DNA from: Gilvimarinus chinensis DSM 19667
GTDB taxonomy: Bacteria > Pseudomonadota > Gammaproteobacteria > Pseudomonadales > Cellvibrionaceae
NCBI RefSeq assembly: GCF_000377745.1
Contig: NZ_KB898706.1
Location: 248,001 to 312,000, forward strand
DNA: 64,000 nucleotides
Direction: 5' to 3'
In this document: piece by piece, positions 1 to 64,000 of the stretch
Numbering within the stretch: the stretch's first letter is position 1
Layout of the letters: every line of letters begins with the position of its first letter
Notes under the pieces: generated by a model
The model's database searches: none
Told to the model about the DNA's origin: nothing
Seen by the model: the letters and a program-made list of their open reading frames with translations, nothing else
Made by a program: the position numbers and the translations under genes

Positions 1-769
1 GGTGAAATCCCTCGTTGTGCCAGTATACGGCCTTGGGCCACAGCCACTGAAACCCCAAACCGTTGAGTGGCAGCCACATCAGTGCCGTGGCGAGTAAAAA
101 CAACGCATAGTAGAGCGCGTTGAGCTGGCGCAACATAACGGAGAATACCAGCGACATAATCACTAAAATTGCTAGTGCGCCGTAGAATAATCCCAGGGCG
201 GTGTAATCGCGCTGCTGCAGCTGGCGAAACTCGCGCTCATTAAGTAGGCGAAACCCCAGCGTGACTGAATCCGGTTTTTGGTTATAGGCTTGCACGTATA
301 CCTGAGTCTGGACTCTAGCGGGCAGCTCTATGGGTGCCACCAGGGTGCGGTGATCGATTGCGCGAGAGGCAAAGGGCTGGCGGTCCGACAGTTCGATAGA
401 CGTAAGCGAACCATCCGCCGCAGGATAGATTACATTGAGGTTATCTAAATAGCTGGTTTGGCTTACCAAAAAACGCACTTGCGGGCGCTCTGTCGGGTTG
501 GCAAGAGTAAAGCGAATCCAATAATCCCGGTTGCTAATGCCCTGGTTCATCTGAGCAGCGCTAAAGCTTTGCCATTGCGCGGAGCTTTCGGCCTGCTCCA
601 GATTCAATCGCCTTTCTGAGATCAGATACTCAGCATTGAGCTCGGCCAAGCTCTGCGCCGCCTGCCCCATACTGCTGGCAATCAGCATGGCCAGCAGGAA
701 AACAGTTGCAGCTGGCCACCGGGTAAGCTGAAAGCCGTGAAGTGTTAAGTATCGCACTTTGTTAGTCAT
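1..769 (-). CDS. 7TM-DISM sensor protein, N-terminal part (gene runs off the left end)
   Basis: Reading the minus strand from an ATG at 769 gives an open frame of at least 256 codons with no stop before the window edge. It opens with a hydrophobic signal segment (about residues 20-38). A beta-rich extracellular domain of the 7TMR-DISMED2 type follows (for example RDYWIRFTLANP and SYLDNLNVIYP), and then the first helices of a 7TM-DISM membrane domain (ALYYALFLLATALMWLPLNG). In this family the C-terminus is usually GGDEF, histidine kinase or PP2C, and that part lies outside the window. The likely role is inner-membrane sensing of a periplasmic ligand. Family assignment is by recognition of the fold pattern, and the output domain is unknown. 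Confidence 0.75.
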   Translation of the reverse strand, partial: MTNKVRYLTLHGFQLTRWPAATVFLLAMLIASSMGQAAQSLAELNAEYLISERRLNLEQAESSAQWQSFSAAQMNQGISNRDYWIRFTLANPTERPQVRFLVSQTSYLDNLNVIYPAADGSLTSIELSDRQPFASRAIDHRTLVAPIELPARVQTQVYVQAYNQKPDSVTLGFRLLNEREFRQLQQRDYTALGLFYGALAILVIMSLVFSVMLRQLNALYYALFLLATALMWLPLNGLGFQWLWPKAVYWHNEGFH

Positions 770-863
770 TTGGGCGGAAAAATTCCCTTAAGTATAAACA
801 TAGACCCACACTCAGTGGCTATAAATGCTATAAGTCCAGACGAACAATGATGGAGATCTTATT

Positions 864-1439
864 ATGGCTAATTATTGGTTAACCAGTGGCCTGCTGGCGC
901 TTTTACTCAGTGGTTGCAGCCCGGAGCAACCACAGCAGACAGAATCCGTTTCCAGCAAGGGCTTGGCAGCGGCCGAAGAAAAAACGTCTAGCTATGGACC
1001 CGAGAGCTGGAAAGATATTATCCCAGCCTCATGCAGCCATTTTTTTGATGGTTGCAATACCTGCACTCGCGCCCCGGATGCAGAGGTGGCCGCCTGTACT
1101 CGCAAAGCCTGTATGGCCTATAAAAAACCGCGCTGCCTGGACAACGAAACGGCTGCGGCCGAATATCAGCAGACGGATTACCAGTGCCAGGGCGGCGAGT
1201 CGTTTAAAGTGTTTCGCGGTGAATATCGCGCCGGTGACATGCGGGTAAAACTGGAGGAGGATGAAATTTGGCTCTCGGATACGCAAACGCGCACCGCGCA
1301 CCGAATGCAAAAAGTGCCCAGCGCTTCGGGAGAGAAGTACAGTGACGGCAGTATTACATTTTGGGCTAAAGGGGCAGAGGCAATTGTGCAACAAGACGAC
1401 AAAGTTTTGTACAAAGCTTGTACTCCCAGTGCTAATTAG
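864..1439 (+). CDS. Cysteine-rich hypothetical lipoprotein
   Basis: A 191-residue protein with a short signal peptide ending in a clear lipobox (LLLSGC, Cys18), so it is probably lipid-anchored in the cell envelope. The mature part has a cysteine-rich stretch at about residues 57-92 (CSHFFDGCNTCTR ... CTRKACMAYKKPRC) that could form disulfides or bind a metal. The C-terminal third resembles a small MliC- or lysozyme-inhibitor-like beta domain (YQCQGGESFKVFR), but that is only an impression. It is divergent from the 7TM-DISM sensor, with about 95 bases between the starts, and is followed by an outer-membrane protein gene. I do not recognise a specific family. Confidence 0.7.
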   Translation: MANYWLTSGLLALLLSGCSPEQPQQTESVSSKGLAAAEEKTSSYGPESWKDIIPASCSHFFDGCNTCTRAPDAEVAACTRKACMAYKKPRCLDNETAAAEYQQTDYQCQGGESFKVFRGEYRAGDMRVKLEEDEIWLSDTQTRTAHRMQKVPSASGEKYSDGSITFWAKGAEAIVQQDDKVLYKACTPSAN

Positions 1440-1530
1440 GGTTGTTGCTTTAATCCGTCGTATTGCGCCTGTATGATTTTAGTGCTCAGGTAAGTTTTTT
1501 GTTTACATTTTCAAGGGAAAAGGAAACACG

Positions 1531-2331
1531 ATGAAAATTCAACTAGCGGCTACAGGCGCTTTGTGCGCATGGGCATGTTTCTCTGCGACTGTCATGGCAG
1601 CTGAAGAAGGGGAGGTTCAGGATATGTCGGACCCGCTTGCCATTTACACTCAGGTGGGGGCGGGCATTACCGATAAAGGCCTAAACCTCAAAGTGGGTCA
1701 GTCCTATGATACCGGTAGCCCCACGACAGCGGGCATGAATTTGATTGAAGTAAAGGGAATTTACGGTGATGCATTGGGGTGGCGAGATGAAGATATCACC
1801 ACCGATTCTGTCGATTCATTTCGCTTTCGTAATTTTACCGTGGATGTGACTAAAGGCCGTGGTAAACAAATAGACGCTACGGTTAACTTAAAGCAGAACC
1901 TGGTGGCGGAAAAGTCGGCTGATATTTCTTACGGTATTATGCAGGCTCTGCCCAAAATGGGACCGGTTAATTTATACCCTCTGGTGGGCGCTGGTGTATC
2001 CATGGGGGAGAACGCAATAGAAGACGATGGCTCTATCGATAGCGGCTATTCGATTATGGGTTTCTACGGTTTGGCCGGTATGTATGCCAAACTCGCCATT
2101 ACCGATAAAATTTGGATTAACTACAACCCGTTTTGGTTAACGACCATCACAGGTTCTGACAATTACGAAGACAACTACTACGGCCGCGACAATGGCGATA
2201 TTCTCACCCACGAGTTCGCGCTCAGTTATCAAATTACCCCGCGTTTTAATGTTCGCTATTTCGCCAATTGGAACGAGAATGTCGACTTTGACGATGGTGA
2301 TCAACGGATCGAGTTTAACTACCAGCTTTAA
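1531..2331 (+). CDS. Outer-membrane beta-barrel protein of unknown function
   Basis: 266 residues beginning with a Sec signal peptide (about residues 1-23, cleavage near VMA-AEEG). The start has a good ribosome-binding site (AAGGAAA, 1519-1525). The mature chain alternates polar and aromatic or hydrophobic residues in short segments separated by Asp/Gly/Asn turns, as in small outer-membrane barrels. Its last strand ends in a hydrophobic residue (RIEFNYQL). It is single-stranded with the preceding lipoprotein gene and ends at a bidirectional terminator shared with the sulfatase. No ligand or transport role can be read from the sequence. Confidence 0.65.
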   Translation: MKIQLAATGALCAWACFSATVMAAEEGEVQDMSDPLAIYTQVGAGITDKGLNLKVGQSYDTGSPTTAGMNLIEVKGIYGDALGWRDEDITTDSVDSFRFRNFTVDVTKGRGKQIDATVNLKQNLVAEKSADISYGIMQALPKMGPVNLYPLVGAGVSMGENAIEDDGSIDSGYSIMGFYGLAGMYAKLAITDKIWINYNPFWLTTITGSDNYEDNYYGRDNGDILTHEFALSYQITPRFNVRYFANWNENVDFDDGDQRIEFNYQL

Positions 2332-2364
2332 TTTGGAATGAGCCGAATCAAAGGTGTTTTACCC

Positions 2365-2398
2365 ACAAAAAAGCCCCGGATGTCCGGGGCTTTTTTGT
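2365..2398. terminator. Bidirectional rho-independent terminator
   Basis: A GC-rich hairpin (GCCCCGGA-TG-TCCGGGGC) flanked by A-runs on the left and T-runs on the right lies between two convergent genes. It can end both the barrel-protein transcript (+) and the sulfatase transcript (-). Confidence 0.9.
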
Positions 2399-2411
2399 GT
2401 TACATGGCGAA

Positions 2412-3986
2412 TTAATTACGCGGTACGGTAGCTTCCAAATTATCCAAACGTTCCATAGCATCTTTCATTTCAAAGGTTTTGTAGCTGATATTGCTCATGC
2501 TCAAGCTGGAACCTTTTTGGAAGGGATACTCAGGAATGGTTTTCAGGAACTTAGCCACTTGCATCTGAATGGGTACGAAAATCCACATGGTGTTTTCCGC
2601 GTACCATTTTAAGTACATCTCCGACTCCAGCGCACCTTTCTGGTAGGGGTCTGCACGCAGGTTAATCACCAGCGGCCAGGCGGGAGTTTCGCGGGTGGCA
2701 GTGTTAATGCCTCCTGACAAAGTGGCGAAATGCACTTTCCAGTCTTCATAGCGCACGGCGTTTAGCTCACCGGTAGCACCGAAGTAGAAAATCTCTTTAC
2801 GAGGGGCCTCAGCTTCGCCTTTAAAATAGGGCAAAAAGTTGTAGCCGTCGGGGTGGATTTTCCATTTTTTGCCATTAGCGCGGTAGCCTTTTTTCAGCTT
2901 GTTCACCAAATCTGGCTCGCCAGCGGCGGCGGCGAAGGTAGGCATCCAGTCTTCGTGAGAGATAATGTCGTTGATTTTGGTGTTAGGTTTGATCACGCCA
3001 GGCCAGCGAACAACCAGAGGAATGCGGTGACCGCCTTCCCAGGTGGTGCCTTTCTCGCCGTGGAAGGGGGTGGTGCCGCCGTCCGGCCAGCTGATGGTTT
3101 CGGCACCGTTATCGGTGGAGTACATCACAATGGTGTTGTCGGCAATTTTCAACTCATCGAGCTTGTCCAATAAAACCCCGACAGTTTTGTCGTGTTCAAC
3201 CATGCCGTCTGGGTACAGGCCAATGCCGGTCGTGCCCTGAGACTCTGGCTTGAGATGAGTCCACACGTGCATGCGGGTGGTGTTCATCCACACGAAGAAA
3301 GGCTTGTCTTGTTTTACCGCGCGATCAATGAAGTCCAAAGCAGCGGATAAGAACTCGTCGTCCGCAGTTTCCATACGTTTTTTGGTCAGGGGCCCAGTGT
3401 CTTCAATTTTACCGTCGGCCGTTGAGCGCAGTACGCCCCGTGGGCCAAACTTTTTACGGAACTCTGGGTCTTTGGGGTAGTAGTAGCTTTCTGGCTCTTC
3501 TTCGGCATTCAGGTGGTACAGATTACCGAAAAATTCATCAAAACCGTGATTGGTTGGCAGGTGTTTATCTTGATCACCTAGGTGGTTCTTACCGAACTGG
3601 CCAGTAGTGTAGCCCTGCTCTTTGAGAATGTCGCCAATGGTGGGAGTCCAGTCCGGAATACCGTGATCGGACCCAGGCATGCCGATGGTGAGCAGGCCAG
3701 TACGGAATGGGTGTTGCCCCAGAATGAACGACGCTCGGCCAGCGGTGCATGACTGTTGCGCGTAGGCATCAGTAAACATAGCGCCTTCGTTGGCAATACG
3801 GTCAATGTTGGGGGTTTGGTAGCCCATAATGCCGTGGTTATAGGCACTGATGTTATGAACACCGATATCATCACCCCAGATCACCAAGATGTTAGGTTTA
3901 TCGGCAGCTTGAGTGGCGGCGGATGCACCGAGACTGAGCGCGGTCAAAGCAACAAGCTTTTTCCACTGTGCTTTAAATGTAAACAC
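2412..3986 (-). CDS. Periplasmic arylsulfatase (type I, formylglycine-dependent)
   Basis: 524 residues with a signal peptide (cut near TQA-ADKP), so the enzyme is exported. The type I sulfatase core is plain: the metal-binding start NILVIWGDD (Asp39-Asp40), the signature QQSCTAGR with Cys80 as the residue to be oxidised to formylglycine, GKNHLGD, and the second metal pair in MYSTDNGAE. It should hydrolyse a sulfate ester, and the substrate (aryl, lipid or glycan sulfate) cannot be told from sequence. Activity needs a formylglycine-generating enzyme, which is not in this window. The gene is transcribed away from the cytochrome/Bat run across a 303-base divergent region. Length is normal for the family. 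Confidence 0.9.
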   Translation of the reverse strand: MFTFKAQWKKLVALTALSLGASAATQAADKPNILVIWGDDIGVHNISAYNHGIMGYQTPNIDRIANEGAMFTDAYAQQSCTAGRASFILGQHPFRTGLLTIGMPGSDHGIPDWTPTIGDILKEQGYTTGQFGKNHLGDQDKHLPTNHGFDEFFGNLYHLNAEEEPESYYYPKDPEFRKKFGPRGVLRSTADGKIEDTGPLTKKRMETADDEFLSAALDFIDRAVKQDKPFFVWMNTTRMHVWTHLKPESQGTTGIGLYPDGMVEHDKTVGVLLDKLDELKIADNTIVMYSTDNGAETISWPDGGTTPFHGEKGTTWEGGHRIPLVVRWPGVIKPNTKINDIISHEDWMPTFAAAAGEPDLVNKLKKGYRANGKKWKIHPDGYNFLPYFKGEAEAPRKEIFYFGATGELNAVRYEDWKVHFATLSGGINTATRETPAWPLVINLRADPYQKGALESEMYLKWYAENTMWIFVPIQMQVAKFLKTIPEYPFQKGSSLSMSNISYKTFEMKDAMERLDNLEATVPRN

Positions 3987-4289
3987 GATCTAACTCCTTT
4001 AGCTATGGCAGGTTGGCAGATTAATGCGCAAACACGGTTTGCTATTTGAATCAGCCTTTATCTATAACAAGAGGTGAGCCCGAATGAACGGCTGAATCTC
4101 GTCCTAGAAGTTCTGAGTATATAACTTAAATTATTGCTTGCCCAAGGCATGCGCTACTTTTTTATGTGTCATAACAATGTCATGAAGGCGAGGTCTCGCA
4201 AGGCCATAAAGTTGTTAGCCAGCGGAGCCGCTATTTTTATACCGGTAAGCTGTGCCAGAATACACCTATCGTAATAAGCAAGTAGTAAT
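3987..4289. other. Divergent intergenic region, sulfatase / cytochrome
   Basis: About 300 bases between two diverging genes, which must hold both promoters. A short direct repeat (TGTCATAACAATGTCATG, 4167-4184) lies near the middle. I could not identify a convincing sigma-70 box pair or a known operator here. Confidence 0.4.
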
Positions 4290-6614
4290 GTGGGGCTGAG
4301 GGTGGCGTTAGGACGACTGAAAAATAAGTGGCGCAGCAAAAAAGTGGTTGTTTTGCTAACCGCTATAACGGGTATGGTGAGTTTGTGTGGCTATGGCTTT
4401 AGCTATGGTTACAGTGGTGGAGCTAAGCCTAAAGCTGAATGCGCTAGCTGCCACCAACAGCAAGTCAAAGACTGGCAGAGTTCGCATCACTTTCACGCTA
4501 TGGAACCTGCCACCCCAAACAGGGCTTTGGGTAATTTTGATAATCAGTCTTTAGCTTATCTGGAACAAACCGCTACTTTTACTCAGCGTGACAACACACT
4601 TTTTATCACCATGCCGGGCTTGGATGGCAAACAGCAGACCTTCCCGGTAGCGTACACCTTTGGTTATGAACCTTTGCAGCAATACATGTTTGATGCGGGC
4701 AAAGGAAAATTTCAGTTTTTCCCCTTCGCTTGGGACAGTCGCCCCAAAGAGCAGGGGGGGCAGCGCTGGTTTGTGTTACACCCAGAGCAAACACCGAGCG
4801 ACGAGTTTCACTGGTCCAATATGGGGCAGAACTGGAACCAGATGTGTGCCGATTGCCACTCGACGGATTTTCGCAAAGGCTTTGACGTGGCAACCCAATC
4901 CTATAACTCCATTTATTCAGCGGTTAACGTCAGTTGCGCCGCCTGTCATGGCAGCGCCGAGAACCACCTAAAGTGGGCGGCTGGCGACGAGTCCATCGCA
5001 AATAAGGGCTACAGCTCTTATATAGGCACAAAAACGCCTATGTTCCGCGAGAATGATCAGGGGCTGATGCAGGCTATTGCTGAAATTAAGCCCAGTCAGC
5101 AAGTGCAGGTATGCGCCAGTTGTCATTCGCGTCGAGCGGCCTTTTCGGACAGTAAAGCTCCTGATGACTACCATCACACTTATCAGCCAGCCCTGATTAC
5201 GGAAGGCTTGTATCACGCTGATGGCCAGATTTGGGATGAGGATTACGTGTGGGGATCGTTCACGCAAAGCAAAATGTACGAGGCCGGAGTGACGTGTACC
5301 AACTGCCATAACCCTCACTCTGGACAGTTAAAGCTGCCCGGCAATCAGGTGTGCACTCAATGTCATACTCAAGCGACGTATGATGACCGTAGCCACCATG
5401 GGCATCCGGCGGGTGCTGTAGGCAGCGCTTGCGTTGACTGCCACATGCCCAGCACAACGTATATGCAGATTGACCCACGGCGTGACCACAGTTTTAAAGT
5501 TCCCCGCCCGGATTTAAGTCAGTCGCTGAAAATACCCAACGCCTGTAACAGTTGCCATGAGGATAAAACGGCCAAGTGGGCCGAGGAGCAAATTCGTCAG
5601 TGGCACCCGGACAGTACGCGGATGGGAAGTGAGCATTTCGCTACGGCTTTTCATAAAGGTGATACCGGGGCCAGTGACGCCGGACAAGAGTTGACCAAAA
5701 TCGCACAGGACTCGCGTTACCCAGATATCATTCGTGCATCGGCTTTGTACCGCATGGCACAGACGCCAGGTCGCAATGCGGTGGTAGCCATAGCCCGGTC
5801 GGTACGTGATAAAGACCCGCTTAAACGGCAGGCGGCTATTACCGCAGCGGCTAATTATCCCGATCCCGATAAATGGCGCATGCTGAGTCCCTTGCTCAAT
5901 GACGAGCATTTACCCATTCGCGCAGAGGCCGCTCGTGCGCTGGCCCGTATGTTAGTGCAGCCCCCGGAAACGGCATTAAATGACAGCGATAAAGCGCGAT
6001 TAAAAAAGGCGCTGGAAGAATATCGTGAGGTGCAGGCCTACCAGTCTGATCGTGGCTTCTCGCACACCAACCTGGGTAATTTAGAGCATGAGTTGGGACG
6101 GGCAAAAAGCGCTGAAAACCACTATCGAAAGGCCATTGAAATTGAACCGATATTTATGCCCGCCTACGTTAATTTGGCGGATGTATACCGGCTGCGCCAA
6201 AATGAAACTAAAGCCCAAGAAGTACTCAAGCAAGCGCTTGCGGTAAATGGCAACGCCTCTACGGTGCGCTATGCACTCGCCATGAGCTATATTCGCCAAG
6301 GTGAAAAACAAAAAGCTTTACCTGAGTTGCAAGCGGCGGCCAGCGCTTCTGACACCAGCGCTAACTTTATTTACACCTACGGCTTGTTACTACAAGATAT
6401 GGGGCGTATATCAGATGCGGTGATGCAAATGCAAAAGGCGTATCAACTGCAGCCTGGCAACCCTGACATTAGTTACACCATGTCAGGTCTGTATGCACAG
6501 CTGAAACAATACGATCGCGCATTATTCTACGCTAAAAAGCTAAACTCGCTGGTGCCTGGTAATCCGCAAATTCAGCAGATGGTGCGGGAACTGGAACAGT
6601 ATCAAAAGGATTGA
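4290..6614 (+). CDS. Eight-haem c-type cytochrome with HEAT-like and TPR C-terminus
   Basis: A 774-residue exported protein. An N-terminal hydrophobic segment (about 19-45) is followed by eight CXXCH haem-attachment motifs between residues 51 and 421 (CASCH, CADCH, CAACH, CASCH, CTNCH, CTQCH, CVDCH, CNSCH). The haem part resembles cytochrome c554/NrfB-like multihaem proteins. After it come HEAT-like helices (about 450-560) and at least four TPR units (about 590 to the end, e.g. AENHYRKAIEIEPIFMPAYVNLADVY). It probably moves electrons in the periplasm while binding partners through the TPRs. The start codon is uncertain: GTG at 4290 or 4302, or another nearby. The stop is 16 bases before the MoxR gene, so it leads that operon. 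Confidence 0.85.
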   Translation: MGLRVALGRLKNKWRSKKVVVLLTAITGMVSLCGYGFSYGYSGGAKPKAECASCHQQQVKDWQSSHHFHAMEPATPNRALGNFDNQSLAYLEQTATFTQRDNTLFITMPGLDGKQQTFPVAYTFGYEPLQQYMFDAGKGKFQFFPFAWDSRPKEQGGQRWFVLHPEQTPSDEFHWSNMGQNWNQMCADCHSTDFRKGFDVATQSYNSIYSAVNVSCAACHGSAENHLKWAAGDESIANKGYSSYIGTKTPMFRENDQGLMQAIAEIKPSQQVQVCASCHSRRAAFSDSKAPDDYHHTYQPALITEGLYHADGQIWDEDYVWGSFTQSKMYEAGVTCTNCHNPHSGQLKLPGNQVCTQCHTQATYDDRSHHGHPAGAVGSACVDCHMPSTTYMQIDPRRDHSFKVPRPDLSQSLKIPNACNSCHEDKTAKWAEEQIRQWHPDSTRMGSEHFATAFHKGDTGASDAGQELTKIAQDSRYPDIIRASALYRMAQTPGRNAVVAIARSVRDKDPLKRQAAITAAANYPDPDKWRMLSPLLNDEHLPIRAEAARALARMLVQPPETALNDSDKARLKKALEEYREVQAYQSDRGFSHTNLGNLEHELGRAKSAENHYRKAIEIEPIFMPAYVNLADVYRLRQNETKAQEVLKQALAVNGNASTVRYALAMSYIRQGEKQKALPELQAAASASDTSANFIYTYGLLLQDMGRISDAVMQMQKAYQLQPGNPDISYTMSGLYAQLKQYDRALFYAKKLNSLVPGNPQIQQMVRELEQYQKD

Positions 6615-6630
6615 GGGTGAAAGAGTCGGT

Positions 6631-7608
6631 ATGAACACACTGGAGCAAATCAAGGCGCTAAAAAAACGCATCGCGGCCAGCATTATTGGCCAGGAAGAAG
6701 TTGTCGACCGTTTGCTGATTGGCTTACTGGCCAATGGTAACTTACTGCTTGAGGGGCTACCGGGGCTGGCGAAAACGCGAGCCATTAAAGCCCTAGCAAA
6801 AAATATGGTAAGCGAGTTCAGCCGGGTGCAGTTTACTCCCGACTTGCTGCCGTCTGATATTACCGGCTCGGAAGTCTTTCATCAGACACCCGATGGCGGC
6901 GAATTTCACTTTGACCCCGGCCCCATTTTCGCCAACATTGTATTAGCCGATGAAATTAACCGCGCCCCGGCTAAGGTACAGTCAGCGCTGTTGGAAGCCA
7001 TGGAAGAGCGGCAGATAACGGTTAATGGTAAAAGCCACGCCATGGAGCCGTTGTTTATGGTGCTGGCCACGCAAAACCCGGTGGAGCAGGAGGGGACTTA
7101 CCCCTTACCCGAGGCGCAGCTGGATCGCTTTTTAATGAAAATCAACATCGAGTACCCGACGGTCGAAGATGAAGTCAAAGTGATTGAGTTGGTGCGTCTT
7201 GAAGAGCAGCAGACTCAGGGTGCTAAACCGCACAGCGAAAATCCGCGAACCGAGCAAAGCGTTATCTTTACGGCCCGCCAAGAAATAGCCCAGATTAGTG
7301 TAGATCCCGCTATGGCTCGATATATGGCAGACCTGGTTTATGCCACTCGAACTCCTGAAAAATACGACACCGAACTGGCAAGCTGGATAGATATCGGTGT
7401 CTCACCTCGCGCGTCCATCTCGCTGGATAAATGCGCCCGCACCCAGGCTTGGTTAAATGGTCGAACGGATGTACTCCCCGAAGATATTCGCGCTATTGCC
7501 AAAGACGTTATGCGCCACCGTATCGCCCTCAGTTATCAAGCCCAGGGGGCTGGTCTGGATGCCGATGCCGTAATTGATAAAATTATCGAGCTGGTTGCAT
7601 TACCTTAG
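6631..7608 (+). CDS. MoxR-family AAA+ ATPase
   Basis: 325 residues with a Walker A-like motif (GLPGLAKT, about 43-50), Walker B (ADEINRAP) and sensor 1 (LATQNPVEQEG) typical of the MoxR branch of AAA+ ATPases. These act as chaperone-like ATPases working with von Willebrand factor A proteins to insert metals or mature envelope complexes. It is the first of six closely packed genes (MoxR, DUF58, DUF4381, two vWA proteins, BatD), the standard Bat arrangement. Full family length, no oddities. The actual client is unknown; the adjacent multihaem cytochrome is a plausible candidate by position only. Confidence 0.93.
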   Translation: MNTLEQIKALKKRIAASIIGQEEVVDRLLIGLLANGNLLLEGLPGLAKTRAIKALAKNMVSEFSRVQFTPDLLPSDITGSEVFHQTPDGGEFHFDPGPIFANIVLADEINRAPAKVQSALLEAMEERQITVNGKSHAMEPLFMVLATQNPVEQEGTYPLPEAQLDRFLMKINIEYPTVEDEVKVIELVRLEEQQTQGAKPHSENPRTEQSVIFTARQEIAQISVDPAMARYMADLVYATRTPEKYDTELASWIDIGVSPRASISLDKCARTQAWLNGRTDVLPEDIRAIAKDVMRHRIALSYQAQGAGLDADAVIDKIIELVALP

Positions 7609-7616
7609 GGGGCGAC

Positions 7617-8561
7617 ATGTCGACAACCCCAAAAGTGACTGCTGAGCTTGACCCAAGAATTTATACAGACTTTGCACATTTAAAAAGTTTGCAAAGACAT
7701 GCTCGCAAACTCCATTTTCTGCCCCGTCACAACAGTAAAAGCATTCTCTCCGGTAGGCACGGATCGCGTATGCGTGGGCGAGGCTTAAGTTTCGAAGAGC
7801 TGCGTGATTATCGCGTCGGTGATGATATCCGTACCATGGACTGGCGTGTCACCGCCCGTACAGGTAAGCCCCATGTGCGTGTGTATGCAGAAGAAAAAGA
7901 TCGCTCGGCGCTGCTTATTGTGGATCAGCGAATGAGCATGTTTTTTGGCTCCGAGCACAACATGAAATCTGTTACTGCAAGCGAGGCCGCTGCGCTCTGT
8001 GCTTACGGTATTTTTGAACGTGGTGACCGAGTAGGCGCGGTACTGTTTAACGACAACGAAGTACATGCGTATAAGCCCAGTAAAAGGGCTCGCTCGTTAG
8101 AGCAAATAATTCGCGCGCTGGCTGAATGCAATCTCGCCCTTAATTGTGATGAGCCGGCCGCTAAGCCCATGCACTTGAACCTGCCGCTTAAAACAGCCGC
8201 GGAACTGGCCGGTCACGACCAGTTGATTATCGTGATCAGTGACTTTGATGAGATTGACGCTCAAACAGAAAACTATCTCGGCCAGCTGAGTGCGCACAAT
8301 GATGTCGTATTAGTGCAAGTGGTTGATCCCATGGCGCGCGCTCTGCCAGAAAATATGCAAATGGTTGTCAGCGATGGCCGTTTACAAATGACTTTAGATA
8401 CCAGTCACCGCCAGACTCACGCCAAATTGCAAAGTAGCTTCACCGAGCGAGTAGAGAAAATTGGCCACTGGCGCGAGCGAATAAACCTGTCTGTGATGGA
8501 GTTAAGCACCGCAGGCGATACTTTTATGCAGATGGCCGAAGCGCTGGCGGTGCGGAGGTAA
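7617..8561 (+). CDS. DUF58 domain protein of the Bat operon
   Basis: 314 residues containing the DUF58 signature (YRVGDDIRTMDWRVTARTGKPHVRVY, given here as residues about 63-90) followed by a degenerate vWA-like fold (ALLIVDQRMSMFFG). DUF58 proteins are constant partners of MoxR ATPases and are thought to take part in the same maturation complex. The gene begins 8 bases after the MoxR stop, with a GGGGGCG ribosome-binding region, and is followed after 3 bases by the DUF4381 gene. Translational coupling in an operon is likely. Cytoplasmic, no membrane segments. Confidence 0.92.
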   Translation: MSTTPKVTAELDPRIYTDFAHLKSLQRHARKLHFLPRHNSKSILSGRHGSRMRGRGLSFEELRDYRVGDDIRTMDWRVTARTGKPHVRVYAEEKDRSALLIVDQRMSMFFGSEHNMKSVTASEAAALCAYGIFERGDRVGAVLFNDNEVHAYKPSKRARSLEQIIRALAECNLALNCDEPAAKPMHLNLPLKTAAELAGHDQLIIVISDFDEIDAQTENYLGQLSAHNDVVLVQVVDPMARALPENMQMVVSDGRLQMTLDTSHRQTHAKLQSSFTERVEKIGHWRERINLSVMELSTAGDTFMQMAEALAVRR

Positions 8562-8564
8562 GTC

Positions 8565-9044
8565 ATGGGTGATAACGCCACCGATAACAGTGATCTGGAA
8601 GGACTGGAGATTTACCAGCTGTTTGAGTTAATGCAACCGCTGGAAGCCGCCGATCCGATATCTATGATTCCTCAGGGGCCTGGCTGGTGGGTATTAATGG
8701 GCCTGATATTGTTGTTGCTGGGTTTACTGTTAGGCTGGCGCTATTACCGCCGTTATCAAAATCGCTATCGCCTCTATGCGATTGCCGAGATTAACGCTTT
8801 GGGTGATGATTACAACCCTCTCGAAATCAGCGCGATTCTTAAACGCTGTCTGCTGAGTCATACGCCGCGTACAGAAGTGGCGGCTTTGACGGGCGAGCCA
8901 TGGTGTGAATATTTAAATGCTCGGGTGGATAACCGGGTAACGTTTACTGACTTCTACCTCTTACGCAAAAGCCACAATTTTGATCGTGCAGCACTTAAGC
9001 GACAGGCGATTTACTGGTTAGAAAATTATACGGTGGCTACATGA
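8565..9044 (+). CDS. DUF4381 membrane protein
   Basis: 159 residues with one strong transmembrane helix (about 43-62, WWVLMGLILLLLGLLLGW) followed by a basic stretch and a helical cytoplasmic tail containing the family pattern ...EISAILKRCLLSHTPRTEVAALTGEPWCEYL. DUF4381 proteins are found almost only in MoxR/Bat clusters, where they are believed to anchor or link the vWA subunits at the inner membrane. The stop codon overlaps the start of the next gene by four bases (ATGA type). Confidence 0.88.
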   Translation: MGDNATDNSDLEGLEIYQLFELMQPLEAADPISMIPQGPGWWVLMGLILLLLGLLLGWRYYRRYQNRYRLYAIAEINALGDDYNPLEISAILKRCLLSHTPRTEVAALTGEPWCEYLNARVDNRVTFTDFYLLRKSHNFDRAALKRQAIYWLENYTVAT

Positions 9045-10030
9045 TCGTATTTAAGCACTTGTGGCTTCTCGCTCTGTTGCCTATTCCGTTGTTGGCTTAT
9101 TTTTTGTTGCCAGCCCTGCGCCAGCGTGCGCTTGCGATCCGAATTCCATTTTTTAATCTGGCAGCCGAAGTGTCAGGTGCGAGAGTTGGGGCTGGCAGTC
9201 AAGTGTTTACTAAGCCGCTGTGGGATCTTATCGCCGGGTTATTAATGTGGGTGCTTTTGGTATTGGCACTCGCCGAGCCGGTAAAACTGGGCGAGCCTAT
9301 TCAGGAAAAAGTGATCAGTCGCGATATTATGCTGGCAATTGATTTATCCGGCTCGATGGGAGAAAAAGATTTTCCCGATACCAATGGCGAAACAATCCAG
9401 CGCTTGCAGGCAGTTAAAAACGTGGTATCGCAATACATCAGCGACCGCAGTGAAGACCGTATAGGTTTAATCGTATTTGGTACCCGCGCTTATATACAGG
9501 TGCCCTTTACTCAGGACTTGGCCAGCGCTGAAGAAATTCTGCGAGAGTCCTCTGTATCAATAGCCGGGCCGCATACCGCTATTGGGGATGCTATAGGGCT
9601 GGCCATTAAACATTTTGAGTCCTCAAAGGTAAAAGATCGGGTGTTAATTCTACTTACCGATGGTGCCGATACTGGTTCGCGAATGTCACCTTTAAATGCC
9701 GCCCATATTGCGGCAGAAGACGGAGTTAAAATATTTACCATTGGTATTGGCGATGAGCATGGAGAGGGACAGTATCGGGTGGACTTTGATACCTTGCGAA
9801 AAATTGCCGAGATCACAGGGGCGGCATTTTACTCGGCTCAAGATTCAAACGCTCTGAGCCAGGTCTATACCGAAATCGATAAAATCGCCGCGACCACCAG
9901 TGAAAAGCCCATACAGCGCAGCGAGCAGGCGCTGTTAGTTTACCCGCTGGTGGCGGCACTTGGGCTTTTAATCCTGTCCTTTATCATCAGTGTTATCCGT
10001 GTGTTGCTGATGGAGCGCCGCCATGTTTGA
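9041..10030 (+). CDS. batA: vWA-domain membrane protein BatA
   Basis: 329 residues: two N-terminal transmembrane helices (about 7-25 and 62-80), a periplasm- or cytoplasm-facing vWA domain (about 95-285) and a C-terminal helix (about 297-320). The metal-ion-dependent adhesion site is intact (Asp101-Leu-Ser103-Gly-Ser105) with the later Thr and Asp in LLTDGADTGS. BatA-type proteins partner MoxR ATPases. Its start overlaps the DUF4381 stop, and its own end overlaps the next gene by eight bases, showing tight operon packing. The name is by position and domain order; the Bat phenotype has not been shown here. Confidence 0.9.
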   Translation: MIVFKHLWLLALLPIPLLAYFLLPALRQRALAIRIPFFNLAAEVSGARVGAGSQVFTKPLWDLIAGLLMWVLLVLALAEPVKLGEPIQEKVISRDIMLAIDLSGSMGEKDFPDTNGETIQRLQAVKNVVSQYISDRSEDRIGLIVFGTRAYIQVPFTQDLASAEEILRESSVSIAGPHTAIGDAIGLAIKHFESSKVKDRVLILLTDGADTGSRMSPLNAAHIAAEDGVKIFTIGIGDEHGEGQYRVDFDTLRKIAEITGAAFYSAQDSNALSQVYTEIDKIAATTSEKPIQRSEQALLVYPLVAALGLLILSFIISVIRVLLMERRHV

Positions 10031-11630
10031 TTTTCATTTTTTGCGCCCCGAGCTCTTACTGAGCTTGCCTGTGCTGGCCCTGCTTTATTGGATGCTGCGT
10101 AGGCGTTTAGTAAGCAAAGCCAATTGGCAGGAGCATATCCCCGCGCATTTGGTTAAAGCATTAACTCCTCGTCAAACCTTGCGGGATAAATTTAAACCGG
10201 TTGATCTGGTTGCCGTTCTCTCCTTGTTATTGGTGATCGCGGCAGCCGGTCCAGCATGGTATAAAACGGTGGATGATCAACAGCAGTCACCTCCTATTGT
10301 ATTGGTCTTAAAGCTGGGGAAAACCATGCTGGCCAACGATATCCAACCGAATCGGTTGACCCGTGCAAAACAAAAAATAACCGACTTACTCTCGTTTCGT
10401 GCCGGGGCAAAAACCGCATTAATTGTCTATGCCGATAGCAGTCACAAAGTGCTGCCAATGACCGAAGACAATCGCGTATTTCAGCCCTTTGTAGAGGCGC
10501 TGAGCCCCGACCTTATGCCCAACAACGATTCGCTGGGCGCGGACGACGCGGCTGCCGCCATCGCTCTGGCCACACAGGAAGTCGATCGTGCGGGTGAGGG
10601 GGTAGTGGTGCTGATGGCTGATAACCTGCAGCCGGGCGAAGTGGAAAAATTAAAGCAGAGCCAGACGCCGTTCATTTGGTGGCAATTTGCCACTGAAGAA
10701 GGAGGCGTTATTGTCAACGAGAGTGGCGCCTACCAGAGCGATGAGCGAGGACGGTCGTTAACTTTTGGGTTGAATCCCACCATCGTCGCAGAACTGCCCC
10801 ACGTTATTACTCAGAAAGTTACTTTGAATAATCAGGATTTATTGGCTTTGGATAAGTCAGTGGGTGAGTTACAGCGTCGTGCCCTGCGTGAGAATTCCGA
10901 CGCTCCCTATAAGGACATGGCCTGGTATTTTATCTGGCCGGTACTGGTGCTAATGGCGCTGTGGTTCCGCAAAGGGTTTACCTCCACTGGCGCTCAGGTT
11001 GGATCGCGCGGTGCGGCCCCGGTGTTGGTGGCAGTGTTTATCGGCTTTACCGTGCAGCCGCAAACAGCGCGCGCCGATGTTCTGGATTGGTTTGTTACGC
11101 CCGATCAACAAGGCTATTGGCATTATCAGCAGAATCATTTTGAACGGGCGGCGCAAGTATTTGACGACCCCATGTGGAAAGCTACCGCGCTTTATGAAGA
11201 GGGTAAATACAGTCAGGCCGCAAACTTATTTGCCACAATTGGCAGCCTTGAAGCTATGTACAACCGAGCCAATGCGTTGCTAAAAGGGCATCAATACTAT
11301 GAGGCTGTCGCCGCTTATCAGCAGGTGCTAAAAGAAAATCCCGAGTTTGCCAAAGCAGAGCGTAATCTTGCGATTACCCAGGCTATTATTCAGGAGCTGA
11401 TTGACGCCGGAGATAATATCGATTTAGAGCAAAGTGTATCGTTGGAAGTAGACGATAAAAAAGCCGCACCCGAAAAAGAAGGCGGTAAAACTCAAGAGTA
11501 CCAAGTAGGGGATACATTATCGGAAGACGCGCGAGAGCAGTGGATGCGCAGCGTAGATTCGGATATGAGTGATTTTCTCTCGGCTCAGTTTGCCAATGAG
11601 GTAAACAGCCCGGGAGGTGGTCGTGAATAA
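10023..11630 (+). CDS. BatB/BatC fusion: vWA domain plus TPR, with a lost MIDAS motif
   Basis: 535 residues. An N-terminal helix pair and vWA-like domain (to about 250) are followed by two further membrane segments (about 300-318 and 335-352) and a C-terminal TPR region (about 380-460, e.g. ALYEEGKYSQAANLFATIG). This is the usual fusion of BatB with BatC. At the position where BatB has DxSxS, this protein reads LVLKLGKTML, so the metal-binding Asp and Ser residues are gone. A metal-independent scaffold role is inferred. The acidic, poorly conserved tail (about 465-535) ends at the overlap with batD. Confidence 0.88.
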   Translation: MFDFHFLRPELLLSLPVLALLYWMLRRRLVSKANWQEHIPAHLVKALTPRQTLRDKFKPVDLVAVLSLLLVIAAAGPAWYKTVDDQQQSPPIVLVLKLGKTMLANDIQPNRLTRAKQKITDLLSFRAGAKTALIVYADSSHKVLPMTEDNRVFQPFVEALSPDLMPNNDSLGADDAAAAIALATQEVDRAGEGVVVLMADNLQPGEVEKLKQSQTPFIWWQFATEEGGVIVNESGAYQSDERGRSLTFGLNPTIVAELPHVITQKVTLNNQDLLALDKSVGELQRRALRENSDAPYKDMAWYFIWPVLVLMALWFRKGFTSTGAQVGSRGAAPVLVAVFIGFTVQPQTARADVLDWFVTPDQQGYWHYQQNHFERAAQVFDDPMWKATALYEEGKYSQAANLFATIGSLEAMYNRANALLKGHQYYEAVAAYQQVLKENPEFAKAERNLAITQAIIQELIDAGDNIDLEQSVSLEVDDKKAAPEKEGGKTQEYQVGDTLSEDAREQWMRSVDSDMSDFLSAQFANEVNSPGGGRE

Positions 11631-12822
11631 AATGATAGTTGTTTTGGTGTTGTGCTTTATTTCCTGGTCGGTTGTGGCTGAGCCAAGAATAACCTCAGCA
11701 GTTAGTGATGAGCAGGTAATGGTGGGGCAAATAAACACATTATCGGTCAAAATTCTGGTACCCACATGGTTTACTAAGCCGGTGTATTTTGACGAGGTTG
11801 AGGCGGTGAATATTATCAGCCTTACCACCAATAAAAGCTCTTACCCTGTATCAGAGCGCGTCAACGGCGAAACCTGGTCCGGCATTGTCAAAGATTACAC
11901 GGTGGTGCCTATGGCGGCCGGTAGTTTTACGTTAAATTTTACGCCTTTAACGCTGCACTTTAGTGGTGAAAATGGCGCATCGCAAAGCATTGAAGTTACG
12001 CCTCCGCCGGTTACCTTTAATGCCTTTATACCGCCAGAGGCGCGGAATTTGGAACCATTAATCATTGCCGATGATGTTGATCTGCAGCAATCATTTACGG
12101 CGCAAGATCAGTTAACAGTAGGTGACAGTGTAAGCCGCTCGCTGATTGCTCGAGTCAGTGGCAGCTCGTCCTTGTTTTTACCGCCGTTATTACAAGCGTT
12201 CGAAGGTGACACCGTTTCATCCTATCAGCGAAGCCCGGTGAGTAAGGATGAAGTAGATGATGGACAGGTTAACGGTGTGCGCACCGAGCAGCAGGATGTG
12301 TTGATTAAAAAGTCGGGAGAGATGGTTTTTGCTGACATCTCACTGCGTTATTATCAGCCCAGCTCGGGCGAGATGATAGAGGTCACAGCTGAGGGGCGAG
12401 TGTTTGAGATCGCCAAGTCGCCCGCTACAGCGGCGGAAAAAATGATTTACCTATTGCTGGCGATGTTTGGGTTGCTGATTTTTGCGCTATTGATTCGCTG
12501 GCTGAGGCAGCGCTATAAAAAGTATCAGCAAACCGAGCCTGCACGTTTTCGTCGGGCGCGCGAGGCTCTGGTAAAACCCGCTCGAGGCTGTGAAGCAGCT
12601 TTACATGAGTGGCACAATAGTTGGCCTGCTGAGTTACGTCATCAAACTTCGCGGCAAAAAGAATACAGCGCGCTTATGCTGGCATTAGAGGCGCGAATTT
12701 ATCTTCCGAAATCTCAAGTTGGAACAACCAGCGAGATGGTAGAGCAGCTAAACGCTTATCGCCATGCGCTGCAACAAATGCAGAGTAGCAAGCGCACAAA
12801 GTTGCAACCGCTTAACCCTTAG
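11623..12822 (+). CDS. batD: BatD-like envelope protein
   Basis: About 399 residues from the preferred GTG at 11623, which sits 5 bases after a GGGAGG ribosome-binding site inside the end of the previous gene. A GTG at 11617 is the alternative. Signal peptide (about 1-20), beta-sandwich repeats in the periplasm (about 25-270), one transmembrane helix (about 272-292) and a short basic cytoplasmic helical tail. This matches BatD (oxygen-tolerance family), the last component of the Bat set. The operon ends here, with a convergent chemotaxis receptor 23 bases downstream. Confidence 0.85.
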   Translation: MNKMIVVLVLCFISWSVVAEPRITSAVSDEQVMVGQINTLSVKILVPTWFTKPVYFDEVEAVNIISLTTNKSSYPVSERVNGETWSGIVKDYTVVPMAAGSFTLNFTPLTLHFSGENGASQSIEVTPPPVTFNAFIPPEARNLEPLIIADDVDLQQSFTAQDQLTVGDSVSRSLIARVSGSSSLFLPPLLQAFEGDTVSSYQRSPVSKDEVDDGQVNGVRTEQQDVLIKKSGEMVFADISLRYYQPSSGEMIEVTAEGRVFEIAKSPATAAEKMIYLLLAMFGLLIFALLIRWLRQRYKKYQQTEPARFRRAREALVKPARGCEAALHEWHNSWPAELRHQTSRQKEYSALMLALEARIYLPKSQVGTTSEMVEQLNAYRHALQQMQSSKRTKLQPLNP

Positions 12823-12845
12823 CCGCGTTAGCCTTGGCGAATTGC

Positions 12846-14981
12846 CTAGGTGCGCAGTGACGTCAGCTGCTCATCCAATTGTTGCATAATAGTTTCCAGT
12901 TCAATGCCCGCTTGATCGGATTCGGTCGTCATGCTTGCAAGACGGTTTGCGGCGTCGCCGATAATCGTTAAGTTTCGGCTGATTTCTTCACTGACTGCAC
13001 TTTGCTCTTCTGCAGCGGTTGCCACTTGGGTAATGTTGTCTGCAATGGCGTTAACGTCTTCAACCACTGTTTTAAGAGATTCGTAAGAAGCCTGAGTGTT
13101 GAGTTTTGTATCTTCGGCTTTCTCATTGCTGCTGGCAATGATCGCTACTGAACGAGCTACCCCCTCTTTGAGATTGGATATTAAATCGTTAATTTCATTG
13201 GTGCTGTCTTGGGTTTTACTGGCGAGACTACGGACTTCATCGGCAACCACAGCAAAACCACGGCCCTGCTCGCCAGCGCGCGCGGCTTCAATAGCCGCAT
13301 TCAGGGCGAGTAGGTTGGTCTGCTCTGCAATGGCCCGGATAACGTCAAGAATACGGTTTATGTCTTCGGTACGGTTTGATACGTCGCGAATGCTATCGCT
13401 GGCAGACAGCATGTCTTGAGTTAGCGCTTCGACTTGGGTGACCGAGCTGGCCAGCGATTCACGAGAATTGATAACGGTATCCAGCGAACGCGTTGCATTG
13501 CTGGCTACGTCCGCTGCTAGCTGAGATACGCTGGAGGCTGTTTGCGACATTTCATTGGTAGCAGTGACGACGCTGTCAATTTCTTTTTGTTGCTCTCCCG
13601 TAGCTTCAGCCGCCCGCGCATTAATGGTCTTGAACTGAATGGCTGAGTTTTTAGCACTTGCGCCAATGTTTTTTAGCTCAAGCACCATGTGCCGTAGTTT
13701 GGTAATGAAGGCGTTAAACCCCTGGCTTAACGACATCAGCTCTGCGTGGGTTTGTATTTCAATACTGCGGCTCAGGTCGCCTTCTTGACTGGCGAGGTTG
13801 TGCACACGTTCATCGAGCTGGCGGATAGGGCTGACAATAGAGCGCACTAAAAAGAGCAATACAAACATGATAACCGCAGTGCTGAGCAGGGCAATAATAA
13901 TCTCGGTACGTAAAAGTGAGGCAAGGTTATCATCAATGGTTTTCGTCAGTGCTGCGGTAGAGGCGAGAACCACTTGGTCGGGTAACTCAAGAAGCAATGA
14001 CCAAGTGGTACCAGAGGACGTAATCGTTAACGCAGATGAGACGTAATAAATTCCATCCTTATGTAAAAACTGATGGCGCTCTTGGTGAAGGCTCAGCAGT
14101 TGTCCGTTCAAGGTGTCACGCGCTTCTTTGAGTGGTCGGGTGAGGTGCTTGGTGTATTCACTGGAGCCGACAATTAACCCTTTTTCGCTGAGCAGGGTGA
14201 CGCGGCTTTGGCCTTGATACAGCTCTTTTTGTAATTGATCAATTAATCGTTGAATAATGGGCAGGTTGATATCGATTCCAACCACTCCGCGAAAACTTCC
14301 TTGGGCGATTATAGGGCTGGTAAGACTGGTCATCAGCTCACTGTAGCCATCCCGTATTTCGTAAAAATAGGGCTCGAGCATGCAGGCATTATTTGTATCC
14401 TTTGAGCATAAAAACCATTCGGCTTCGCGTTGGCCGAACTCATCAGTATCTTGCAGATATTTTTCACTGGAGTCGACCACCCGTTCTTGAACCAGTTGAT
14501 CATTTTTGTCACGAATCCAATAAATCTCTAAACCACCGGTATCGGGAACGGTATGTAAAGCATCGGTGTTCAGGTAATCGCTATCTGAGCTGTCGTAAGC
14601 ATTGGCTTCAAATTGCGCGTATAGAGCGCTGATATCAGGATGGCTGCGCAGTGTTTCGGCCACTAACTGGTTGAGTTGGGAGCGACTTAAGGGCTCGGTG
14701 GTTGACTCGGTCTCCGCAACATTGGCCGCCAGGCTGTTAGCCAGTGTATCGGAAACTCTAAACACACCATTGAGATAACCTGATATCGAGTTTCCTAAAC
14801 TAGAGGCTTCGCTTTGCAGGCGGCCGAGTACCTCCTTCTCCATTGTCTTCTGTGTTTGCTCAACAAGCTGTGATTTCATGCCGTTGAGACTGTAGGCCAG
14901 TTGAGCGACTAACATCACTAGCAAGAGGACAAACGCGATGGCAATCACGCTCAGCAATTTCGTTTTTAGTGAGCGGAACAT
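12846..14981 (-). CDS. Methyl-accepting chemotaxis protein with dCache ligand domain
   Basis: 711 residues. A transmembrane helix (about 10-32), a large periplasmic double-Cache-like region (about 40-350, including the characteristic [17 protein letters not shown]), a second helix (about 360-385), HAMP, and the long cytoplasmic coiled coil with the conserved signalling tip [20 protein letters not shown]. No C-terminal CheR/CheB docking pentapeptide is visible. It senses an external small molecule, often an amino or organic acid for dCache receptors, and signals to CheA. It is a single-gene unit, convergent with batD. Confidence 0.93.
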
Positions 14982-15060
14982 GTTTTTCTCCGGGAACCCT
15001 TAAAGCATATTCAGTTATCGGGAGTCTTCTGGAAAAATTGAGAAAAATTTCTATTTTGGG

Positions 15061-15945
15061 TTAATTTGTTAACCTCGGGGCCAGATGAGCTTCTAGATAA
15101 TGAACCAGCAGTCGAACTTTGGGGGACAGTCGTCGGCTGGGCGGGTAAAGCGCCCAAATGCCTTCTTGTCCAGGAGCATAATTTTGTAATAACGGAATCA
15201 ATAACCCCTGTGCTAACTCACTTTGCAGGTAATAATCAGGAAGTTGGATAAGCCCTAACCCTTTTAACGCAGCATCGACCAGACTGGGGCCACTATTGCA
15301 GCGTAAATTGCCATTAACACGAACCGTGCGCGCGCGCCCGTTCTCGCTAAACCGCCAATAGTCTAAAGTGCCCAGAAGGCAGTTGTGCTGCGAGAGTTCT
15401 TCCAGGCTGTAAGGTTGTCCGGCACGGGCTAAATAGTCGGGCGCGGCACAGACGATAGGCGTTCTTTCGCATAGCTTGCGGGCAATTACGCGGCTGTCCT
15501 CTAGGGGGCCAAGTCGAAGGGCCAGGTCGAGTCCCTCGTCCATTAAGTCCAGGCGCTGGTTGGTGAGCCGCAGATCGATACGAAGCTTAGGGTGTTGACA
15601 GGCAAAGTCATTGATCAGCGGGGCGACGTACTGCTCGCCAAATGACACCGGGGCGGTCATTCTCAATGCCCCGGTGGGGCTGGATTGTAAGTCATCAAGG
15701 GCATTCTCGGCACCGGCCAAGGCATCGAGTATTTGGCGGCAGTGCTGGTAAAACACCTGGCCCTCTTCTGTTAAACCCACTTTGCGAGTTGTGCGGTTGA
15801 GCAGGCGTGTATTCATGCGGGCCTCGCGAGCTTTTATTTGGCGGCTGACTTGGGCGATAGACATGCCCAGCTTATCGGCGGCCGCGGTAAAACTGCCGCT
15901 CTCCGTTACCGCTACAAACTCTTCGATGCCATCCCAAGTGCCCAT
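15061..15945 (-). CDS. LysR-family regulator, divergent from formaldehyde detoxification genes
   Basis: 294 residues. The N-terminal winged helix-turn-helix (about 5-63, SFTAAADKLGMSIAQVSRQIKARE) and a C-terminal substrate-binding domain (about 90-290) mark a LysR regulator of the CrgA/DsdC-like branch. It is transcribed away from adhC-fghA across about 100 bases that contain a palindrome of LysR type. Control of that operon is therefore likely. The inducer is not known and could be a formaldehyde or thiol adduct. Confidence 0.9.
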   Translation of the reverse strand: MGTWDGIEEFVAVTESGSFTAAADKLGMSIAQVSRQIKAREARMNTRLLNRTTRKVGLTEEGQVFYQHCRQILDALAGAENALDDLQSSPTGALRMTAPVSFGEQYVAPLINDFACQHPKLRIDLRLTNQRLDLMDEGLDLALRLGPLEDSRVIARKLCERTPIVCAAPDYLARAGQPYSLEELSQHNCLLGTLDYWRFSENGRARTVRVNGNLRCNSGPSLVDAALKGLGLIQLPDYYLQSELAQGLLIPLLQNYAPGQEGIWALYPPSRRLSPKVRLLVHYLEAHLAPRLTN

Positions 15946-15990
15946 ATATTATTACCCGTGTGTAAAAATGTTTTGCTGTATGTGGCTATT

Positions 15991-16010
15991 ATTACTTTGC
16001 TGTAGGTAAT
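15991..16010. promoter_or_regulatory. Putative LysR operator before adhC
   Basis: An inverted repeat ATTAC-N10-GTAAT lies between the divergent LysR and adhC genes, 38 bases before the adhC start. This has the size and shape of LysR-type boxes. A related element (TTTGCTGTA) also appears twice as a direct repeat around it. Confidence 0.5.
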
Positions 16011-16035
16011 TACAATAGTGGTTTTCGATGAATGA

Positions 16036-18008
<1,973 letters not shown>

Positions 18009-18013
18009 TGTTG

Positions 18014-18048
18014 AATGCGGGCCGAACAATGTTTCGGCCTGCATTTTT
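18014..18048 (+). terminator. Rho-independent terminator of adhC-fghA
   Basis: A twelve-pair hairpin (ATGCGGGCCGAA ... TTCGGCCTGCAT, one G-T wobble) followed by TTTTT starts 6 bases after the fghA stop. It lies within the 3' part of the convergent GGDEF gene. Confidence 0.75.
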
Positions 18049-19055
18049 GGCTTCGTATAATTGTTGGTCTGCCCGTTCAATCCAGTCATCCCAGGATTCG
18101 CCCTCTTTATGTTGGGCGCAGCCAAATGAGGCTGTAATACCTAATGTGCTTGCAATGCTCCCTCGCAGGGCCTCGGCTAGCTGGCAGGCTCCTGAAAGCT
18201 CTGTGTTGTTGAGAAGCAGGAGAAATTCTTCGCCGCCGTAGCGATACACATCATCACTTTCTGATCGCAGCCGACTTTTAATAAGTGTCGCCACAGATTG
18301 TAAAGTATTGTCTCCTGCCTCGTGGCCGTGTTGATCATTAATTATTTTAAAATGGTCTAGATCCATAAGAATAAGAGCGCTTGGTGAGAGCTCCTTTTTT
18401 TGTTGAGTGTAGCGAAGAACTTTCGGCGATTACCTACGCCGGTAAGAGCGTCCATATGGGCCCAATTATCTAATAATTGGTGTTGATCATCTGTTTTCCA
18501 GGCAAAAATTCCGGCAAATGCTGCTACCAGAGCAATGGATACCATTAAGTCAAAAAATTCCATCTGCTCGGGGAAGTGAGACGCTAATGGCAATAGCATA
18601 AAAAATAACACGACATTAATTATTATTGCTGCCCGCAAATTAAGCAGAAAAAAGTTCGCCAGAATAATTGGGTACATCCAATATATCATTGGCTGTGGGT
18701 TCAGGTAACTCATACCCAGCCCCGCCAAACTGTAGAAACTTGCGGCGATAATACTGGACGCCTCAGAGCGTCCGTAAATCAGGTGATAGCGAAACATACT
18801 CGCCACACCCAGAGTAATCACAGCATCAAGGCCCGCGATAACCCAATCACCTTTTAGCGCACGAATTATGGCAAAGGGGCCAATAGCCAGAACTGCGCAA
18901 CCTGATAACAACGTCGCCATGGCGAGGCGAAAATCTTCTCGTAACTTTTTTAGCATAGAACAGGGCACCCTCGTTCGTGCCTGCCCGGAAGTGGAGTACT
19001 AAACATAGCAGTCATTCGCTGCTGCGACAATGATCAGCGAATGACTGAAAGTGGG

Positions 19056-19778
19056 TTAGGGGGTAATCTGGAAGATCACACTGATATGCTTTTCAAGCGT
19101 AATATGTTGAGGGGCAAAAAGCTCAAACCGCCCACCACCGCCGGCACGGTCATACTGTGCTTCGCTCATGGCAAACTTGGCCAAAGGCTGGCTGAAGTCT
19201 CCTGCTTGGCTGATGGCGTATACGCTGCTGATCTTTACGTCCAGGCCGTAGGCCATCTCTTGCGCGCGCCGTTTCGCATCTTTCGCTGCTTTGGCGGTCA
19301 ATTCACGGGTGAGAGACTCTCGCTGAGTTACATCAAACTCGGCATTTAGGCGCTCGGTATTGGGCATGCGTAACAGTTCATTAACAATTGCTTCGTATTT
19401 CTCCAGACCGTTAATGTGAAGAATGAACCGTTGAGTGACTTCGTACCCTGTAATCTTTAGCAGCCCGCTTGCGGGGTCACGCTCGCGCCGAGTTTGTTTA
19501 TCGATTGCCCAGGTTTCTATGTCTTTACGAGTTAAGCCCTTTTCTTTAACCAAACTCACGATATCAGAGGCTCGCTGTGTGACGACATCGACTGCTTGGT
19601 TGGCGTCATTCTCTGTTGCGCTTATTTGAAACTGAAGTGTGACCATGTCCGGAGCAACCTCGATTTTAGCTTCACCGGTGACGCTAATGTGAGGAAAGTC
19701 GGGCATTGATTGGGCAAGACTGGATCCAGAGGCCAGTATCAGTGATACGCTGAGTAAAAAATTGGCTAGTTTAATCAT
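19056..19778 (-). CDS. SIMPL-domain (DUF541, YggE-like) periplasmic protein
   Basis: 240 residues with a signal peptide (about 1-22) and a single SIMPL/DUF541 domain (about 30-235, beginning ISVTGEAKIEVAPDMVTLQFQISA). Family members such as E. coli YggE lower oxidative stress by an unknown mechanism and may form large rings. It lies 42 bases downstream of the EEP-family gene on the same strand and is probably cotranscribed with it. Length is normal. Confidence 0.88.
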   Translation of the reverse strand: MIKLANFLLSVSLILASGSSLAQSMPDFPHISVTGEAKIEVAPDMVTLQFQISATENDANQAVDVVTQRASDIVSLVKEKGLTRKDIETWAIDKQTRRERDPASGLLKITGYEVTQRFILHINGLEKYEAIVNELLRMPNTERLNAEFDVTQRESLTRELTAKAAKDAKRRAQEMAYGLDVKISSVYAISQAGDFSQPLAKFAMSEAQYDRAGGGGRFELFAPQHITLEKHISVIFQITP

Positions 19779-19820
19779 GTAGTCTCCTGAGTGACAGGGG
19801 TTGAGTAAAGTCTTAAAGGT

Positions 19821-20903
19821 TTAGTTTCCTGGTGTGGGTACATCTTTGGGTGACACTGACTCTTCTTGTGTTTTATCGAGGGCGAGTTCAACTTCTTGTT
19901 GCGTAGCTTCTGGCGCTTCCTGCTGCTGGTACTCAGCGGGGGTGAATGCCAGTTCGGTAAATAAAGCAAAATGATCTGAGCCGAAAGGTTTGAGACGAAA
20001 CATTCGCACTAGAGAAAAGTGACTTGAGTGAAATACATGATCCAGTGGCCAGCGTAATAGTCTGTATTTGGCATGAAACGTGTTAAACATGCCCCGCCCA
20101 ATCCTTGGGTCTAAGAGACGGCTGACGGTGCGGAAGGAGCGAGTTGTTTTAGACCAGGCTACATCGTTTAAATCGCCAGTGACAATGACAGGATTCTTCT
20201 GGTTTCGCAGCTTTTGAGCGACCACCAATAGCTCAGCGTCCCGTTCCGTTGATTCGCTGTTTTCAGTGGGGCTTGGTGGTGCGGGGTGAAGAAAATGGCA
20301 GCGAACCCTGTCCCCGCTGGCTAACTCTACCTGAGCATGCATTGAGGGCTTATCCTCTTCCACCAAATACTCGATGCTGGCGTCGTGTAATGGTAATCGT
20401 GAATAGAGGTGCATTCCATAAAGATTATCTAAAGGACATTTGAGAGTATAAGGGTATTCTGGCTGCAAAGCGTCCAGCTGGTTTTGCCACCACTGATCTG
20501 ACTCTAAAGTGACCACAATATCTGGTTTATGTTCCTGGATTTGACTGAGCAGCTTTTCGGCCTGTCGGTTAGGGGTTAGCACATTAGCCGTTAACAGTTT
20601 GATGCGTGGTATATGTGGATGATGCGGAGCGGGGTTTACCTCAGTGGGCGCTAAGCGAGTATAGGGAATGATCCACCAAAGTTGCCGGGTGAGGGCGGCG
20701 ACGCCTACAGCAATCAGCCCCCAGCTGAACAGGCTGTCCAGAGGTAAGGTAAACAGTTCAGTAATTAAAAGTACTACCCACAAGCAAGCAATTTGCAGTC
20801 TAGGGAAGTCTAGAACACGTACGGGCCAATAAGATAAGTGTAAAAGTGGGATAAGGGTGGTTAGCAATAAAATGATGGTTAGAGTGAAGTTGAAAGTTAG
20901 CAT
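19821..20903 (-). CDS. Endonuclease/exonuclease/phosphatase (EEP) family membrane protein
   Basis: 360 residues. Two or three N-terminal hydrophobic helices (about 3-85) resemble YafD-type proteins and are followed by an EEP domain (about 100-325). Conserved elements are the opening KLLTANVL, the catalytic VTGDLNDVAW and the terminal GSDHFAL. A glutamine- and proline-rich tail follows. The domain hydrolyses phosphodiesters or phosphomonoesters with Mg2+, but the substrate cannot be predicted. It is the first gene of a likely two-gene unit with the SIMPL protein. Confidence 0.85.
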   Translation of the reverse strand: MLTFNFTLTIILLLTTLIPLLHLSYWPVRVLDFPRLQIACLWVVLLITELFTLPLDSLFSWGLIAVGVAALTRQLWWIIPYTRLAPTEVNPAPHHPHIPRIKLLTANVLTPNRQAEKLLSQIQEHKPDIVVTLESDQWWQNQLDALQPEYPYTLKCPLDNLYGMHLYSRLPLHDASIEYLVEEDKPSMHAQVELASGDRVRCHFLHPAPPSPTENSESTERDAELLVVAQKLRNQKNPVIVTGDLNDVAWSKTTRSFRTVSRLLDPRIGRGMFNTFHAKYRLLRWPLDHVFHSSHFSLVRMFRLKPFGSDHFALFTELAFTPAEYQQQEAPEATQQEVELALDKTQEESVSPKDVPTPGN

Positions 20904-21104
20904 TGGGAAGGCCAGATTCCTTGTTGTAAGTAACAGTCTGCTGGAGTGTGCTGCAATACAGTGTATATTTTACTTAAAATAAGCGCATAAATTACTCTCG
21001 ATAATTGTTTTGTCTCTGTTAACAGACGACATTGTGCCGTAAGCTGATGCATTCAAGAATCGTGCTCAATGTAAATTGATGAATTCTGCCAAGCCTGGGT
21101 GTCT

Positions 21105-21908
21105 ATGAGGTATATCGCCGTAACACTTCATGTTGCTATGTCTACCTTGTTGTTGTGGTTACTTTGCCCTCCTTTAAAGGCGGAGACTGTGACGTTGGTA
21201 GCGGATTCCTGGTGTCCCTACAATTGCGAACCGGGCTCTGATGCGCCAGGGTTTATGGTAGAAATTGCGCAGCGTGCATTCGCCGAGCATGGTGTCGAAG
21301 TTAATTACCGAATAATGCCCTGGCTGCGTGCGTTACATGCGGTACAAAAAGGTACTTTCGACGGCGTCATCGGTGCCTCCAAGGTCGAAGCACCAGGGTT
21401 TAAATTTCCTGCAATTGCGCAGGGGCAAATGCGTAACGGTTTTTGGGTTGAAAACTCCAGTAACTGGAGCTATTCGGGAATCTCGTCTTTGCGGGATCTG
21501 CGCTTAGGGGTTATTGGGGGTTATAGTTATGGCGAGCAAATTGAGGCATACATTCACGATCAGGTAAATGCATCAAGAGTCACCATATTATCTGGCGATG
21601 ATCCCCTATTGCGTGGGGCGAGTATGTTGATACGCAAGCGCATAGATGCTCTTCTGGAGGATGAGTATGTTATGCGCCACTGGATTTCCGCTAACAACTT
21701 TCAAAACCGCTTTGTCCTTGCTGGCAGCGTCCAGAACACTGATATGTTCAGTGAAGTGTATATCGCGTTCTCTCCGGCTGGGGCCAGGTCGGATACCTAT
21801 ACACGCTGGATTACTGAGTATATGAATGAAGCTCGTCACACCGGCGAGCTGGCGGAGATTTTGCACAAATACGGTATCGATGACTGGGTTATAGATAGCT
21901 CGAACTAG
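21105..21908 (+). CDS. Periplasmic amino-acid-type solute-binding protein
   Basis: About 267 residues from ATG 21105 (an in-frame GTG at 21099 is possible). A signal peptide (about 1-26) is followed by an SBP family 3 domain: LVADSWCPYNCEPGS, then GFMVEIAQRAFAEHG and the hinge region DGVIGASKVE. No ABC permease or ATPase genes are nearby, so it may serve chemoreception or act alone, as is frequent for this family in marine gammaproteobacteria. Divergent from the EEP gene and convergent with the CPBP gene, overlapping it by four bases. Confidence 0.85.
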   Translation: MRYIAVTLHVAMSTLLLWLLCPPLKAETVTLVADSWCPYNCEPGSDAPGFMVEIAQRAFAEHGVEVNYRIMPWLRALHAVQKGTFDGVIGASKVEAPGFKFPAIAQGQMRNGFWVENSSNWSYSGISSLRDLRLGVIGGYSYGEQIEAYIHDQVNASRVTILSGDDPLLRGASMLIRKRIDALLEDEYVMRHWISANNFQNRFVLAGSVQNTDMFSEVYIAFSPAGARSDTYTRWITEYMNEARHTGELAEILHKYGIDDWVIDSSN

Positions 21909-22693
21909 GGATAGCTGAGCAGGGAGAAATGCAGGGCGTTAACTGTGAAGTGTGTTAAGACAGCGGCTGAGAATCGTCCGGTATAGTTGTAAACCAACCC
22001 ATAAGTCAGTCCGGCTAAACTGAATAACAGTGCTGAGGCCACGTCCTTAGGGGCGTGGGCCAAAACAAAAACAGCGGCGCTGAATATAACGGCGAAAGGG
22101 CTTGAGCCGGTCATTTGCAACACAGATTTCTGCAGCCCTAGCCTGAAAAACGCCTCTTCGGCTATAACCGTTGCGCCTAAATTAATCGCCAAGAACCACC
22201 AAATCCCGTTTGGCCACTTGGGGTCCCATTGGTAATTAAATAGCCACCAGGCAGTTACAATAATGGCAGTGCTGCTGGCCAGGCTTAATGGCAGACATAG
22301 TTCCAGTCTTTTGGAGGAGCCCTGTTGCCAGAGCCAGGCCAATAATAGGTAGCCTGTTAGCACCTTGGCCAAGTTTAGATGCAGCTCAAACTTGAGTTCA
22401 GTAAAGTGGTGGATCAAAGGGTAGTGAAAGTTTTCGGGGCGATAAGTGGCGATAAAGAAACTTAAGCCCAGGCTGAAAAGCCAAAGCCCTGCGGCTGCAA
22501 GCCCAGTGAGGTGTTGCAAGCCATAAAGAGCGGGAGGCAACAAAGCCAGGCCGATTAAACAAACGGTGGGCAGCGCTCCGGCCGCCCAGCTGATGGTTGC
22601 AGCGAGTAAAATGACTCCACTCGTTGCCACCGAAAAACAAAGAGGCGTTGGCTGGGTAACAATCCTTGGCACAATGAAGATTCCTCGCAACAC
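21905..22693 (-). CDS. CPBP-family intramembrane metalloprotease
   Basis: 262 residues, about seven to eight membrane helices. The CPBP (CAAX protease/bacteriocin-processing, Abi) signature is present: EEAFFRLGLQ (Glu-Glu-x3-Arg) and the later FVLAHAPKD histidine motif. Such proteases cleave within the membrane, but the substrate is unknown. It starts at a GTG 17 bases downstream of trmB on the same strand, so it is probably the last gene of DUF423-trmB-CPBP. Confidence 0.85.
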   Translation of the reverse strand: MLRGIFIVPRIVTQPTPLCFSVATSGVILLAATISWAAGALPTVCLIGLALLPPALYGLQHLTGLAAAGLWLFSLGLSFFIATYRPENFHYPLIHHFTELKFELHLNLAKVLTGYLLLAWLWQQGSSKRLELCLPLSLASSTAIIVTAWWLFNYQWDPKWPNGIWWFLAINLGATVIAEEAFFRLGLQKSVLQMTGSSPFAVIFSAAVFVLAHAPKDVASALLFSLAGLTYGLVYNYTGRFSAAVLTHFTVNALHFSLLSYP

Positions 22694-22710
22694 CTCTCGT
22701 TATTTGCCTG

Positions 22711-23409
22711 CTAGAGTTTTTCGTAGACTAGGTCCCAAACTCCGTGGCCTAATCGTTCACCACGCTTTTCAAACTTGGTAATCGGGCGGTAGTCGGGGCG
22801 AGGCGAGTAACTGCCGTCTGCCTGGGTGTTGCGATAACCTTCCGCCGCATCCATTACTTCTTTCATGTGTTCGGCGTAGTTTTCCCAGTCAGTGGCTAAG
22901 TGCAGCACGCCTCCCGGTGCAAGTTTACGGCGAATATTCTGCACAAAACCCGGTTGCACAATGCGGCGTTTATTGTGCTTTTTTTTATGCCACGGGTCGG
23001 GGAAGTAAATTTGCAAGCGGCTAACGCTGTTGTCGGCAATGCAATCTTCCAGTACATCTGTGGCGTCGGCCATATAGACCTTTAGGTTGCGAACCTCATC
23101 CTGAGCCGCGGTGTAAATTAAGCGGCCGACGCCGGGTGGGTGCACTTCAATACCCACAAAGTCCTTATCTGGCTCGTTTAGGGCCATTTCTCGTAATGAG
23201 TCGCCCATACCAAAGCCGATTTCCAAAACCAGTGGCGCTTTACGACCAAAGGTAATCTCCGGGTCGAGCGAACCATTGAATAAGCTTAAGCCATACTGGG
23301 GCCAGTGGGCTTCAAACGCTTTGCGCTGGCCTTCGGTCATGCGTCCGGCGCGAATCACAAAGCTGCGAATGGATTTTTTTTTGTACTCGGGGCGAAACTC
23401 TTCGTTCAT
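22711..23409 (-). CDS. trmB: tRNA (guanine-N7-)-methyltransferase
   Basis: 232 residues. The SAM-binding loop is [13 protein letters not shown], and the TrmB signature [15 protein letters not shown] is complete. The C-terminal [20 protein letters not shown] is typical. It makes m7G46 in the variable loop of tRNAs in the cytoplasm. It sits 4 bases after the DUF423 gene, implying cotranscription. Full length. Confidence 0.97.
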
Positions 23410-23413
23410 GAGG

Positions 23414-23788
23414 TTACTTAATCAGTTTTACAGAGGCGATAAACAAGCAAAGCCAGCCCGTTAAAAAGCAGGCTCCGCCGATAGGGGTAATAGGGCCCAG
23501 CAGGCGAATACCGGTAAGGGCAAGCCCGTAAAGGCTGCCGCTAAACAGCACGGTACCCGCGACAAATAACCAGCCAGTGGTCGTCAGCCAGCTTGAGGGT
23601 TGATGCTTGATAAGCAGGCCCACAGCCAGTAAGGCCAGTGCGTGATACATCTGGTACTGGGTCGCGGTTTCAAAGGCGGCCAACAGGTTGGGAGCCAGCT
23701 TGCCTTTCAGCCCGTGAGCGGCAAAAGCGCCGAGCGCTACCGAGATAAAGCCGAAGGCGGCAGCGATGGTAATGAAAAGCTGTGGCAT
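23414..23788 (-). CDS. DUF423 (YgdD-like) small membrane protein
   Basis: 124 residues with four predicted transmembrane helices and the conserved family pattern [14 protein letters not shown] near the N-terminus and [15 protein letters not shown] near the end. DUF423 proteins are inner-membrane proteins of unknown function. First gene of the unit with trmB. Confidence 0.93.
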
Positions 23789-23814
23789 GAGTGGAACCGT
23801 TTAAGTCGCTGACA

Positions 23815-23845
23815 CAAAAAAGCCGCGCGGTGCGCGGCCTTTTGA
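23815..23845 (-). terminator. Terminator of rpoH
   Basis: GCCGCGC-GGT-GCGCGGC hairpin, with a T-run on the minus strand, 18 bases after the rpoH stop. A shorter T-run on the other side is too weak to matter for + strand transcripts. Confidence 0.88.
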
Positions 23846-23863
23846 CCTTTGCTGATTTTGCGG

Positions 23864-24724
23864 TTACGCCGCTTCCAGCATCATGGTTTTTACTTTTTTC
23901 ATGGCGTTTTTTTCCAGCTGACGAATCCGTTCTGCGGATACACCATATTCGGCGGCCAGATCGTGCAAAGTCGCTTTGCTGTCGCTGAGCCAGCGGCGTT
24001 GCAAAATAGTGCGGCTGCGGTCATCCAGTTGCGCCATGGCAGCTTCTAAGCCGTTAACGCTGTTTTCTTCCCAGTCCGCTGCTTCTAGCTGGGCTGCTGG
24101 GTCCTGGCGCTTATCTTCCAGATAGTGCGCTGGTGCCACGTAGTTACTGTCGTCATCGTCGCCCTCGGGGGCGTCGAAAGCGGCATCGTAGGAGGACAGG
24201 CGTCCTTCCATTTCGCGGACATGTTTCACTTCAACGTTAAGGTCTTCGGCAACGGCTTTGGCTTCGTCGTTGGTAAGCCAGGCGAGGCGTTTTTTAGCGC
24301 CGCGCAGGTTAAAGAACAGTTTGCGTTGGGCCTTGGTGGTGGCCACTTTGACAATACGCCAGTTCTTTAAAATGTATTCGTGAATTTCGGCTTTGATCCA
24401 GTGCACGGCGAAAGAAACCAGGCGCACACCCTTTTCTGGGTTGAAGCGCTTTACGGCTTTCATCAGGCCGACATTACCTTCTTGAATCAAATCGCCCAGC
24501 GGCAGACCGTAGCCGTTGTAAGAGCGGGCGATATGAACAACGAAACGCAGATGCGCCATCACCAGTTTGCGTGCGGCGTCAAGGTTGTCGTTGTAGTAAA
24601 GGTCTTCAGCGAGTGACTGCTCTTCCTCCACGGAAAGGACGGAAAAACTGCTGACAGCCTGCACGTAGGCGTTTAGATTAGCGCCGGGTGCGATATTTCC
24701 TAATGGCTGTAGGCTTGTGCCCAT
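23864..24724 (-). CDS. rpoH: Heat-shock sigma factor sigma-32
   Basis: 286 residues with sigma-70 regions 2, 3 and 4. Region 2 carries [25 protein letters not shown], the region-3 RpoH box is [15 protein letters not shown], and the C-terminal HTH is [22 protein letters not shown]. It directs RNA polymerase to heat-shock promoters. Its place directly after ftsX is the normal gammaproteobacterial order. The 157-base gap before it should contain its own promoters. Confidence 0.97.
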
Positions 24725-24881
24725 AGTTGTCTACTCCCAAGTGGTACCTTGTTTTAGCCCTCACATATACCCAGAGGGCCGGTTAGTCTAGCACTACTGA
24801 TTAGAGAGTTCCAATAACCTAAAGTTCATTTAAATGCTATATAAAACAGGCTCTTAACCCTTATTTACAGCATAAGCTCAT

Positions 24882-25868
24882 TTATTGCGGCTCGATGGCG
24901 GATAAGTGTCTGCCAACCGCCAGCCAGGCACCGGCCAATCCTACCAATCCAGCCAGTAATACCAGCTGCGCGCTGGTGATAAAATCCAGCCCCTCAAGTT
25001 TAAAATCGCTTTGGTACAGGCTGGCTAATTGAGAAACCGGTGGTGACAGCCAGTACAATCCAGCGGCCAGTAATATCAGCGCAATCAGTCCTCCACCCAA
25101 GCCATACCAAAGGCCTGTGTATAAAAACGGGCGGCGCACATAGGCATTGGTGCCGCCCACCAGTTTGACCACAAGAATTTCGGCGCGGCGGCTTTCAATG
25201 GCGAGTCGTATGGTGTTGCCAATCACTAACAGTAAGCCCAGCACCAGCAAGAGCGCGAGGAAAAAGACCGTGCGGCCTGCGAGCAGCAGCAGTTGCTCCA
25301 AGCGCTGGACCCACATCATGTCCAGGCGAGCATCGTCGGTAAGCGGATGAGCTTGCAGGTCGGATAAAAGTGTCTCTAAGGCGGCCCCCTGGCTGGCAGT
25401 GGTTGCCGGTTGCACTAATAGCACCGGCGGCAAAGGGTTCTGCTCTAAATCGTCTAGTACATCCCCCAACCCTGAGTGTTGGCGAAATTCGCTCATGGCC
25501 TGCTCGGGGCTAACGTAAGTCAGCTCGGCGATGTCCTGACGCGAGGCGAGCTGTTGGCGCCACTCGGTGATCGACTGGGCGCTGGCATCGCGGCGCAAAA
25601 ACACAGAAATCTGACTGGAGTCCTGCCATTGATAGCCCAGCGCCTGAATATTCTCCAGAGCTACATAAAGGGTTGCGGGTAAAGCCGTGGCAACCGCAAT
25701 TACCAGCCAGGTTAGGACGCTTTGCAGCGGGCTGCGCAGCAGGCGCATCAAGCTCTCGATGGCGCATGTACTGTGGTGAGCCTGCCAGGCGCTGAGCTTG
25801 TCTTGCCACTGGGTTCTACTGTGTACGGCGCCCTGCGGACGGGACGTTGTTTTGGTGCGTGGCTTCAC
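24882..25868 (-). CDS. ftsX: Cell-division ABC-type protein FtsX
   Basis: 328 residues: a cytoplasmic N-terminus, one membrane helix (about 50-72), a periplasmic loop (to about 200) and three further helices (about 202-222, 250-272, 300-318). It forms the FtsEX complex that activates peptidoglycan hydrolases at the septum. Its start overlaps the ftsE stop (ATGA), as usual. Length is close to typical with a slightly long N-terminal extension. Confidence 0.96.
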   Translation of the reverse strand: MKPRTKTTSRPQGAVHSRTQWQDKLSAWQAHHSTCAIESLMRLLRSPLQSVLTWLVIAVATALPATLYVALENIQALGYQWQDSSQISVFLRRDASAQSITEWRQQLASRQDIAELTYVSPEQAMSEFRQHSGLGDVLDDLEQNPLPPVLLVQPATTASQGAALETLLSDLQAHPLTDDARLDMMWVQRLEQLLLLAGRTVFFLALLLVLGLLLVIGNTIRLAIESRRAEILVVKLVGGTNAYVRRPFLYTGLWYGLGGGLIALILLAAGLYWLSPPVSQLASLYQSDFKLEGLDFITSAQLVLLAGLVGLAGAWLAVGRHLSAIEPQ

Positions 25869-26542
25869 TGGCTCCCCCCGGGGGCGGCGCCAGAGGTGAC
25901 TCGGCCGTTGGCCAGACTCAGCACGCGCTTGTTCATACGGCCGATTAAGTCGATGTCGTGGGTGGCAATAACCAGTGTGGTGCCCAGCTCGTTAAACTGG
26001 CGAAATAAGGTCATGATTTCCGCCGATAGTTCTGGGTCCAGGTTGCCCGTGGGCTCGTCGGCCAGCACCAGCGCGGGCTTGTTAACGACAGCGCGGGCGA
26101 TGCCAACACGTTGTTGCTCGCCCCCGGATAAAGTAATGGGGTTTTGCCTTTCTTTGTGCAACAGGCCGACCTTGTCCAGTGCGGCGCGTACACGTCGACC
26201 TATGTCGCCTACCTGAAAGCCTGCGACTTGTAGCGGCAGTGCGACATTGTCGAATACGCTGCGATCAAAAAGCAGCTGATGGTTTTGAAACACCACGCCG
26301 ATGTCACGGCGAAAGTGAGCAATCCCCGCGCCGCGAATGCGGTTGGTTTGGCGTCCGCCAACCAATACCTGCCCATGGCTGGGTCTTTCCATCAGCATAA
26401 TCAGCTTCATCAGGGTGCTCTTTCCCGCGCCTGAGTGGCCGGTTAAAAACACCATTTCACCGCGGGCGATATGAAAATCGACCCGGCTTAAAGCTTCCTG
26501 CCCGGTGTCGTAGCGCTTGCTGACGTTTTCAAAACGAATCAC
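25865..26542 (-). CDS. ftsE: Cell-division ATP-binding protein FtsE
   Basis: 225 residues. Walker A is GHSGAGKST, the ABC signature is LSGGEQQRV, and Walker B is ALVLADEPTGNLD. It is the ATPase of FtsEX. It overlaps both ftsY and ftsX by four bases, so the three genes form one translationally coupled operon. Confidence 0.97.
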   Translation of the reverse strand: MIRFENVSKRYDTGQEALSRVDFHIARGEMVFLTGHSGAGKSTLMKLIMLMERPSHGQVLVGGRQTNRIRGAGIAHFRRDIGVVFQNHQLLFDRSVFDNVALPLQVAGFQVGDIGRRVRAALDKVGLLHKERQNPITLSGGEQQRVGIARAVVNKPALVLADEPTGNLDPELSAEIMTLFRQFNELGTTLVIATHDIDLIGRMNKRVLSLANGRVTSGAAPGGSQ

Positions 26543-27711
26543 TGGTTAAACAGTGCCTCGACAAAAGGTTGCGCGCTGAACGGTTGCAGGTCGTCGATAC
26601 CTTCGCCTACACCGATAAAGCGCACCGGCAAACCGAATTGCTTGGTGAGGGCAAAAATAACGCCGCCTTTGGCGGTGCCGTCGAGTTTGGTGAGGGCGAT
26701 GCCCGACACTTGGGCCGCTTCAATAAAGTGTTTGGCTTGGCTGACCGCATTTTGCCCTGTGCCCGCATCCAGTACCAGCAGGGTTTCGTGCGGCGCGCTG
26801 TCGTCCAGCTTGCCCATCACTCGGCGAACCTTGGCGAGCTCTTCCATTAGGTGGTCTTTATTGTGCAGGCGACCGGCGGTGTCGGCGATTAGAACGTCAA
26901 TGTTTCGAGCTTTGGCCGCTTGCACGGCATCGTAAATGACCGAAGCACTGTCGGCACCGGTGTGCTGGGCAATAACAGGAATACTATTGCGCTCGCCCCA
27001 CACCTGTAGTTGTTCCACGGCGGCGGCGCGGAAGGTATCACCTGCGGCGAGCATCACCGATTTGCCCTCGTTTTGCAGTCGCTTGGCAAGTTTGCCGATG
27101 GTGGTGGTTTTACCCACGCCGTTTACGCCGACCACCAAAATTACGTAAGGCTGGTGACTGGTGTCGATTGCCAGAGGTTGTTCGGCCGGTTCGAGTAAGT
27201 CACGCAGGGATGCCTTGAGCGCGCTGAACAGTGCCTCGGGGTTGGCCAATTGCTTGCGCGCTACCCGGTCGGTTAAGTCTTCGATGATTTGTTCGGTGGC
27301 TTCCATGCCCACATCGGCAACCAGCAGCTGAGACTCAATATCCTCCAGAAGCTCGTCATCAATCTCTTTTTTACCCAAAAAGAGATTGCCGATACCTTCA
27401 GAAAAATTGTTGCTGGTGCGTGACAGGCCGCGTTTGATACGACTGAAAAAGCCTTCTTTTTTCACCGGTGCCTCGGGCTCAGGTGTAGCGAGGTCGGTGT
27501 TTTCGTCGGTACCCGACTCGGCAGCAGGCTCCGGGTCCGCAACAGCGGGCTCGGTGGGCTGCTCGGCCAATGCCTCAGCCTCAGACTTTACCTCTGATTC
27601 TGCGGGCTCGGCTAACGGTTCCGCCTCGGCGGCATTCTCAGGTGTTTGCGGCTCGCTCTGAGCGACTTTCTCCTGAGAGTTGGTATTTTTTCTAAAGCGC
27701 TTAAAAAACAT
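26539..27711 (-). CDS. ftsY: Signal recognition particle receptor FtsY
   Basis: 390 residues. An acidic, Ala/Glu/Pro-rich A domain (about 10-85) is followed by the NG GTPase domain: VVGVNGVGKTTTIGKLA (G1), DTFRAAA, DTAGR and TKLDGTAKGG. It is the membrane-associated receptor for ribosomes carrying SRP-bound nascent membrane proteins. First gene of ftsYEX and divergent from rsmD. Confidence 0.97.
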   Translation of the reverse strand: MFFKRFRKNTNSQEKVAQSEPQTPENAAEAEPLAEPAESEVKSEAEALAEQPTEPAVADPEPAAESGTDENTDLATPEPEAPVKKEGFFSRIKRGLSRTSNNFSEGIGNLFLGKKEIDDELLEDIESQLLVADVGMEATEQIIEDLTDRVARKQLANPEALFSALKASLRDLLEPAEQPLAIDTSHQPYVILVVGVNGVGKTTTIGKLAKRLQNEGKSVMLAAGDTFRAAAVEQLQVWGERNSIPVIAQHTGADSASVIYDAVQAAKARNIDVLIADTAGRLHNKDHLMEELAKVRRVMGKLDDSAPHETLLVLDAGTGQNAVSQAKHFIEAAQVSGIALTKLDGTAKGGVIFALTKQFGLPVRFIGVGEGIDDLQPFSAQPFVEALFNQ

Positions 27712-27787
27712 GGCGGGAGTGCTAACCCTTATCGCTGATCAACAAAGGCGCTATCCTACCACTTCTCAGGACGGTGGAGAGAAACTG

Positions 27788-28384
27788 GTGGCTAATTCCC
27801 GTAACAGAGCGCAAAAAAATCAAACCCAAACACTGCGGATCATTGGTGGCCGGCATCGCGGTCGCAAATTAGCCTTTGCCTCTGTAGAGGGGTTACGGCC
27901 CACGGGTGACCGTATTCGCGAGACGCTGTTCAATTGGTTGGCCCCTCACCTGCCGGGCGCGCGCTGCCTGGATTTGTTTGCCGGGTCTGGCGCTTTGGGG
28001 TTTGAGGCTATTTCCCGCGGGGCAGGGCATGTGTTGCTGTGCGAGCGCAACAATCGGGCAGTGGCGTGTATATCCGACAGTTTGAGCATATTAAAAGAAA
28101 GTGTGGGGCGCTTGCACCAGGGGGACGCTGTGGAGTTGCTTGAGCAAACAGTGGAAGAGCCTTTTGATGTGGTGTTTCTCGATCCACCCTTTGCGGCTGA
28201 TTTGTGGCAAGTGTGCATTGATCGGTTGACACCCTGGCTGGCGAAGGAGGCCATGGTCTATATTGAGTCGGGTACAGATTGTCCGTATCAAGTGCCATCT
28301 CACTGGCATTTGCATCGGGATAAGCGCGCAGGCAATGTGCGCTATTGTCTTTACCGAGTGGAAACGCCAGAGCGAATTTTGTAG
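27788..28384 (+). CDS. rsmD: 16S rRNA (guanine(966)-N(2))-methyltransferase
   Basis: 198 residues from the GTG at 27788, which has a GGTGGAGA ribosome-binding site. An open frame reaches back to 27680 but that would overlap ftsY. The RsmD pattern is present: RIIGGRHRGRKL, DLFAGSGALGFEA and the catalytic LDPPF. It methylates 16S rRNA during small-subunit assembly. It is divergent from ftsY, as in many gammaproteobacteria, and is followed 36 bases later by coaD. Confidence 0.95.
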   Translation: MANSRNRAQKNQTQTLRIIGGRHRGRKLAFASVEGLRPTGDRIRETLFNWLAPHLPGARCLDLFAGSGALGFEAISRGAGHVLLCERNNRAVACISDSLSILKESVGRLHQGDAVELLEQTVEEPFDVVFLDPPFAADLWQVCIDRLTPWLAKEAMVYIESGTDCPYQVPSHWHLHRDKRAGNVRYCLYRVETPERIL

Positions 28385-29751
<1,367 letters not shown>

Positions 29752-29856
29752 TGCTCAAGGTCTTGTCATTGTCATAGCGTAAAGTCTACCTGAAGGCCTA
29801 ATAGATGGCGATAAAAGCCAGGGCGTGTGGCAGAGCTTACTCAAGGAATATTGTCT

Positions 29857-29870
29857 TGAAACCGGTTACA
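29857..29870. promoter_or_regulatory. LacI-type operator before the AGE isomerase gene
   Basis: TGAAACCGGTTACA, one base away from the perfect palindrome TGTAACCGGTTACA. It lies 65 bases before the gene start and belongs to the set of similar sites at 32228, 34331, 60775 and 60906. Confidence 0.75.
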
Positions 29871-29934
29871 GTCTCGGGCATTATTTCGGCGGCCGAATTT
29901 CAGCAATTTCTTTCAGTAGAATTAAGGACATTCC

Positions 29935-31086
29935 ATGAGTATTTCTTTATCCAGCCAAACCCAACACCTGGCCGCATGGTTTGTTGATAAGGCCTTACCT
30001 TTATGGCGCCAGCGAAGTATCGATACCGAGCACGGCAACAGTTGCGAGCGGCTTTTGGCATCGGGCGAGGTGGATGATCAGGCTAATATTCGTGTGCGGG
30101 TGCAGGCTCGACAATCCTTCTTTTTTACCGCTGCGCAAGATTTGGGCTGGTGCGCTGATGGCGCGGCGGTGGGTAAAAGAATGTTGGACTTTGTCGAAGC
30201 TAAAGCGGCACACCCGAGCGCTGAAGCGGGTTTTACGCATTTACTGAGCCCCGAGCTTGCCGTTATTGATACTCGACAAGATCTTTACGACCATGCGTTT
30301 TTCCTGTTGGCGTACGCCTGGCAATACCGGGTAAATGGTGATAGCAGTGCACTGGTAAAAGCCGAGACACTGGTGGCGCATTTTGAAAAACACTTTGCTG
30401 GTATTAATGGCGGCTGGGTGGAAGGCGACTATGACTACAAGTGGCGGCGCCAAAACCCGCACATGCATTTGTTTGAAGCGTTTATGGCGCTGTTTGAGGC
30501 CAGTGGTGATAAACAGTGGTTGGCCCGTGCAGAGCAAATGTATAGTTTGTTCCAAAAATACTTTTTTTGCGCAAAGCGCGGTGTTCTGTTTGAGTTTTTC
30601 AGCGATGATTGGAGTCTCGCCCCGGGTGATGACGGCCAGGTGGTAGAGCCTGGCCACATGATGGAGTGGGTGTGGTTGCTGGATTGGTACTCACGCTTGA
30701 GCGGTGAAGATGTCAGTCAGTACCTGTCGACGCTGTATAGTCGTGGTCTTGAACTGGGTTTAAAACCCGATTCTGGTTTACTGTTCGACTCGGTTACCCC
30801 CGAAGGCAAAGTGCTGCAGCACACCAAGCGCTGCTGGGGGCTGACGGAGCTTATTAAAGCTTCGCTGGTGATGGCAGAGAGGGGAGATGCGCAAGCGGAG
30901 CTGCGGGCTGCCGAATCCGTTAAGCATTTGTTCGACTACTATCTGTGCGGCTCAACGCCCGGTAGCTATATTGATCAGCGTGGCAAACAAGACGAGGTGG
31001 TTGCGGATACGGCCCCTGCCAGCACTCTTTACCATCTGCTGGCGATGATGCAGGAATTGTTACGCTATCAGAAAGAAAAAGTATGA
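29935..31086 (+). CDS. AGE-family isomerase, probably D-mannose isomerase
   Basis: 383 residues of the N-acylglucosamine 2-epimerase (alpha6/alpha6 barrel) superfamily. Markers include RVQARQSFFFTAA, the conserved QNPHMHLFEA, EPGHMMEWVWLLDWY with a putative catalytic His, and the second His near the C-terminus (ASTLYHLLAMM). This pattern is nearer to mannose isomerases than to disaccharide epimerases or GlcNAc epimerases. It would turn free mannose into fructose in the cytoplasm. Its place in the mannan locus and the operator before it support that. Exact substrate remains an inference. Confidence 0.75.
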   Translation: MSISLSSQTQHLAAWFVDKALPLWRQRSIDTEHGNSCERLLASGEVDDQANIRVRVQARQSFFFTAAQDLGWCADGAAVGKRMLDFVEAKAAHPSAEAGFTHLLSPELAVIDTRQDLYDHAFFLLAYAWQYRVNGDSSALVKAETLVAHFEKHFAGINGGWVEGDYDYKWRRQNPHMHLFEAFMALFEASGDKQWLARAEQMYSLFQKYFFCAKRGVLFEFFSDDWSLAPGDDGQVVEPGHMMEWVWLLDWYSRLSGEDVSQYLSTLYSRGLELGLKPDSGLLFDSVTPEGKVLQHTKRCWGLTELIKASLVMAERGDAQAELRAAESVKHLFDYYLCGSTPGSYIDQRGKQDEVVADTAPASTLYHLLAMMQELLRYQKEKV

Positions 31087-31092
31087 GGGGAA

Positions 31093-31122
31093 GCCTGAGT
31101 GCAGTTATAACTGCACTCAGGC
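31093..31122. terminator. Perfect 30-base palindrome between convergent genes
   Basis: The 30 bases are fully self-complementary (GCCTGAGTGCAGTTA and its exact complement). They lie between the isomerase stop (31086) and the LacI stop (31133). There is no strong T-run on either side, so termination in both directions is likely but not certain; cruciform or attenuation are alternatives. Confidence 0.6.
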
Positions 31123-31132
31123 AAATGGTGTT

Positions 31133-32137
31133 TTACGTTGTTTTTTTCGAGGGCACAGTGGTGCTCTTGCGAATCACAAACTCGGCCGGCAATACATTTT
31201 CTTCCTGGGCCAACTCCTGGCCCTCAATCAATCGCAGCAGCATATCCATGGCCAGCTTGCCCATTTCTTCGGCGGGCTGGGTGACGGTGGTCAGGCTTGG
31301 GTCGCTGTAGCGGGCGTAGCTGATGTCATCAAAGCCGGTAACAGAAATATCTTCCGGCACTTTTAACCCCTGGCTTTTAAACGTTTGAATGGCGCCAATG
31401 GCCATTTCATCGTTCATGCAAAATACGGCAGTAGGGCGCTCGGTCATAGTGCAAAATTGCTTGGCGCTGTTGAGGCCAGACCAGGTAGTGAAGTCACCCT
31501 CGGCAATCAAGGTTTTGTCGAATTCAATATTGGCCGCTTGCAGCGCTTCTTTGTAGCCTTCAAGGCGGTCAATGGTGTGGGGGTTGGTGCTAAGGCCGGA
31601 TATGACGCCAATGCGCTTGTGCCCAAGGGATATTAAATACTCAACCACTGAGCGCGCCGCGCCGCGGTTATCGATGCGCACCCGCGGGCCGGTGGTCGAT
31701 TCGCAACCGCACACATTCACAAATGAGACATCACTGGGAATTTGGCTCTGCTTACCGGGCTCGTCGGGGCGAAGCTGTATCACACCGTCAGCAAGGCGGG
31801 TCTCCACCCGGCGAATGTACTCTTTCTCGCGCTCCGGTAAGCCTCGAGTATCCCCCAGCAAAACCGCATAGCCTTTTTGTTGCGCGCGATCTTCAATGGA
31901 GCGAATCACCTCGGAGAAAAACGGGTTGGTGATGTCGGGTACCAAGACCACCACAGCATAGCTTTTCGCTGAGCGAAAGCTGCGTGCCAGCATGTTGGGT
32001 CGGTAGCCGACCTTTTCGATGGCGCTGTGAACTTTGCTCAGGCTGGTTTGCGACACTTTTTCGGGGTCGCTCAGGGCGCGTGACACTGTGGCGACGGATA
32101 CGCCTGCCTCGCGGGCTACATCTCGGATATTGGACAC
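31133..32137 (-). CDS. LacI-family regulator of the mannan locus
   Basis: 334 residues. N-terminal LacI HTH and hinge (NIRDVAREAGVSVATVSRALSDPEK ... NMLARSFRS; about 1-58) and a periplasmic-binding-protein-like sugar domain (about 60-330). It is divergent from the symporter gene with an operator-like palindrome between them. It is surrounded on both sides by mannan-use genes, so it is the likely repressor for the TGTAAnCGGTTACA sites. The inducer is probably a mannan-derived sugar or phosphate (inference). Confidence 0.9.
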   Translation of the reverse strand: MSNIRDVAREAGVSVATVSRALSDPEKVSQTSLSKVHSAIEKVGYRPNMLARSFRSAKSYAVVVLVPDITNPFFSEVIRSIEDRAQQKGYAVLLGDTRGLPEREKEYIRRVETRLADGVIQLRPDEPGKQSQIPSDVSFVNVCGCESTTGPRVRIDNRGAARSVVEYLISLGHKRIGVISGLSTNPHTIDRLEGYKEALQAANIEFDKTLIAEGDFTTWSGLNSAKQFCTMTERPTAVFCMNDEMAIGAIQTFKSQGLKVPEDISVTGFDDISYARYSDPSLTTVTQPAEEMGKLAMDMLLRLIEGQELAQEENVLPAEFVIRKSTTVPSKKTT

Positions 32138-32227
32138 TCGCTTTGCCTTTTACTGTTTTATGCAAACGGGGATACTAGCACAGCGTCAGGGCGCCGATAA
32201 GTAGTGTAAAGTGCTGGATATCCGATG

Positions 32228-32241
32228 TGTAATCGGTTACA
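32228..32241. promoter_or_regulatory. LacI-type operator between lacI-family gene and symporter
   Basis: TGTAATCGGTTACA, a near-perfect palindrome with only the central base pair off. It is placed to control both divergent genes, consistent with autoregulation of the regulator. Confidence 0.8.
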
Positions 32242-32428
32242 TTGCGCCGCGTTAGTATAGATAGAGCGATGAGATTGCCCTCGGGGAATTCCCAGCGGGC
32301 GTTGCTTCTGGCATTATTCTGCCTAGGGGCGCGGCTGATACCGGTTGCAGTAGAGTCTGATAGCAGGCTCTGGTCGGCCCGGGCACTCGAATCCAGCTCG
32401 AGTTCGTATAATAACGTTGGACTACAGC

Positions 32429-34288
32429 ATGCAATTAGCTTTTATCGACGTAGCGGTCATCGTCTGCTACATCCTGGCCACAATCGTAATCGGTTTCTGG
32501 ATTTCGGCCAAAGCCAGTAAAAATATCCGCAGCTACTTTCTCGGTGGCAACAAGCTTAAGTGGTATACCCTCGGTCTTTCGAATGCTTCGGGGATGTTCG
32601 ACATCTCGGGCACCATGTGGATGGTGTATCTGCTGTTCGTTTACGGGCTTACCAGTGTATACATCCCCTGGCTGTGGCCCGTGTTTAACCAGATATTCAT
32701 GATGGTGTTTTTGTCTGTGTGGTTGCGTCGCTCTGGCGTACTCACGGGGGCAGAGTGGATTACCTTCCGTTTTGGCGATGGTCTGGGCGCGCGTCTGTCC
32801 CATCTTATTGTGGTGCTGTTCGCGCTGGTTAACGTGGTGGGCTTTTTGGCCTACGGGTTTATCGGCATCGGTAAATTTGCCTCGGTGTTTCTGCCCTGGG
32901 AATTATCGCCAGACCCAACCACTAACGATATTTACTACGGCTTGATTATTACGGCGTTAACCACGGTGTATGTGGTGAAAGGCGGTATGTTCAGCGTGGT
33001 GTTCACCGAGGTGCTGCAGTTTTTTATTATGACCTTTGCCTGTGTGGCGGTGGGTATTATTGCCATGCAGCAGGTGTCGCCCGATATGCTGGCGGCGGTG
33101 GTTCCAGATAACTGGGCGAGCATTGGGTTTGGCTGGAATCTGGATATGGACTGGTCCGGTATTCTGCAGTCCGCGAACGAAAAAATCGTCGCCGATGGCT
33201 ACGAGCCCTTTACCATCTTTTTTATGCTAATGCTGACCTCGGGCATTCTTAAAAGCCTGATGGGGCCGCCGCCTAACTATGATATGCAGCGTGTTCTATC
33301 GGCCCGCAGCCCCACTGAAGCCGCAAAAATGAGTGGCTTTGTGAACGTGGTGTTGCTGTTCCCGCGCTATATGCTGATTGCCGGTTTGACTATTCTGGCG
33401 CTGGTTTACTTTATGGATGACTTGCGTGCCATGGGGCCGGATGTGGACTTCGAGCAAATCTTGCCGTTCGCTATGCGCGAATTCGTACCGCCCGGTTTGT
33501 TAGGTTTGCTGATCGCCGGCTTGCTGGCGGCGTTTATGTCCACTTTTGCCGCCACCACTAATGCCGCACCTGCCTATGTGGTTAACGATATTTACAAGCG
33601 CTATTTCAAGCCCGAAGGCGACGACAAAAACTATGTGATTGCCAGCTACATAGTGTCCGTACTGTTTGTGGTTTTGGGTGTATTGATCGGTCTGTTTGTG
33701 CCGTCATTAAACTCCATCATTATGTGGATTGTGAGTGCCTTCTACGGCGCCTATACCGCTTCTAATGTGCTCAAGTGGTTCTGGTGGCGCTTTAATGGTG
33801 TGGGCTATTTTTGCGGTATGGCCGCCGGGGTGGTGATCTTGCTGATTATCCAAGTGCTGCAATGGATGCTGGACGTCACCTTTATGCAGGTTTACGCCTT
33901 CCCGTTTATTTTCGGCGGCTGTTTGATTGCCTGTGTGATTGGCTCTTTGCTTTCCAAGCCCGACGACATGGAAGTGTTGAAAGCCTTCTATATTAAAGTT
34001 CGGCCCTGGGGCTTCTGGGGCCCGGTTTATGAGGCGGCCAAACAGGAGCACCCAGAGTTGGAACGCAACCGTCACTGCGCGCGCGACTGGGGCAATATCG
34101 CCGTGGGTATTGTGTGGCAGACGTCTATGACGGCTTCGGCGATTTTTATGGTTATCCAACACTGGCAAGAGTTTGTAATTTCGCTGTTGGTTGTTGCCGC
34201 CAGCAGTATGTACTTGTGGAAGTTCTGGTGGTGTACCTTGGAAGATCATCCAAAGGACACCCCAGCGCAATATCTGCCCCGCGCTTAG
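32429..34288 (+). CDS. SSS-family sodium:solute symporter, probable manno-oligosaccharide importer
   Basis: About 619 residues from ATG 32429 (a TTG at 32417 extends the frame). About 13-14 membrane helices. SSS-family features include the N-terminal YFLGGNKLKWYTLGLSNASGMFDISG and GLLGLLIAGLLAAFMSTFAATTNA in the eighth or ninth helix region. It moves a solute into the cytoplasm with Na+. In this locus, the inferred solute is mannobiose or a short manno-oligosaccharide, since the downstream epimerase and phosphorylase are cytoplasmic and lack signal peptides. It is a separate transcription unit ending at the 34297 terminator. Confidence 0.85.
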   Translation: MQLAFIDVAVIVCYILATIVIGFWISAKASKNIRSYFLGGNKLKWYTLGLSNASGMFDISGTMWMVYLLFVYGLTSVYIPWLWPVFNQIFMMVFLSVWLRRSGVLTGAEWITFRFGDGLGARLSHLIVVLFALVNVVGFLAYGFIGIGKFASVFLPWELSPDPTTNDIYYGLIITALTTVYVVKGGMFSVVFTEVLQFFIMTFACVAVGIIAMQQVSPDMLAAVVPDNWASIGFGWNLDMDWSGILQSANEKIVADGYEPFTIFFMLMLTSGILKSLMGPPPNYDMQRVLSARSPTEAAKMSGFVNVVLLFPRYMLIAGLTILALVYFMDDLRAMGPDVDFEQILPFAMREFVPPGLLGLLIAGLLAAFMSTFAATTNAAPAYVVNDIYKRYFKPEGDDKNYVIASYIVSVLFVVLGVLIGLFVPSLNSIIMWIVSAFYGAYTASNVLKWFWWRFNGVGYFCGMAAGVVILLIIQVLQWMLDVTFMQVYAFPFIFGGCLIACVIGSLLSKPDDMEVLKAFYIKVRPWGFWGPVYEAAKQEHPELERNRHCARDWGNIAVGIVWQTSMTASAIFMVIQHWQEFVISLLVVAASSMYLWKFWWCTLEDHPKDTPAQYLPRA

Positions 34289-34296
34289 CGCCGGGC

Positions 34297-34319
34297 AAGC
34301 CCCTTCATTGGGGTTTTTT
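34297..34319 (+). terminator. Terminator of the symporter gene
   Basis: Short GCCCC-TTCAT-TGGGG hairpin followed by six T. It separates the symporter from the GH130 operon, which then has its own operator. Confidence 0.7.
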
Positions 34320-34330
34320 ATAATGTAATC

Positions 34331-34344
34331 TGTAACCGGTTTCT
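34331..34344. promoter_or_regulatory. LacI-type operator before GH130
   Basis: TGTAACCGGTTTCT, with an intact left half and centre and two differences in the right half. It is 59 bases before the GH130 start, between the terminator and the gene. Confidence 0.65.
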
Positions 34345-34402
34345 GAATGCGCCACCGGTGGCAGTTAAACGACTGAACAATAGAACTTGCAGGACAAACA
34401 AC

Positions 34403-35584
34403 ATGAGTGACTTTAAAACACGCGCCAAGGAATTGTTACAAAACCATGAGGCCCTTATCGCCCGCCCTAACCGCGAAGTGACACCGGGCAATGGTATTTA
34501 CTCGCGTTGGGAGAACCCCATTCTCACCGCCGAACACGCTCCCATTACTTGGCGCTACGATTTAAACGAAGCCACAAACCCGTACCTGATGGAGCGTCAG
34601 GGCGTTAATGCCGCGTTTAATTCCGGCGCGCTCTATTGGAACGGCAAGTACATTTTGGCTGTGCGGGTTGAAGGCAATGACCGTAAAAGCTTCTTCGCTA
34701 TCGCTGAAAGCCCTAACGGGGTCGACAACTTCAAGTTTTGGGATTACCCCATCACTCTCCCGGAAACCGATCGTCCGGACACCAATGTGTACGATATGCG
34801 CTTAACCCAGCACGAAGACGGTTACATCTACGGTTTGTTCTGCACCGAGCGCAAAGACGAAACTCAGCCTAACGATCTGTCGGCCGCTGAAGCTCAGTGC
34901 GGCATCGCTCGTACCAAAGACTTGGTCAACTGGGAGCGCCTGCCCGATTTAATTACCTACTCAGGCCAGCAGCGCAATGTGGTACTGCACCCCGAGTTTG
35001 TGGATGGTAAATACGCCCTCTACACCCGCCCGCAAGATGGCTTTATCAGCGTCGGTTCTGGTGGGGGCATTGGCTGGGGTTTGAGCGAGTCCATGGAAAA
35101 CGCTGAAATCAAAGACGAAGTGATTGTCGATGGTAAGGAATACCACACCATCAAAGAGGTGAAAAACGGTCAGGGCCCTGCGCCCATCAAAACAGACAAG
35201 GGCTGGCTGCATCTGGCGCACGGTGTGCGCAACACCGCCGCCGGTTTGCGCTATGTGTTGTATGTGTTTATGACCGACTTAAACAAGCCTTGGGTCGTTA
35301 CCCATCGCCCAGGTGGTCACTTTATCGCCCCGCAAGGCAGTGAGCGAGTAGGTGATGTATCCAACGTTGCATTTGCCAACGGCTGGATCGTGAACGAAAA
35401 CAACGACGTATTTATTTACTACGCCTCGTCCGACACCCGCATGCATGTGGCTACCTCAACCGTTGATAAGCTGGTGGATTATTGCACCAACACCCCAGAA
35501 GACGGTTTGCGCTCTGCTGCGTCAGTGCAAACTCGCAACGCGCTGATCAAAGGCAACCTGGACATTCTGGATTCGCTGAAATGA
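34403..35584 (+). CDS. GH130 4-O-beta-D-mannosyl-D-glucose phosphorylase
   Basis: 393 residues from ATG 34403 (ribosome-binding site GCAGGAC). It aligns by eye with GH130 subfamily 1: [18 protein letters not shown], the proposed general-acid Asp131 in NVYDMRL, and later [18 protein letters not shown] and [19 protein letters not shown]. No signal peptide, so cytoplasmic. It cleaves mannosyl-glucose with phosphate to mannose-1-phosphate and glucose, saving ATP. The epimerase encoded directly after it (overlapping by four bases) makes that substrate. First gene of a four-gene operon. Confidence 0.92.
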
Positions 35585-36801
35585 GTTTACCCGCTATGCA
35601 AGAAGCTGCGTTAAGCAAAGCGCAAATCGCCACCGAGTGCCGCGCCGAGCTGGCGCGCACTGGTCGCTGGTGGTTGGATTATTCAATCGATAACGAGCGC
35701 GGCGGTTTTTACGGCCAAATTTGCGATGACAATAAGCCTGACGTGAACGCGGAAAAAGGCATAGTGCTTAACACGCGTATTTTGTGGTTCTTCAGTGAGG
35801 CGGCGCGTTTTACCGGCGATGCACAGTACCGTCAGGCGGCGGAGCGTGCTCGCCAATACTTGCGCGATTATTTTCACGATGCCGAATTTGGTGGTTATTA
35901 CTGGTCACTCAATGCAGACGGCTCGGTCGCCAACGACAAAAAGCAAGTGTACGCCCAGGCGTTTGCCGTTTATGCACTGGTAGCCTATTACCAGTTAACC
36001 GGCGAACAGCAGGCCTATGACGAAGCCATGGCCTGTTTTGAGTTGATCGAAACGCACTGTGTGGATCGTGAGCAAGAAGGTTATTTTGAGGCCTATACAC
36101 GTGAATGGGGCAAGATGGATGACGTACGCCTGAGCGAAAAAGACCTTAACTTTCCCAAAACCATGAATACCCACTTGCATGTGCTCGAGGCTTACACCTC
36201 GCTGTACCAGGTGTGTAAAGAAAAGCGGGTAGAGCAGGCGCTGGCTTACAACATTGATTTGTTTGACCGTTACATGATTGATCGCGGCAACTACCACCTG
36301 CGCATGTTTATGCAGGAAGACTGGCAGGATTGCTCCACCGAGCTGACCTACGGCCACGATATCGAATGCGCTTGGTTACTGTATAAAGCGTTGCACTCGC
36401 TGGATGATAAGACCCTCACCGATAAACTGGTGCCGGATATTATTCAGTTGGCGCAAACCTGCCGCCACGAAGCTTTGGGTGAGCTTGGGGAGGTGCTGGA
36501 CAGTATGGAAAAAGTCAGCGGTAAAGTTCACTCGCAGCGCGTTTGGTGGGTACAGGCAGAAGCCTTGGTGGGCTTCTTGTTCGCCTGGAAACTCAGTGGC
36601 GATCAAGAGCTGTTCTCCACCGCCGCTAATGTTTGGCGTTTTATTAAGGATTACCAAATTGACAGCGAGCGCGGAGAATGGCGCTGGCATTGTCGGCTGG
36701 ATGAGCCCGACGGTGCGCGCGATTACAAAGCGGGTTTCTGGAAAGGTCCCTATCACAACGGTCGCGCCATGATTGAAGTGGCAAAGTTACTGAGTGAGTA
36801 A
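35581..36801 (+). CDS. Mannobiose 2-epimerase (cellobiose 2-epimerase family)
   Basis: 406 residues from ATG 35581, which overlaps the GH130 stop (ATGA). A longer open frame upstream would read through GH130 and is rejected. It belongs to the AGE superfamily branch of cellobiose/mannobiose 2-epimerases: [18 protein letters not shown] at the start, [13 protein letters not shown] and [12 protein letters not shown] with the catalytic His residues. It changes the reducing-end mannose of beta-1,4-mannobiose to glucose, giving the substrate for GH130. Cytoplasmic. Translational coupling with GH130 fits a shared stoichiometry. Confidence 0.92.
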
Positions 36802-36838
36802 AACAATTTTCTTAATCCATAATAAGTAGAGACAACCT

Positions 36839-38161
36839 ATGATAAAAATGCCCTTTATCGTTGTCGCGCTGGTGTGCCTGTTGGCCGCCTGCGCAGGCCC
36901 GCAAAGTGATGCCAAACGCGATGAGTTTGTGCGCGTAGACGGCTCACAATTTGTTTTGGATGGAAAATCCTACCGTTACGCCGGTGCCAATATGTGGTAC
37001 GGCGCTTACCTGGGGGCGCCCGGTGAGTTGGGGGATCGCGCGCGCTTAATTAAAGAGTTGGATTTGCTGCAGGCCAAGGGTATCAATAATCTTCGTGTGC
37101 TGGCCGCGTCGGAAGAGAGCGAGCTGATGCGCGCGGTGCGTCCCGCGATTGTGAAAAACAAAACCGGCGATCTCAACCAGGCGCTGTTAGAAGGCATGGA
37201 CTTTCTGTTGGCGGAAATGGCCAAACGCGATATGAAGGCGGTGCTTTACCTGAATAATTTCTGGCAGTGGTCCGGCGGCATGTCACAGTATGTGGCATGG
37301 TTTACCGGCGAGCCAGTGCTTGACCCGGATGTGACCGGTAAATGGAACCCTTTTATGCAGAACTCGGCGCGCTTTTATCACATGCCCGAGGCGCAGGCAT
37401 TGTATCGCGATGTGATTAAAAAGGTTGTCACTCGCACCAACACCATCACCGGTGTTGCTTACAACCAGGATCCAACCATTATGTCCTGGCAGTTGGCCAA
37501 CGAGCCGCGCCCGGGCAGTGATGCCGACGGTCGCCCGTTTTATTCACATTTTGAAAAGTGGATTGACGAAACCGCCGGTTACATTAAATCGTTAGCACCA
37601 CAACAGCTGGTGAGTACCGGTAACGAAGGTGCTATGGGTACGCTGCAAGATGCCGAGCTGTTCGAAAAATCCCACGCCAGTGACAATGTCGACTACCTGA
37701 CTTTTCACATGTGGATTAAAAACTGGAGCTGGTTTGATGCGCAAAACGCCGAGGCGTCTTACCCCAGCGCCTGGGAAACCGCACAAGATTACATGCAGCA
37801 GCACATGGCTATTGCTGAACGTCTGAACAAACCCATTGTACTGGAAGAGTTTGGCGTAGAGCGCGATAACGGCGTGTTTGCTCGCAACACCAGCACCGAG
37901 TACCGCGATCGCTTTTACGCTCAGGTATTCGATTTTATTGAACTGAATGCCCGTGAAGGCGGCCCTTTTGCCGGCTCTAATTTCTGGGCCTGGGGTGGCT
38001 TTGGTGAAACCGACCGTGAAGATTATATGTGGCAGCCAGGGGACGACTTTTTTGGCGATCCGCCGCAAGAGGCGCAGGGCTTAAATTCGGTTTTCTCCAA
38101 CGACGAATCGACTCTGCGCATTATTAAAGACCATGCCCAGGCACTGCAAGCAATAGAATAA
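36839..38161 (+). CDS. Lipoprotein GH5 (subfamily 7-like) endo-beta-1,4-mannanase
   Basis: 440 residues. A lipoprotein signal peptide ends at LLAACAG (Cys18). The GH5 catalytic domain spans almost all the rest, beginning FVLDGKSYRYAGANMWYG. Acid/base Glu is in SWQLANEPRPG and the nucleophile Glu in IVLEEFGVE. The domain order and the opening match GH5_7 mannanases. It is presumably anchored to the outer membrane or periplasmic face and releases mannobiose or mannotriose. Its stop shares one base with the start of the GH27 gene. Confidence 0.9.
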   Translation: MIKMPFIVVALVCLLAACAGPQSDAKRDEFVRVDGSQFVLDGKSYRYAGANMWYGAYLGAPGELGDRARLIKELDLLQAKGINNLRVLAASEESELMRAVRPAIVKNKTGDLNQALLEGMDFLLAEMAKRDMKAVLYLNNFWQWSGGMSQYVAWFTGEPVLDPDVTGKWNPFMQNSARFYHMPEAQALYRDVIKKVVTRTNTITGVAYNQDPTIMSWQLANEPRPGSDADGRPFYSHFEKWIDETAGYIKSLAPQQLVSTGNEGAMGTLQDAELFEKSHASDNVDYLTFHMWIKNWSWFDAQNAEASYPSAWETAQDYMQQHMAIAERLNKPIVLEEFGVERDNGVFARNTSTEYRDRFYAQVFDFIELNAREGGPFAGSNFWAWGGFGETDREDYMWQPGDDFFGDPPQEAQGLNSVFSNDESTLRIIKDHAQALQAIE

Positions 38162-39399
38162 TGAACAAGATTATGCGAAAAACTCTAATTAAAACTGGCG
38201 TTTTGTGCGGTGCGGTACTGCTGAGCTTAAATGCTGCCGCTGAACAGAAGTTTGAAGGTTTAGCGGATACGCCACCCATGGGGTGGAACAGCTGGAATAC
38301 CTTTGACTGCGACGTGGATGAAACCATGATTCGCGAAATGGCCGATGCCATGGTGGAAACTGGCATGCGCGATGCCGGTTACGAATACATCAATATTGAT
38401 GACTGCTGGCACGGCGAGCGGGACGAAGAGGGCAATATTCAGGTCAGTGAAGAGCACTTTCCGTCGGGCATGAAAGCGCTGGCAGATTATGTGCACAGCA
38501 AAGGCTTAAAATTGGGTATTTATTCTGATGCGGGTTACACCACCTGTGCTGGCCGTCCGGGTTCACGCGGTTACGAGTATCAAGATGCCCGCACCTACGC
38601 CGAGTGGGGTATCGATTACTTAAAATACGACTGGTGCGACACTGAGAACATCAACCCTGTTGGTGCCTACACCACCATGCGCGATGCGCTGCATAAAGCA
38701 GGGCGACCCATTTATTACAGCATTTGCGAGTGGGGAGATAATCAGCCCTGGGAGTGGGCGCAGGATATTGGCCACAGCTGGCGCGCTACCGGTGATATTT
38801 ACCCTTGCTGGGATTGCGCGTACAACTGGGGCAGTTGGAGCAGTTTAGGTGTTTTAAAGATTCTGGATATCCGCAAAGATTTGCGTTTGCGTCAGTACGC
38901 AGGCCCTGGTCATTGGAACGATTACGACATGATGGAAGTGGGTAACGGTATGACCGAAGCGGAAGACCGTTCGCACTTTTCACTGTGGGCTATGCTTAAC
39001 TCGCCATTGATTACCGGTAATGACTTGCGCAGCATGTCGGACACCACCCGTAAAATTCTCACGAATAAGGAGATTATCGCGCTGAACCAGGACCCTCGCG
39101 GCGTTGAGGCCATGCGCTATATCGATGCGGGCGATTTAAACGTGTTCCTCAAGCCGTTGGCGAACGACGAGCTGGCGCTGCTGTTTTTAAACCGTGGCGA
39201 CGATGTACTTAAGTACACCCACGATTGGCAGTTTAATATTGTAAAAGACGATCAGGTTGGGCTGGAAATTAACTTCAACCATAAACGCTTTACCTGGAAA
39301 GATTTGTGGAAGGGCGGTAAGGGCAATACCGATAAGCCACTGAAGTTGGAAATTCCTCCACACGATGTGGTGGTGTTGCGTTTAACGCCTGCTCAGTAA
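38161..39399 (+). CDS. GH27 alpha-galactosidase, exported
   Basis: 412 residues with a signal peptide (about 1-27, LSLNAAAEQ). GH27 opening PPMGWNSWNTFDCDVDE, nucleophile Asp in YLKYDWCD, and acid/base Asp in SWRATGDI are all visible. A C-terminal beta domain (about 310-412) is present. It strips alpha-1,6-galactose branches from galactomannan or its fragments in the periplasm, allowing the mannanase and uptake system to act. Last gene of the operon, ending at a strong terminator. Confidence 0.94.
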   Translation: MNKIMRKTLIKTGVLCGAVLLSLNAAAEQKFEGLADTPPMGWNSWNTFDCDVDETMIREMADAMVETGMRDAGYEYINIDDCWHGERDEEGNIQVSEEHFPSGMKALADYVHSKGLKLGIYSDAGYTTCAGRPGSRGYEYQDARTYAEWGIDYLKYDWCDTENINPVGAYTTMRDALHKAGRPIYYSICEWGDNQPWEWAQDIGHSWRATGDIYPCWDCAYNWGSWSSLGVLKILDIRKDLRLRQYAGPGHWNDYDMMEVGNGMTEAEDRSHFSLWAMLNSPLITGNDLRSMSDTTRKILTNKEIIALNQDPRGVEAMRYIDAGDLNVFLKPLANDELALLFLNRGDDVLKYTHDWQFNIVKDDQVGLEINFNHKRFTWKDLWKGGKGNTDKPLKLEIPPHDVVVLRLTPAQ

Positions 39400-39416
39400 A
39401 CTTAAGTAGCAGCATT

Positions 39417-39447
39417 AAAAAAGGCGGCAAATTTGCCGCCTTTTTTA
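39417..39447 (+). terminator. Terminator of the GH130-epimerase-GH5-GH27 operon
   Basis: AAGGCGGCAAATTTGCCGCCTT hairpin followed by T6 (bases about 39421-39446). The A-run on the other side lets it also work for the convergent fimX transcript. Confidence 0.9.
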
Positions 39448-39478
39448 TAACTCAGTATCAGCGTTTGTTCAGTAGCGC

Positions 39479-41560
39479 TTAACCTTCCATATTGAAATCG
39501 TAGCTCATGGACTCTGTTGGCTCTTGCAGATAATGCCCCTGAATATAATGCACCCCGGCTTGCCAGAGTGTAGACAAAACGCCAGCGTTCTCTACATAAG
39601 GCACAATGGTGATTTTTTCATTTTCGTGCAGCTCTTGAAGAAGTTGTGTAAGTGATTCGGGGCTTTCACTCTTATTTTGAATGTCCTGAGTAAACGAGCC
39701 GTCCACTTTAATAAACTTAGCGTTGACATGCTTGAGGGCGTTGAACGGGTTTAGGCCACAGCCAAAGTTACTGATGGCCAGAGACGTCCCCAGTTTCATT
39801 AAGCCATTATTTAACGCTTTGGCGGCGTTCAAGTGGTTGGTGACGCTCACCTCTTGAGCCTGAAATACCACCGAATCTGGAGGCAGTTTAGCGGCTTTAA
39901 ACGCTACCGCGAGCCAGGGTAGTAAGCTGCTATCGCACAGAGAGTCACGGTTTAAGTTAACGATAAGCTTGGTATTGCTTCCGCGAGAGCGATGCTCTGA
40001 CAGCATTTTAATCGATTCTAAAATTACCCACCGGTCTACTTTCGTTCCAAGTCCAGCCTCGGAGGCGGACTCTAAAAAGCGGTTAGGGGAAACTTCTTCG
40101 CCATCTTGGTTGGTTAGGCGTAACAGAACCTCGTAATATTCCTCGTCGGAGCCACGCAAACTGATAATTGGCTGGAACATCAGGCGGAACAGGTCGTTGT
40201 TCAGTGCGTGATGGATATCCGCAAGAAGGTTTTTTTCTTCTTTTTCTTCGGCGCTGATGGGAGGCTCGTAAAGTAAAGCAGAGGTTTCTTCACTGTCACG
40301 CGCCTTTTCTGCAGCGTCGATAGCTTGCTCGATCACCGTTTCAGCATTAACGGTGTTTTCGTTTATTAGCGATACCCCGATGCTGGCGTTCAGTTGCAGT
40401 GTTTTACGATTCACCTCTACGATATGATCGGCCACTAGTTGACAAATTTTCTCGGCGCGGGCAACGGCATCCTTAGCGGTGGTTTGACCACTCAATAACG
40501 TAAAACTGGAATCGCCAAAACGAGCCAGTGTTTCGCCCTCCTGAAGCTGTGAGGAGAATAATTTAGCTAAATCTTCCAAGGCTAAGTCCGCCCCGGAAAC
40601 GCCGAGTTTGCTTTGCACATTCTCGGCAAAATCATTGATGTCGATGTACAGCAGGGCACGACTTTGCCCATCGTGAATAGCATCTATTGCCTTGTCGGCA
40701 TGGCTGATCATAAAGCTGCGGTTGTACAGCCCGGTGACGACATCGCGTGACTTTACTGCCTCAAGTTCTTGCGTAGATGGCCCTTCAGTGCGAGTGGCGC
40801 GGGCTAAGAATTGTATGCAGGGCTCTTCATCATAGGTGGCGTGGGCTACCTCTAGCGCAATGTCGGTGCTGCTGCCGTCTTGACGTAAGCCTTTGAAGTT
40901 AAGCTGGGTGGATTCTGCGTCTACCCCTTTGAGAGTAAAGTTCTTTAAAAACTCTTTCAGCCGGGTTTGATCCGAATCAACCACCATGTCCATAATCGGC
41001 ATACAGTCAATGTCGTCTTTATCTTCGTAACCAAATAACTCAGCAAAGGATTCATTGGCGTATAAGTAAAGCCCGTCTTGTACGTAGGCAATCGCATCTC
41101 TTGAACTGTCCAGCAGGGATTGAGCCCGGCGCTCAGATTCGCGGAAACGTCGCTCTGCAATACGTTTATCCTGGCGCTGATGGCGATTGTTCATTTCTCG
41201 TTGGATGGCGAGTAAAAGGTGTTGATCCTCATCCAGGCGGATAACATCACACGCCCCTATTTTCATGCCTTCCACCACTGGCAGGCTACCCTCTTCATCC
41301 GTTTGCAAAATCAGTGGGACGTCTTTATTGAGACGGCGAATGATTTGTATGGCTTGGGTCGGCGTTAATGATTGGGTCTTGTCGTGGCCGATGGCTAAAT
41401 CCCAAACTTGATCTTCCAGTAATTTAACGAGCGCCTCAGAAGTGGATACATGTTGTGCACGGTTTGGGTGCCCGGCATTGTGTAGCATGCTGATGAGTCG
41501 CTCAGCTTCTGCTTGAGAGTCGTTAAGGATTAACAGGCGAATGGTGTCGTTGGGAGTCAT
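39479..41560 (-). CDS. fimX: FimX-type cyclic-di-GMP effector for type IV pili
   Basis: 693 residues, the usual FimX length. Order: a degenerate receiver-like domain (about 5-125), PAS (about 145-260), GGDEF (about 275-430) and EAL (about 440-690). The GGDEF site is broken (ARFGDSSFTLL) and the EAL motif reads EVLLRL, while the EAL fold elements (NLNRDSL, AISNFGCGLNPF, FIKVDGSF) remain. This fits a c-di-GMP receptor with little or no catalysis, as in Pseudomonas aeruginosa FimX, which controls pilus assembly. Downstream of a PilZ-domain gene on the same strand. Name rests on overall similarity. Confidence 0.88.
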   Translation of the reverse strand: MTPNDTIRLLILNDSQAEAERLISMLHNAGHPNRAQHVSTSEALVKLLEDQVWDLAIGHDKTQSLTPTQAIQIIRRLNKDVPLILQTDEEGSLPVVEGMKIGACDVIRLDEDQHLLLAIQREMNNRHQRQDKRIAERRFRESERRAQSLLDSSRDAIAYVQDGLYLYANESFAELFGYEDKDDIDCMPIMDMVVDSDQTRLKEFLKNFTLKGVDAESTQLNFKGLRQDGSSTDIALEVAHATYDEEPCIQFLARATRTEGPSTQELEAVKSRDVVTGLYNRSFMISHADKAIDAIHDGQSRALLYIDINDFAENVQSKLGVSGADLALEDLAKLFSSQLQEGETLARFGDSSFTLLSGQTTAKDAVARAEKICQLVADHIVEVNRKTLQLNASIGVSLINENTVNAETVIEQAIDAAEKARDSEETSALLYEPPISAEEKEEKNLLADIHHALNNDLFRLMFQPIISLRGSDEEYYEVLLRLTNQDGEEVSPNRFLESASEAGLGTKVDRWVILESIKMLSEHRSRGSNTKLIVNLNRDSLCDSSLLPWLAVAFKAAKLPPDSVVFQAQEVSVTNHLNAAKALNNGLMKLGTSLAISNFGCGLNPFNALKHVNAKFIKVDGSFTQDIQNKSESPESLTQLLQELHENEKITIVPYVENAGVLSTLWQAGVHYIQGHYLQEPTESMSYDFNMEG

Positions 41561-41794
41561 AGAGGATTAGTCTGCTCTTAGTTCTCATTGGTTGCGAAGC
41601 CGGCTGAGCTATCCAGGAACCATGTCCGTTGATCCTTTGGGCTAAACCAATTATCGATATACAGTTGCCGTACTTAGTCCATGTGTAGTTCGAGACTAAC
41701 TATATTACCCGAATCAGGGCCTGCGACAACCGCCGAATAACGAATAAAGAATTAAGCGACACCTTAAGGTGGGATAATGCGACGATGTCGTGTT

Positions 41795-43600
41795 TTACTG
41801 CCGCCAGACCGCAGAAAAATCATTCGATGACGGGGTTGAGGATGAATTGCCCTCGGTATCAGAGCTCGTGCTGGTCAGCACTTTATAGGCAAACTGACTG
41901 ATAGCACCCGTGGTAAACAGTCTGCGCGTCAATTGCAAGGTTGACAGCTTTCCATTTTGGTAAAGTTTAATTTTTTGCTGCTCATGAAAGCTCACCGCGT
42001 TGGTCAGTAAACTGGCGGGGCGGTTTGCCAGTCTTTGAGCGGGCAGCGCCAGCACCCGCAGGTATTCTGCGTCGTCTCCTGTTTTTTGTATTACCGCTGC
42101 CGCCGCTGGCTGTGCCTGCGGTGCGAGCAGTTGAATACCAAGTTGGCTGGAGCCACGGGCTTGCTGCACCCAGCGCACCGCCGCGATGGCCCATTTAAAG
42201 CGACCGGGTTCTCGGATGCCAAGAATTTCTCCGGCCCGCAGCTGGAGTGGAATCTCGGTGTGCCACTCAAGGCAATAACCACCCGCGCTTACATCAACAA
42301 TGTCGACAGAGTAAATCGGGTGTTCGCCCCGATAGCGTAAGCGTGAGCTTTGGCGAATTTTTTCATCTACATTTGTTGTTGCTGCACCCGTGTTGTTGAG
42401 TGCGGGGCGGGCTACATCAAACGCTTCGCCCCAAGGATCTCCTGCATCTGAGCTTATTCGGTCTTTGAGTTTTAAGCTGCGCTTTTTGAACACCGCCTCG
42501 TTGCTGTCTTCCAATCCCATTTCGGATGGCTGGCGAACAAACATACTGAAGGGGGTTTCCTCGGCTACGTAGTAGTGCAAATTGCTTAGGCCGACGGTCA
42601 CGTCTAAAGAGCCTTCACCGGCGTGCCGGTCAAAGGTTCGCTGCGCGGTATGCTGCCAGGCGTTCAGAATGTGATTAGCCAGCGCCGAATTGAGGCTGAG
42701 GGGGCGTAGTTTATCGGCAGAGTTCGTGATAGCCGATAACTCATCACACAAATGGGATGTGTTTATTTGCCGAATGGCGTCGCTATCGTAAAGGCCGAGC
42801 CGGTTGCGGTATACGGGTGGGCCAGCACTGTCGAGCATAACGCTGTACAGGCCCTCTGCGGTCATGTTTCGTTCACTTTCTAAACGAGCTTTTGGGGCAA
42901 GCGTCTCAAGGGCGCGGTATACGTTGTATAAATCCACTTGACGCAACTGATTGGGGCGGCAAGAGGCGAGCAGACAGATACGTAAAAAAGCCGCTTCAAC
43001 GGTGTTGATACCCCGGTGATGGGGCAGCGGGTCATCAACGGGCAATGTATGGAGTGACAGGGTCTCGGCTAATTGATACAGAGTGTTAATTTCTCGCCAG
43101 ACTTGGGTCATGGCCGGAGCATAAAGCTGATAGCTGCGCAGCAGAAGGTGACCTAAGCTGGTGATTGCTCTGTGAATGGCCAGGGCGCGAAGCTCGTCGC
43201 TGGATTTACTGTTAAGTAAATCGCGCAGAGCACAAGAATAAGCGTTGCTTAAATGCTTTTGTAACGCCTGCGCAACCGTGGCTGCTTTGCGTGCAGGCTC
43301 GGGAAGAATAATGGGCTGGTTCAAAAACGTTTTTGACAGTCCGAGAATACTGCCGTGCACGGCTGGGCGCACGGTCTCAATCAATGCCAAATGATTTTCA
43401 CCATCGGTTTTCAGGCGGGCAAGTTCAGGCACTGCAGAATAAAGTAAAGCGCTGACAAAGCTGATACGGGTGAGGGGCAAGGCATCCACCCAGGCGGCGA
43501 CACTTTTAGGGGTAGGGCTTTTGCAGAAGCTCAGTTGCTTAAGCTCGGGCTCTGGAAGACGTAGCCGTGTCAGTAATTCCTGCGGTGTAGTGTTGCTCAT
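41795..43600 (-). CDS. Large PilZ-domain protein
   Basis: About 601 residues from ATG 43600; the frame is open to 43678, overlapping the end of epmB. A long helical N-terminal region of unknown fold (about 1-420) is followed by a PilZ-like beta domain (about 440-545) with RLRYRGEHPIYSVDIVDVSAGGYCLEW, where RxxxR is degenerate but DxSxxG is intact. A short tail rich in Ser and Thr ends the protein. It probably binds cyclic di-GMP. Lying between epmB and fimX, it may work with FimX in pilus or surface control. Confidence 0.75.
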   Translation of the reverse strand: MSNTTPQELLTRLRLPEPELKQLSFCKSPTPKSVAAWVDALPLTRISFVSALLYSAVPELARLKTDGENHLALIETVRPAVHGSILGLSKTFLNQPIILPEPARKAATVAQALQKHLSNAYSCALRDLLNSKSSDELRALAIHRAITSLGHLLLRSYQLYAPAMTQVWREINTLYQLAETLSLHTLPVDDPLPHHRGINTVEAAFLRICLLASCRPNQLRQVDLYNVYRALETLAPKARLESERNMTAEGLYSVMLDSAGPPVYRNRLGLYDSDAIRQINTSHLCDELSAITNSADKLRPLSLNSALANHILNAWQHTAQRTFDRHAGEGSLDVTVGLSNLHYYVAEETPFSMFVRQPSEMGLEDSNEAVFKKRSLKLKDRISSDAGDPWGEAFDVARPALNNTGAATTNVDEKIRQSSRLRYRGEHPIYSVDIVDVSAGGYCLEWHTEIPLQLRAGEILGIREPGRFKWAIAAVRWVQQARGSSQLGIQLLAPQAQPAAAAVIQKTGDDAEYLRVLALPAQRLANRPASLLTNAVSFHEQQKIKLYQNGKLSTLQLTRRLFTTGAISQFAYKVLTSTSSDTEGNSSSTPSSNDFSAVWRQ

Positions 43601-43661
43601 TAAATGTTTGAACCTGTATTGCGATATAGTAAATATAGCGGATTTAGCCGCCGCTTGTCGC

Positions 43662-44690
43662 TTAATATTGCCTGTCAACGAGAGAATGCACGGGCGTTTT
43701 ACACGGTTTACCGGCTATTTCCCGCACCAGTTTAGGCACTAAATAACCGGGTAAATGATGTTGTAACTTTTGATGCAGTAACAGCGCTTCAGACTCTGTA
43801 ACGTCAAAGTGCCCCGCGCCGCGCACTTTATCCAGTAAGTGAAGGTAGTAAGGCAATGCGCCGTGTGCAAAAAGTGTTTCACTCAGTTCGGACAGTGCCC
43901 TCAGAGAATCGTTTATTCCCTTAAGCAAAACTGTTTGGTTAAGAACGGTAATGTCTGCGTGTTTAAGCTCGGCAATAGCGTGTTTAACCTCGTGGTTTAA
44001 TTCACGGGCGTGATTGGCGTGAATGACCAGCGTGGTTTGCAGGTGTGGCCGGGTCAGAGCTTTAATGCAGTCCTCGGTAATACGTGATGGAATGACGATG
44101 GGCAGGCGCGAGTGTACTCGCAAGCGACGCACATGAGAAATTTCACTGACTTGATCTGTTAGCCAGTTAAGGGTTGAGTCTGGTGCGCCAAGTGGGTCGC
44201 CACCGCTGTAAATAACCTCGGTAATGGTCTCGTCTTTCTTTATATAGTCGAACACCTGCTGCCAGTGGTCGCGGCTGGGGCGGTTTTCGCTGTAGGGAAA
44301 GTGACGGCGAAAACAGTAGCGGCAGTTGATGGCGCAGTTACCGGTCACCACCAGTAAAACGCGGCCGTGGTATTTGTGGATAAGCCCCGGCAATTGATTG
44401 CTGTCGGCTTCGCCCAGCGGGTCGTGGGTGTAGCCGGGTTCAGCGATAAGCTCGTCGCCCAAGGGTAGCACCTGGCGCAGAAGTGGGTCGTTGATATTGC
44501 CGCGCTCCATGCGCGCCACATAGCTGTGCGGCACCCGCAGGGCAAAATCCTGACTGGCCAAACGGGCCGCCGGGAGCAGGTCAGGGGCCAGCCCCAGTTC
44601 AGCAAACAGCGCTTCGGGGGTCCGAATCAGGTTTTTCAGCGCCTCTTGCCAGGTTTCGGTCTGCCATGTGGCGGCGGTTCGATGTATCAT
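43662..44690 (-). CDS. epmB: EF-P beta-lysylation protein EpmB (lysine 2,3-aminomutase-like)
   Basis: 342 residues. Radical SAM cluster CAINCRYCFRR (Cys-x3-Cys-x2-Cys). The GGDPLG motif and C-terminal LVREIAGKPCKTPV are as in EpmB. It converts (S)-alpha-lysine to (R)-beta-lysine, which EpmA then attaches to EF-P. It is divergent from efp with only 39 bases between the starts, which is the classical arrangement. Confidence 0.95.
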   Translation of the reverse strand: MIHRTAATWQTETWQEALKNLIRTPEALFAELGLAPDLLPAARLASQDFALRVPHSYVARMERGNINDPLLRQVLPLGDELIAEPGYTHDPLGEADSNQLPGLIHKYHGRVLLVVTGNCAINCRYCFRRHFPYSENRPSRDHWQQVFDYIKKDETITEVIYSGGDPLGAPDSTLNWLTDQVSEISHVRRLRVHSRLPIVIPSRITEDCIKALTRPHLQTTLVIHANHARELNHEVKHAIAELKHADITVLNQTVLLKGINDSLRALSELSETLFAHGALPYYLHLLDKVRGAGHFDVTESEALLLHQKLQHHLPGYLVPKLVREIAGKPCKTPVHSLVDRQY

Positions 44691-44729
44691 TGGCGCCTTT
44701 CAAATTCAGTTAACGTCTAGAGAGGGGTT

Positions 44730-45299
44730 ATGGCCACCTATTCTATCAATGATTTCCGCACCGGGTTGAAAGTAATGCTGGACGGTGATCCCTGTAACAT
44801 CGTAGAGAACGAGCTGGTTAAACCCGGTAAAGGCCAGGCCTTTAACCGCGTTAAGCTGCGCAACCTGACCACTGGTCGCGTATGGGAACGTACTTTCCGC
44901 AGCAACGAATCACTGGAAGGCGCGGATGTGGTCGATCGGGATATGGAGTACCTGTACACCGATGGCGAATTCTGGCACTTTATGGACCCAGACACCTTTG
45001 ACCAGTTTGCCGCCGATCAAAAAGCCGTTGCCGATGCTGCCAAGTGGCTGCGTGAGCAAGACAAGTGTGTGGTTACCCTGTTTAACAACGCACCTTTGGT
45101 GATTACCCCGCCCAACCACGTTGAGCTGGAAGTGGTGCAAACGGACCCGGGCCTGAAAGGCGACACCGCACAGGGCGGCACCAAGCCTGCTACCTTGAGC
45201 ACCGGCGCCGTGGTTAAAGTGCCTTTGTTTATGAACGAAGGCGACGTGGTGCGTGTGGATACCCGCACCGGTGAATACCTGGGCCGTGCCAACAGCTAA
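44730..45299 (+). CDS. efp: Translation elongation factor P
   Basis: 189 residues with three beta-barrel domains. The modified loop is VKPGKGQAF with Lys34 as the beta-lysylation site, and the C-terminal signature [15 protein letters not shown] is complete. It relieves ribosome stalling at polyproline. A GAGAGGGG ribosome-binding site precedes the ATG. It is flanked by both enzymes for its modification. Confidence 0.98.
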
Positions 45300-45304
45300 G
45301 CGCT

Positions 45305-46258
45305 GTGTCTAACTCCGAGTATTTACCCTCTTGTTCGCCCGCGCTTATCGAAGCGCGGGCGAATTTGTATCGAAACATCCGCGATTTTTTTTACGCCCGC
45401 CATGTGCTTGAAGTGGATATGCCACTGTTGGCCTCGCACTTTGTCACCGACCCTTTTATTCAGCCTATCGTTGCCGACGACACCGGCTGTACCCGCTACC
45501 TGCAAAGCTCCCCCGAATACGCCATGAAGCGTTTGCTGGCGGCCCAGCCGCGCTGCATTTACTCGCTGGGGAAAGTCTTTCGCGCCGCTGAAACCAGCCG
45601 CCGTCACAACCCAGAGTTCACTATGCTGGAGTGGTATCGCTTAGGGCTGGATGATCATCAGCTAATGGCCGAGGTTGCCGAGCTGGTGCAGAGCGTGCTG
45701 CCCGATGTGGCTGTGCATTACCTGAGTTACCACCAATGGTTTGCGAGCAACCTGGGGATAAACCCACACACCTGCGAATTGGCCGAGCTGCGTCGTGTGG
45801 GTAAAACGCTGATTGAAATAGACGATACCGGCTTAACGTGCGATGACTGGCTGGATTTGCTGGTTACTCACAGGTTAGAGCCGCAAATGCCCGCAGGGCT
45901 TACCTTTATTTACGATTATCCTGCCAGCCAGGCCGCCTTGGCGAAAATATTGCCTGATAAAACCGGTACGCTGGTGGCACGCCGCTTCGAGGCCTTTTTA
46001 AATGGCATGGAGTTGGCCAACGGCTACTGGGAATTAACCGACCCCCAAGAGCAGCGCCGTCGGTTCGCCGCCGATCAGAAGCGGCGCCGCGATCTGGGTT
46101 TGCCTGACATAGCGGCTGACCCCAAGCTGCTGGCGGCCTTGGAGGCGGGCCTGCCCGACTGCGCCGGTGTCGCCTTGGGGGTGGATCGCTTACTGATGCA
46201 GCTAACCGGCACCCGCGATATTGCCCACACCCTGGCTTTTGCCGCCGACAGGGTGTGA
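45305..46258 (+). CDS. epmA: EF-P--(R)-beta-lysine ligase
   Basis: 317 residues (GTG start 5 bases after efp). It is a class II lysyl-tRNA-synthetase catalytic core without the anticodon domain. Visible motifs include FRAAETSRRHNPEFTMLEWY (motif 2) and ALGVDRLLM (motif 3). It ligates beta-lysine to Lys34 of EF-P. Immediate cotranscription with efp makes a compact EF-P module. No epmC (hydroxylase) is visible nearby. Confidence 0.96.
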   Translation: MSNSEYLPSCSPALIEARANLYRNIRDFFYARHVLEVDMPLLASHFVTDPFIQPIVADDTGCTRYLQSSPEYAMKRLLAAQPRCIYSLGKVFRAAETSRRHNPEFTMLEWYRLGLDDHQLMAEVAELVQSVLPDVAVHYLSYHQWFASNLGINPHTCELAELRRVGKTLIEIDDTGLTCDDWLDLLVTHRLEPQMPAGLTFIYDYPASQAALAKILPDKTGTLVARRFEAFLNGMELANGYWELTDPQEQRRRFAADQKRRRDLGLPDIAADPKLLAALEAGLPDCAGVALGVDRLLMQLTGTRDIAHTLAFAADRV

Positions 46259-46279
46259 ATAACGCTGACCGAATACACT

Positions 46280-46288
46280 TGTGGGTAA
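46280..46288 (-). promoter_or_regulatory. Near-consensus DnaA box
   Basis: TTACCCACA on the minus strand, one base off TTATCCACA. Part of a group of four in the epmA-ppc gap. Confidence 0.45.
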
Positions 46289-46328
46289 TTGGAGCGGGCA
46301 GTGGAAAACCTTTGCTGGCGCTTTAAAA

Positions 46329-46337
46329 TTGTCCACA
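46329..46337 (+). promoter_or_regulatory. Near-consensus DnaA box
   Basis: TTGTCCACA, one base off TTATCCACA. Confidence 0.45.
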
Positions 46338-46477
46338 CTTGATGCATCTGTGAGCAATAAAGGCCCGTATAACTGTCTGTTTTTGTGTGCTTTTTGCCCT
46401 GGTTGTGAATCACACAGTTTTGCTCCGGCCAGGCGTGGCCTGGCCCCGGGGCGGTTACGCAAAGCCCGTGCACAAAG

Positions 46478-46500
46478 TTATCCACAGTGAATGTGGATAA
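46478..46500. promoter_or_regulatory. Pair of perfect, inverted DnaA boxes
   Basis: TTATCCACA at 46478-46486 and its exact inverse TGTGGATAA at 46492-46500, five bases apart, 82 bases before the ppc start. Two near-matches lie upstream in the same gap. Confidence 0.7.
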
Positions 46501-46581
46501 TGAAAATGGCTGCGGTTTTGGGCCTGACGGGAATTTTCAAAATCCCTTAAAATGTCTTTTTTTGGCAACGGAGAAAAGTTG

Positions 46582-49197
46582 ATGCAACAGTTACCCGAAA
46601 CCCTGCGGGAAAACGTCCGCTTATTAGGGGAGTTACTGGGCGAGACCATTCGCGACCACGAGGGCGAAGAGCGTTTCAGCAGGATCGAACAGATCCGCCA
46701 GTTGGGCAAAAGTATCAATCAGAGCGAAGAGGATGACCCCTCGGCCCTGGTGGATATGCTGGGCGAACTTAACGATGAGGATATTCTGCCCATCGTGCGC
46801 GCCTTTAATCAGTTTCTTAATTTGGCCAATATGGCCGACCAAGAGTACGGCGCCAGCGCCGAGGCCGAGCCTGAAGATGGGCTAAAGGCCATGTTGCTCA
46901 ACTTTAAAGACACCTACGGGCAGGACAGACTGGCCGAAGAGATTCGCAACCTGCGCATCGAACTGGTGTTGACCGCCCACCCCACCGAGGTGACCCGCCG
47001 CACCTTAATCCGCAAGTACGACCAAATCGTTAATACCCTGTCGGATCAGCAGCGCGGCAATTTGCTCAGCTTTGAAAAAGACAAGGTTATCGGTCGCCTA
47101 CACCGTCTGGTGGAAGAAATGTGGTCCACCGACGAGATCCGCAGCGAACGACCCACCGCCGTGGACGAAGCCAAATGGGGCTTTGCGGTGATTGAAAACA
47201 GCCTGTGGCAGGCCGTGCCGGACTTTATCCGCCACTTGGACCGCCTGAGCAGCCGCCACCTGGATTTAAAGCTGCCGCTGGATTTGCACCCCTTCCACTT
47301 TTTCTCGTGGATGGGCGGCGACCGCGACGGTAACCCCAATGTCACCCACGCCGTCACCCGCGAGGTTCTATTGCTGGGCCGCTGGATGGCCGCCGAGCTG
47401 TACCTGCGCGATGTGGAAGGACTCTACGGCGACCTGAGCATGTACGAGGCAAGCGCCGAGCTGCGCGAACAAGTGGGCGACTCTGACACCCCTTATCGCG
47501 ATTATCTGGCCGGTTTCCGCAAGCGCATTCAGGCTACCCTGGACTGGGCCGAAGCCACCCTTAAGGGCGAAGAGCCCGCCAAACCCGCCGGTTTGATCGA
47601 AAGCCGCGACGACTTGCTCGAGCCGTTAATGCTTTGCTACCGCTCGCTTAACGACGTAGGTCTGCCGCACATTGCCAATGGCCCGCTGCTGGATACCATC
47701 CGCCGGGTGCACAGCTTTGGCGTTAACCTGGTGCCTCTGGATGTGCGCCAGGACGGCGAGCGCCATGTCGCCGTGATGGACGAGCTGACCCAGTATCTGG
47801 AAATGGGCAGCTACCTGGAGTGGGACGAAGCCACCCGCCAGGAATTTTTGCTTAAACACCTGCAGGAAAAACGCCCGCTGCTGCCCGCCGACTGGCCCGT
47901 GAGCGACGAAGGCGCCGAGGTACTGAAAACCTGCCGTGTGATCGCCAGCGAGCCGCCGGAAACTCTATCCACCTATATTATCTCCATGGCGCAGCAGCCC
48001 TCAGATGTATTAGTCGTAGCGCTGCTGTTAAAAGAGTGCGGCATGAGCTGGAACATGCCCATCGTACCGCTGTTTGAAACCCTGGACGATCTGGATCGCT
48101 CCGCCGAGGTTATGGACCTGCTGTGGCAACTGCCTTGGTACCGCGAGTACACCAGCACCAAGCAAACCGTGATGATCGGCTACTCCGACTCGGCCAAAGA
48201 CGCGGGAAAATTCGCCGCTACCTGGGCCCAGTACAAATCCCAAGAGCGCCTGGTTCAACTGGCCGATAAGCACGGTATCGATTTAATTCTGTTCCACGGT
48301 CGCGGCGGCACTGTGGGGCGCGGTGGCGGCCCGGTAGAAAAAGCCATGGCTTCGCAGCCGCCGGGTTCGGTAAAAGGTAAAATTCGCGTAACCGAACAGG
48401 GCGAGATGATTCGCTACAAGTTCGGCTTGCCCAAAGTCGCCTTTAGCAGCTTCTCGACTTACACCGTGGCCACCCTGCGCGCGACTCTCGAACCCCACGC
48501 CGCGCCGCAAGCCGAATGGCGCGACTTAATCGAGCGCATGGCGCAAGCCAGCCTTGAAGGCTACCGCCGCGTTGTTCAGGGGCACCCACAGTTTGTGCCT
48601 TACTTTCGCTCACTCACCCCCGAGCAAGAGCTGGGCCTGCTGGCACTGGGTTCGCGCCCGGCCAAGCGTAAAGCCACCGGCGGGGTTGAAAGCCTGCGCG
48701 CCATTCCATGGGTATTCGCCTGGATGCAAGTGCGCTTAAACCTGCCCGCCTGGTTGGGTACCCGCCAAGCCTTGGAATACGCGCTGGAAAACTCCCCCGG
48801 CACCTTGAACGACATGGTAGAAAACTGGCCATTCTTCTCAGCGTTTTTAGACCTGCTGGAAATGGTCATCGGCAAGGCGGACACGCCCATCGCCGCTTAC
48901 TACGAAAAGCAATTGGTGCCCCAAGAACTGCACCCACTGGGTCAGGAACTGCGCGCCGATCTGTCTGCGCTTGAGGTGCTGATTAACCGCATTAAAAAGC
49001 AAGACGAATTGTTCGAGTCCGATCCGGTGCTGCGCCAGACCTTAAGCGTGCGCAAACCCTATATCGATCCGCTCAACCTGCTGCAGGCGGAATTGCTTAA
49101 ACGCTATCGCAGCGGCAAACCCTTTAGCGACGAGCTTGAGCGCGCGCTTAAAGTGACCATGGCCGGTATTTCTGCGGGGATGCGGAATACGGGGTAG
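46582..49197 (+). CDS. ppc: Phosphoenolpyruvate carboxylase
   Basis: 871 residues from ATG 46582, chosen for its CGGAGAA ribosome-binding site; ATG 46552 is in frame but lacks one. Signatures: VLTAHPTEVTRRT (catalytic His), GYSDSAKDAG and the PEP-binding loop FHGRGGTVGRGGGP. C-terminal RNTG is as in other family members. It makes oxaloacetate from PEP and bicarbonate, refilling the citric acid cycle. Single-gene unit ending at a terminator. Confidence 0.97.
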   Translation: MQQLPETLRENVRLLGELLGETIRDHEGEERFSRIEQIRQLGKSINQSEEDDPSALVDMLGELNDEDILPIVRAFNQFLNLANMADQEYGASAEAEPEDGLKAMLLNFKDTYGQDRLAEEIRNLRIELVLTAHPTEVTRRTLIRKYDQIVNTLSDQQRGNLLSFEKDKVIGRLHRLVEEMWSTDEIRSERPTAVDEAKWGFAVIENSLWQAVPDFIRHLDRLSSRHLDLKLPLDLHPFHFFSWMGGDRDGNPNVTHAVTREVLLLGRWMAAELYLRDVEGLYGDLSMYEASAELREQVGDSDTPYRDYLAGFRKRIQATLDWAEATLKGEEPAKPAGLIESRDDLLEPLMLCYRSLNDVGLPHIANGPLLDTIRRVHSFGVNLVPLDVRQDGERHVAVMDELTQYLEMGSYLEWDEATRQEFLLKHLQEKRPLLPADWPVSDEGAEVLKTCRVIASEPPETLSTYIISMAQQPSDVLVVALLLKECGMSWNMPIVPLFETLDDLDRSAEVMDLLWQLPWYREYTSTKQTVMIGYSDSAKDAGKFAATWAQYKSQERLVQLADKHGIDLILFHGRGGTVGRGGGPVEKAMASQPPGSVKGKIRVTEQGEMIRYKFGLPKVAFSSFSTYTVATLRATLEPHAAPQAEWRDLIERMAQASLEGYRRVVQGHPQFVPYFRSLTPEQELGLLALGSRPAKRKATGGVESLRAIPWVFAWMQVRLNLPAWLGTRQALEYALENSPGTLNDMVENWPFFSAFLDLLEMVIGKADTPIAAYYEKQLVPQELHPLGQELRADLSALEVLINRIKKQDELFESDPVLRQTLSVRKPYIDPLNLLQAELLKRYRSGKPFSDELERALKVTMAGISAGMRNTG

Positions 49198-49244
49198 TGG
49201 TTGGTTGACGGTTCACGGGGTATGGTGAACGGTTGATGAAATGA

Positions 49245-49278
49245 GGGGAGGTGGCCTTTTGGTTGCCTCCCCTTTTTT
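49245..49278 (+). terminator. Terminator of ppc
   Basis: An eleven-pair stem with wobbles (GGGGAGGTGGC ... GTTGCCTCCCC) followed by T6, about 50 bases after the ppc stop. Confidence 0.8.
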
Positions 49279-49355
49279 GTTTGAGGGGGGCTAACGTCTT
49301 ATGCGAAGGCTATTCGTGCATTGTGTTTAACAAGCGACACCTCTGATTCAGGCTT

Positions 49356-49751
49356 TTACTGCGCGGCGTTTTGCAGGCCCAGGTGCTTTACGAAGGGTTG
49401 AAAATCTTTGTCTGAGAACAGCAGGGGAAGATTATGCTCAATACAATATGAGGCAATAATAACGTCAGCGGTCTTTCGTATGGTAATACCTTTCTTTCGT
49501 AACTTGCGAAAATTATCAGCGTTTTTGATGGCCATATTTTTTCCTAAAAGCTCGTATATAGTAAGCTCTTCCAGCAGGCTTTTGGCTAGCTTGTAGTCCT
49601 TTTCATGGCGAAACCCCTGCAGCACTTCGGTGAGTATTAAGTCGCCTATCGCCACGGCGCGGTTGCCTAAAATACTGTCTAAAAGATCGGCCTCGGCGCT
49701 GTCGTTTCCGCTAAAAAAGTCGATCCAAACGCTGGAGTCCACGAGAATCAA
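49356..49751 (-). CDS. vapC: VapC-family PIN-domain toxin
   Basis: 131 residues, PIN-domain ribonuclease. Acidic residues expected at the active site are visible: Asp5 (ILVDSSVWID), Glu in DLILTEVLQG, Asp in IRKTADVIIASYC and Asp near the end (LLFSDKDFQPF). It should cut RNA and stop growth unless bound by the antitoxin encoded directly upstream. Its ATG overlaps the antitoxin stop (ATGA). Length and layout are standard. Confidence 0.92.
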   Translation of the reverse strand: MILVDSSVWIDFFSGNDSAEADLLDSILGNRAVAIGDLILTEVLQGFRHEKDYKLAKSLLEELTIYELLGKNMAIKNADNFRKLRKKGITIRKTADVIIASYCIEHNLPLLFSDKDFQPFVKHLGLQNAAQ

Positions 49752-49942
49752 GAGGCGCTCCGCATATCGTCCAGGTCACCGGACCATTCCAGCTTGCCCC
49801 TGTAGCGTTTAATCCCTTCTTGTTTTTTCAGCTGAATCAAAGCCTTGAGTCCTTGTTCTACAGCCTCTTTCTTGGTTTTAAGACCGGTTGCCTTAAGTGC
49901 TTCGCTCATCAGCTTATCGTCAATTTCGATATTGGTGCGCAT
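49748..49942 (-). CDS. vapB: VapB-type antitoxin (DUF2191-like)
   Basis: 64 residues from ATG 49942. The N-terminus MRTNIEIDDKLMSEALKATG is the ribbon-helix-helix start of type II VapB antitoxins, and the C-terminus wraps the toxin. An upstream extension of the frame to 50002 is rejected because it would cover the operator. The first gene of vapBC, likely autorepressed through the palindrome at 49959. Confidence 0.9.
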   Translation of the reverse strand: MRTNIEIDDKLMSEALKATGLKTKKEAVEQGLKALIQLKKQEGIKRYRGKLEWSGDLDDMRSAS

Positions 49943-49958
49943 TGTTTTTACCTCACCT

Positions 49959-49989
49959 GATGTGTATGTTTTCAGGATATATACACATC
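49959..49989. promoter_or_regulatory. Palindromic operator of vapBC
   Basis: Exact nine-base inverted repeat GATGTGTAT ... ATACACATC with a 13-base spacer, 17 bases before the vapB start. This is the typical form of an antitoxin-binding site. Confidence 0.75.
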
Positions 49990-50074
49990 GTGGTTTGGTC
50001 AACTTGAGGGGGCTAAGCGGTCTGAGGTCGGACGTCTGAGGTCTGAAGCGAATGGCACATACTTAAGCCTCGTC

Positions 50075-50094
50075 ATCCCCGCGAAAGCGGGGAT
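50075..50094. repeat. REP-like hairpin ATCCCCGC-GAAA-GCGGGGAT
   Basis: Eight-pair perfect stem with a GAAA loop inside CGTCATCCCCGCGAAAG. This kind of short dispersed palindrome is widespread in proteobacterial intergenic DNA. Only one copy is in this window. Confidence 0.7.
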
Positions 50095-50757
50095 CTAATG
50101 GCTTTAAGTGCTGGGGTCTTTGTGTTCCTGACTTCACGCACTATGTCTAGAACATATTGCTAAAATTGCTATTTTCCTTTCAATATGCCCGTGTCGCCGG
50201 GCGTTGCGAGTTACTTTTTTCGGCAAAAAGTAACCAAAAACCTCGCCCAACAGCTGGCCCCTTCGGGGTGCCCTCCCTCCAGCCAATTTTAGCGGTCGGT
50301 CTAAACCGCACATCCATGTGCGCTTAGACCTTTCGCGCTCATCCAGAGCGCTCAACCCCTAAAATCGGCCTCCGCTCGGCTCAGTTGTAAACGGGCGAGA
50401 AACCCAACTGGTTCCACGTTTTCAACTTTGTGGCGGCCGTGTATTTCAAGTCACCTTCGCGTTTTAAGGCTTATATCGAATTAAAGATATAAGGGGCTTC
50501 AGAGGTGAGGAGGCGGTTTGCTATAAACTATCGTTTGCTTTGCGGTTTTCAAGTTTTAGAAAAAACTTTATAGTCAGGCACTTAACCAGTTTGGAAGGTT
50601 AGATAACAAGACCGCTCTTCGCGCGTTAACGCGCACGCACACTTTGTTCGCCCTTCCTGAAGCCCGTAATTGGCTTAAATGACTGATAATTCAAAGGCTT
50701 GAGCCTCTTTGTTGGAGTTTTTCAGCGAAGGATGTTGCGCATGCCCGACATACAAAT
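50095..50757. other. Gene-poor stretch with degenerate repeat-like DNA
   Basis: No convincing gene. The piece around 50130-50360 contains TTTTTTCGGCAAAAAGTAACC, which I associate with a dispersed repeat in gammaproteobacteria. A 73-codon minus-strand frame there (50134-50355) is probably not a gene. Near 50621-50634 is a small palindrome (GCGCGTTAACGCGC). A weak left-half attC-like sequence (TAACAAGACCGCTC) starts at 50613. Confidence 0.45.
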
Positions 50758-50764
50758 GTTAAAT
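50758..50764 (+). repeat. Possible integron core site (GTTRRRY) before a cassette ORF
   Basis: GTTAAAT immediately at the start codon of the 143-residue gene, matching GTTRRRY. This is how mobile gene cassettes usually begin. Support comes from the attC-like structure after the same gene. Confidence 0.4.
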
Positions 50765-51194
50765 GGCGATGATTGTTGAAGCTCTGAAAAAAATCCATCT
50801 ACGGCATCGGCTACAGGAGGGCGATGTGTCTGCACATACCAAGTCCGCACAGGTCATCACAAAGGAATGGCAAGCAGCGGTCTGCGGTGATGACGTGTTG
50901 GGTGAGGTGAGGGTTTCAAGGGCAAATAATGAGCGAATCGATGTCGTCGATTTGCAGAATAATACAGCATATGAACTCAAGGTTTCTGGAAAAAATACGC
51001 ACCACGAGTTCTACAAAGACCTGATAAAGGTGCTTACCTACAACGAGTACCAAGTTGCAGGACAAAGGCTGACAAAGCTCGTGTTTATTAGTGAGGAAAC
51101 CGGCATCCGTTCGTTGATTGGACGCTTAGATGAGATGTTCCTCAAAATGCTTGAATCAAAGCATAGGTTAAGCATCGAGCTTGTAGCCATTTAA
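50763..51194 (+). CDS. Hypothetical protein, possible PD-(D/E)XK nuclease-like
   Basis: 143 residues from ATG 50763 (ATG 50769 also possible). I do not recognise the family. The middle contains NERIDVVDLQNNTAYELKVSG, an arrangement of Asp followed by Glu-x-Lys as in PD-(D/E)XK nuclease folds, and a helical C-terminus follows. It starts on an integron-like core site and its stop lies in an attC-like site, as in a gene cassette. Cassette genes of this size are often nucleases or phage defence, but no function is shown. Confidence 0.55.
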   Translation: MAMIVEALKKIHLRHRLQEGDVSAHTKSAQVITKEWQAAVCGDDVLGEVRVSRANNERIDVVDLQNNTAYELKVSGKNTHHEFYKDLIKVLTYNEYQVAGQRLTKLVFISEETGIRSLIGRLDEMFLKMLESKHRLSIELVAI

Positions 51195-51259
51195 CAAGTG
51201 AATCAAGCGGACCGCTTTGCGCTGGCGCTCCAAACGGCCGATTATTCAAGGCGTTACAC
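51189..51259 (+). repeat. attC-like integron recombination site
   Basis: 71 bases from ATTTAAC (fits RYYYAAC) to GTTACAC (close to GTTRRRY). The inner halves TAACAAGTGAATCAAGCGGACC and GGCCGATTATTCAAGGCGTTA are imperfect inverted repeats (TAAC, TGAAT, CGG and CC all pair, with an unpaired A), the form of attC. The stop codon of the preceding gene is within it. Confidence 0.55.
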
Positions 51260-51276
51260 ATCACAAGGAATCACGA

Positions 51277-51954
51277 TTGAGCGATAACTGGACAGAAGAA
51301 GAGCTAAAAGCTGCAGTGGAAGCATATGTTCAGATGCGTTCAGATGAAGCAAACGAGGTTCCATTTATTAAAAGGCACATCTACGCTGAACTTGCCGACC
51401 GGTTTGGTCGTACTGAAAAATCTTTCGAATATCGAATGCAGAATATTTCCTACCTCTACTCCCTCATGGGGCGTAAGTGGGTTCCGGGTCTATAACCTGC
51501 GAAAAATATAGGCTCAAATAACGCAGAAGTAATAGAAAGGTTAATATCGGAAGTGGAAGGACAAAGTCTACCCAAGGTCGCTGATTTTGAAACTCAAGTT
51601 ATTTTCTATAAAGCTAAGGGTAGTCTTTCAAAGCCAACTGGTATTAAAGAGCCTGAAAAAACATATTCGCAAGTAACTAATTTCAGCAGAGATCCAAAGG
51701 TTAAAGCATGGGTTCTTAAAAAGGCGTCAGGCAAGTGTGAGAGTTGTAATTTTGTTGCGCCTTTTACAACAGCAGAAGGTGAGCCCTTTCTAGAGGTTCA
51801 TCATCTTCCCCGCTTAGCTGACGGCGGCTCAGACACTATTACAAACGCAGTGGCCTTGTGCCCAAACTGCCACAGAAAGATGCATTATGGAATTAATAAA
51901 GCATCTTTAGTAGATTCAATGTACAAAAAGATATCGAGACTAGTGCACGAGTAA
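51277..51954 (+). pseudogene. HNH endonuclease, interrupted by one in-frame stop codon
   Basis: The N-terminal part (TTG 51277, ribosome-binding site AAGGAA; NWTEEELKAAVEAYVQM ... RTEKSFEYRMQNISYLYSLMG) ends at TAA 51493. The same frame continues with PAKNIGSNNAEVIERL and an HNH domain (CESCNF ... EVHHLPRLADGGSDTITNAVALCPNCHRKMH), stopping at 51954. The two halves look like one McrA-related HNH restriction-type protein. CAA to TAA would create the stop. The HNH part could still be made from an internal start near 51553. Function would be cutting foreign or modified DNA. Confidence 0.75.
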
Positions 51955-51957
51955 AAA

Positions 51958-52002
51958 GTGTAACAAGGCGGTCAAGCCTGACGGCTATTCCGCCGCTTGT
52001 TT
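51958..52002 (+). repeat. Partial attC-like hairpin after the HNH gene
   Basis: Directly after the HNH stop: GTGTAACAAGGCGGTCAAGCC, then CCGCCGCTTGTTTA, which can fold back on the first part. It looks like a left half attC whose right end was lost or replaced by the RHS sequence. Confidence 0.4.
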
Positions 52003-53113
52003 ATGAAGTCAATAAGGGGGCAAGTGGTAGTAGAGTCGGGCTCTGTAGTGGCTATAACCGATGGCGCTGGTGCGGTGTCGCAACGTATGAGCTACGCCCC
52101 CTGGAGCAAGCGTCGCGAGCCTGATTGGCGAAACGGCGATCAATCCGGTGTTTACTATACAACCGATGTAGGCTTTACCGGCCATGTTATGTTGGACGAT
52201 CACGGTCTTGTGCATATGCAGGGCCCCAACTATTGGTCGTTTCCTCAGTGCGGATCTGGTGGTGATTGATCCATACGATTCGCAGAGTTATAACCGGTAT
52301 TCTTATGTTCGGAATAGTCCGTTGTCTAGAACCGATCCTACAGGGTATTTGGAGGCCGGTGATCCTGCGGGCCCTATGGAATACACAGACTCTGAACAAC
52401 CAGTTGCGAATGCCGGATATTTCTTTTCGTTCGGTACGGCTTTTAATATGTTACACACATGGCAGGCCTCGGGCAGCGGGTGGATGTATTTTGGCAATAG
52501 GGCCATTAATATGAATACTCTTAGTGGCCAGCTTTATGCTGCAATGCAGGTGTCGATGGCGCAGGTTGCTCAGCACGGGAGTGCTAGTGGTAGCAGCTCT
52601 CCGTCTGCGAGTGCAAACGTACAGGCTGTTACTTTTGGATCTGGGGCGGCCTCGGCTGCAAGAAAGGACGTTGGGTTGGCTATGAGCGGAGGGGGGCAGA
52701 AACGATACAACCGAAAAACAGTGGTTTTAACAAGATCGGAACAAACTATTAAACGCGTTCAGACGTTCGATGCTAGTGGAGGATATGGAAATGGTGATCT
52801 CGGACTTTCTTTAGTAAATGGGGGGGAGGTTTTAACTTTGGGTGACGTGCCAAGTTGCTGTAAGTTGACGGGAGTCAATAGGTATTGGACCGCAAAAACG
52901 GGATTGAAAATTGTTCCAGGTAATATACTGTTGAGAACCGAAGGTAAAATTTATTCCGTTGTCGAAAATAGTTTCGAGCCAAGTTTTGAAGCATGTTACA
53001 CCTGTGAAGCTACGAATGTTCGAGAGGTGGTTCCGATCGCAGAGAGAATTTATCAATGGAAGTTCAATAGCGGATCGCCTCTTGGGGATATTATTGACAT
53101 TGCAAACCCATAA
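51997..53113 (+). pseudogene. RHS-repeat core tip with small deletion and an unrecognised C-terminus
   Basis: The first frame reads ESGSVVAITDGAGAVSQRMSY ... [19 protein letters not shown], and the second frame continues [41 protein letters not shown], together the RHS-associated core. Between them about 11 bases (coding for RIYD in relatives) are missing, which shifts the frame near 52221. The rest of the long RHS protein is absent upstream. The 245-residue tail is low in similarity to anything I know and could be a toxin domain. A pseudogene in its present form. Confidence 0.75.
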
Positions 53114-53139
53114 TTTGTAGAGGATAGATTTCGGATAAT

Positions 53140-53577
53140 ATGAAATATATAGCGATTACATTAGCAGGTCTCCTTCTTTCGTGTTCAAAAAGTCAAGACT
53201 ATGAAAATTTGGCGGAAACTTACTTTGAGAGTTTTATAAGTCGTGATTGGAAAGCCATATATTCATGTAAAACTCCGGAATTCAAACAAACAGTACCTTA
53301 CAAGGTTTTTGTAAAAAGTATGGAAGATTCCTTTAGCGAATTCGGTGTTGGTGAAGTTCAATTTTACAAAGTTGAGAGGGAGGGAGATTTCATTCGTGTA
53401 CCGTTTGAATTTACTATTCTTGATTCAAGAAGCGGTGTTCCAATATTAACAATGAATGACGCGCAGACATGGCTAAATGTGTCTGAAAATACGTTGTTTT
53501 GTTTGGATCTAGGTATGTCCTCCTTTTTTCCGCTTAATTTTGATGTCGCTCAGTTCCAGCGGGTGGAAGTCAAATAA
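53140..53577 (+). CDS. Small lipoprotein after the RHS tip, possible immunity or accessory protein
   Basis: 145 residues. Signal peptide with a lipobox (GLLLSCSKS, Cys15), then a compact mixed alpha/beta region (about 20-140) like NTF2/DUF4440-type or other small envelope proteins. AT-rich compared with its surroundings. It starts 26 bases after the RHS-tail stop, the usual place of an immunity gene, but envelope-anchored immunity and this fold are not diagnostic. Family not recognised. Confidence 0.55.
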   Translation: MKYIAITLAGLLLSCSKSQDYENLAETYFESFISRDWKAIYSCKTPEFKQTVPYKVFVKSMEDSFSEFGVGEVQFYKVEREGDFIRVPFEFTILDSRSGVPILTMNDAQTWLNVSENTLFCLDLGMSSFFPLNFDVAQFQRVEVK

Positions 53578-53646
53578 ATCAAATTACTAATAACTAGGGC
53601 AGGTACTAATAACTAGAAACCAATAAATAGGACAGGCAGAAAATAT

Positions 53647-53696
53647 ATAGGACACCCACAGTTTAGAGATTACTGGCGGTCAGCGATATTGTGGGT
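53647..53696 (+). repeat. RAYT-associated REP-like repeat, copy A
   Basis: A 50-base unit starting ATAGGACACCCAC and ending TTGTGGGT. ACCCAC and GTGGGT at its ends pair as a hairpin. Copy B at 53744 differs in 5 of 50 positions. Confidence 0.8.
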
Positions 53697-53704
53697 GGGA
53701 ATAT

Positions 53705-53719
53705 ATTAGGACACCCACT
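53705..53719 (+). repeat. Partial REP-like repeat
   Basis: ATTAGGACACCCACT, the first part of the same repeat unit, between the two full copies. Confidence 0.55.
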
Positions 53720-53743
53720 ATTTACTATTTAGAGTAGCATTAA

Positions 53744-53793
53744 ATAGGACACCCACAGTTTAGAGATTGCTGCCGGTCAGTGACGTTGTGGGT
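53744..53793 (+). repeat. RAYT-associated REP-like repeat, copy B
   Basis: A second 50-base copy of the unit at 53647, head-to-tail, 97 bases downstream. Confidence 0.8.
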
Positions 53794-53912
53794 AGTGTGG
53801 TTTGTGTTCCAACGTTTGAGTTTATAAATCACTCTGTTTTCAGAGTTGTTGACGAAAAACGGCCGTGCGAAAGTCTACCAGTTGGCATGTGGATTTTGCT
53901 TTTTTAGAAAGA

Positions 53913-54638
53913 TTACGTCGGTAGGCTTGGTACAGGTACAGGTACAGGTACAGGTACAGGTACAGGTACAGGGTAGAGCTTCCGGCAGTTGCTGATGCCG
54001 TGTAACCAGCGTTGGTTGAGTCGATTGCATAAGTCTGTGATTTTGGCGATGGGGCCAATTGCCAAGCCGAACCGGTCTTTAATACGACAACAGCTGTCCA
54101 GCCAGTCTTTAGTGGGAAGGTTGAGCCTTTGCTGTATGCCGGGCAGTTGGTTGTTGATGGAGCCACGTTTATCGTCGCGAATAGCGCGCCCTGTCCAGTC
54201 GATGAGTTCAATATAGTCACTGATATGGAAGGGGATATGATCGAGGCGGTTCTGATCGGTTTCACCTCCTGCAAAAGGCATTAGAGCTGCTTGGCTCAAC
54301 TTTTCGTATTCGTCCTGTGTTTTCTTAGTCTGCCGTTTGGTTTGAGTTTGATGTTTGGGGGTAATGCCTAGTCTTTCCTGGATACTGGTGTAAATCAATA
54401 ACTCTGGCGTATCGGCCATAGCTGCCCTGACGGGGTTCAGGTCTACGTAGGCCATACAGACTAAGAGGGCGCGTTCGTCCAGCAGCGCCTGGCCCTTAAG
54501 GCGTCCCTCAAAGAATCGCCCTGTGCAGTTGTCTTCCTTATTGGCCCTACGGGCAATGGACTCATTCAAACAGCGCATAAACCAACTGATGTCGGCGAGC
54601 CTTAGTTGCCATTTCTCAATGAGGGAATAAGGGGGCAA
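53913..54638 (-). pseudogene. REP-associated tyrosine transposase (RAYT), N-terminally truncated
   Basis: 241 residues. The sequence matches the middle and end of the RAYT/Y1-transposase family (RLADISWFMRCLNESIARRANKEDNCTGRFFEGRLKGQALLDERALLVCMAYVDLNPVRAAM). The N-terminal part with the HUH histidine pair and the catalytic tyrosine is missing: its place is taken by a group II intron that starts at about 54645. The C-terminus ends in a seven-fold Pro-Val repeat. Active RAYT proteins mobilise REP hairpins; this copy should be inactive. Confidence 0.8.
53929..53970. repeat. Seven-copy GGTACA hexanucleotide microsatellite
   Basis: Seven perfect GGTACA units in the 3' end of the RAYT gene. On the minus strand they code for a Pro-Val repeat. 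Six-base units keep the reading frame. Confidence 0.97.
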
Positions 54639-54644
54639 ATCTTG

Positions 54645-56340
54645 GTGCGCCGAGCGAAGCTCAGGCGCAGGGGAAGTTGAGCGATAGGGGCATTATTTGA
54701 CGGAAACTGTGCGTTGGTTTCCCGTGGGTGCAAGTCCCACTCGGGCAAGGTTGGTCGCCACCCGGAAGCGAGTCTTGGGCTGTCATCGGTGACGGTGATG
54801 GCTAAGCGTAGACAGCGAGCCAGCAGGCCACGGTGATAGAGCACCGAAATGACCCTCTATGTGGGTGCCGACGTTTTCAAGATAACGGAAGGTTACAGCA
54901 GGCTTCTCGAGCTGACTGGAGAAGCCGCCCCACCGGTGTCTGAGAGCCTGGCATGCTGGCAAGGAAACCCTGGAAACTCGGGAGGTCTGTCCGTTCCTTG
55001 GTGGAAGCCGCTTGCGGGCAAGCGGACAACAAATGAGTCCAGGCGCTGTGGCGGGAGGCGCGTTAGAGCGAGCGAAGACAGTATCGGCCAAGGTATTGCC
55101 GCGGAACGATAATAAGGACTTCGGCGAGAAGACGAGACAGAACTCGGAGCTTTCCATAGTACCGATGAAGCGGGCGAACCGACATCCGCCGGGAGCCAGT
55201 GGAGGGAAGGGAAAGTCAATTCATCACATCCTCAGTAGGGCAACATGGCAGAAGCATAGAGTTCGGTAGACATGTCCACCTCACTGCTGAGGTTAGCGAA
55301 GCTGGGGAGAGATTTCTCGCAGCGGTGTTTTACCAACATCAACCAGTACCTGACGGAAGACCTGTTACGCGCAGCGTTTTATCAAACGCGCAAGGATGAC
55401 GCAGTGGGAGTCAATGGGCAAACGGCAGCGGACTATGCGACAGATTTAGAAGGCAATCTCGAGAGTCTTCTGGAACGGGCCAAGTCGGGCCGCTATGTGG
55501 CGCCCCCGGTCAAGCGAGGCTATGTGCCCAAAGGCGACGGCAAGCGACCGATCGGGATCCGACCTTTGAGGACAAAGTGCTGCAGCGGGCTATCGTCATG
55601 TTACTGGAGCGATTGTATGAACCCCTGTTTCACCCGCACTCGTTTGGCTATCGGCCCAATAGAAGTGCGCATCAGGCGCTGGAGTTACTGCGCGGGCAAC
55701 TGGATCAGGGCGGGGGCCATATCGTCGAGTTGGATATTCAGGGGTTCTTCGACCATCTGGTTAACGCCACCTGCGGTCATTTCTCCAGCAGCGGATAGGT
55801 GACGGCGTGATTCTGCGCCTGATCAACAAGTGGTTAAAAGCCGGAGTGATGGAGGGAGGCGCTCTCCACTATCCGGAGCAAGGTAGCCCACAGGGTGGCG
55901 TGATCTCACCGTTACTGGCGAATGTGTACCTGCACCATGTGCTGACATTTGGCTGGGATCGCAAGTGAGCCCACGCTTAACGGGGCGTGTGAGCCTGATT
56001 CGGTTTGCGGATGATGCGGCGCTGATTCTGCGCAACCCTCAGGATGCCAGCAAGGTGATGGACGTGCTACCGAAGCGACTCGGTCGCTACGGACTGACCC
56101 TGCACCCGGAGAAAACCCGCGTGGTGGCGTTCAAACCCAAAGAGAAATGCAGTATCGATTTTCTCGGGTTTACCCATTACTGGAGCAAGACCCGCCAGGG
56201 CCAATGGTGTGTGCAGCGCAAGACGATGAAGTCGCGGTTTGCGCGAGCGGTGAAAGCCATTGGGACGTGGTGCCGGCACAATCGGCATCGGCCACTAGCT
56301 GAACAGTATTGGGGAATAGCGGGCGGGAATATACATATCT
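54645..56340 (+). mobile_element. Degenerate group II intron, 3' end missing
   Basis: Starts with GTGCGCCGAGCGAAGC, typical of a bacterial group II intron 5' end, and continues with ribozyme-like hairpins (TTTCCCGTGGGTGCAAGTCCC, GTTGGTCGCCACCC). The intron-encoded reverse transcriptase is at 55272-56310 and is broken in several places. No domain V/VI hairpin is visible before 56370. The element sits in the opposite strand's RAYT gene. Not expected to splice or move. Confidence 0.75.
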
Positions 56341-56363
56341 TTCTCCTTTGTGCGGTCAAGTGA
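55272..56363 (+). pseudogene. Group II intron reverse transcriptase/maturase, multiply frameshifted
   Basis: Pieces in order: MSTSLLRLAKLGRDFSQRC ... KRPIGIR; shift at about 55560 (one base missing); PTFEDKVLQRAIVMLLERLYE ... DIQGFFDHL; shift at about 55765; [20 protein letters not shown] ... [20 protein letters not shown]; shift and stop near 55960; SPRLTGRVSLIRFADDAALIL ... YGLTLHPEKTRVVAF. The catalytic FADD and PQGG motifs are still readable. The last part before the stop (AGGNIHIFLLCAVK) no longer matches the maturase domain. Clearly inactive. Confidence 0.85.
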
Positions 56364-56371
56364 GCTTTTCG

Positions 56372-56863
56372 TTACATGGAATACCAGAGCTGTAGTAGCC
56401 ATCCGGAGGCGAACAGGCCGAGCCCGAAAACGCCGTGATTGATAAGGCTGTGCATTCGTGCAGAGTTTGGTTTTGGGGTTCGGGATGCGGCAATGCCCGC
56501 CCCCATGCCCGGCTGCATTAACAGTAAGGGGACTGCCACCGTTGCAATTCCGACGCCTAGTGCGGGGCCAATGGTGGGATGGTTAATCCAGGGCTCGCCG
56601 GTAATAGCCACCAGAAGCGCTGCGAACGCGATGCCTGTTACGTAGTGGGCCGTCCAGCCAATAACTTGTTCACCCCGAGCAGGGGCCGATGCCGAAATCG
56701 ATGTATGGTGAAATTTCCCCTGGGGCATATAAGCCAGCCAGCGCCCGACCATTGCGTAGTTTGGGGGCGTCATGCCAAACACGGTTTTTCTGATCATGCT
56801 CCACAAATCCAACGTGATGGTTGCTCCGATTCCGATTAAACCTATAGCCAGTAGGTTGTTCAT
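56372..56863 (-). CDS. DUF2938 membrane protein
   Basis: 163 residues from ATG 56863 (ribosome-binding site AAGGAAAAG); the frame is open further but would cover the operator. Four membrane helices and the family pattern LWSMIRKTVFGMTPPNYAMVGRWLAYMPQGKF are present. Function is unknown. It is divergent from a MerR regulator across a perfect palindrome, and that regulator very probably controls it. Confidence 0.88.
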   Translation of the reverse strand: MNNLLAIGLIGIGATITLDLWSMIRKTVFGMTPPNYAMVGRWLAYMPQGKFHHTSISASAPARGEQVIGWTAHYVTGIAFAALLVAITGEPWINHPTIGPALGVGIATVAVPLLLMQPGMGAGIAASRTPKPNSARMHSLINHGVFGLGLFASGWLLQLWYSM

Positions 56864-56910
56864 AAACTTTTCCTTTGCTTGTTTCGATTGTAAGCGGGTG
56901 TTAGCGTACA

Positions 56911-56930
56911 ACCTCAAGTCAACTTGAGGT
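56911..56930. promoter_or_regulatory. MerR-type operator resembling a sox box
   Basis: ACCTCAAGT-CA-ACTTGAGGT, a perfect nine-base inverted repeat close to the SoxR-binding consensus CCTCAAGTTAACTTGAGG. On the minus strand it lies in a 19-base spacer between TTGACC and TACGCT, the long-spacer promoter form activated by MerR proteins. Confidence 0.85.
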
Positions 56931-56942
56931 CAACAGTTGTTT

Positions 56943-57389
56943 ATGGATATCGCAGAAGTGGCCAAGCGTTCTGGGGTTCCCGCCTCTACATTGCGTTTCT
57001 ATGAAGAGAAAGGGTTAATCAACTCTGTGGGCCGGCAAGGGCTGCGCCGGGTGTTTGGCGCCGATATACTGGAGCGGCTTGCGTTGATTGCGTTGGGGCG
57101 AGCCGCGGGCTTTTCGTTGGATGAGATCGCTCCGATGCTAGGGGCTAACGGAAACCCAAATATTGATAGAGAGTTGCTGACCCAAAAAGCCGAAGAACTG
57201 GACGCTACCATCCAGAAGCTGATGGCCATGCGCGATGGCCTTCGGCACGCAGCCGTGTGTTCTGCGCCAAGTCACATGGAATGTCCTAGGTTCCGTCGCT
57301 TGCTCGGGTTAGCGGCCTCTGCTGCGATTAAAAATAAAGGTTCGGATAAGCGGCTGAAAAGGCGTAGGGGAAAGGGCTTGGGTTTTTGA
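56943..57389 (+). CDS. MerR-family regulator
   Basis: 148 residues from ATG 56943 (TTG 56937 also in frame). MerR winged HTH (MDIAEVAKRSGVPASTLRFYEEKGLI), then a long dimerisation helix (about 80-115) and a cysteine pair (VCSAPSHMECPRF). A SoxR-type CxxCxC cluster is absent. A basic tail ends the protein. It probably controls DUF2938 and itself through the palindrome at 56911. Signal unknown. Confidence 0.9.
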   Translation: MDIAEVAKRSGVPASTLRFYEEKGLINSVGRQGLRRVFGADILERLALIALGRAAGFSLDEIAPMLGANGNPNIDRELLTQKAEELDATIQKLMAMRDGLRHAAVCSAPSHMECPRFRRLLGLAASAAIKNKGSDKRLKRRRGKGLGF

Positions 57390-57556
57390 TGCTCTAGGTT
57401 ATGATGGATTTCAAAAAAATTATTGGGTCGCACGATTCTTGTTTTTCAATACTTGTAGCCAAATCGAAACAGACGTCCATAACAGAAACCTGTATATTTC
57501 CCCAATCTACGCTAACAACCAAGCGAAAGTCTTCGCTGCTCAAAAGGGAATGAACC

Positions 57557-58021
57557 ATGTCAAAACAAGAAACGGTATCGGCACTGGCGCTGCCGCCCAC
57601 CAGTCGCCAGAAGCTATTTGTTCGGTATACGCTCGCCATTTTGATCGATCTGGTGGTGCTGGGGCTATTTAACGAGTATTGGGACCGGGTGCATATTGAG
57701 GCTTTTTCGGTGGCGTTGCTGGTGGCGGCGTTGATGCAGCTCTTGTTGCAGGCAACCTTTAAGGTTGAGCATTACGTTAGCGATTATTTCAAGACCAAGT
57801 CGGGTGCGGCGGCCAAAGGGGCTTATTATGTTGCCGTCTGGTTTATTCTGTTTGTCTCAAAATTTATTATGCTGGGCGCCATAGAGTTCGCGTTTGGTGA
57901 TCAGATTCACTTTGACGGCCGCTTTCATGGCGCCGTACCATTTATTGCTGTGGTGGTGGTGATGATTGCCGCCGAAGAGCTGGTGGTGCGTATTTACCGC
58001 CGCCTTGGCGACCAACCTTAA
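57557..58021 (+). CDS. Hypothetical four-helix membrane protein
   Basis: 154 residues from ATG 57557 with ribosome-binding site AAGGGAA. Four hydrophobic helices (about 22-40, 48-68, 88-110, 122-145) with conserved-looking acidic positions (EYWD, EELVVRIYRR). I do not recognise the family. It is single, convergent with the LysR gene and overlaps it by four bases. Confidence 0.7.
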   Translation: MSKQETVSALALPPTSRQKLFVRYTLAILIDLVVLGLFNEYWDRVHIEAFSVALLVAALMQLLLQATFKVEHYVSDYFKTKSGAAAKGAYYVAVWFILFVSKFIMLGAIEFAFGDQIHFDGRFHGAVPFIAVVVVMIAAEELVVRIYRRLGDQP

Positions 58022-58899
58022 TTCAAGGCTTCCAGTTGCTGTTCCAATGCCTGTGCCAGCCAGCTTACCACTGCGCCGCCCTGGGCCTGCTCTGACTCTA
58101 GGGCGCTGAATACCTTCCACCAGTTGGCGCTGCGGTGGTGGATGGTTTTTAAAGTTTCTGCACGCAGCGCCTGGGCAATTAATGGCAGCGGCAAGTCTGC
58201 CCAGCCCGAGCCATCGATCACGGCATCGCGTATCAATTCGTATTGCGTAAATGCCAGGTAGTTGGCCGTCTCGGGTGATTCGGCCACCAGCATGGCGTCT
58301 TGCATATAGGCCAGTGTAATTTCGGTGTGGGCCACCAGGTCGTCTTGAGTGACTCGCTTCAGCTGGCTTAAGGGGTGGTTGGGGGCAGCTACGGTGAGCA
58401 TGCGCACATCGGCCAGTTCACGAAACCACTGGTAGCCTTCGTTTAACAGCTCGGGCATCAGCCCATAGGCAACATCCACCGATTGGTTACGCACCAAAGG
58501 TGCCAGTTCGCGCGGCGGCGCCAGGTACACGGTAACACTGGTTTGCGGAAACTTGAGCTTAAGCTGGCGCAGCAAGTCGCGCCACACCGGCTCGGGCAGT
58601 GAATCGTCCCGCGCGATACGCAAAACCGATTCGGCCCCGCTTAAGTGATGTTGGCAGCGCGCCTGAATTTGCCCTGCTACCTGCTCAAGGCGCCGACCAT
58701 CGGTCAGGATGGACTGGGCAATGGCGGTAAGCTGCAGCCGGTTACCTGTGCGTTCAAATAACTCTACCCCTAGCTCATCTTCCAGCGCCGTCAGCATGGT
58801 GCTTACCGTGGTGCGGCTGCGGTTTAGCTCGCGGGCCGCGGCGGCCACGCTGCCGTGTCGGGCAATACAAAGAAACGCTGAGATCTGAGAAATCTTCAT
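58018..58899 (-). CDS. LysR-family regulator
   Basis: 293 residues from ATG 58899; the longer frame to 58977 overlaps the divergent gene's region. HTH MKISQISAFLCIARHGSVAAAARELNRSRTTVSTMLTALEDELG and a substrate-binding domain (about 90-290). Divergent from the CDF-like transporter gene, with 89 bases between the starts, so it may regulate it. Ligand unknown. Confidence 0.88.
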   Translation of the reverse strand: MKISQISAFLCIARHGSVAAAARELNRSRTTVSTMLTALEDELGVELFERTGNRLQLTAIAQSILTDGRRLEQVAGQIQARCQHHLSGAESVLRIARDDSLPEPVWRDLLRQLKLKFPQTSVTVYLAPPRELAPLVRNQSVDVAYGLMPELLNEGYQWFRELADVRMLTVAAPNHPLSQLKRVTQDDLVAHTEITLAYMQDAMLVAESPETANYLAFTQYELIRDAVIDGSGWADLPLPLIAQALRAETLKTIHHRSANWWKVFSALESEQAQGGAVVSWLAQALEQQLEALN

Positions 58900-58988
58900 G
58901 GGAACCTGTGACGGTTTTTCCGTCGCTGAGTGACTCACGCCTGTGAGCGGATACCGATAATATGGCCTGTAACGCATGGGAGGTCAAA

Positions 58989-59762
58989 ATGTTTACGTAT
59001 CTGGCGCGGGAAAATATGGCGCTGATTATATCGGCGCTAATGGCTGGCCTGTTTGCAGTGGCTGGTACCGTCTGGGGGTTATGGGCGCAATCGATGGTAA
59101 TTTTGTTCGACGGCGCCTATTCGCTGATCAGCTTGGGGCTGTCGCTGCTCTCGCTGTACGCCGCGCGAATTATTCGCCGCCCGGCTAACAGCCGGTACCC
59201 CTTTGGCCTGGGCGCGGTAGAGCCTTTAGTGATTGCCGTAAAAGGCTTGGTGATTGCCATTGTCTGCCTGTTCTCGCTGCTGTCAGCACTGGTGGGTTTG
59301 GTGCAGGGCGGCCGCCCGATAGACGTTGATATGGCCATAGGCTTTGGCGCCATCAGTTTTGTGGGCTGCGCTATGGTGTGGAGTTATCTGCGCTGGGCTT
59401 TCGGCCGCAACGACAGCGGCTTGGTGCAGGCCGAGCAGCGCCAGTGGCTGATGGACAGTGCCTTGAGTGCCGCCGTAACCTTTGGTTTTGTGCTGGCCTG
59501 GCTGCTGGAGCAAACGGCGTGGGCTCATTACGCTGTGTATGCTGACCCGGCGATGATGGTACTGATTTCCGTGTACTTTATCGCTGTGCCGGTCAAGATG
59601 GTGTTGGGCGCTGTGCGCGAGCTATTACTGGCGGCGCCGCAAGCGGAGCAGTTGCCGGAAATTCATGAAACCCTGCAAGAATTAGGGCTTAACCCGCGCA
59701 AAGTTAAAGTGGTAAAGCTAGGCCCCAATTTATTGCTGGAGGCTCGGTTGGTGCGTGCTTAA
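58989..59762 (+). CDS. Cation-efflux (CDF) family-like membrane transporter
   Basis: 257 residues from ATG 58989 with ribosome-binding site GGAGGT. Six membrane helices. CDF pattern elements are visible: ILFDGAYSLISLGLSLLSLYA in helix 2, SRYPFGLGAVEPLV, and YADPAMMVLISVY in helix 5. In helix 2 the usual HxxxD or DxxxD metal site is reduced to D-G-A-Y, and helix 5 has D-P-A-M-M. The cytoplasmic domain is very short. Metal transport is likely for the family but the altered site leaves the substrate uncertain. Confidence 0.8.
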   Translation: MFTYLARENMALIISALMAGLFAVAGTVWGLWAQSMVILFDGAYSLISLGLSLLSLYAARIIRRPANSRYPFGLGAVEPLVIAVKGLVIAIVCLFSLLSALVGLVQGGRPIDVDMAIGFGAISFVGCAMVWSYLRWAFGRNDSGLVQAEQRQWLMDSALSAAVTFGFVLAWLLEQTAWAHYAVYADPAMMVLISVYFIAVPVKMVLGAVRELLLAAPQAEQLPEIHETLQELGLNPRKVKVVKLGPNLLLEARLVRA

Positions 59763-59822
59763 GCAGGCTATTATACTTAGCCTGCACGCATTCAACATTT
59801 TCGGTGACGCAACGGGCTACGT

Positions 59823-60245
59823 ATGAAAGCCAAATCACTCATGAGCGATAAAGTTGTTACCGTTGAGCTGGACGATACGCTGGCGACGGTTAAAGACATT
59901 TTTGATCATGTTAATTTTCATCACCTTTTGGTGGTTGAGAATAAAAACCTGATGGGCGTGATTTCAGATCGCGACCTTCTCAAGGCGATTAGCCCTAATG
60001 TTGATTCGGTCGCTGCCACCACAAAAGACCTGGCGACTTTAAATAAAAAAGTTCACCAGATTATGGCGCGCCATCCAAAGGCGGTAAGCGTTGAGGCTTC
60101 GGTAGCGGCTGTAGTGGAGCTGTTTAACGCCCACCCAATATCCTGCATTCCCGTGGTTAATGAAAATAACGAACCTGTGGGTATTATTTCTTGGCGGGAT
60201 GTCATGCGCGCGCTGGGCGAGCGTATGAAAAAACAAGGCGCTTAA
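59823..60245 (+). CDS. CBS-domain pair protein
   Basis: 140 residues. Two CBS motifs (about 1-60 MSDKVVTVELDDTLATVKDIF, and about 80-135 MARHPKAVSVEASVAAVVELF) with GVISDRDLLKAI and GIISWRDVMRAL. Such proteins bind adenine nucleotides to sense energy. No fused effector domain, so it probably controls a partner. It is 6 bases before the P-loop kinase-like gene on the same strand. Confidence 0.92.
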   Translation: MKAKSLMSDKVVTVELDDTLATVKDIFDHVNFHHLLVVENKNLMGVISDRDLLKAISPNVDSVAATTKDLATLNKKVHQIMARHPKAVSVEASVAAVVELFNAHPISCIPVVNENNEPVGIISWRDVMRALGERMKKQGA

Positions 60246-60251
60246 ACAGCA

Positions 60252-60746
60252 GTGGCTAAACTGACGTTCTTCTGCGGCAAAATGGGCGCCGGAAAATCTA
60301 CCCTGGCAAGAAAAGTGGCGGCGCAAAATCAGGCCGTGTTGCTTAACGAGGATGAGTGGCTGGCCAGCCTGTTCCCCGGCCAAATTATTTCGCTGGATGA
60401 TTATGTGCGTTTTTCCAGCCGCTTGAAGGTGCCGGTAAAAGGGCTTGTGCAGTCTATGTTAGCCGCAGGGACTGATGTGGTAATGGACTTTCCGGCGAAT
60501 ACCATGGCGCAACGAGCGTGGTTTCGCGAGTTGCTTGATGCCACGTCTGCTGAGCACGAGCTTGTGTTCCTCGATCTTTCCGATGCAACTTGCCTTGCTC
60601 GCATTGAGCAGCGTCGGCTAGTCGAGCCTGCGCGGGCGGCAACGGATACGGCCGACATGTTCGCCGCGGTTACTCGTTACTTTCAGGCACCCACAGCGAG
60701 CGAAGGATTTAATGTGGTCAGTGCTGAAAAAATGGGTGCGGGCTAG
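60252..60746 (+). CDS. P-loop kinase-like ATPase (Zeta/AAA_33 type)
   Basis: 164 residues, GTG start. Walker A is CGKMGAGKST, followed by LLNEDEWLASLFPG, and the second half has VVMDFPANTMAQRAWFREL and FLDLSDATCLARI with Arg-rich lid region RRLVEPARAATD. This is the AAA_33 or gluconate-kinase-like family of small-molecule or RNA kinases. Substrate unknown. Probably cotranscribed with the CBS protein gene. Confidence 0.85.
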   Translation: MAKLTFFCGKMGAGKSTLARKVAAQNQAVLLNEDEWLASLFPGQIISLDDYVRFSSRLKVPVKGLVQSMLAAGTDVVMDFPANTMAQRAWFRELLDATSAEHELVFLDLSDATCLARIEQRRLVEPARAATDTADMFAAVTRYFQAPTASEGFNVVSAEKMGAG

Positions 60747-60774
60747 CTGGACTAGTGTGTATCCAGGCTTGAAG

Positions 60775-60788
60775 TGTAAACGGTTACA
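60775..60788. promoter_or_regulatory. LacI-type operator 1 before the GH5_8 mannanase
   Basis: TGTAAACGGTTACA, palindromic except the central base pair. Same form as 32228 in the mannan locus 28 kb away. Confidence 0.8.
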
Positions 60789-60905
60789 ATTCTTTCAAAT
60801 AACGCTACAGCAATGAATTTCGATTCGTTCTAAGCTATTTAAGGCCTCTAATAATTTTTATGACGCAGTTCCGCTAGCGCGACTGGCTTTGCTTTACACT
60901 AAAAA

Positions 60906-60919
60906 TGTAACCGGTTGCA
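60906..60919. promoter_or_regulatory. LacI-type operator 2 before the GH5_8 mannanase
   Basis: TGTAACCGGTTGCA, one base off the perfect palindrome. 36 bases before the gene start, and 118 bases after operator 1, a spacing that could allow looping. Confidence 0.8.
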
Positions 60920-60954
60920 CATCTTCTAATAATCAAATGAATCGGAGTACCATA

Positions 60955-62211
60955 ATGCTAAAAACGAAAAAGCACCTGTTTCAAACCATGCTAACCACTG
61001 CGGCAGCTACACTGCTGAGCGCCTCTGCCCAGGCCGGCTTTTACACCGACGGCGCCACGTTAAAAGATGACAATGGCAATGCATTTGTCATGCGAGGGGT
61101 TAACCACCCGCACGCTTGGTATACCAACCAAACCTCGCAAGCCATTGCCGATATTGCCGCCACCGGGGCGAACTCTGTACGCGTGGTGCTTTCCAGCGGA
61201 CACCGCTGGAGCCGTACCTCCGCCAGCGAGGTTCAAAGCATTATTAATTTGTGCAAAGCCAACAATCTGGTTGCCGTGCTGGAGGTGCACGACACCACCG
61301 GCTACGGCGAAGAGAGCGGCGCGCAAACGCTGGCCGGTGCTACTGACTATTGGCTGGATATTGCCAGCGTGCTTCAGGGCGAAGAAAACTACGTGATTAT
61401 CAATATTGGCAACGAGCCGTTCGGCAACGGCGCTCCTGCCAGTGATTGGGTGAATGCCCACAGCAGCGCGATCACAAGGCTGAGAAACGCGGGGCTTGAC
61501 CATACGCTTATGGTGGATGCGCCAAACTGGGGGCAGGATTGGCAAAACCTCATGCGCAGCAATGCGCCAACGGTTGTGGCGGCGGACCCAAACCAGAATG
61601 TTGTGTTCAGTGTGCACATGTACGAGGTGTACGACACCGCCAGCAAAGTGCAGAACTACATCAGTGGCTTTGTGGCGGACGGCCTGCCCTTGGTGGTGGG
61701 AGAATTCGCCGCCGACCACTACGGCAGTGAGGTCGCTGAGGGCGCCATATTGCAGGCCGGTGAAACTTACGGTGTGGGTTATTTGGGGTGGTCCTGGTCG
61801 GGCAACAGCAGTAACTTAGCGTCGCTTGATATTGTGCAGAACTTTAACGCTGCGAATCTCACCAGCTGGGGGCAAACCCTTCTGAATTCTGCGAACGGCA
61901 TTGCTAACACCTCAAACATTGCCACAGTGTATACCGGCGGTGGTGGTAATAACGGTGGCGGCAGTTCCAGTTGCGGTACGCACAATGGTTATCCCGTATG
62001 CTGTGATGCCTCGTCCGATCCGGATGGTGACGGCTGGGGCTGGGAGAACAGTCAAAGCTGCGTCGTTACATCGCAAACCGGTGGTGGCAGCTCAGCGGGT
62101 ACCTGTGATTGGTATGGCAGTATGTACCCGGTTTGTCAAAACACGCAATCCGGCTGGGGTTGGGAGAATAACCAAAGCTGTATTTCGCAAAGCACCTGTA
62201 ATTCACAGTAA
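60955..62211 (+). CDS. Secreted GH5 (subfamily 8-like) beta-mannanase with two CBM10 modules
   Basis: 418 residues from ATG 60955 (ribosome-binding site CGGAG); the upstream frame to 60889 would cover operator 2 and is rejected. Signal peptide (about 1-27), GH5 domain (about 28-300) with acid/base Glu in IINIGNEPFG and nucleophile Glu in LVVGEFAAD, Gly/Ser linkers, then two CBM10 modules (CGTHNGYPVCCDAS and CDWYGSMYPVCQN, each with GWGWENxQSC). CBM10 binds cellulose, so the enzyme is kept on plant cell wall while cutting mannan. Single gene, but regulated like the main mannan locus. Confidence 0.92.
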   Translation: MLKTKKHLFQTMLTTAAATLLSASAQAGFYTDGATLKDDNGNAFVMRGVNHPHAWYTNQTSQAIADIAATGANSVRVVLSSGHRWSRTSASEVQSIINLCKANNLVAVLEVHDTTGYGEESGAQTLAGATDYWLDIASVLQGEENYVIINIGNEPFGNGAPASDWVNAHSSAITRLRNAGLDHTLMVDAPNWGQDWQNLMRSNAPTVVAADPNQNVVFSVHMYEVYDTASKVQNYISGFVADGLPLVVGEFAADHYGSEVAEGAILQAGETYGVGYLGWSWSGNSSNLASLDIVQNFNAANLTSWGQTLLNSANGIANTSNIATVYTGGGGNNGGGSSSCGTHNGYPVCCDASSDPDGDGWGWENSQSCVVTSQTGGGSSAGTCDWYGSMYPVCQNTQSGWGWENNQSCISQSTCNSQ

Positions 62212-62218
62212 ACCTATC

Positions 62219-62239
62219 GCACCCCGGTTCGCGGGGTGC
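62219..62239 (+). terminator. Hairpin after the GH5_8 gene
   Basis: GCACCCCG-GTTCG-CGGGGTGC, 8 bases after the stop. It has only a weak T-run (CCTCTCTTT), so termination is probable but not certain. Confidence 0.55.
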
Positions 62240-62364
62240 GCCTCTCTTTCATATTCTTCTCTCGCTCGTACGCTTTGCAGGGGCTTAATTTGTGCAGCGG
62301 CGCAGGTGCTAAAGCGCTATTCTGTAACGGACTGCCAAACCTACTTATTTTCAAGGAGAGAATC

Positions 62365-63258
62365 ATGCGCTGGCAAAACCGCAGACGCAGCAGCAATATT
62401 GAAGACCGACGTGGCCAGCGTGCATCTGGCAGCAATGCAGGGGCTGCGCCGCTGTTACGCTTGCTGCCTATGTTGCTGGGGAGTAAAGGCGGAAAATGGG
62501 TTGTGTTGATTATTGGCGCCCTGTTTGTGGCCTCTTACCTGGGTGTCGATATTCCTTTTTTATCGGCCAGTGGCCCCAGTGGTCAGCAGAGCCCGGCTTA
62601 CCAGCCCAGTGCGGCAGAGCAAGAACTGGCCGAGTTTACCGCTGTGGTTCTGGCCGATACCGAAGAAACCTGGGGGCGGATTTTTTCTGAGGGCGGCGGC
62701 CAGTATCAAGAGCCCACCTTAGTGATGTTTAGCGGCGCGGTGAATTCGGCCTGCGGTCGCGCGCAATCGGCCATGGGGCCATTTTATTGCCCGGCGGATC
62801 GCAAGGTGTATATTGATTTAAGCTTTTACCAAGATTTAAAAAATCGCCACAACGCCCCCGGTGATTTTGCTCAGGCTTACGTTATCGCCCACGAGGTGGG
62901 TCACCATGTGCAAACGCTGTTAGGTATTTCCCCCAAGGTGCGCGAACAACAAGCCCGTGTGAGTAAAGCCGAGGCCAACGAGTTGTCTGTACGCCAGGAG
63001 TTGCAGGCCGATTGCTTTGCCGGCGTGTGGGGTTACAATGCCAATAAATTTCGCGATTTATTAGAGCCGGGCGACCTGCAAGAAGCGCTGGTGGCGGCCT
63101 CGGCCATTGGCGATGACCGTTTACAGCAAGAGGCGCGCGGTTACATTACCCCAGAGTCTTTTACCCACGGCACCTCACAGCAGCGAGTGGCTTGGTTTAA
63201 ACGCGGCTTTGAAACCGGCGATATGCGGCAGTGCGATACTTTCTCGGCGCCTATTTAA
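62365..63258 (+). CDS. YpfJ-type neutral zinc metallopeptidase
   Basis: 297 residues from ATG 62365 (ribosome-binding site AAGGAGAG). N-terminal basic segment MRWQNRRRSSNIEDRRGQR, one membrane helix (about 46-62), then the metallopeptidase domain with the zinc site HEVGHH in YVIAHEVGHHVQTLLG and a later QELQADCFAGVW. YpfJ-family proteins are membrane-anchored and poorly characterised. The end overlaps the convergent YjgR-like gene by eight bases. Confidence 0.93.
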   Translation: MRWQNRRRSSNIEDRRGQRASGSNAGAAPLLRLLPMLLGSKGGKWVVLIIGALFVASYLGVDIPFLSASGPSGQQSPAYQPSAAEQELAEFTAVVLADTEETWGRIFSEGGGQYQEPTLVMFSGAVNSACGRAQSAMGPFYCPADRKVYIDLSFYQDLKNRHNAPGDFAQAYVIAHEVGHHVQTLLGISPKVREQQARVSKAEANELSVRQELQADCFAGVWGYNANKFRDLLEPGDLQEALVAASAIGDDRLQQEARGYITPESFTHGTSQQRVAWFKRGFETGDMRQCDTFSAPI

Positions 63259-64000
63259 GTAACGACCCTAAAAGCCCTCGCACCAGTTTACGCCCCAGCC
63301 CACTGCCCAAGCTGCGGGCGATGCTTTTCATAAACGCTTCGCCAACACTTTGCCGCGATGAGCGCCGGGTTTTGCTTGTTTTGCCTTTACTCTTTTGTGT
63401 TTCTTTTTCTGCGCGTTCGGCCATTTGTGCCTGGCGTTTTTGCAGGATTTCGTGAGCCGACTCCGGATCTAAAGCGGTGGCGTATTTCGCTTGCAGTGAA
63501 TCATTGTTTATCAGCTGTTGGCGTTCGGTCTGCGTAATGGGGCCAATTTTAGAGCGGGGCGGGGCCATCAAGGTACGCTGTACCATGCCGGGTATGCCGC
63601 CCGGCTCAAGCGTTGATACCAAAGCCTCACCCACACCTAGCTCGGCGATAACTTGCTCGGTGTTTAGGGCGGGGTTGGGCCTGAACGACTGCGCCGCTAC
63701 ACGCACGGCTTTGCGCTCTTTGGGTGTGTAAGCGCGCAGTGCGTGCTGAACCCGATTACCCAGTTGGCCGAGAATATTATCGGGAATGTCGCCGGGGCTT
63801 TGGCTGATAAAATAAATACCCACGCCTTTGGAACGGATCAGTCGCACAACCTGTTCGATTTTTTCTACAAACACCTTGGGGGTGTTTTTAAAAAGCAGGT
63901 GCGCTTCATCGAAAAACAGAACCATGACAGGCTTCTCTGGGTCGCCTACCTCGGGTAAATGTTCGTATAACTCAGACATTAACCACAGCAAAAAGACCGC
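63251..64000 (-). CDS. YjgR/DUF853 HerA-like ATPase, C-terminal part (runs off the right end)
   Basis: About 250 residues of the C-terminus; the frame is still open at the window edge. Walker B is VLFFDEAHLLF, followed by VRLIRSKGVGIYFISQSPGDIPDNILGQLGNRVQHALRAYTP, the typical DUF853 region. A basic tail (KSKGKTSKTRR) and GLGRKLVRGLLGSL end it. HerA-like hexameric ATPases act on DNA; the role of YjgR is unknown. The Walker A region lies beyond the window. Confidence 0.92.
   Translation of the reverse strand, partial: AVFLLWLMSELYEHLPEVGDPEKPVMVLFFDEAHLLFKNTPKVFVEKIEQVVRLIRSKGVGIYFISQSPGDIPDNILGQLGNRVQHALRAYTPKERKAVRVAAQSFRPNPALNTEQVIAELGVGEALVSTLEPGGIPGMVQRTLMAPPRSKIGPITQTERQQLINNDSLQAKYATALDPESAHEILQKRQAQMAERAEKETQKSKGKTSKTRRSSRQSVGEAFMKSIARSLGSGLGRKLVRGLLGSLLK

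Follow-up and report, generated by a model that had tools for sequence, protein, structure and literature searches.

A predicted LacI-family mannan regulon in Gilvimarinus chinensis reaches from its catabolic locus to distant secreted enzymes

The protein encoded at positions 31133-32137 of the window (the whole 64-kb stretch of DNA analysed here) very probably governs a mannan regulon as its transcription factor; as a LacI-type dimer it would act on the 14-bp palindrome TGTAACCGGTTACA and repress transcription until a mannan-derived sugar enters the cell. Sites, their conservation, their co-occurrence with the regulator and the joint change of recognition helix and operator were computed, and it is binding, repression, effector and dimer that we infer. 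For marine Cellvibrionaceae, whose fibre enzymes are scattered over the genome, this gives a concrete pairing of regulator and operator in mannan use that can be checked. The genes concerned are the following:

29935..31086, plus strand: AGE-family protein (GlcNAc 2-epimerase Pfam family; Pfam PF07221)
31133..32137, minus strand: LacI-family regulator, proposed operator reader (Pfam PF00356 and PF13377)
32429..34288, plus strand: sodium:solute symporter (Pfam PF00474)
34403..35584, plus strand: GH130, 4-O-beta-D-mannosyl-D-glucose phosphorylase type (Pfam; 3was_A at 3e-179)
35581..36801, plus strand: cellobiose 2-epimerase-like protein (NCBIfam EpiA, 602.8 bits, below the cut-off of 800)
36839..38161, plus strand: GH5 enzyme, Man5A relative (1uuq_A at 6.7e-155)
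38161..39399, plus strand: alpha-galactosidase (Melibiase_2; Pfam PF16499)
60955..62211, plus strand: secreted GH5 mannanase with CBM10 (PF00150 and PF02013; beta-mannanase 1bqc_A at 1.5e-104)

The AGE-family protein, for which no solved structural relative was found at 1e-10, is presumed to be a mannose isomerase, and the alpha-galactosidase would belong to GH27. The first-pass annotation had placed five palindromes before mannan genes, and all five are there, four of them with one mismatch to TGTAACCGGTTACA (29857, 32228, 60775 and 60906) and one with two (34331):

29857..29870, no strand: operator 1, 64 bp upstream of the AGE-family ATG at 29935
32228..32241, no strand: operator 2, 90 bp from the LacI gene and 187 bp before the divergent symporter ATG at 32429
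32336..32349, no strand: weak second copy with 3 mismatches, 79 bp upstream of the symporter ATG
34331..34344, no strand: operator 3, ending 58 bp upstream of the GH130 ATG at 34403
60775..60788, no strand: operator 4, ending 166 bp upstream of the mannanase ATG at 60955
60906..60919, no strand: operator 5, ending 35 bp upstream of the mannanase ATG at 60955

At up to three mismatches the window holds 8 matches, against a mean of 2.32 and a maximum of 7 in shuffled sequences (n = 100); the remaining three, with three mismatches each, are the intergenic copy at 32336 and matches within a radical-SAM gene (44429) and a LysR gene (58733). With uniform bases, sites with at most one mismatch are expected about 0.01 times per 64 kb and 0.65 times per 4.07 Mb. 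LacI-family operators are described (PMC4052901) as even palindromes with a central CG, in most cases 30-140 bp upstream of the start codon. All five sites have the CG centre, and the distances of 64, 58 and 35 bp, as well as the 90 bp between 32228 and the regulator, agree with that description; 60775 stands at 166 bp. The assignment of 32228 to the symporter was right as far as it went, but the site also faces the regulator gene, so autoregulation is possible.

Operators 1 (TTGAAACCGGTTACA) and 2 (GTAATCGGTTACAT) are each conserved in 7/7 aligned Gilvimarinus sequences, the core of operator 3 is present in five of six, and the weak copy at 32336 is discernible in only some congeners of the alignment. 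Operator 1 overlaps a -35-like TTGAAA belonging to a promoter-like TTGAAA-17-CATTAT at 29856-29884, in a region where 3 promoter-like sites were found and 3.8 expected, and operator 3 starts 6 bases past a TATAAT at 34319-34324. The mannanase open reading frame is listed from a TTG at 60889, which would place operator 5 inside it; the ATG at 60955 appears to be the better start because it precedes the signal peptide.

The proposal that the genome be scanned for further sites was followed with the consensus pattern TGTAACCGGTTACA rather than a matrix, the reversed pattern serving as control. Over 4.07 Mb, 11 sites were found at no more than one mismatch, against none for the reversed pattern. 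Four are window sites (29857, 32228, 60775, 60906), and the other seven are sites before a GH26 enzyme, a GH5-like secreted enzyme and three TonB-dependent receptors (one of which, on C2, is uncertain), one in the gap that separates lysA from an ABC transporter gene, and a doubtful one 299 bp from a further receptor. Among congeners, the operator is conserved before the GH5-like gene in 7/7, before the GH26 gene in 6/7 and before one receptor in 6/7, and several targets carry paired sites 108 to 155 bp apart. What ties the distant mannanase to the regulon is the pair of window operators plus one before its orthologue in G004, the congener covered for this gene. Lone TonB-dependent receptors, a divergent GH5-like enzyme and an esterase operon can be given likely roles by operator scanning.

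At up to two mismatches the excess is weak (28 sites against 20 in the control), and such sites were dropped as members unless context or conservation spoke for them; C6:142869 is unsupported in the congener loci inspected. A receptor on C2 has sites about 430 bp apart, GGAAACCGGTTACA and GGTAACCGGTTACA, with G at position 1 and accompanied by TGACACCGCTGTCA, and these persist in G054, whose mannan locus is without the operator. Its membership is uncertain on these three grounds.

The regulator combines an N-terminal LacI helix-turn-helix (PF00356, 64.8 bits, cut-off 27) with a C-terminal periplasmic-binding-protein-like effector domain (PF13377, 153 bits, cut-off 26.5). Its assignment to the palindromes, a conjecture of the first-pass annotation, is now well supported at the level of sequence comparison by co-occurrence over 120 genomes of the family and by the joint change of helix and operator. 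The 52 genomes with an orthologue (at least 56% identity) contain 375 palindrome sites against 65 in the control, with at least two sites in 50 of them, and the 55 in which no orthologue was found contain 26 against 63, with at least two in six. Around the named orthologue loci (n = 19) there are 45 sites against 2. Two orthologue-bearing genomes have one site only, G012 (62% identity, 1 against 1) and G054 (78%, 1 against 5), the latter having retained the regulator and the AGE gene in its mannan locus without the operator. A literature search, with most subscription journals and supplements outside its coverage, returned neither the exact 14-mer nor this regulator.

Recognition helix and adjoining operators changed together within one clade of the Alteromonadaceae. 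Sites within 1.5 kb of 44 LacI genes were compared, 33 with an xA helix and 11 with a TG helix. Regulators with the xA helix adjoin TGTAACC sites in 27/33 cases and TGAACCGGTTCA in none, six having no site at all within that distance; those with the TG helix adjoin TGAACCGGTTCA in 10/11, the exception being L189, which has a TGTAACC-type site in place of TGAACC. The helix switch is a single event on the tree, and the counts of helix/operator pairs are therefore not independent. In Paraglaciecola polaris and P. chathamensis helix and operator have changed and the mannan gene neighbourhood is retained. The RbsR/PurR pair is a parallel in that a LacI-family regulator was duplicated and one copy then changed, and differs in that there the ligand was altered and the motif retained (PMC4052901). 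A search for further TG-helix regulators across the class passed 1/369, the window's own protein, and in the Paraglaciecola family the TG-helix search has matches in 23/196 genomes. This natural co-switch of helix and operator lends itself readily to testing the LacI specificity code.

A LacI-type dimer on the palindrome would block transcription at the promoters, and the entry of a mannan-derived sugar, with mannobiose, mannosyl-glucose or mannose as candidates, would lift the block. Uptake (the symporter and several TonB-dependent receptors), intracellular breakdown (AGE protein, GH130, epimerase, GH5 and alpha-galactosidase) and distant secreted enzymes (GH5-CBM10, GH26, the GH5-like enzyme and a GDSL/CE2 esterase pair) would come under this control. 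That the regulator is instead a CytR-like co-repressor acting with CRP, or an activator, seems unlikely: CytR (NF008269) is its top NCBIfam match, at 309.2 bits, and paired sites lie 108 to 155 bp apart, yet the score falls below the model cut-off of 436, and the arrangement of 29857 over a -35-like element and 34331 after TATAAT suits occlusion. The operators of CytR, a regulator of Enterobacteria and Vibrio, are spaced octamers used with CRP, whereas the 14-bp palindrome found here is compact and centred on CG. It is more improbable still that the local gene is a bystander and that another of the genome's eight LacI-family proteins, or several with a common consensus, reads the palindromes. 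A CG centre is common to LacI-family operators (PMC4052901), and the C2 receptor couples its two sites with TGACACCGCTGTCA, which resembles the palindrome adjoining the LacI gene at C2:460399; against this, the palindrome is absent, at up to two mismatches, from the examined flanks of all seven remaining LacI genes, the sites track the orthologue of the local protein over 120 genomes, and its helix and operator changed together.

As an occluding repressor of mannan genes, the regulator would govern what is an ordinary type of control circuit, a LacI-family sugar regulon. ManR-type regulons for mannose and mannosides form five orthologous groups (PMC4052901), with manR-I and manR-II in Shewanella (PMC2996990), and likewise combine a LacI-family regulator, mannoside transport and breakdown genes and local operators. 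The present regulon, likened to them by description rather than orthology or motif, differs in its mannosidic pathway through GH130 and the epimerase, and further includes distant secreted enzymes, an operator within codons and a candidate small RNA; the related-locus search, which is not an orthology test against ManR, returned no Shewanella locus. GlyR2 of Clostridium thermocellum, a distant bacterium with a different gene set, is reported (PMC10766802) to be a mannobiose-responsive LacI-family repressor controlling a mannanase gene.

The orphan operator in the lysA/ABC gap (G000:C8:34581) precedes a structured, terminator-ended stretch, and we tentatively raise the bold possibility that a new structured small RNA, about 140 nt long (G000:C8:34593-34735) and with homologues in two congeners, is likewise driven by this regulator. 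Such a regulator-controlled RNA would be unusual, and through it mannan sensing would reset other transcripts post-transcriptionally. The stretches of G000, G036 and G081 have promoter-like sequence, operator and terminator, and each folds better than 200/200 shuffles. Between G000 and G036 five pairs differ on both sides and none is broken, with compensated differences in the 5' hairpin stem around a constant loop, UUGAGUGAG; when all three are aligned with MAFFT, the covariation term is unfavourable (+4.11). A model based on the G000 and G036 stretches detects G081 at E 1.4e-10 (rough E-values, over 120 genomes) and, under strict filters, finds nothing in G004, G054, G066, G075 and G086; matches in four more genomes (E 5e-4 to 9e-3, equally rough) were treated as chance. 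Rfam 15 at the gathering threshold gave no match in L022, L143 and L148, and CTCACTCAA, sought as a possible target of the conserved loop, had no match within the window.

There is nearly an even chance that the orphan operator is instead a remnant of a mannanase/receptor operon since lost, of which promoter and terminator remain. The equivalent gap of congener G086 contains a GH26 gene and an open reading frame that encodes a TonB-receptor plug domain and is followed by a terminator-like hairpin; operators stand at L131:11203, 11076 and 4417. The structured stretch was found in only three genomes, all of one sub-group. The retention of promoter-like sequence, operator, terminator and folding in all three, and the five compensated pairs, speak against a mere relic, and the candidate small RNA may itself derive from the promoter and terminator that such a lost operon left behind.

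One further operator lies inside signal-peptide codons, GTA-ACC-GGT among them, of the GDSL esterase gene in the esterase operon and is conserved in all seven genomes having that gene, an unusual position. It is not a general trait: outside the genus, none of 29 related loci in 17 of 18 genomes, many of them more distant paralogues, has a site with at most two mismatches at the gene start as read. Among these loci, L231 carries a one-mismatch site upstream and L222 a three-mismatch one.

A pattern search of the window recovered all five 14-bp TGTAACC-type palindromes (29857, 32228, 34331, 60775, 60906) that the first-pass annotation had placed before mannan genes. The main locus also encodes a cellobiose 2-epimerase-like protein, a GH5 and an alpha-galactosidase, and the genes around the operators include:

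29935-31086, AGE-family protein
31133-32137 (-), LacI-family regulator
32429-34288, sodium symporter
34403-35584, GH130 protein
60955-62211, secreted GH5 mannanase with CBM10, 21 kb beyond the main locus

The solved relatives of the GH130 protein (mannosylglucose phosphorylase 3was), the locus GH5 (Man5A 1uuq) and the distant GH5-CBM10 enzyme (beta-mannanase 1bqc) fit these predicted mannan functions, while a structure search at 1e-10 returned no solved relative of the AGE protein. From family biochemistry, mannobiose is presumably epimerised, the product split by GH130 and the mannose isomerised. Within the window, 54731-54948 matches a group II intron RNA (Rfam RF02005, 137.7 bits).

Across the 4.07-Mb genome, 11 places match the operator with at most one mismatch, against none for the reversed pattern (control) and about 0.65 expected for uniform bases; with at most two mismatches the figures are 28 and 20, and the signal therefore resides in the strong sites. 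Exactly two mismatches occur at 17 places: 34331, four sites preceding receptor genes, the esterase site C1:907002 and 11 others, of which 8 fall within ORFs and 3 outside them (27 bp upstream of a 199-aa ORF, 34 bp upstream of an MFS transporter gene and 130 bp upstream of a 584-aa ORF). These 11, the MFS-transporter one perhaps excepted, were treated as chance. The genome-wide scan that the annotation had proposed placed further matches before genes for GH26, GH5-like and TonB-dependent receptor proteins:

C1:229851, about 72 bp upstream of the gene for a secreted GH26 protein and, on its other side, 142 bp before a PhoD-like phosphatase gene (Pfam)
C4:165919, about 92 bp before the gene of a 491-aa secreted GH5-like protein
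C3:238326, before a TonB-dependent receptor gene
C4:52339 and C4:52200, before a TonB-dependent receptor gene
C9:59985 and C9:60140, between a TonB-dependent receptor gene, which they precede, and a sulfatase gene
C2:614995 and C2:614558, before a TonB-dependent receptor gene, membership less sure
C6:142869, 299 bp from a receptor gene, doubtful

The 491-aa protein has no Pfam match; its residues 129-250 match GH5 mannanase 8gf3 (1.9e-15). On C9 (L033:2872-8378), the two palindromes lie between the receptor and sulfatase genes, and a second sulfatase-like ORF stands on the receptor's far side; the substrate of this receptor may be other than plain mannan. Upstream of the C2 receptor (L017, ~6559-7010), two G(G/T)(A/T)AACCGGTTACA-like sites ~400-440 bp apart align with those of congeners G066, G036, G081, G075 and G054, and the pair is also present in congeners G004 (L120) and G086 (L130). 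In most of the six aligned sequences TGACACCGCTGTCA adjoins the first site, and since it resembles the palindrome beside the LacI gene at C2:460399 (L036:1411), a second LacI protein may act there.

Among the window genome and six congeners (n = 7; the counts leave out G054, which is the genus's eighth genome), the divergent and AGE operators are identical and their flanks vary. The operator accompanies the GH5-like gene in 7/7, the GH26 orthologue and the C3-type receptor in 6/7 each, the C4-type receptor in 3/7, at >90% identity, and the GH5-CBM10 mannanase in 2/7. G086 instead carries a different, larger GH26 that is accompanied by operators, and the C3-type receptor of G066 shows an identity of only 47%. 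In some congeners the site falls within the longest ORF, and is upstream only if a later start codon is taken. G054 (L152/L057) retains the regulator and AGE genes with no operator in its locus; GH130 and symporter genes were not found in the stretch examined, which can be read as decay or rewiring of the regulon.

The annotation's inference that the local LacI-family protein reads these sites is well supported, as site number tracks its orthologue and, of the eight LacI-family genes in the genome, the local one alone carries a site of at most two mismatches in the examined flank. Its closest named relative is in Gilvimarinus xylanilyticus (94% identity). When 120 genomes of the family were split by identity to the regulator, those with an orthologue of at least 56% (52 genomes) held 375 sites against 65 for the control, those with a match at 50-53% (13 genomes) 42 against 9, and those below 50% or without a match (55 genomes) 26 against 63. 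The 19 named orthologue loci carry 45 sites (control, 2), many of which precede a regulator, symporter, AGE or GH130 gene; in four loci (L053, L057, L061, L062) there is none. In two of these four, from Paraglaciecola polaris and P. chathamensis, the gene neighbourhood is retained, yet TGAACCGGTTCA stands between the regulator and symporter genes and again before the AGE gene, and the recognition helix reads STGTISKAL in place of SVATVSRAL. In 44 LacI genes, three duplicate loci having been excluded beforehand, TGTAACC sites accompany 27/33 helices of the second (xA) type and exact TGAACCGGTTCA 0/33 (locus L209 has one with a mismatch), whereas TGAACCGGTTCA accompanies 10/11 TG helices, the exception, L189, having a TGTAACC-type site (Fisher 2.3e-8, kinship ignored). 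Both kinds of regulator occur together in Neiella, P. arctica (G490) and genome G514. The TG-helix regulators form a single clade (support 100/100): one switch event rather than many. By alignment offset, V15, A16 and R20, the residues that differ, map to LacI 17, 18 and 22, positions with a known part in operator choice.

Operator 29857 overlaps a -35-like element, of a kind no commoner there than expected, and 34331 lies 6 bases after a TATAAT for which the scan found no -35; this placement fits repression by promoter occlusion, the mode in which the regulator would act. Its alignment ends within LacI (residues 6-336 of 360), which points to a protein probably without the tetramer tail, a dimer, making looping between paired sites less likely. 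Mannoside regulons under the LacI-family ManR are already known (PMC2996990, PMC4052901), and glucomannan induction is described in Cellvibrio japonicus, with no such regulator named in the part of that article consulted (PMC10766802). The present regulon is thus of a known kind, itself new and unusually well supported; what is unusual in it are two details, an operator inside an esterase gene and a candidate small RNA:

C1:907002 (L025:6003-6016), operator in the part of a GDSL esterase gene that encodes the signal peptide, with a CE2-type esterase gene next
C8:34581, operator with a TTGACG-17-CAATAT-like promoter upstream, read by eye
L022:5582-5736 (G000:C8:34581-34735), L143:4457-4611 and L148:4336-4480, structured, terminator-ended candidate small RNA with operator

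The intragenic ..T GTA ACC GGT T.. is kept in all seven genomes with the GDSL esterase gene (the window genome and six congeners, L156-L161), at 1 to 3 mismatches to the operator consensus. The signal peptide varies, and the codon before GTA encodes five different residues, ending in T every time. Out of 39 conserved V/T/G/A/P columns, only 4 use one codon in all seven, three of them GTA, ACC and GGT (chance ~4e-4, kinship ignored). A search outside the genus did not find the site. PMC4052901 puts the share of LacI-family sites in coding regions at <1%. The esterase pair would act on acetylated mannan.

Some 120 bases past C8:34581, a strong hairpin followed by TTTTTT precedes an ABC transporter gene, and no conserved gene was seen between operator and hairpin. 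The same arrangement of promoter-like sequence, operator and terminator occurs in G036 and G081. For each of the three stretches, none of 200 shuffles folded as well, in part owing to the terminator hairpin. Between G000 and G036, 42/42 pairs hold, 5 of them changed on both sides, a result equalled by 13/500 shuffles (slid controls, 0 or 1). Built from this pair of sequences, a model recovers the G081 copy at 1.4e-10. With all three taken jointly the covariation term is unfavourable, and Rfam gave no match. The main rival is that the stretch is a relic, in favour of which the same gap holds a GH26/receptor pair in G086; the folding and paired changes make it a candidate small RNA. The G086 pair (L131:4417-11216), flanked by operators, consists of a GH26 gene and an ORF encoding a TonB-receptor plug domain; the corresponding gap of the other three genomes houses the candidate RNA.
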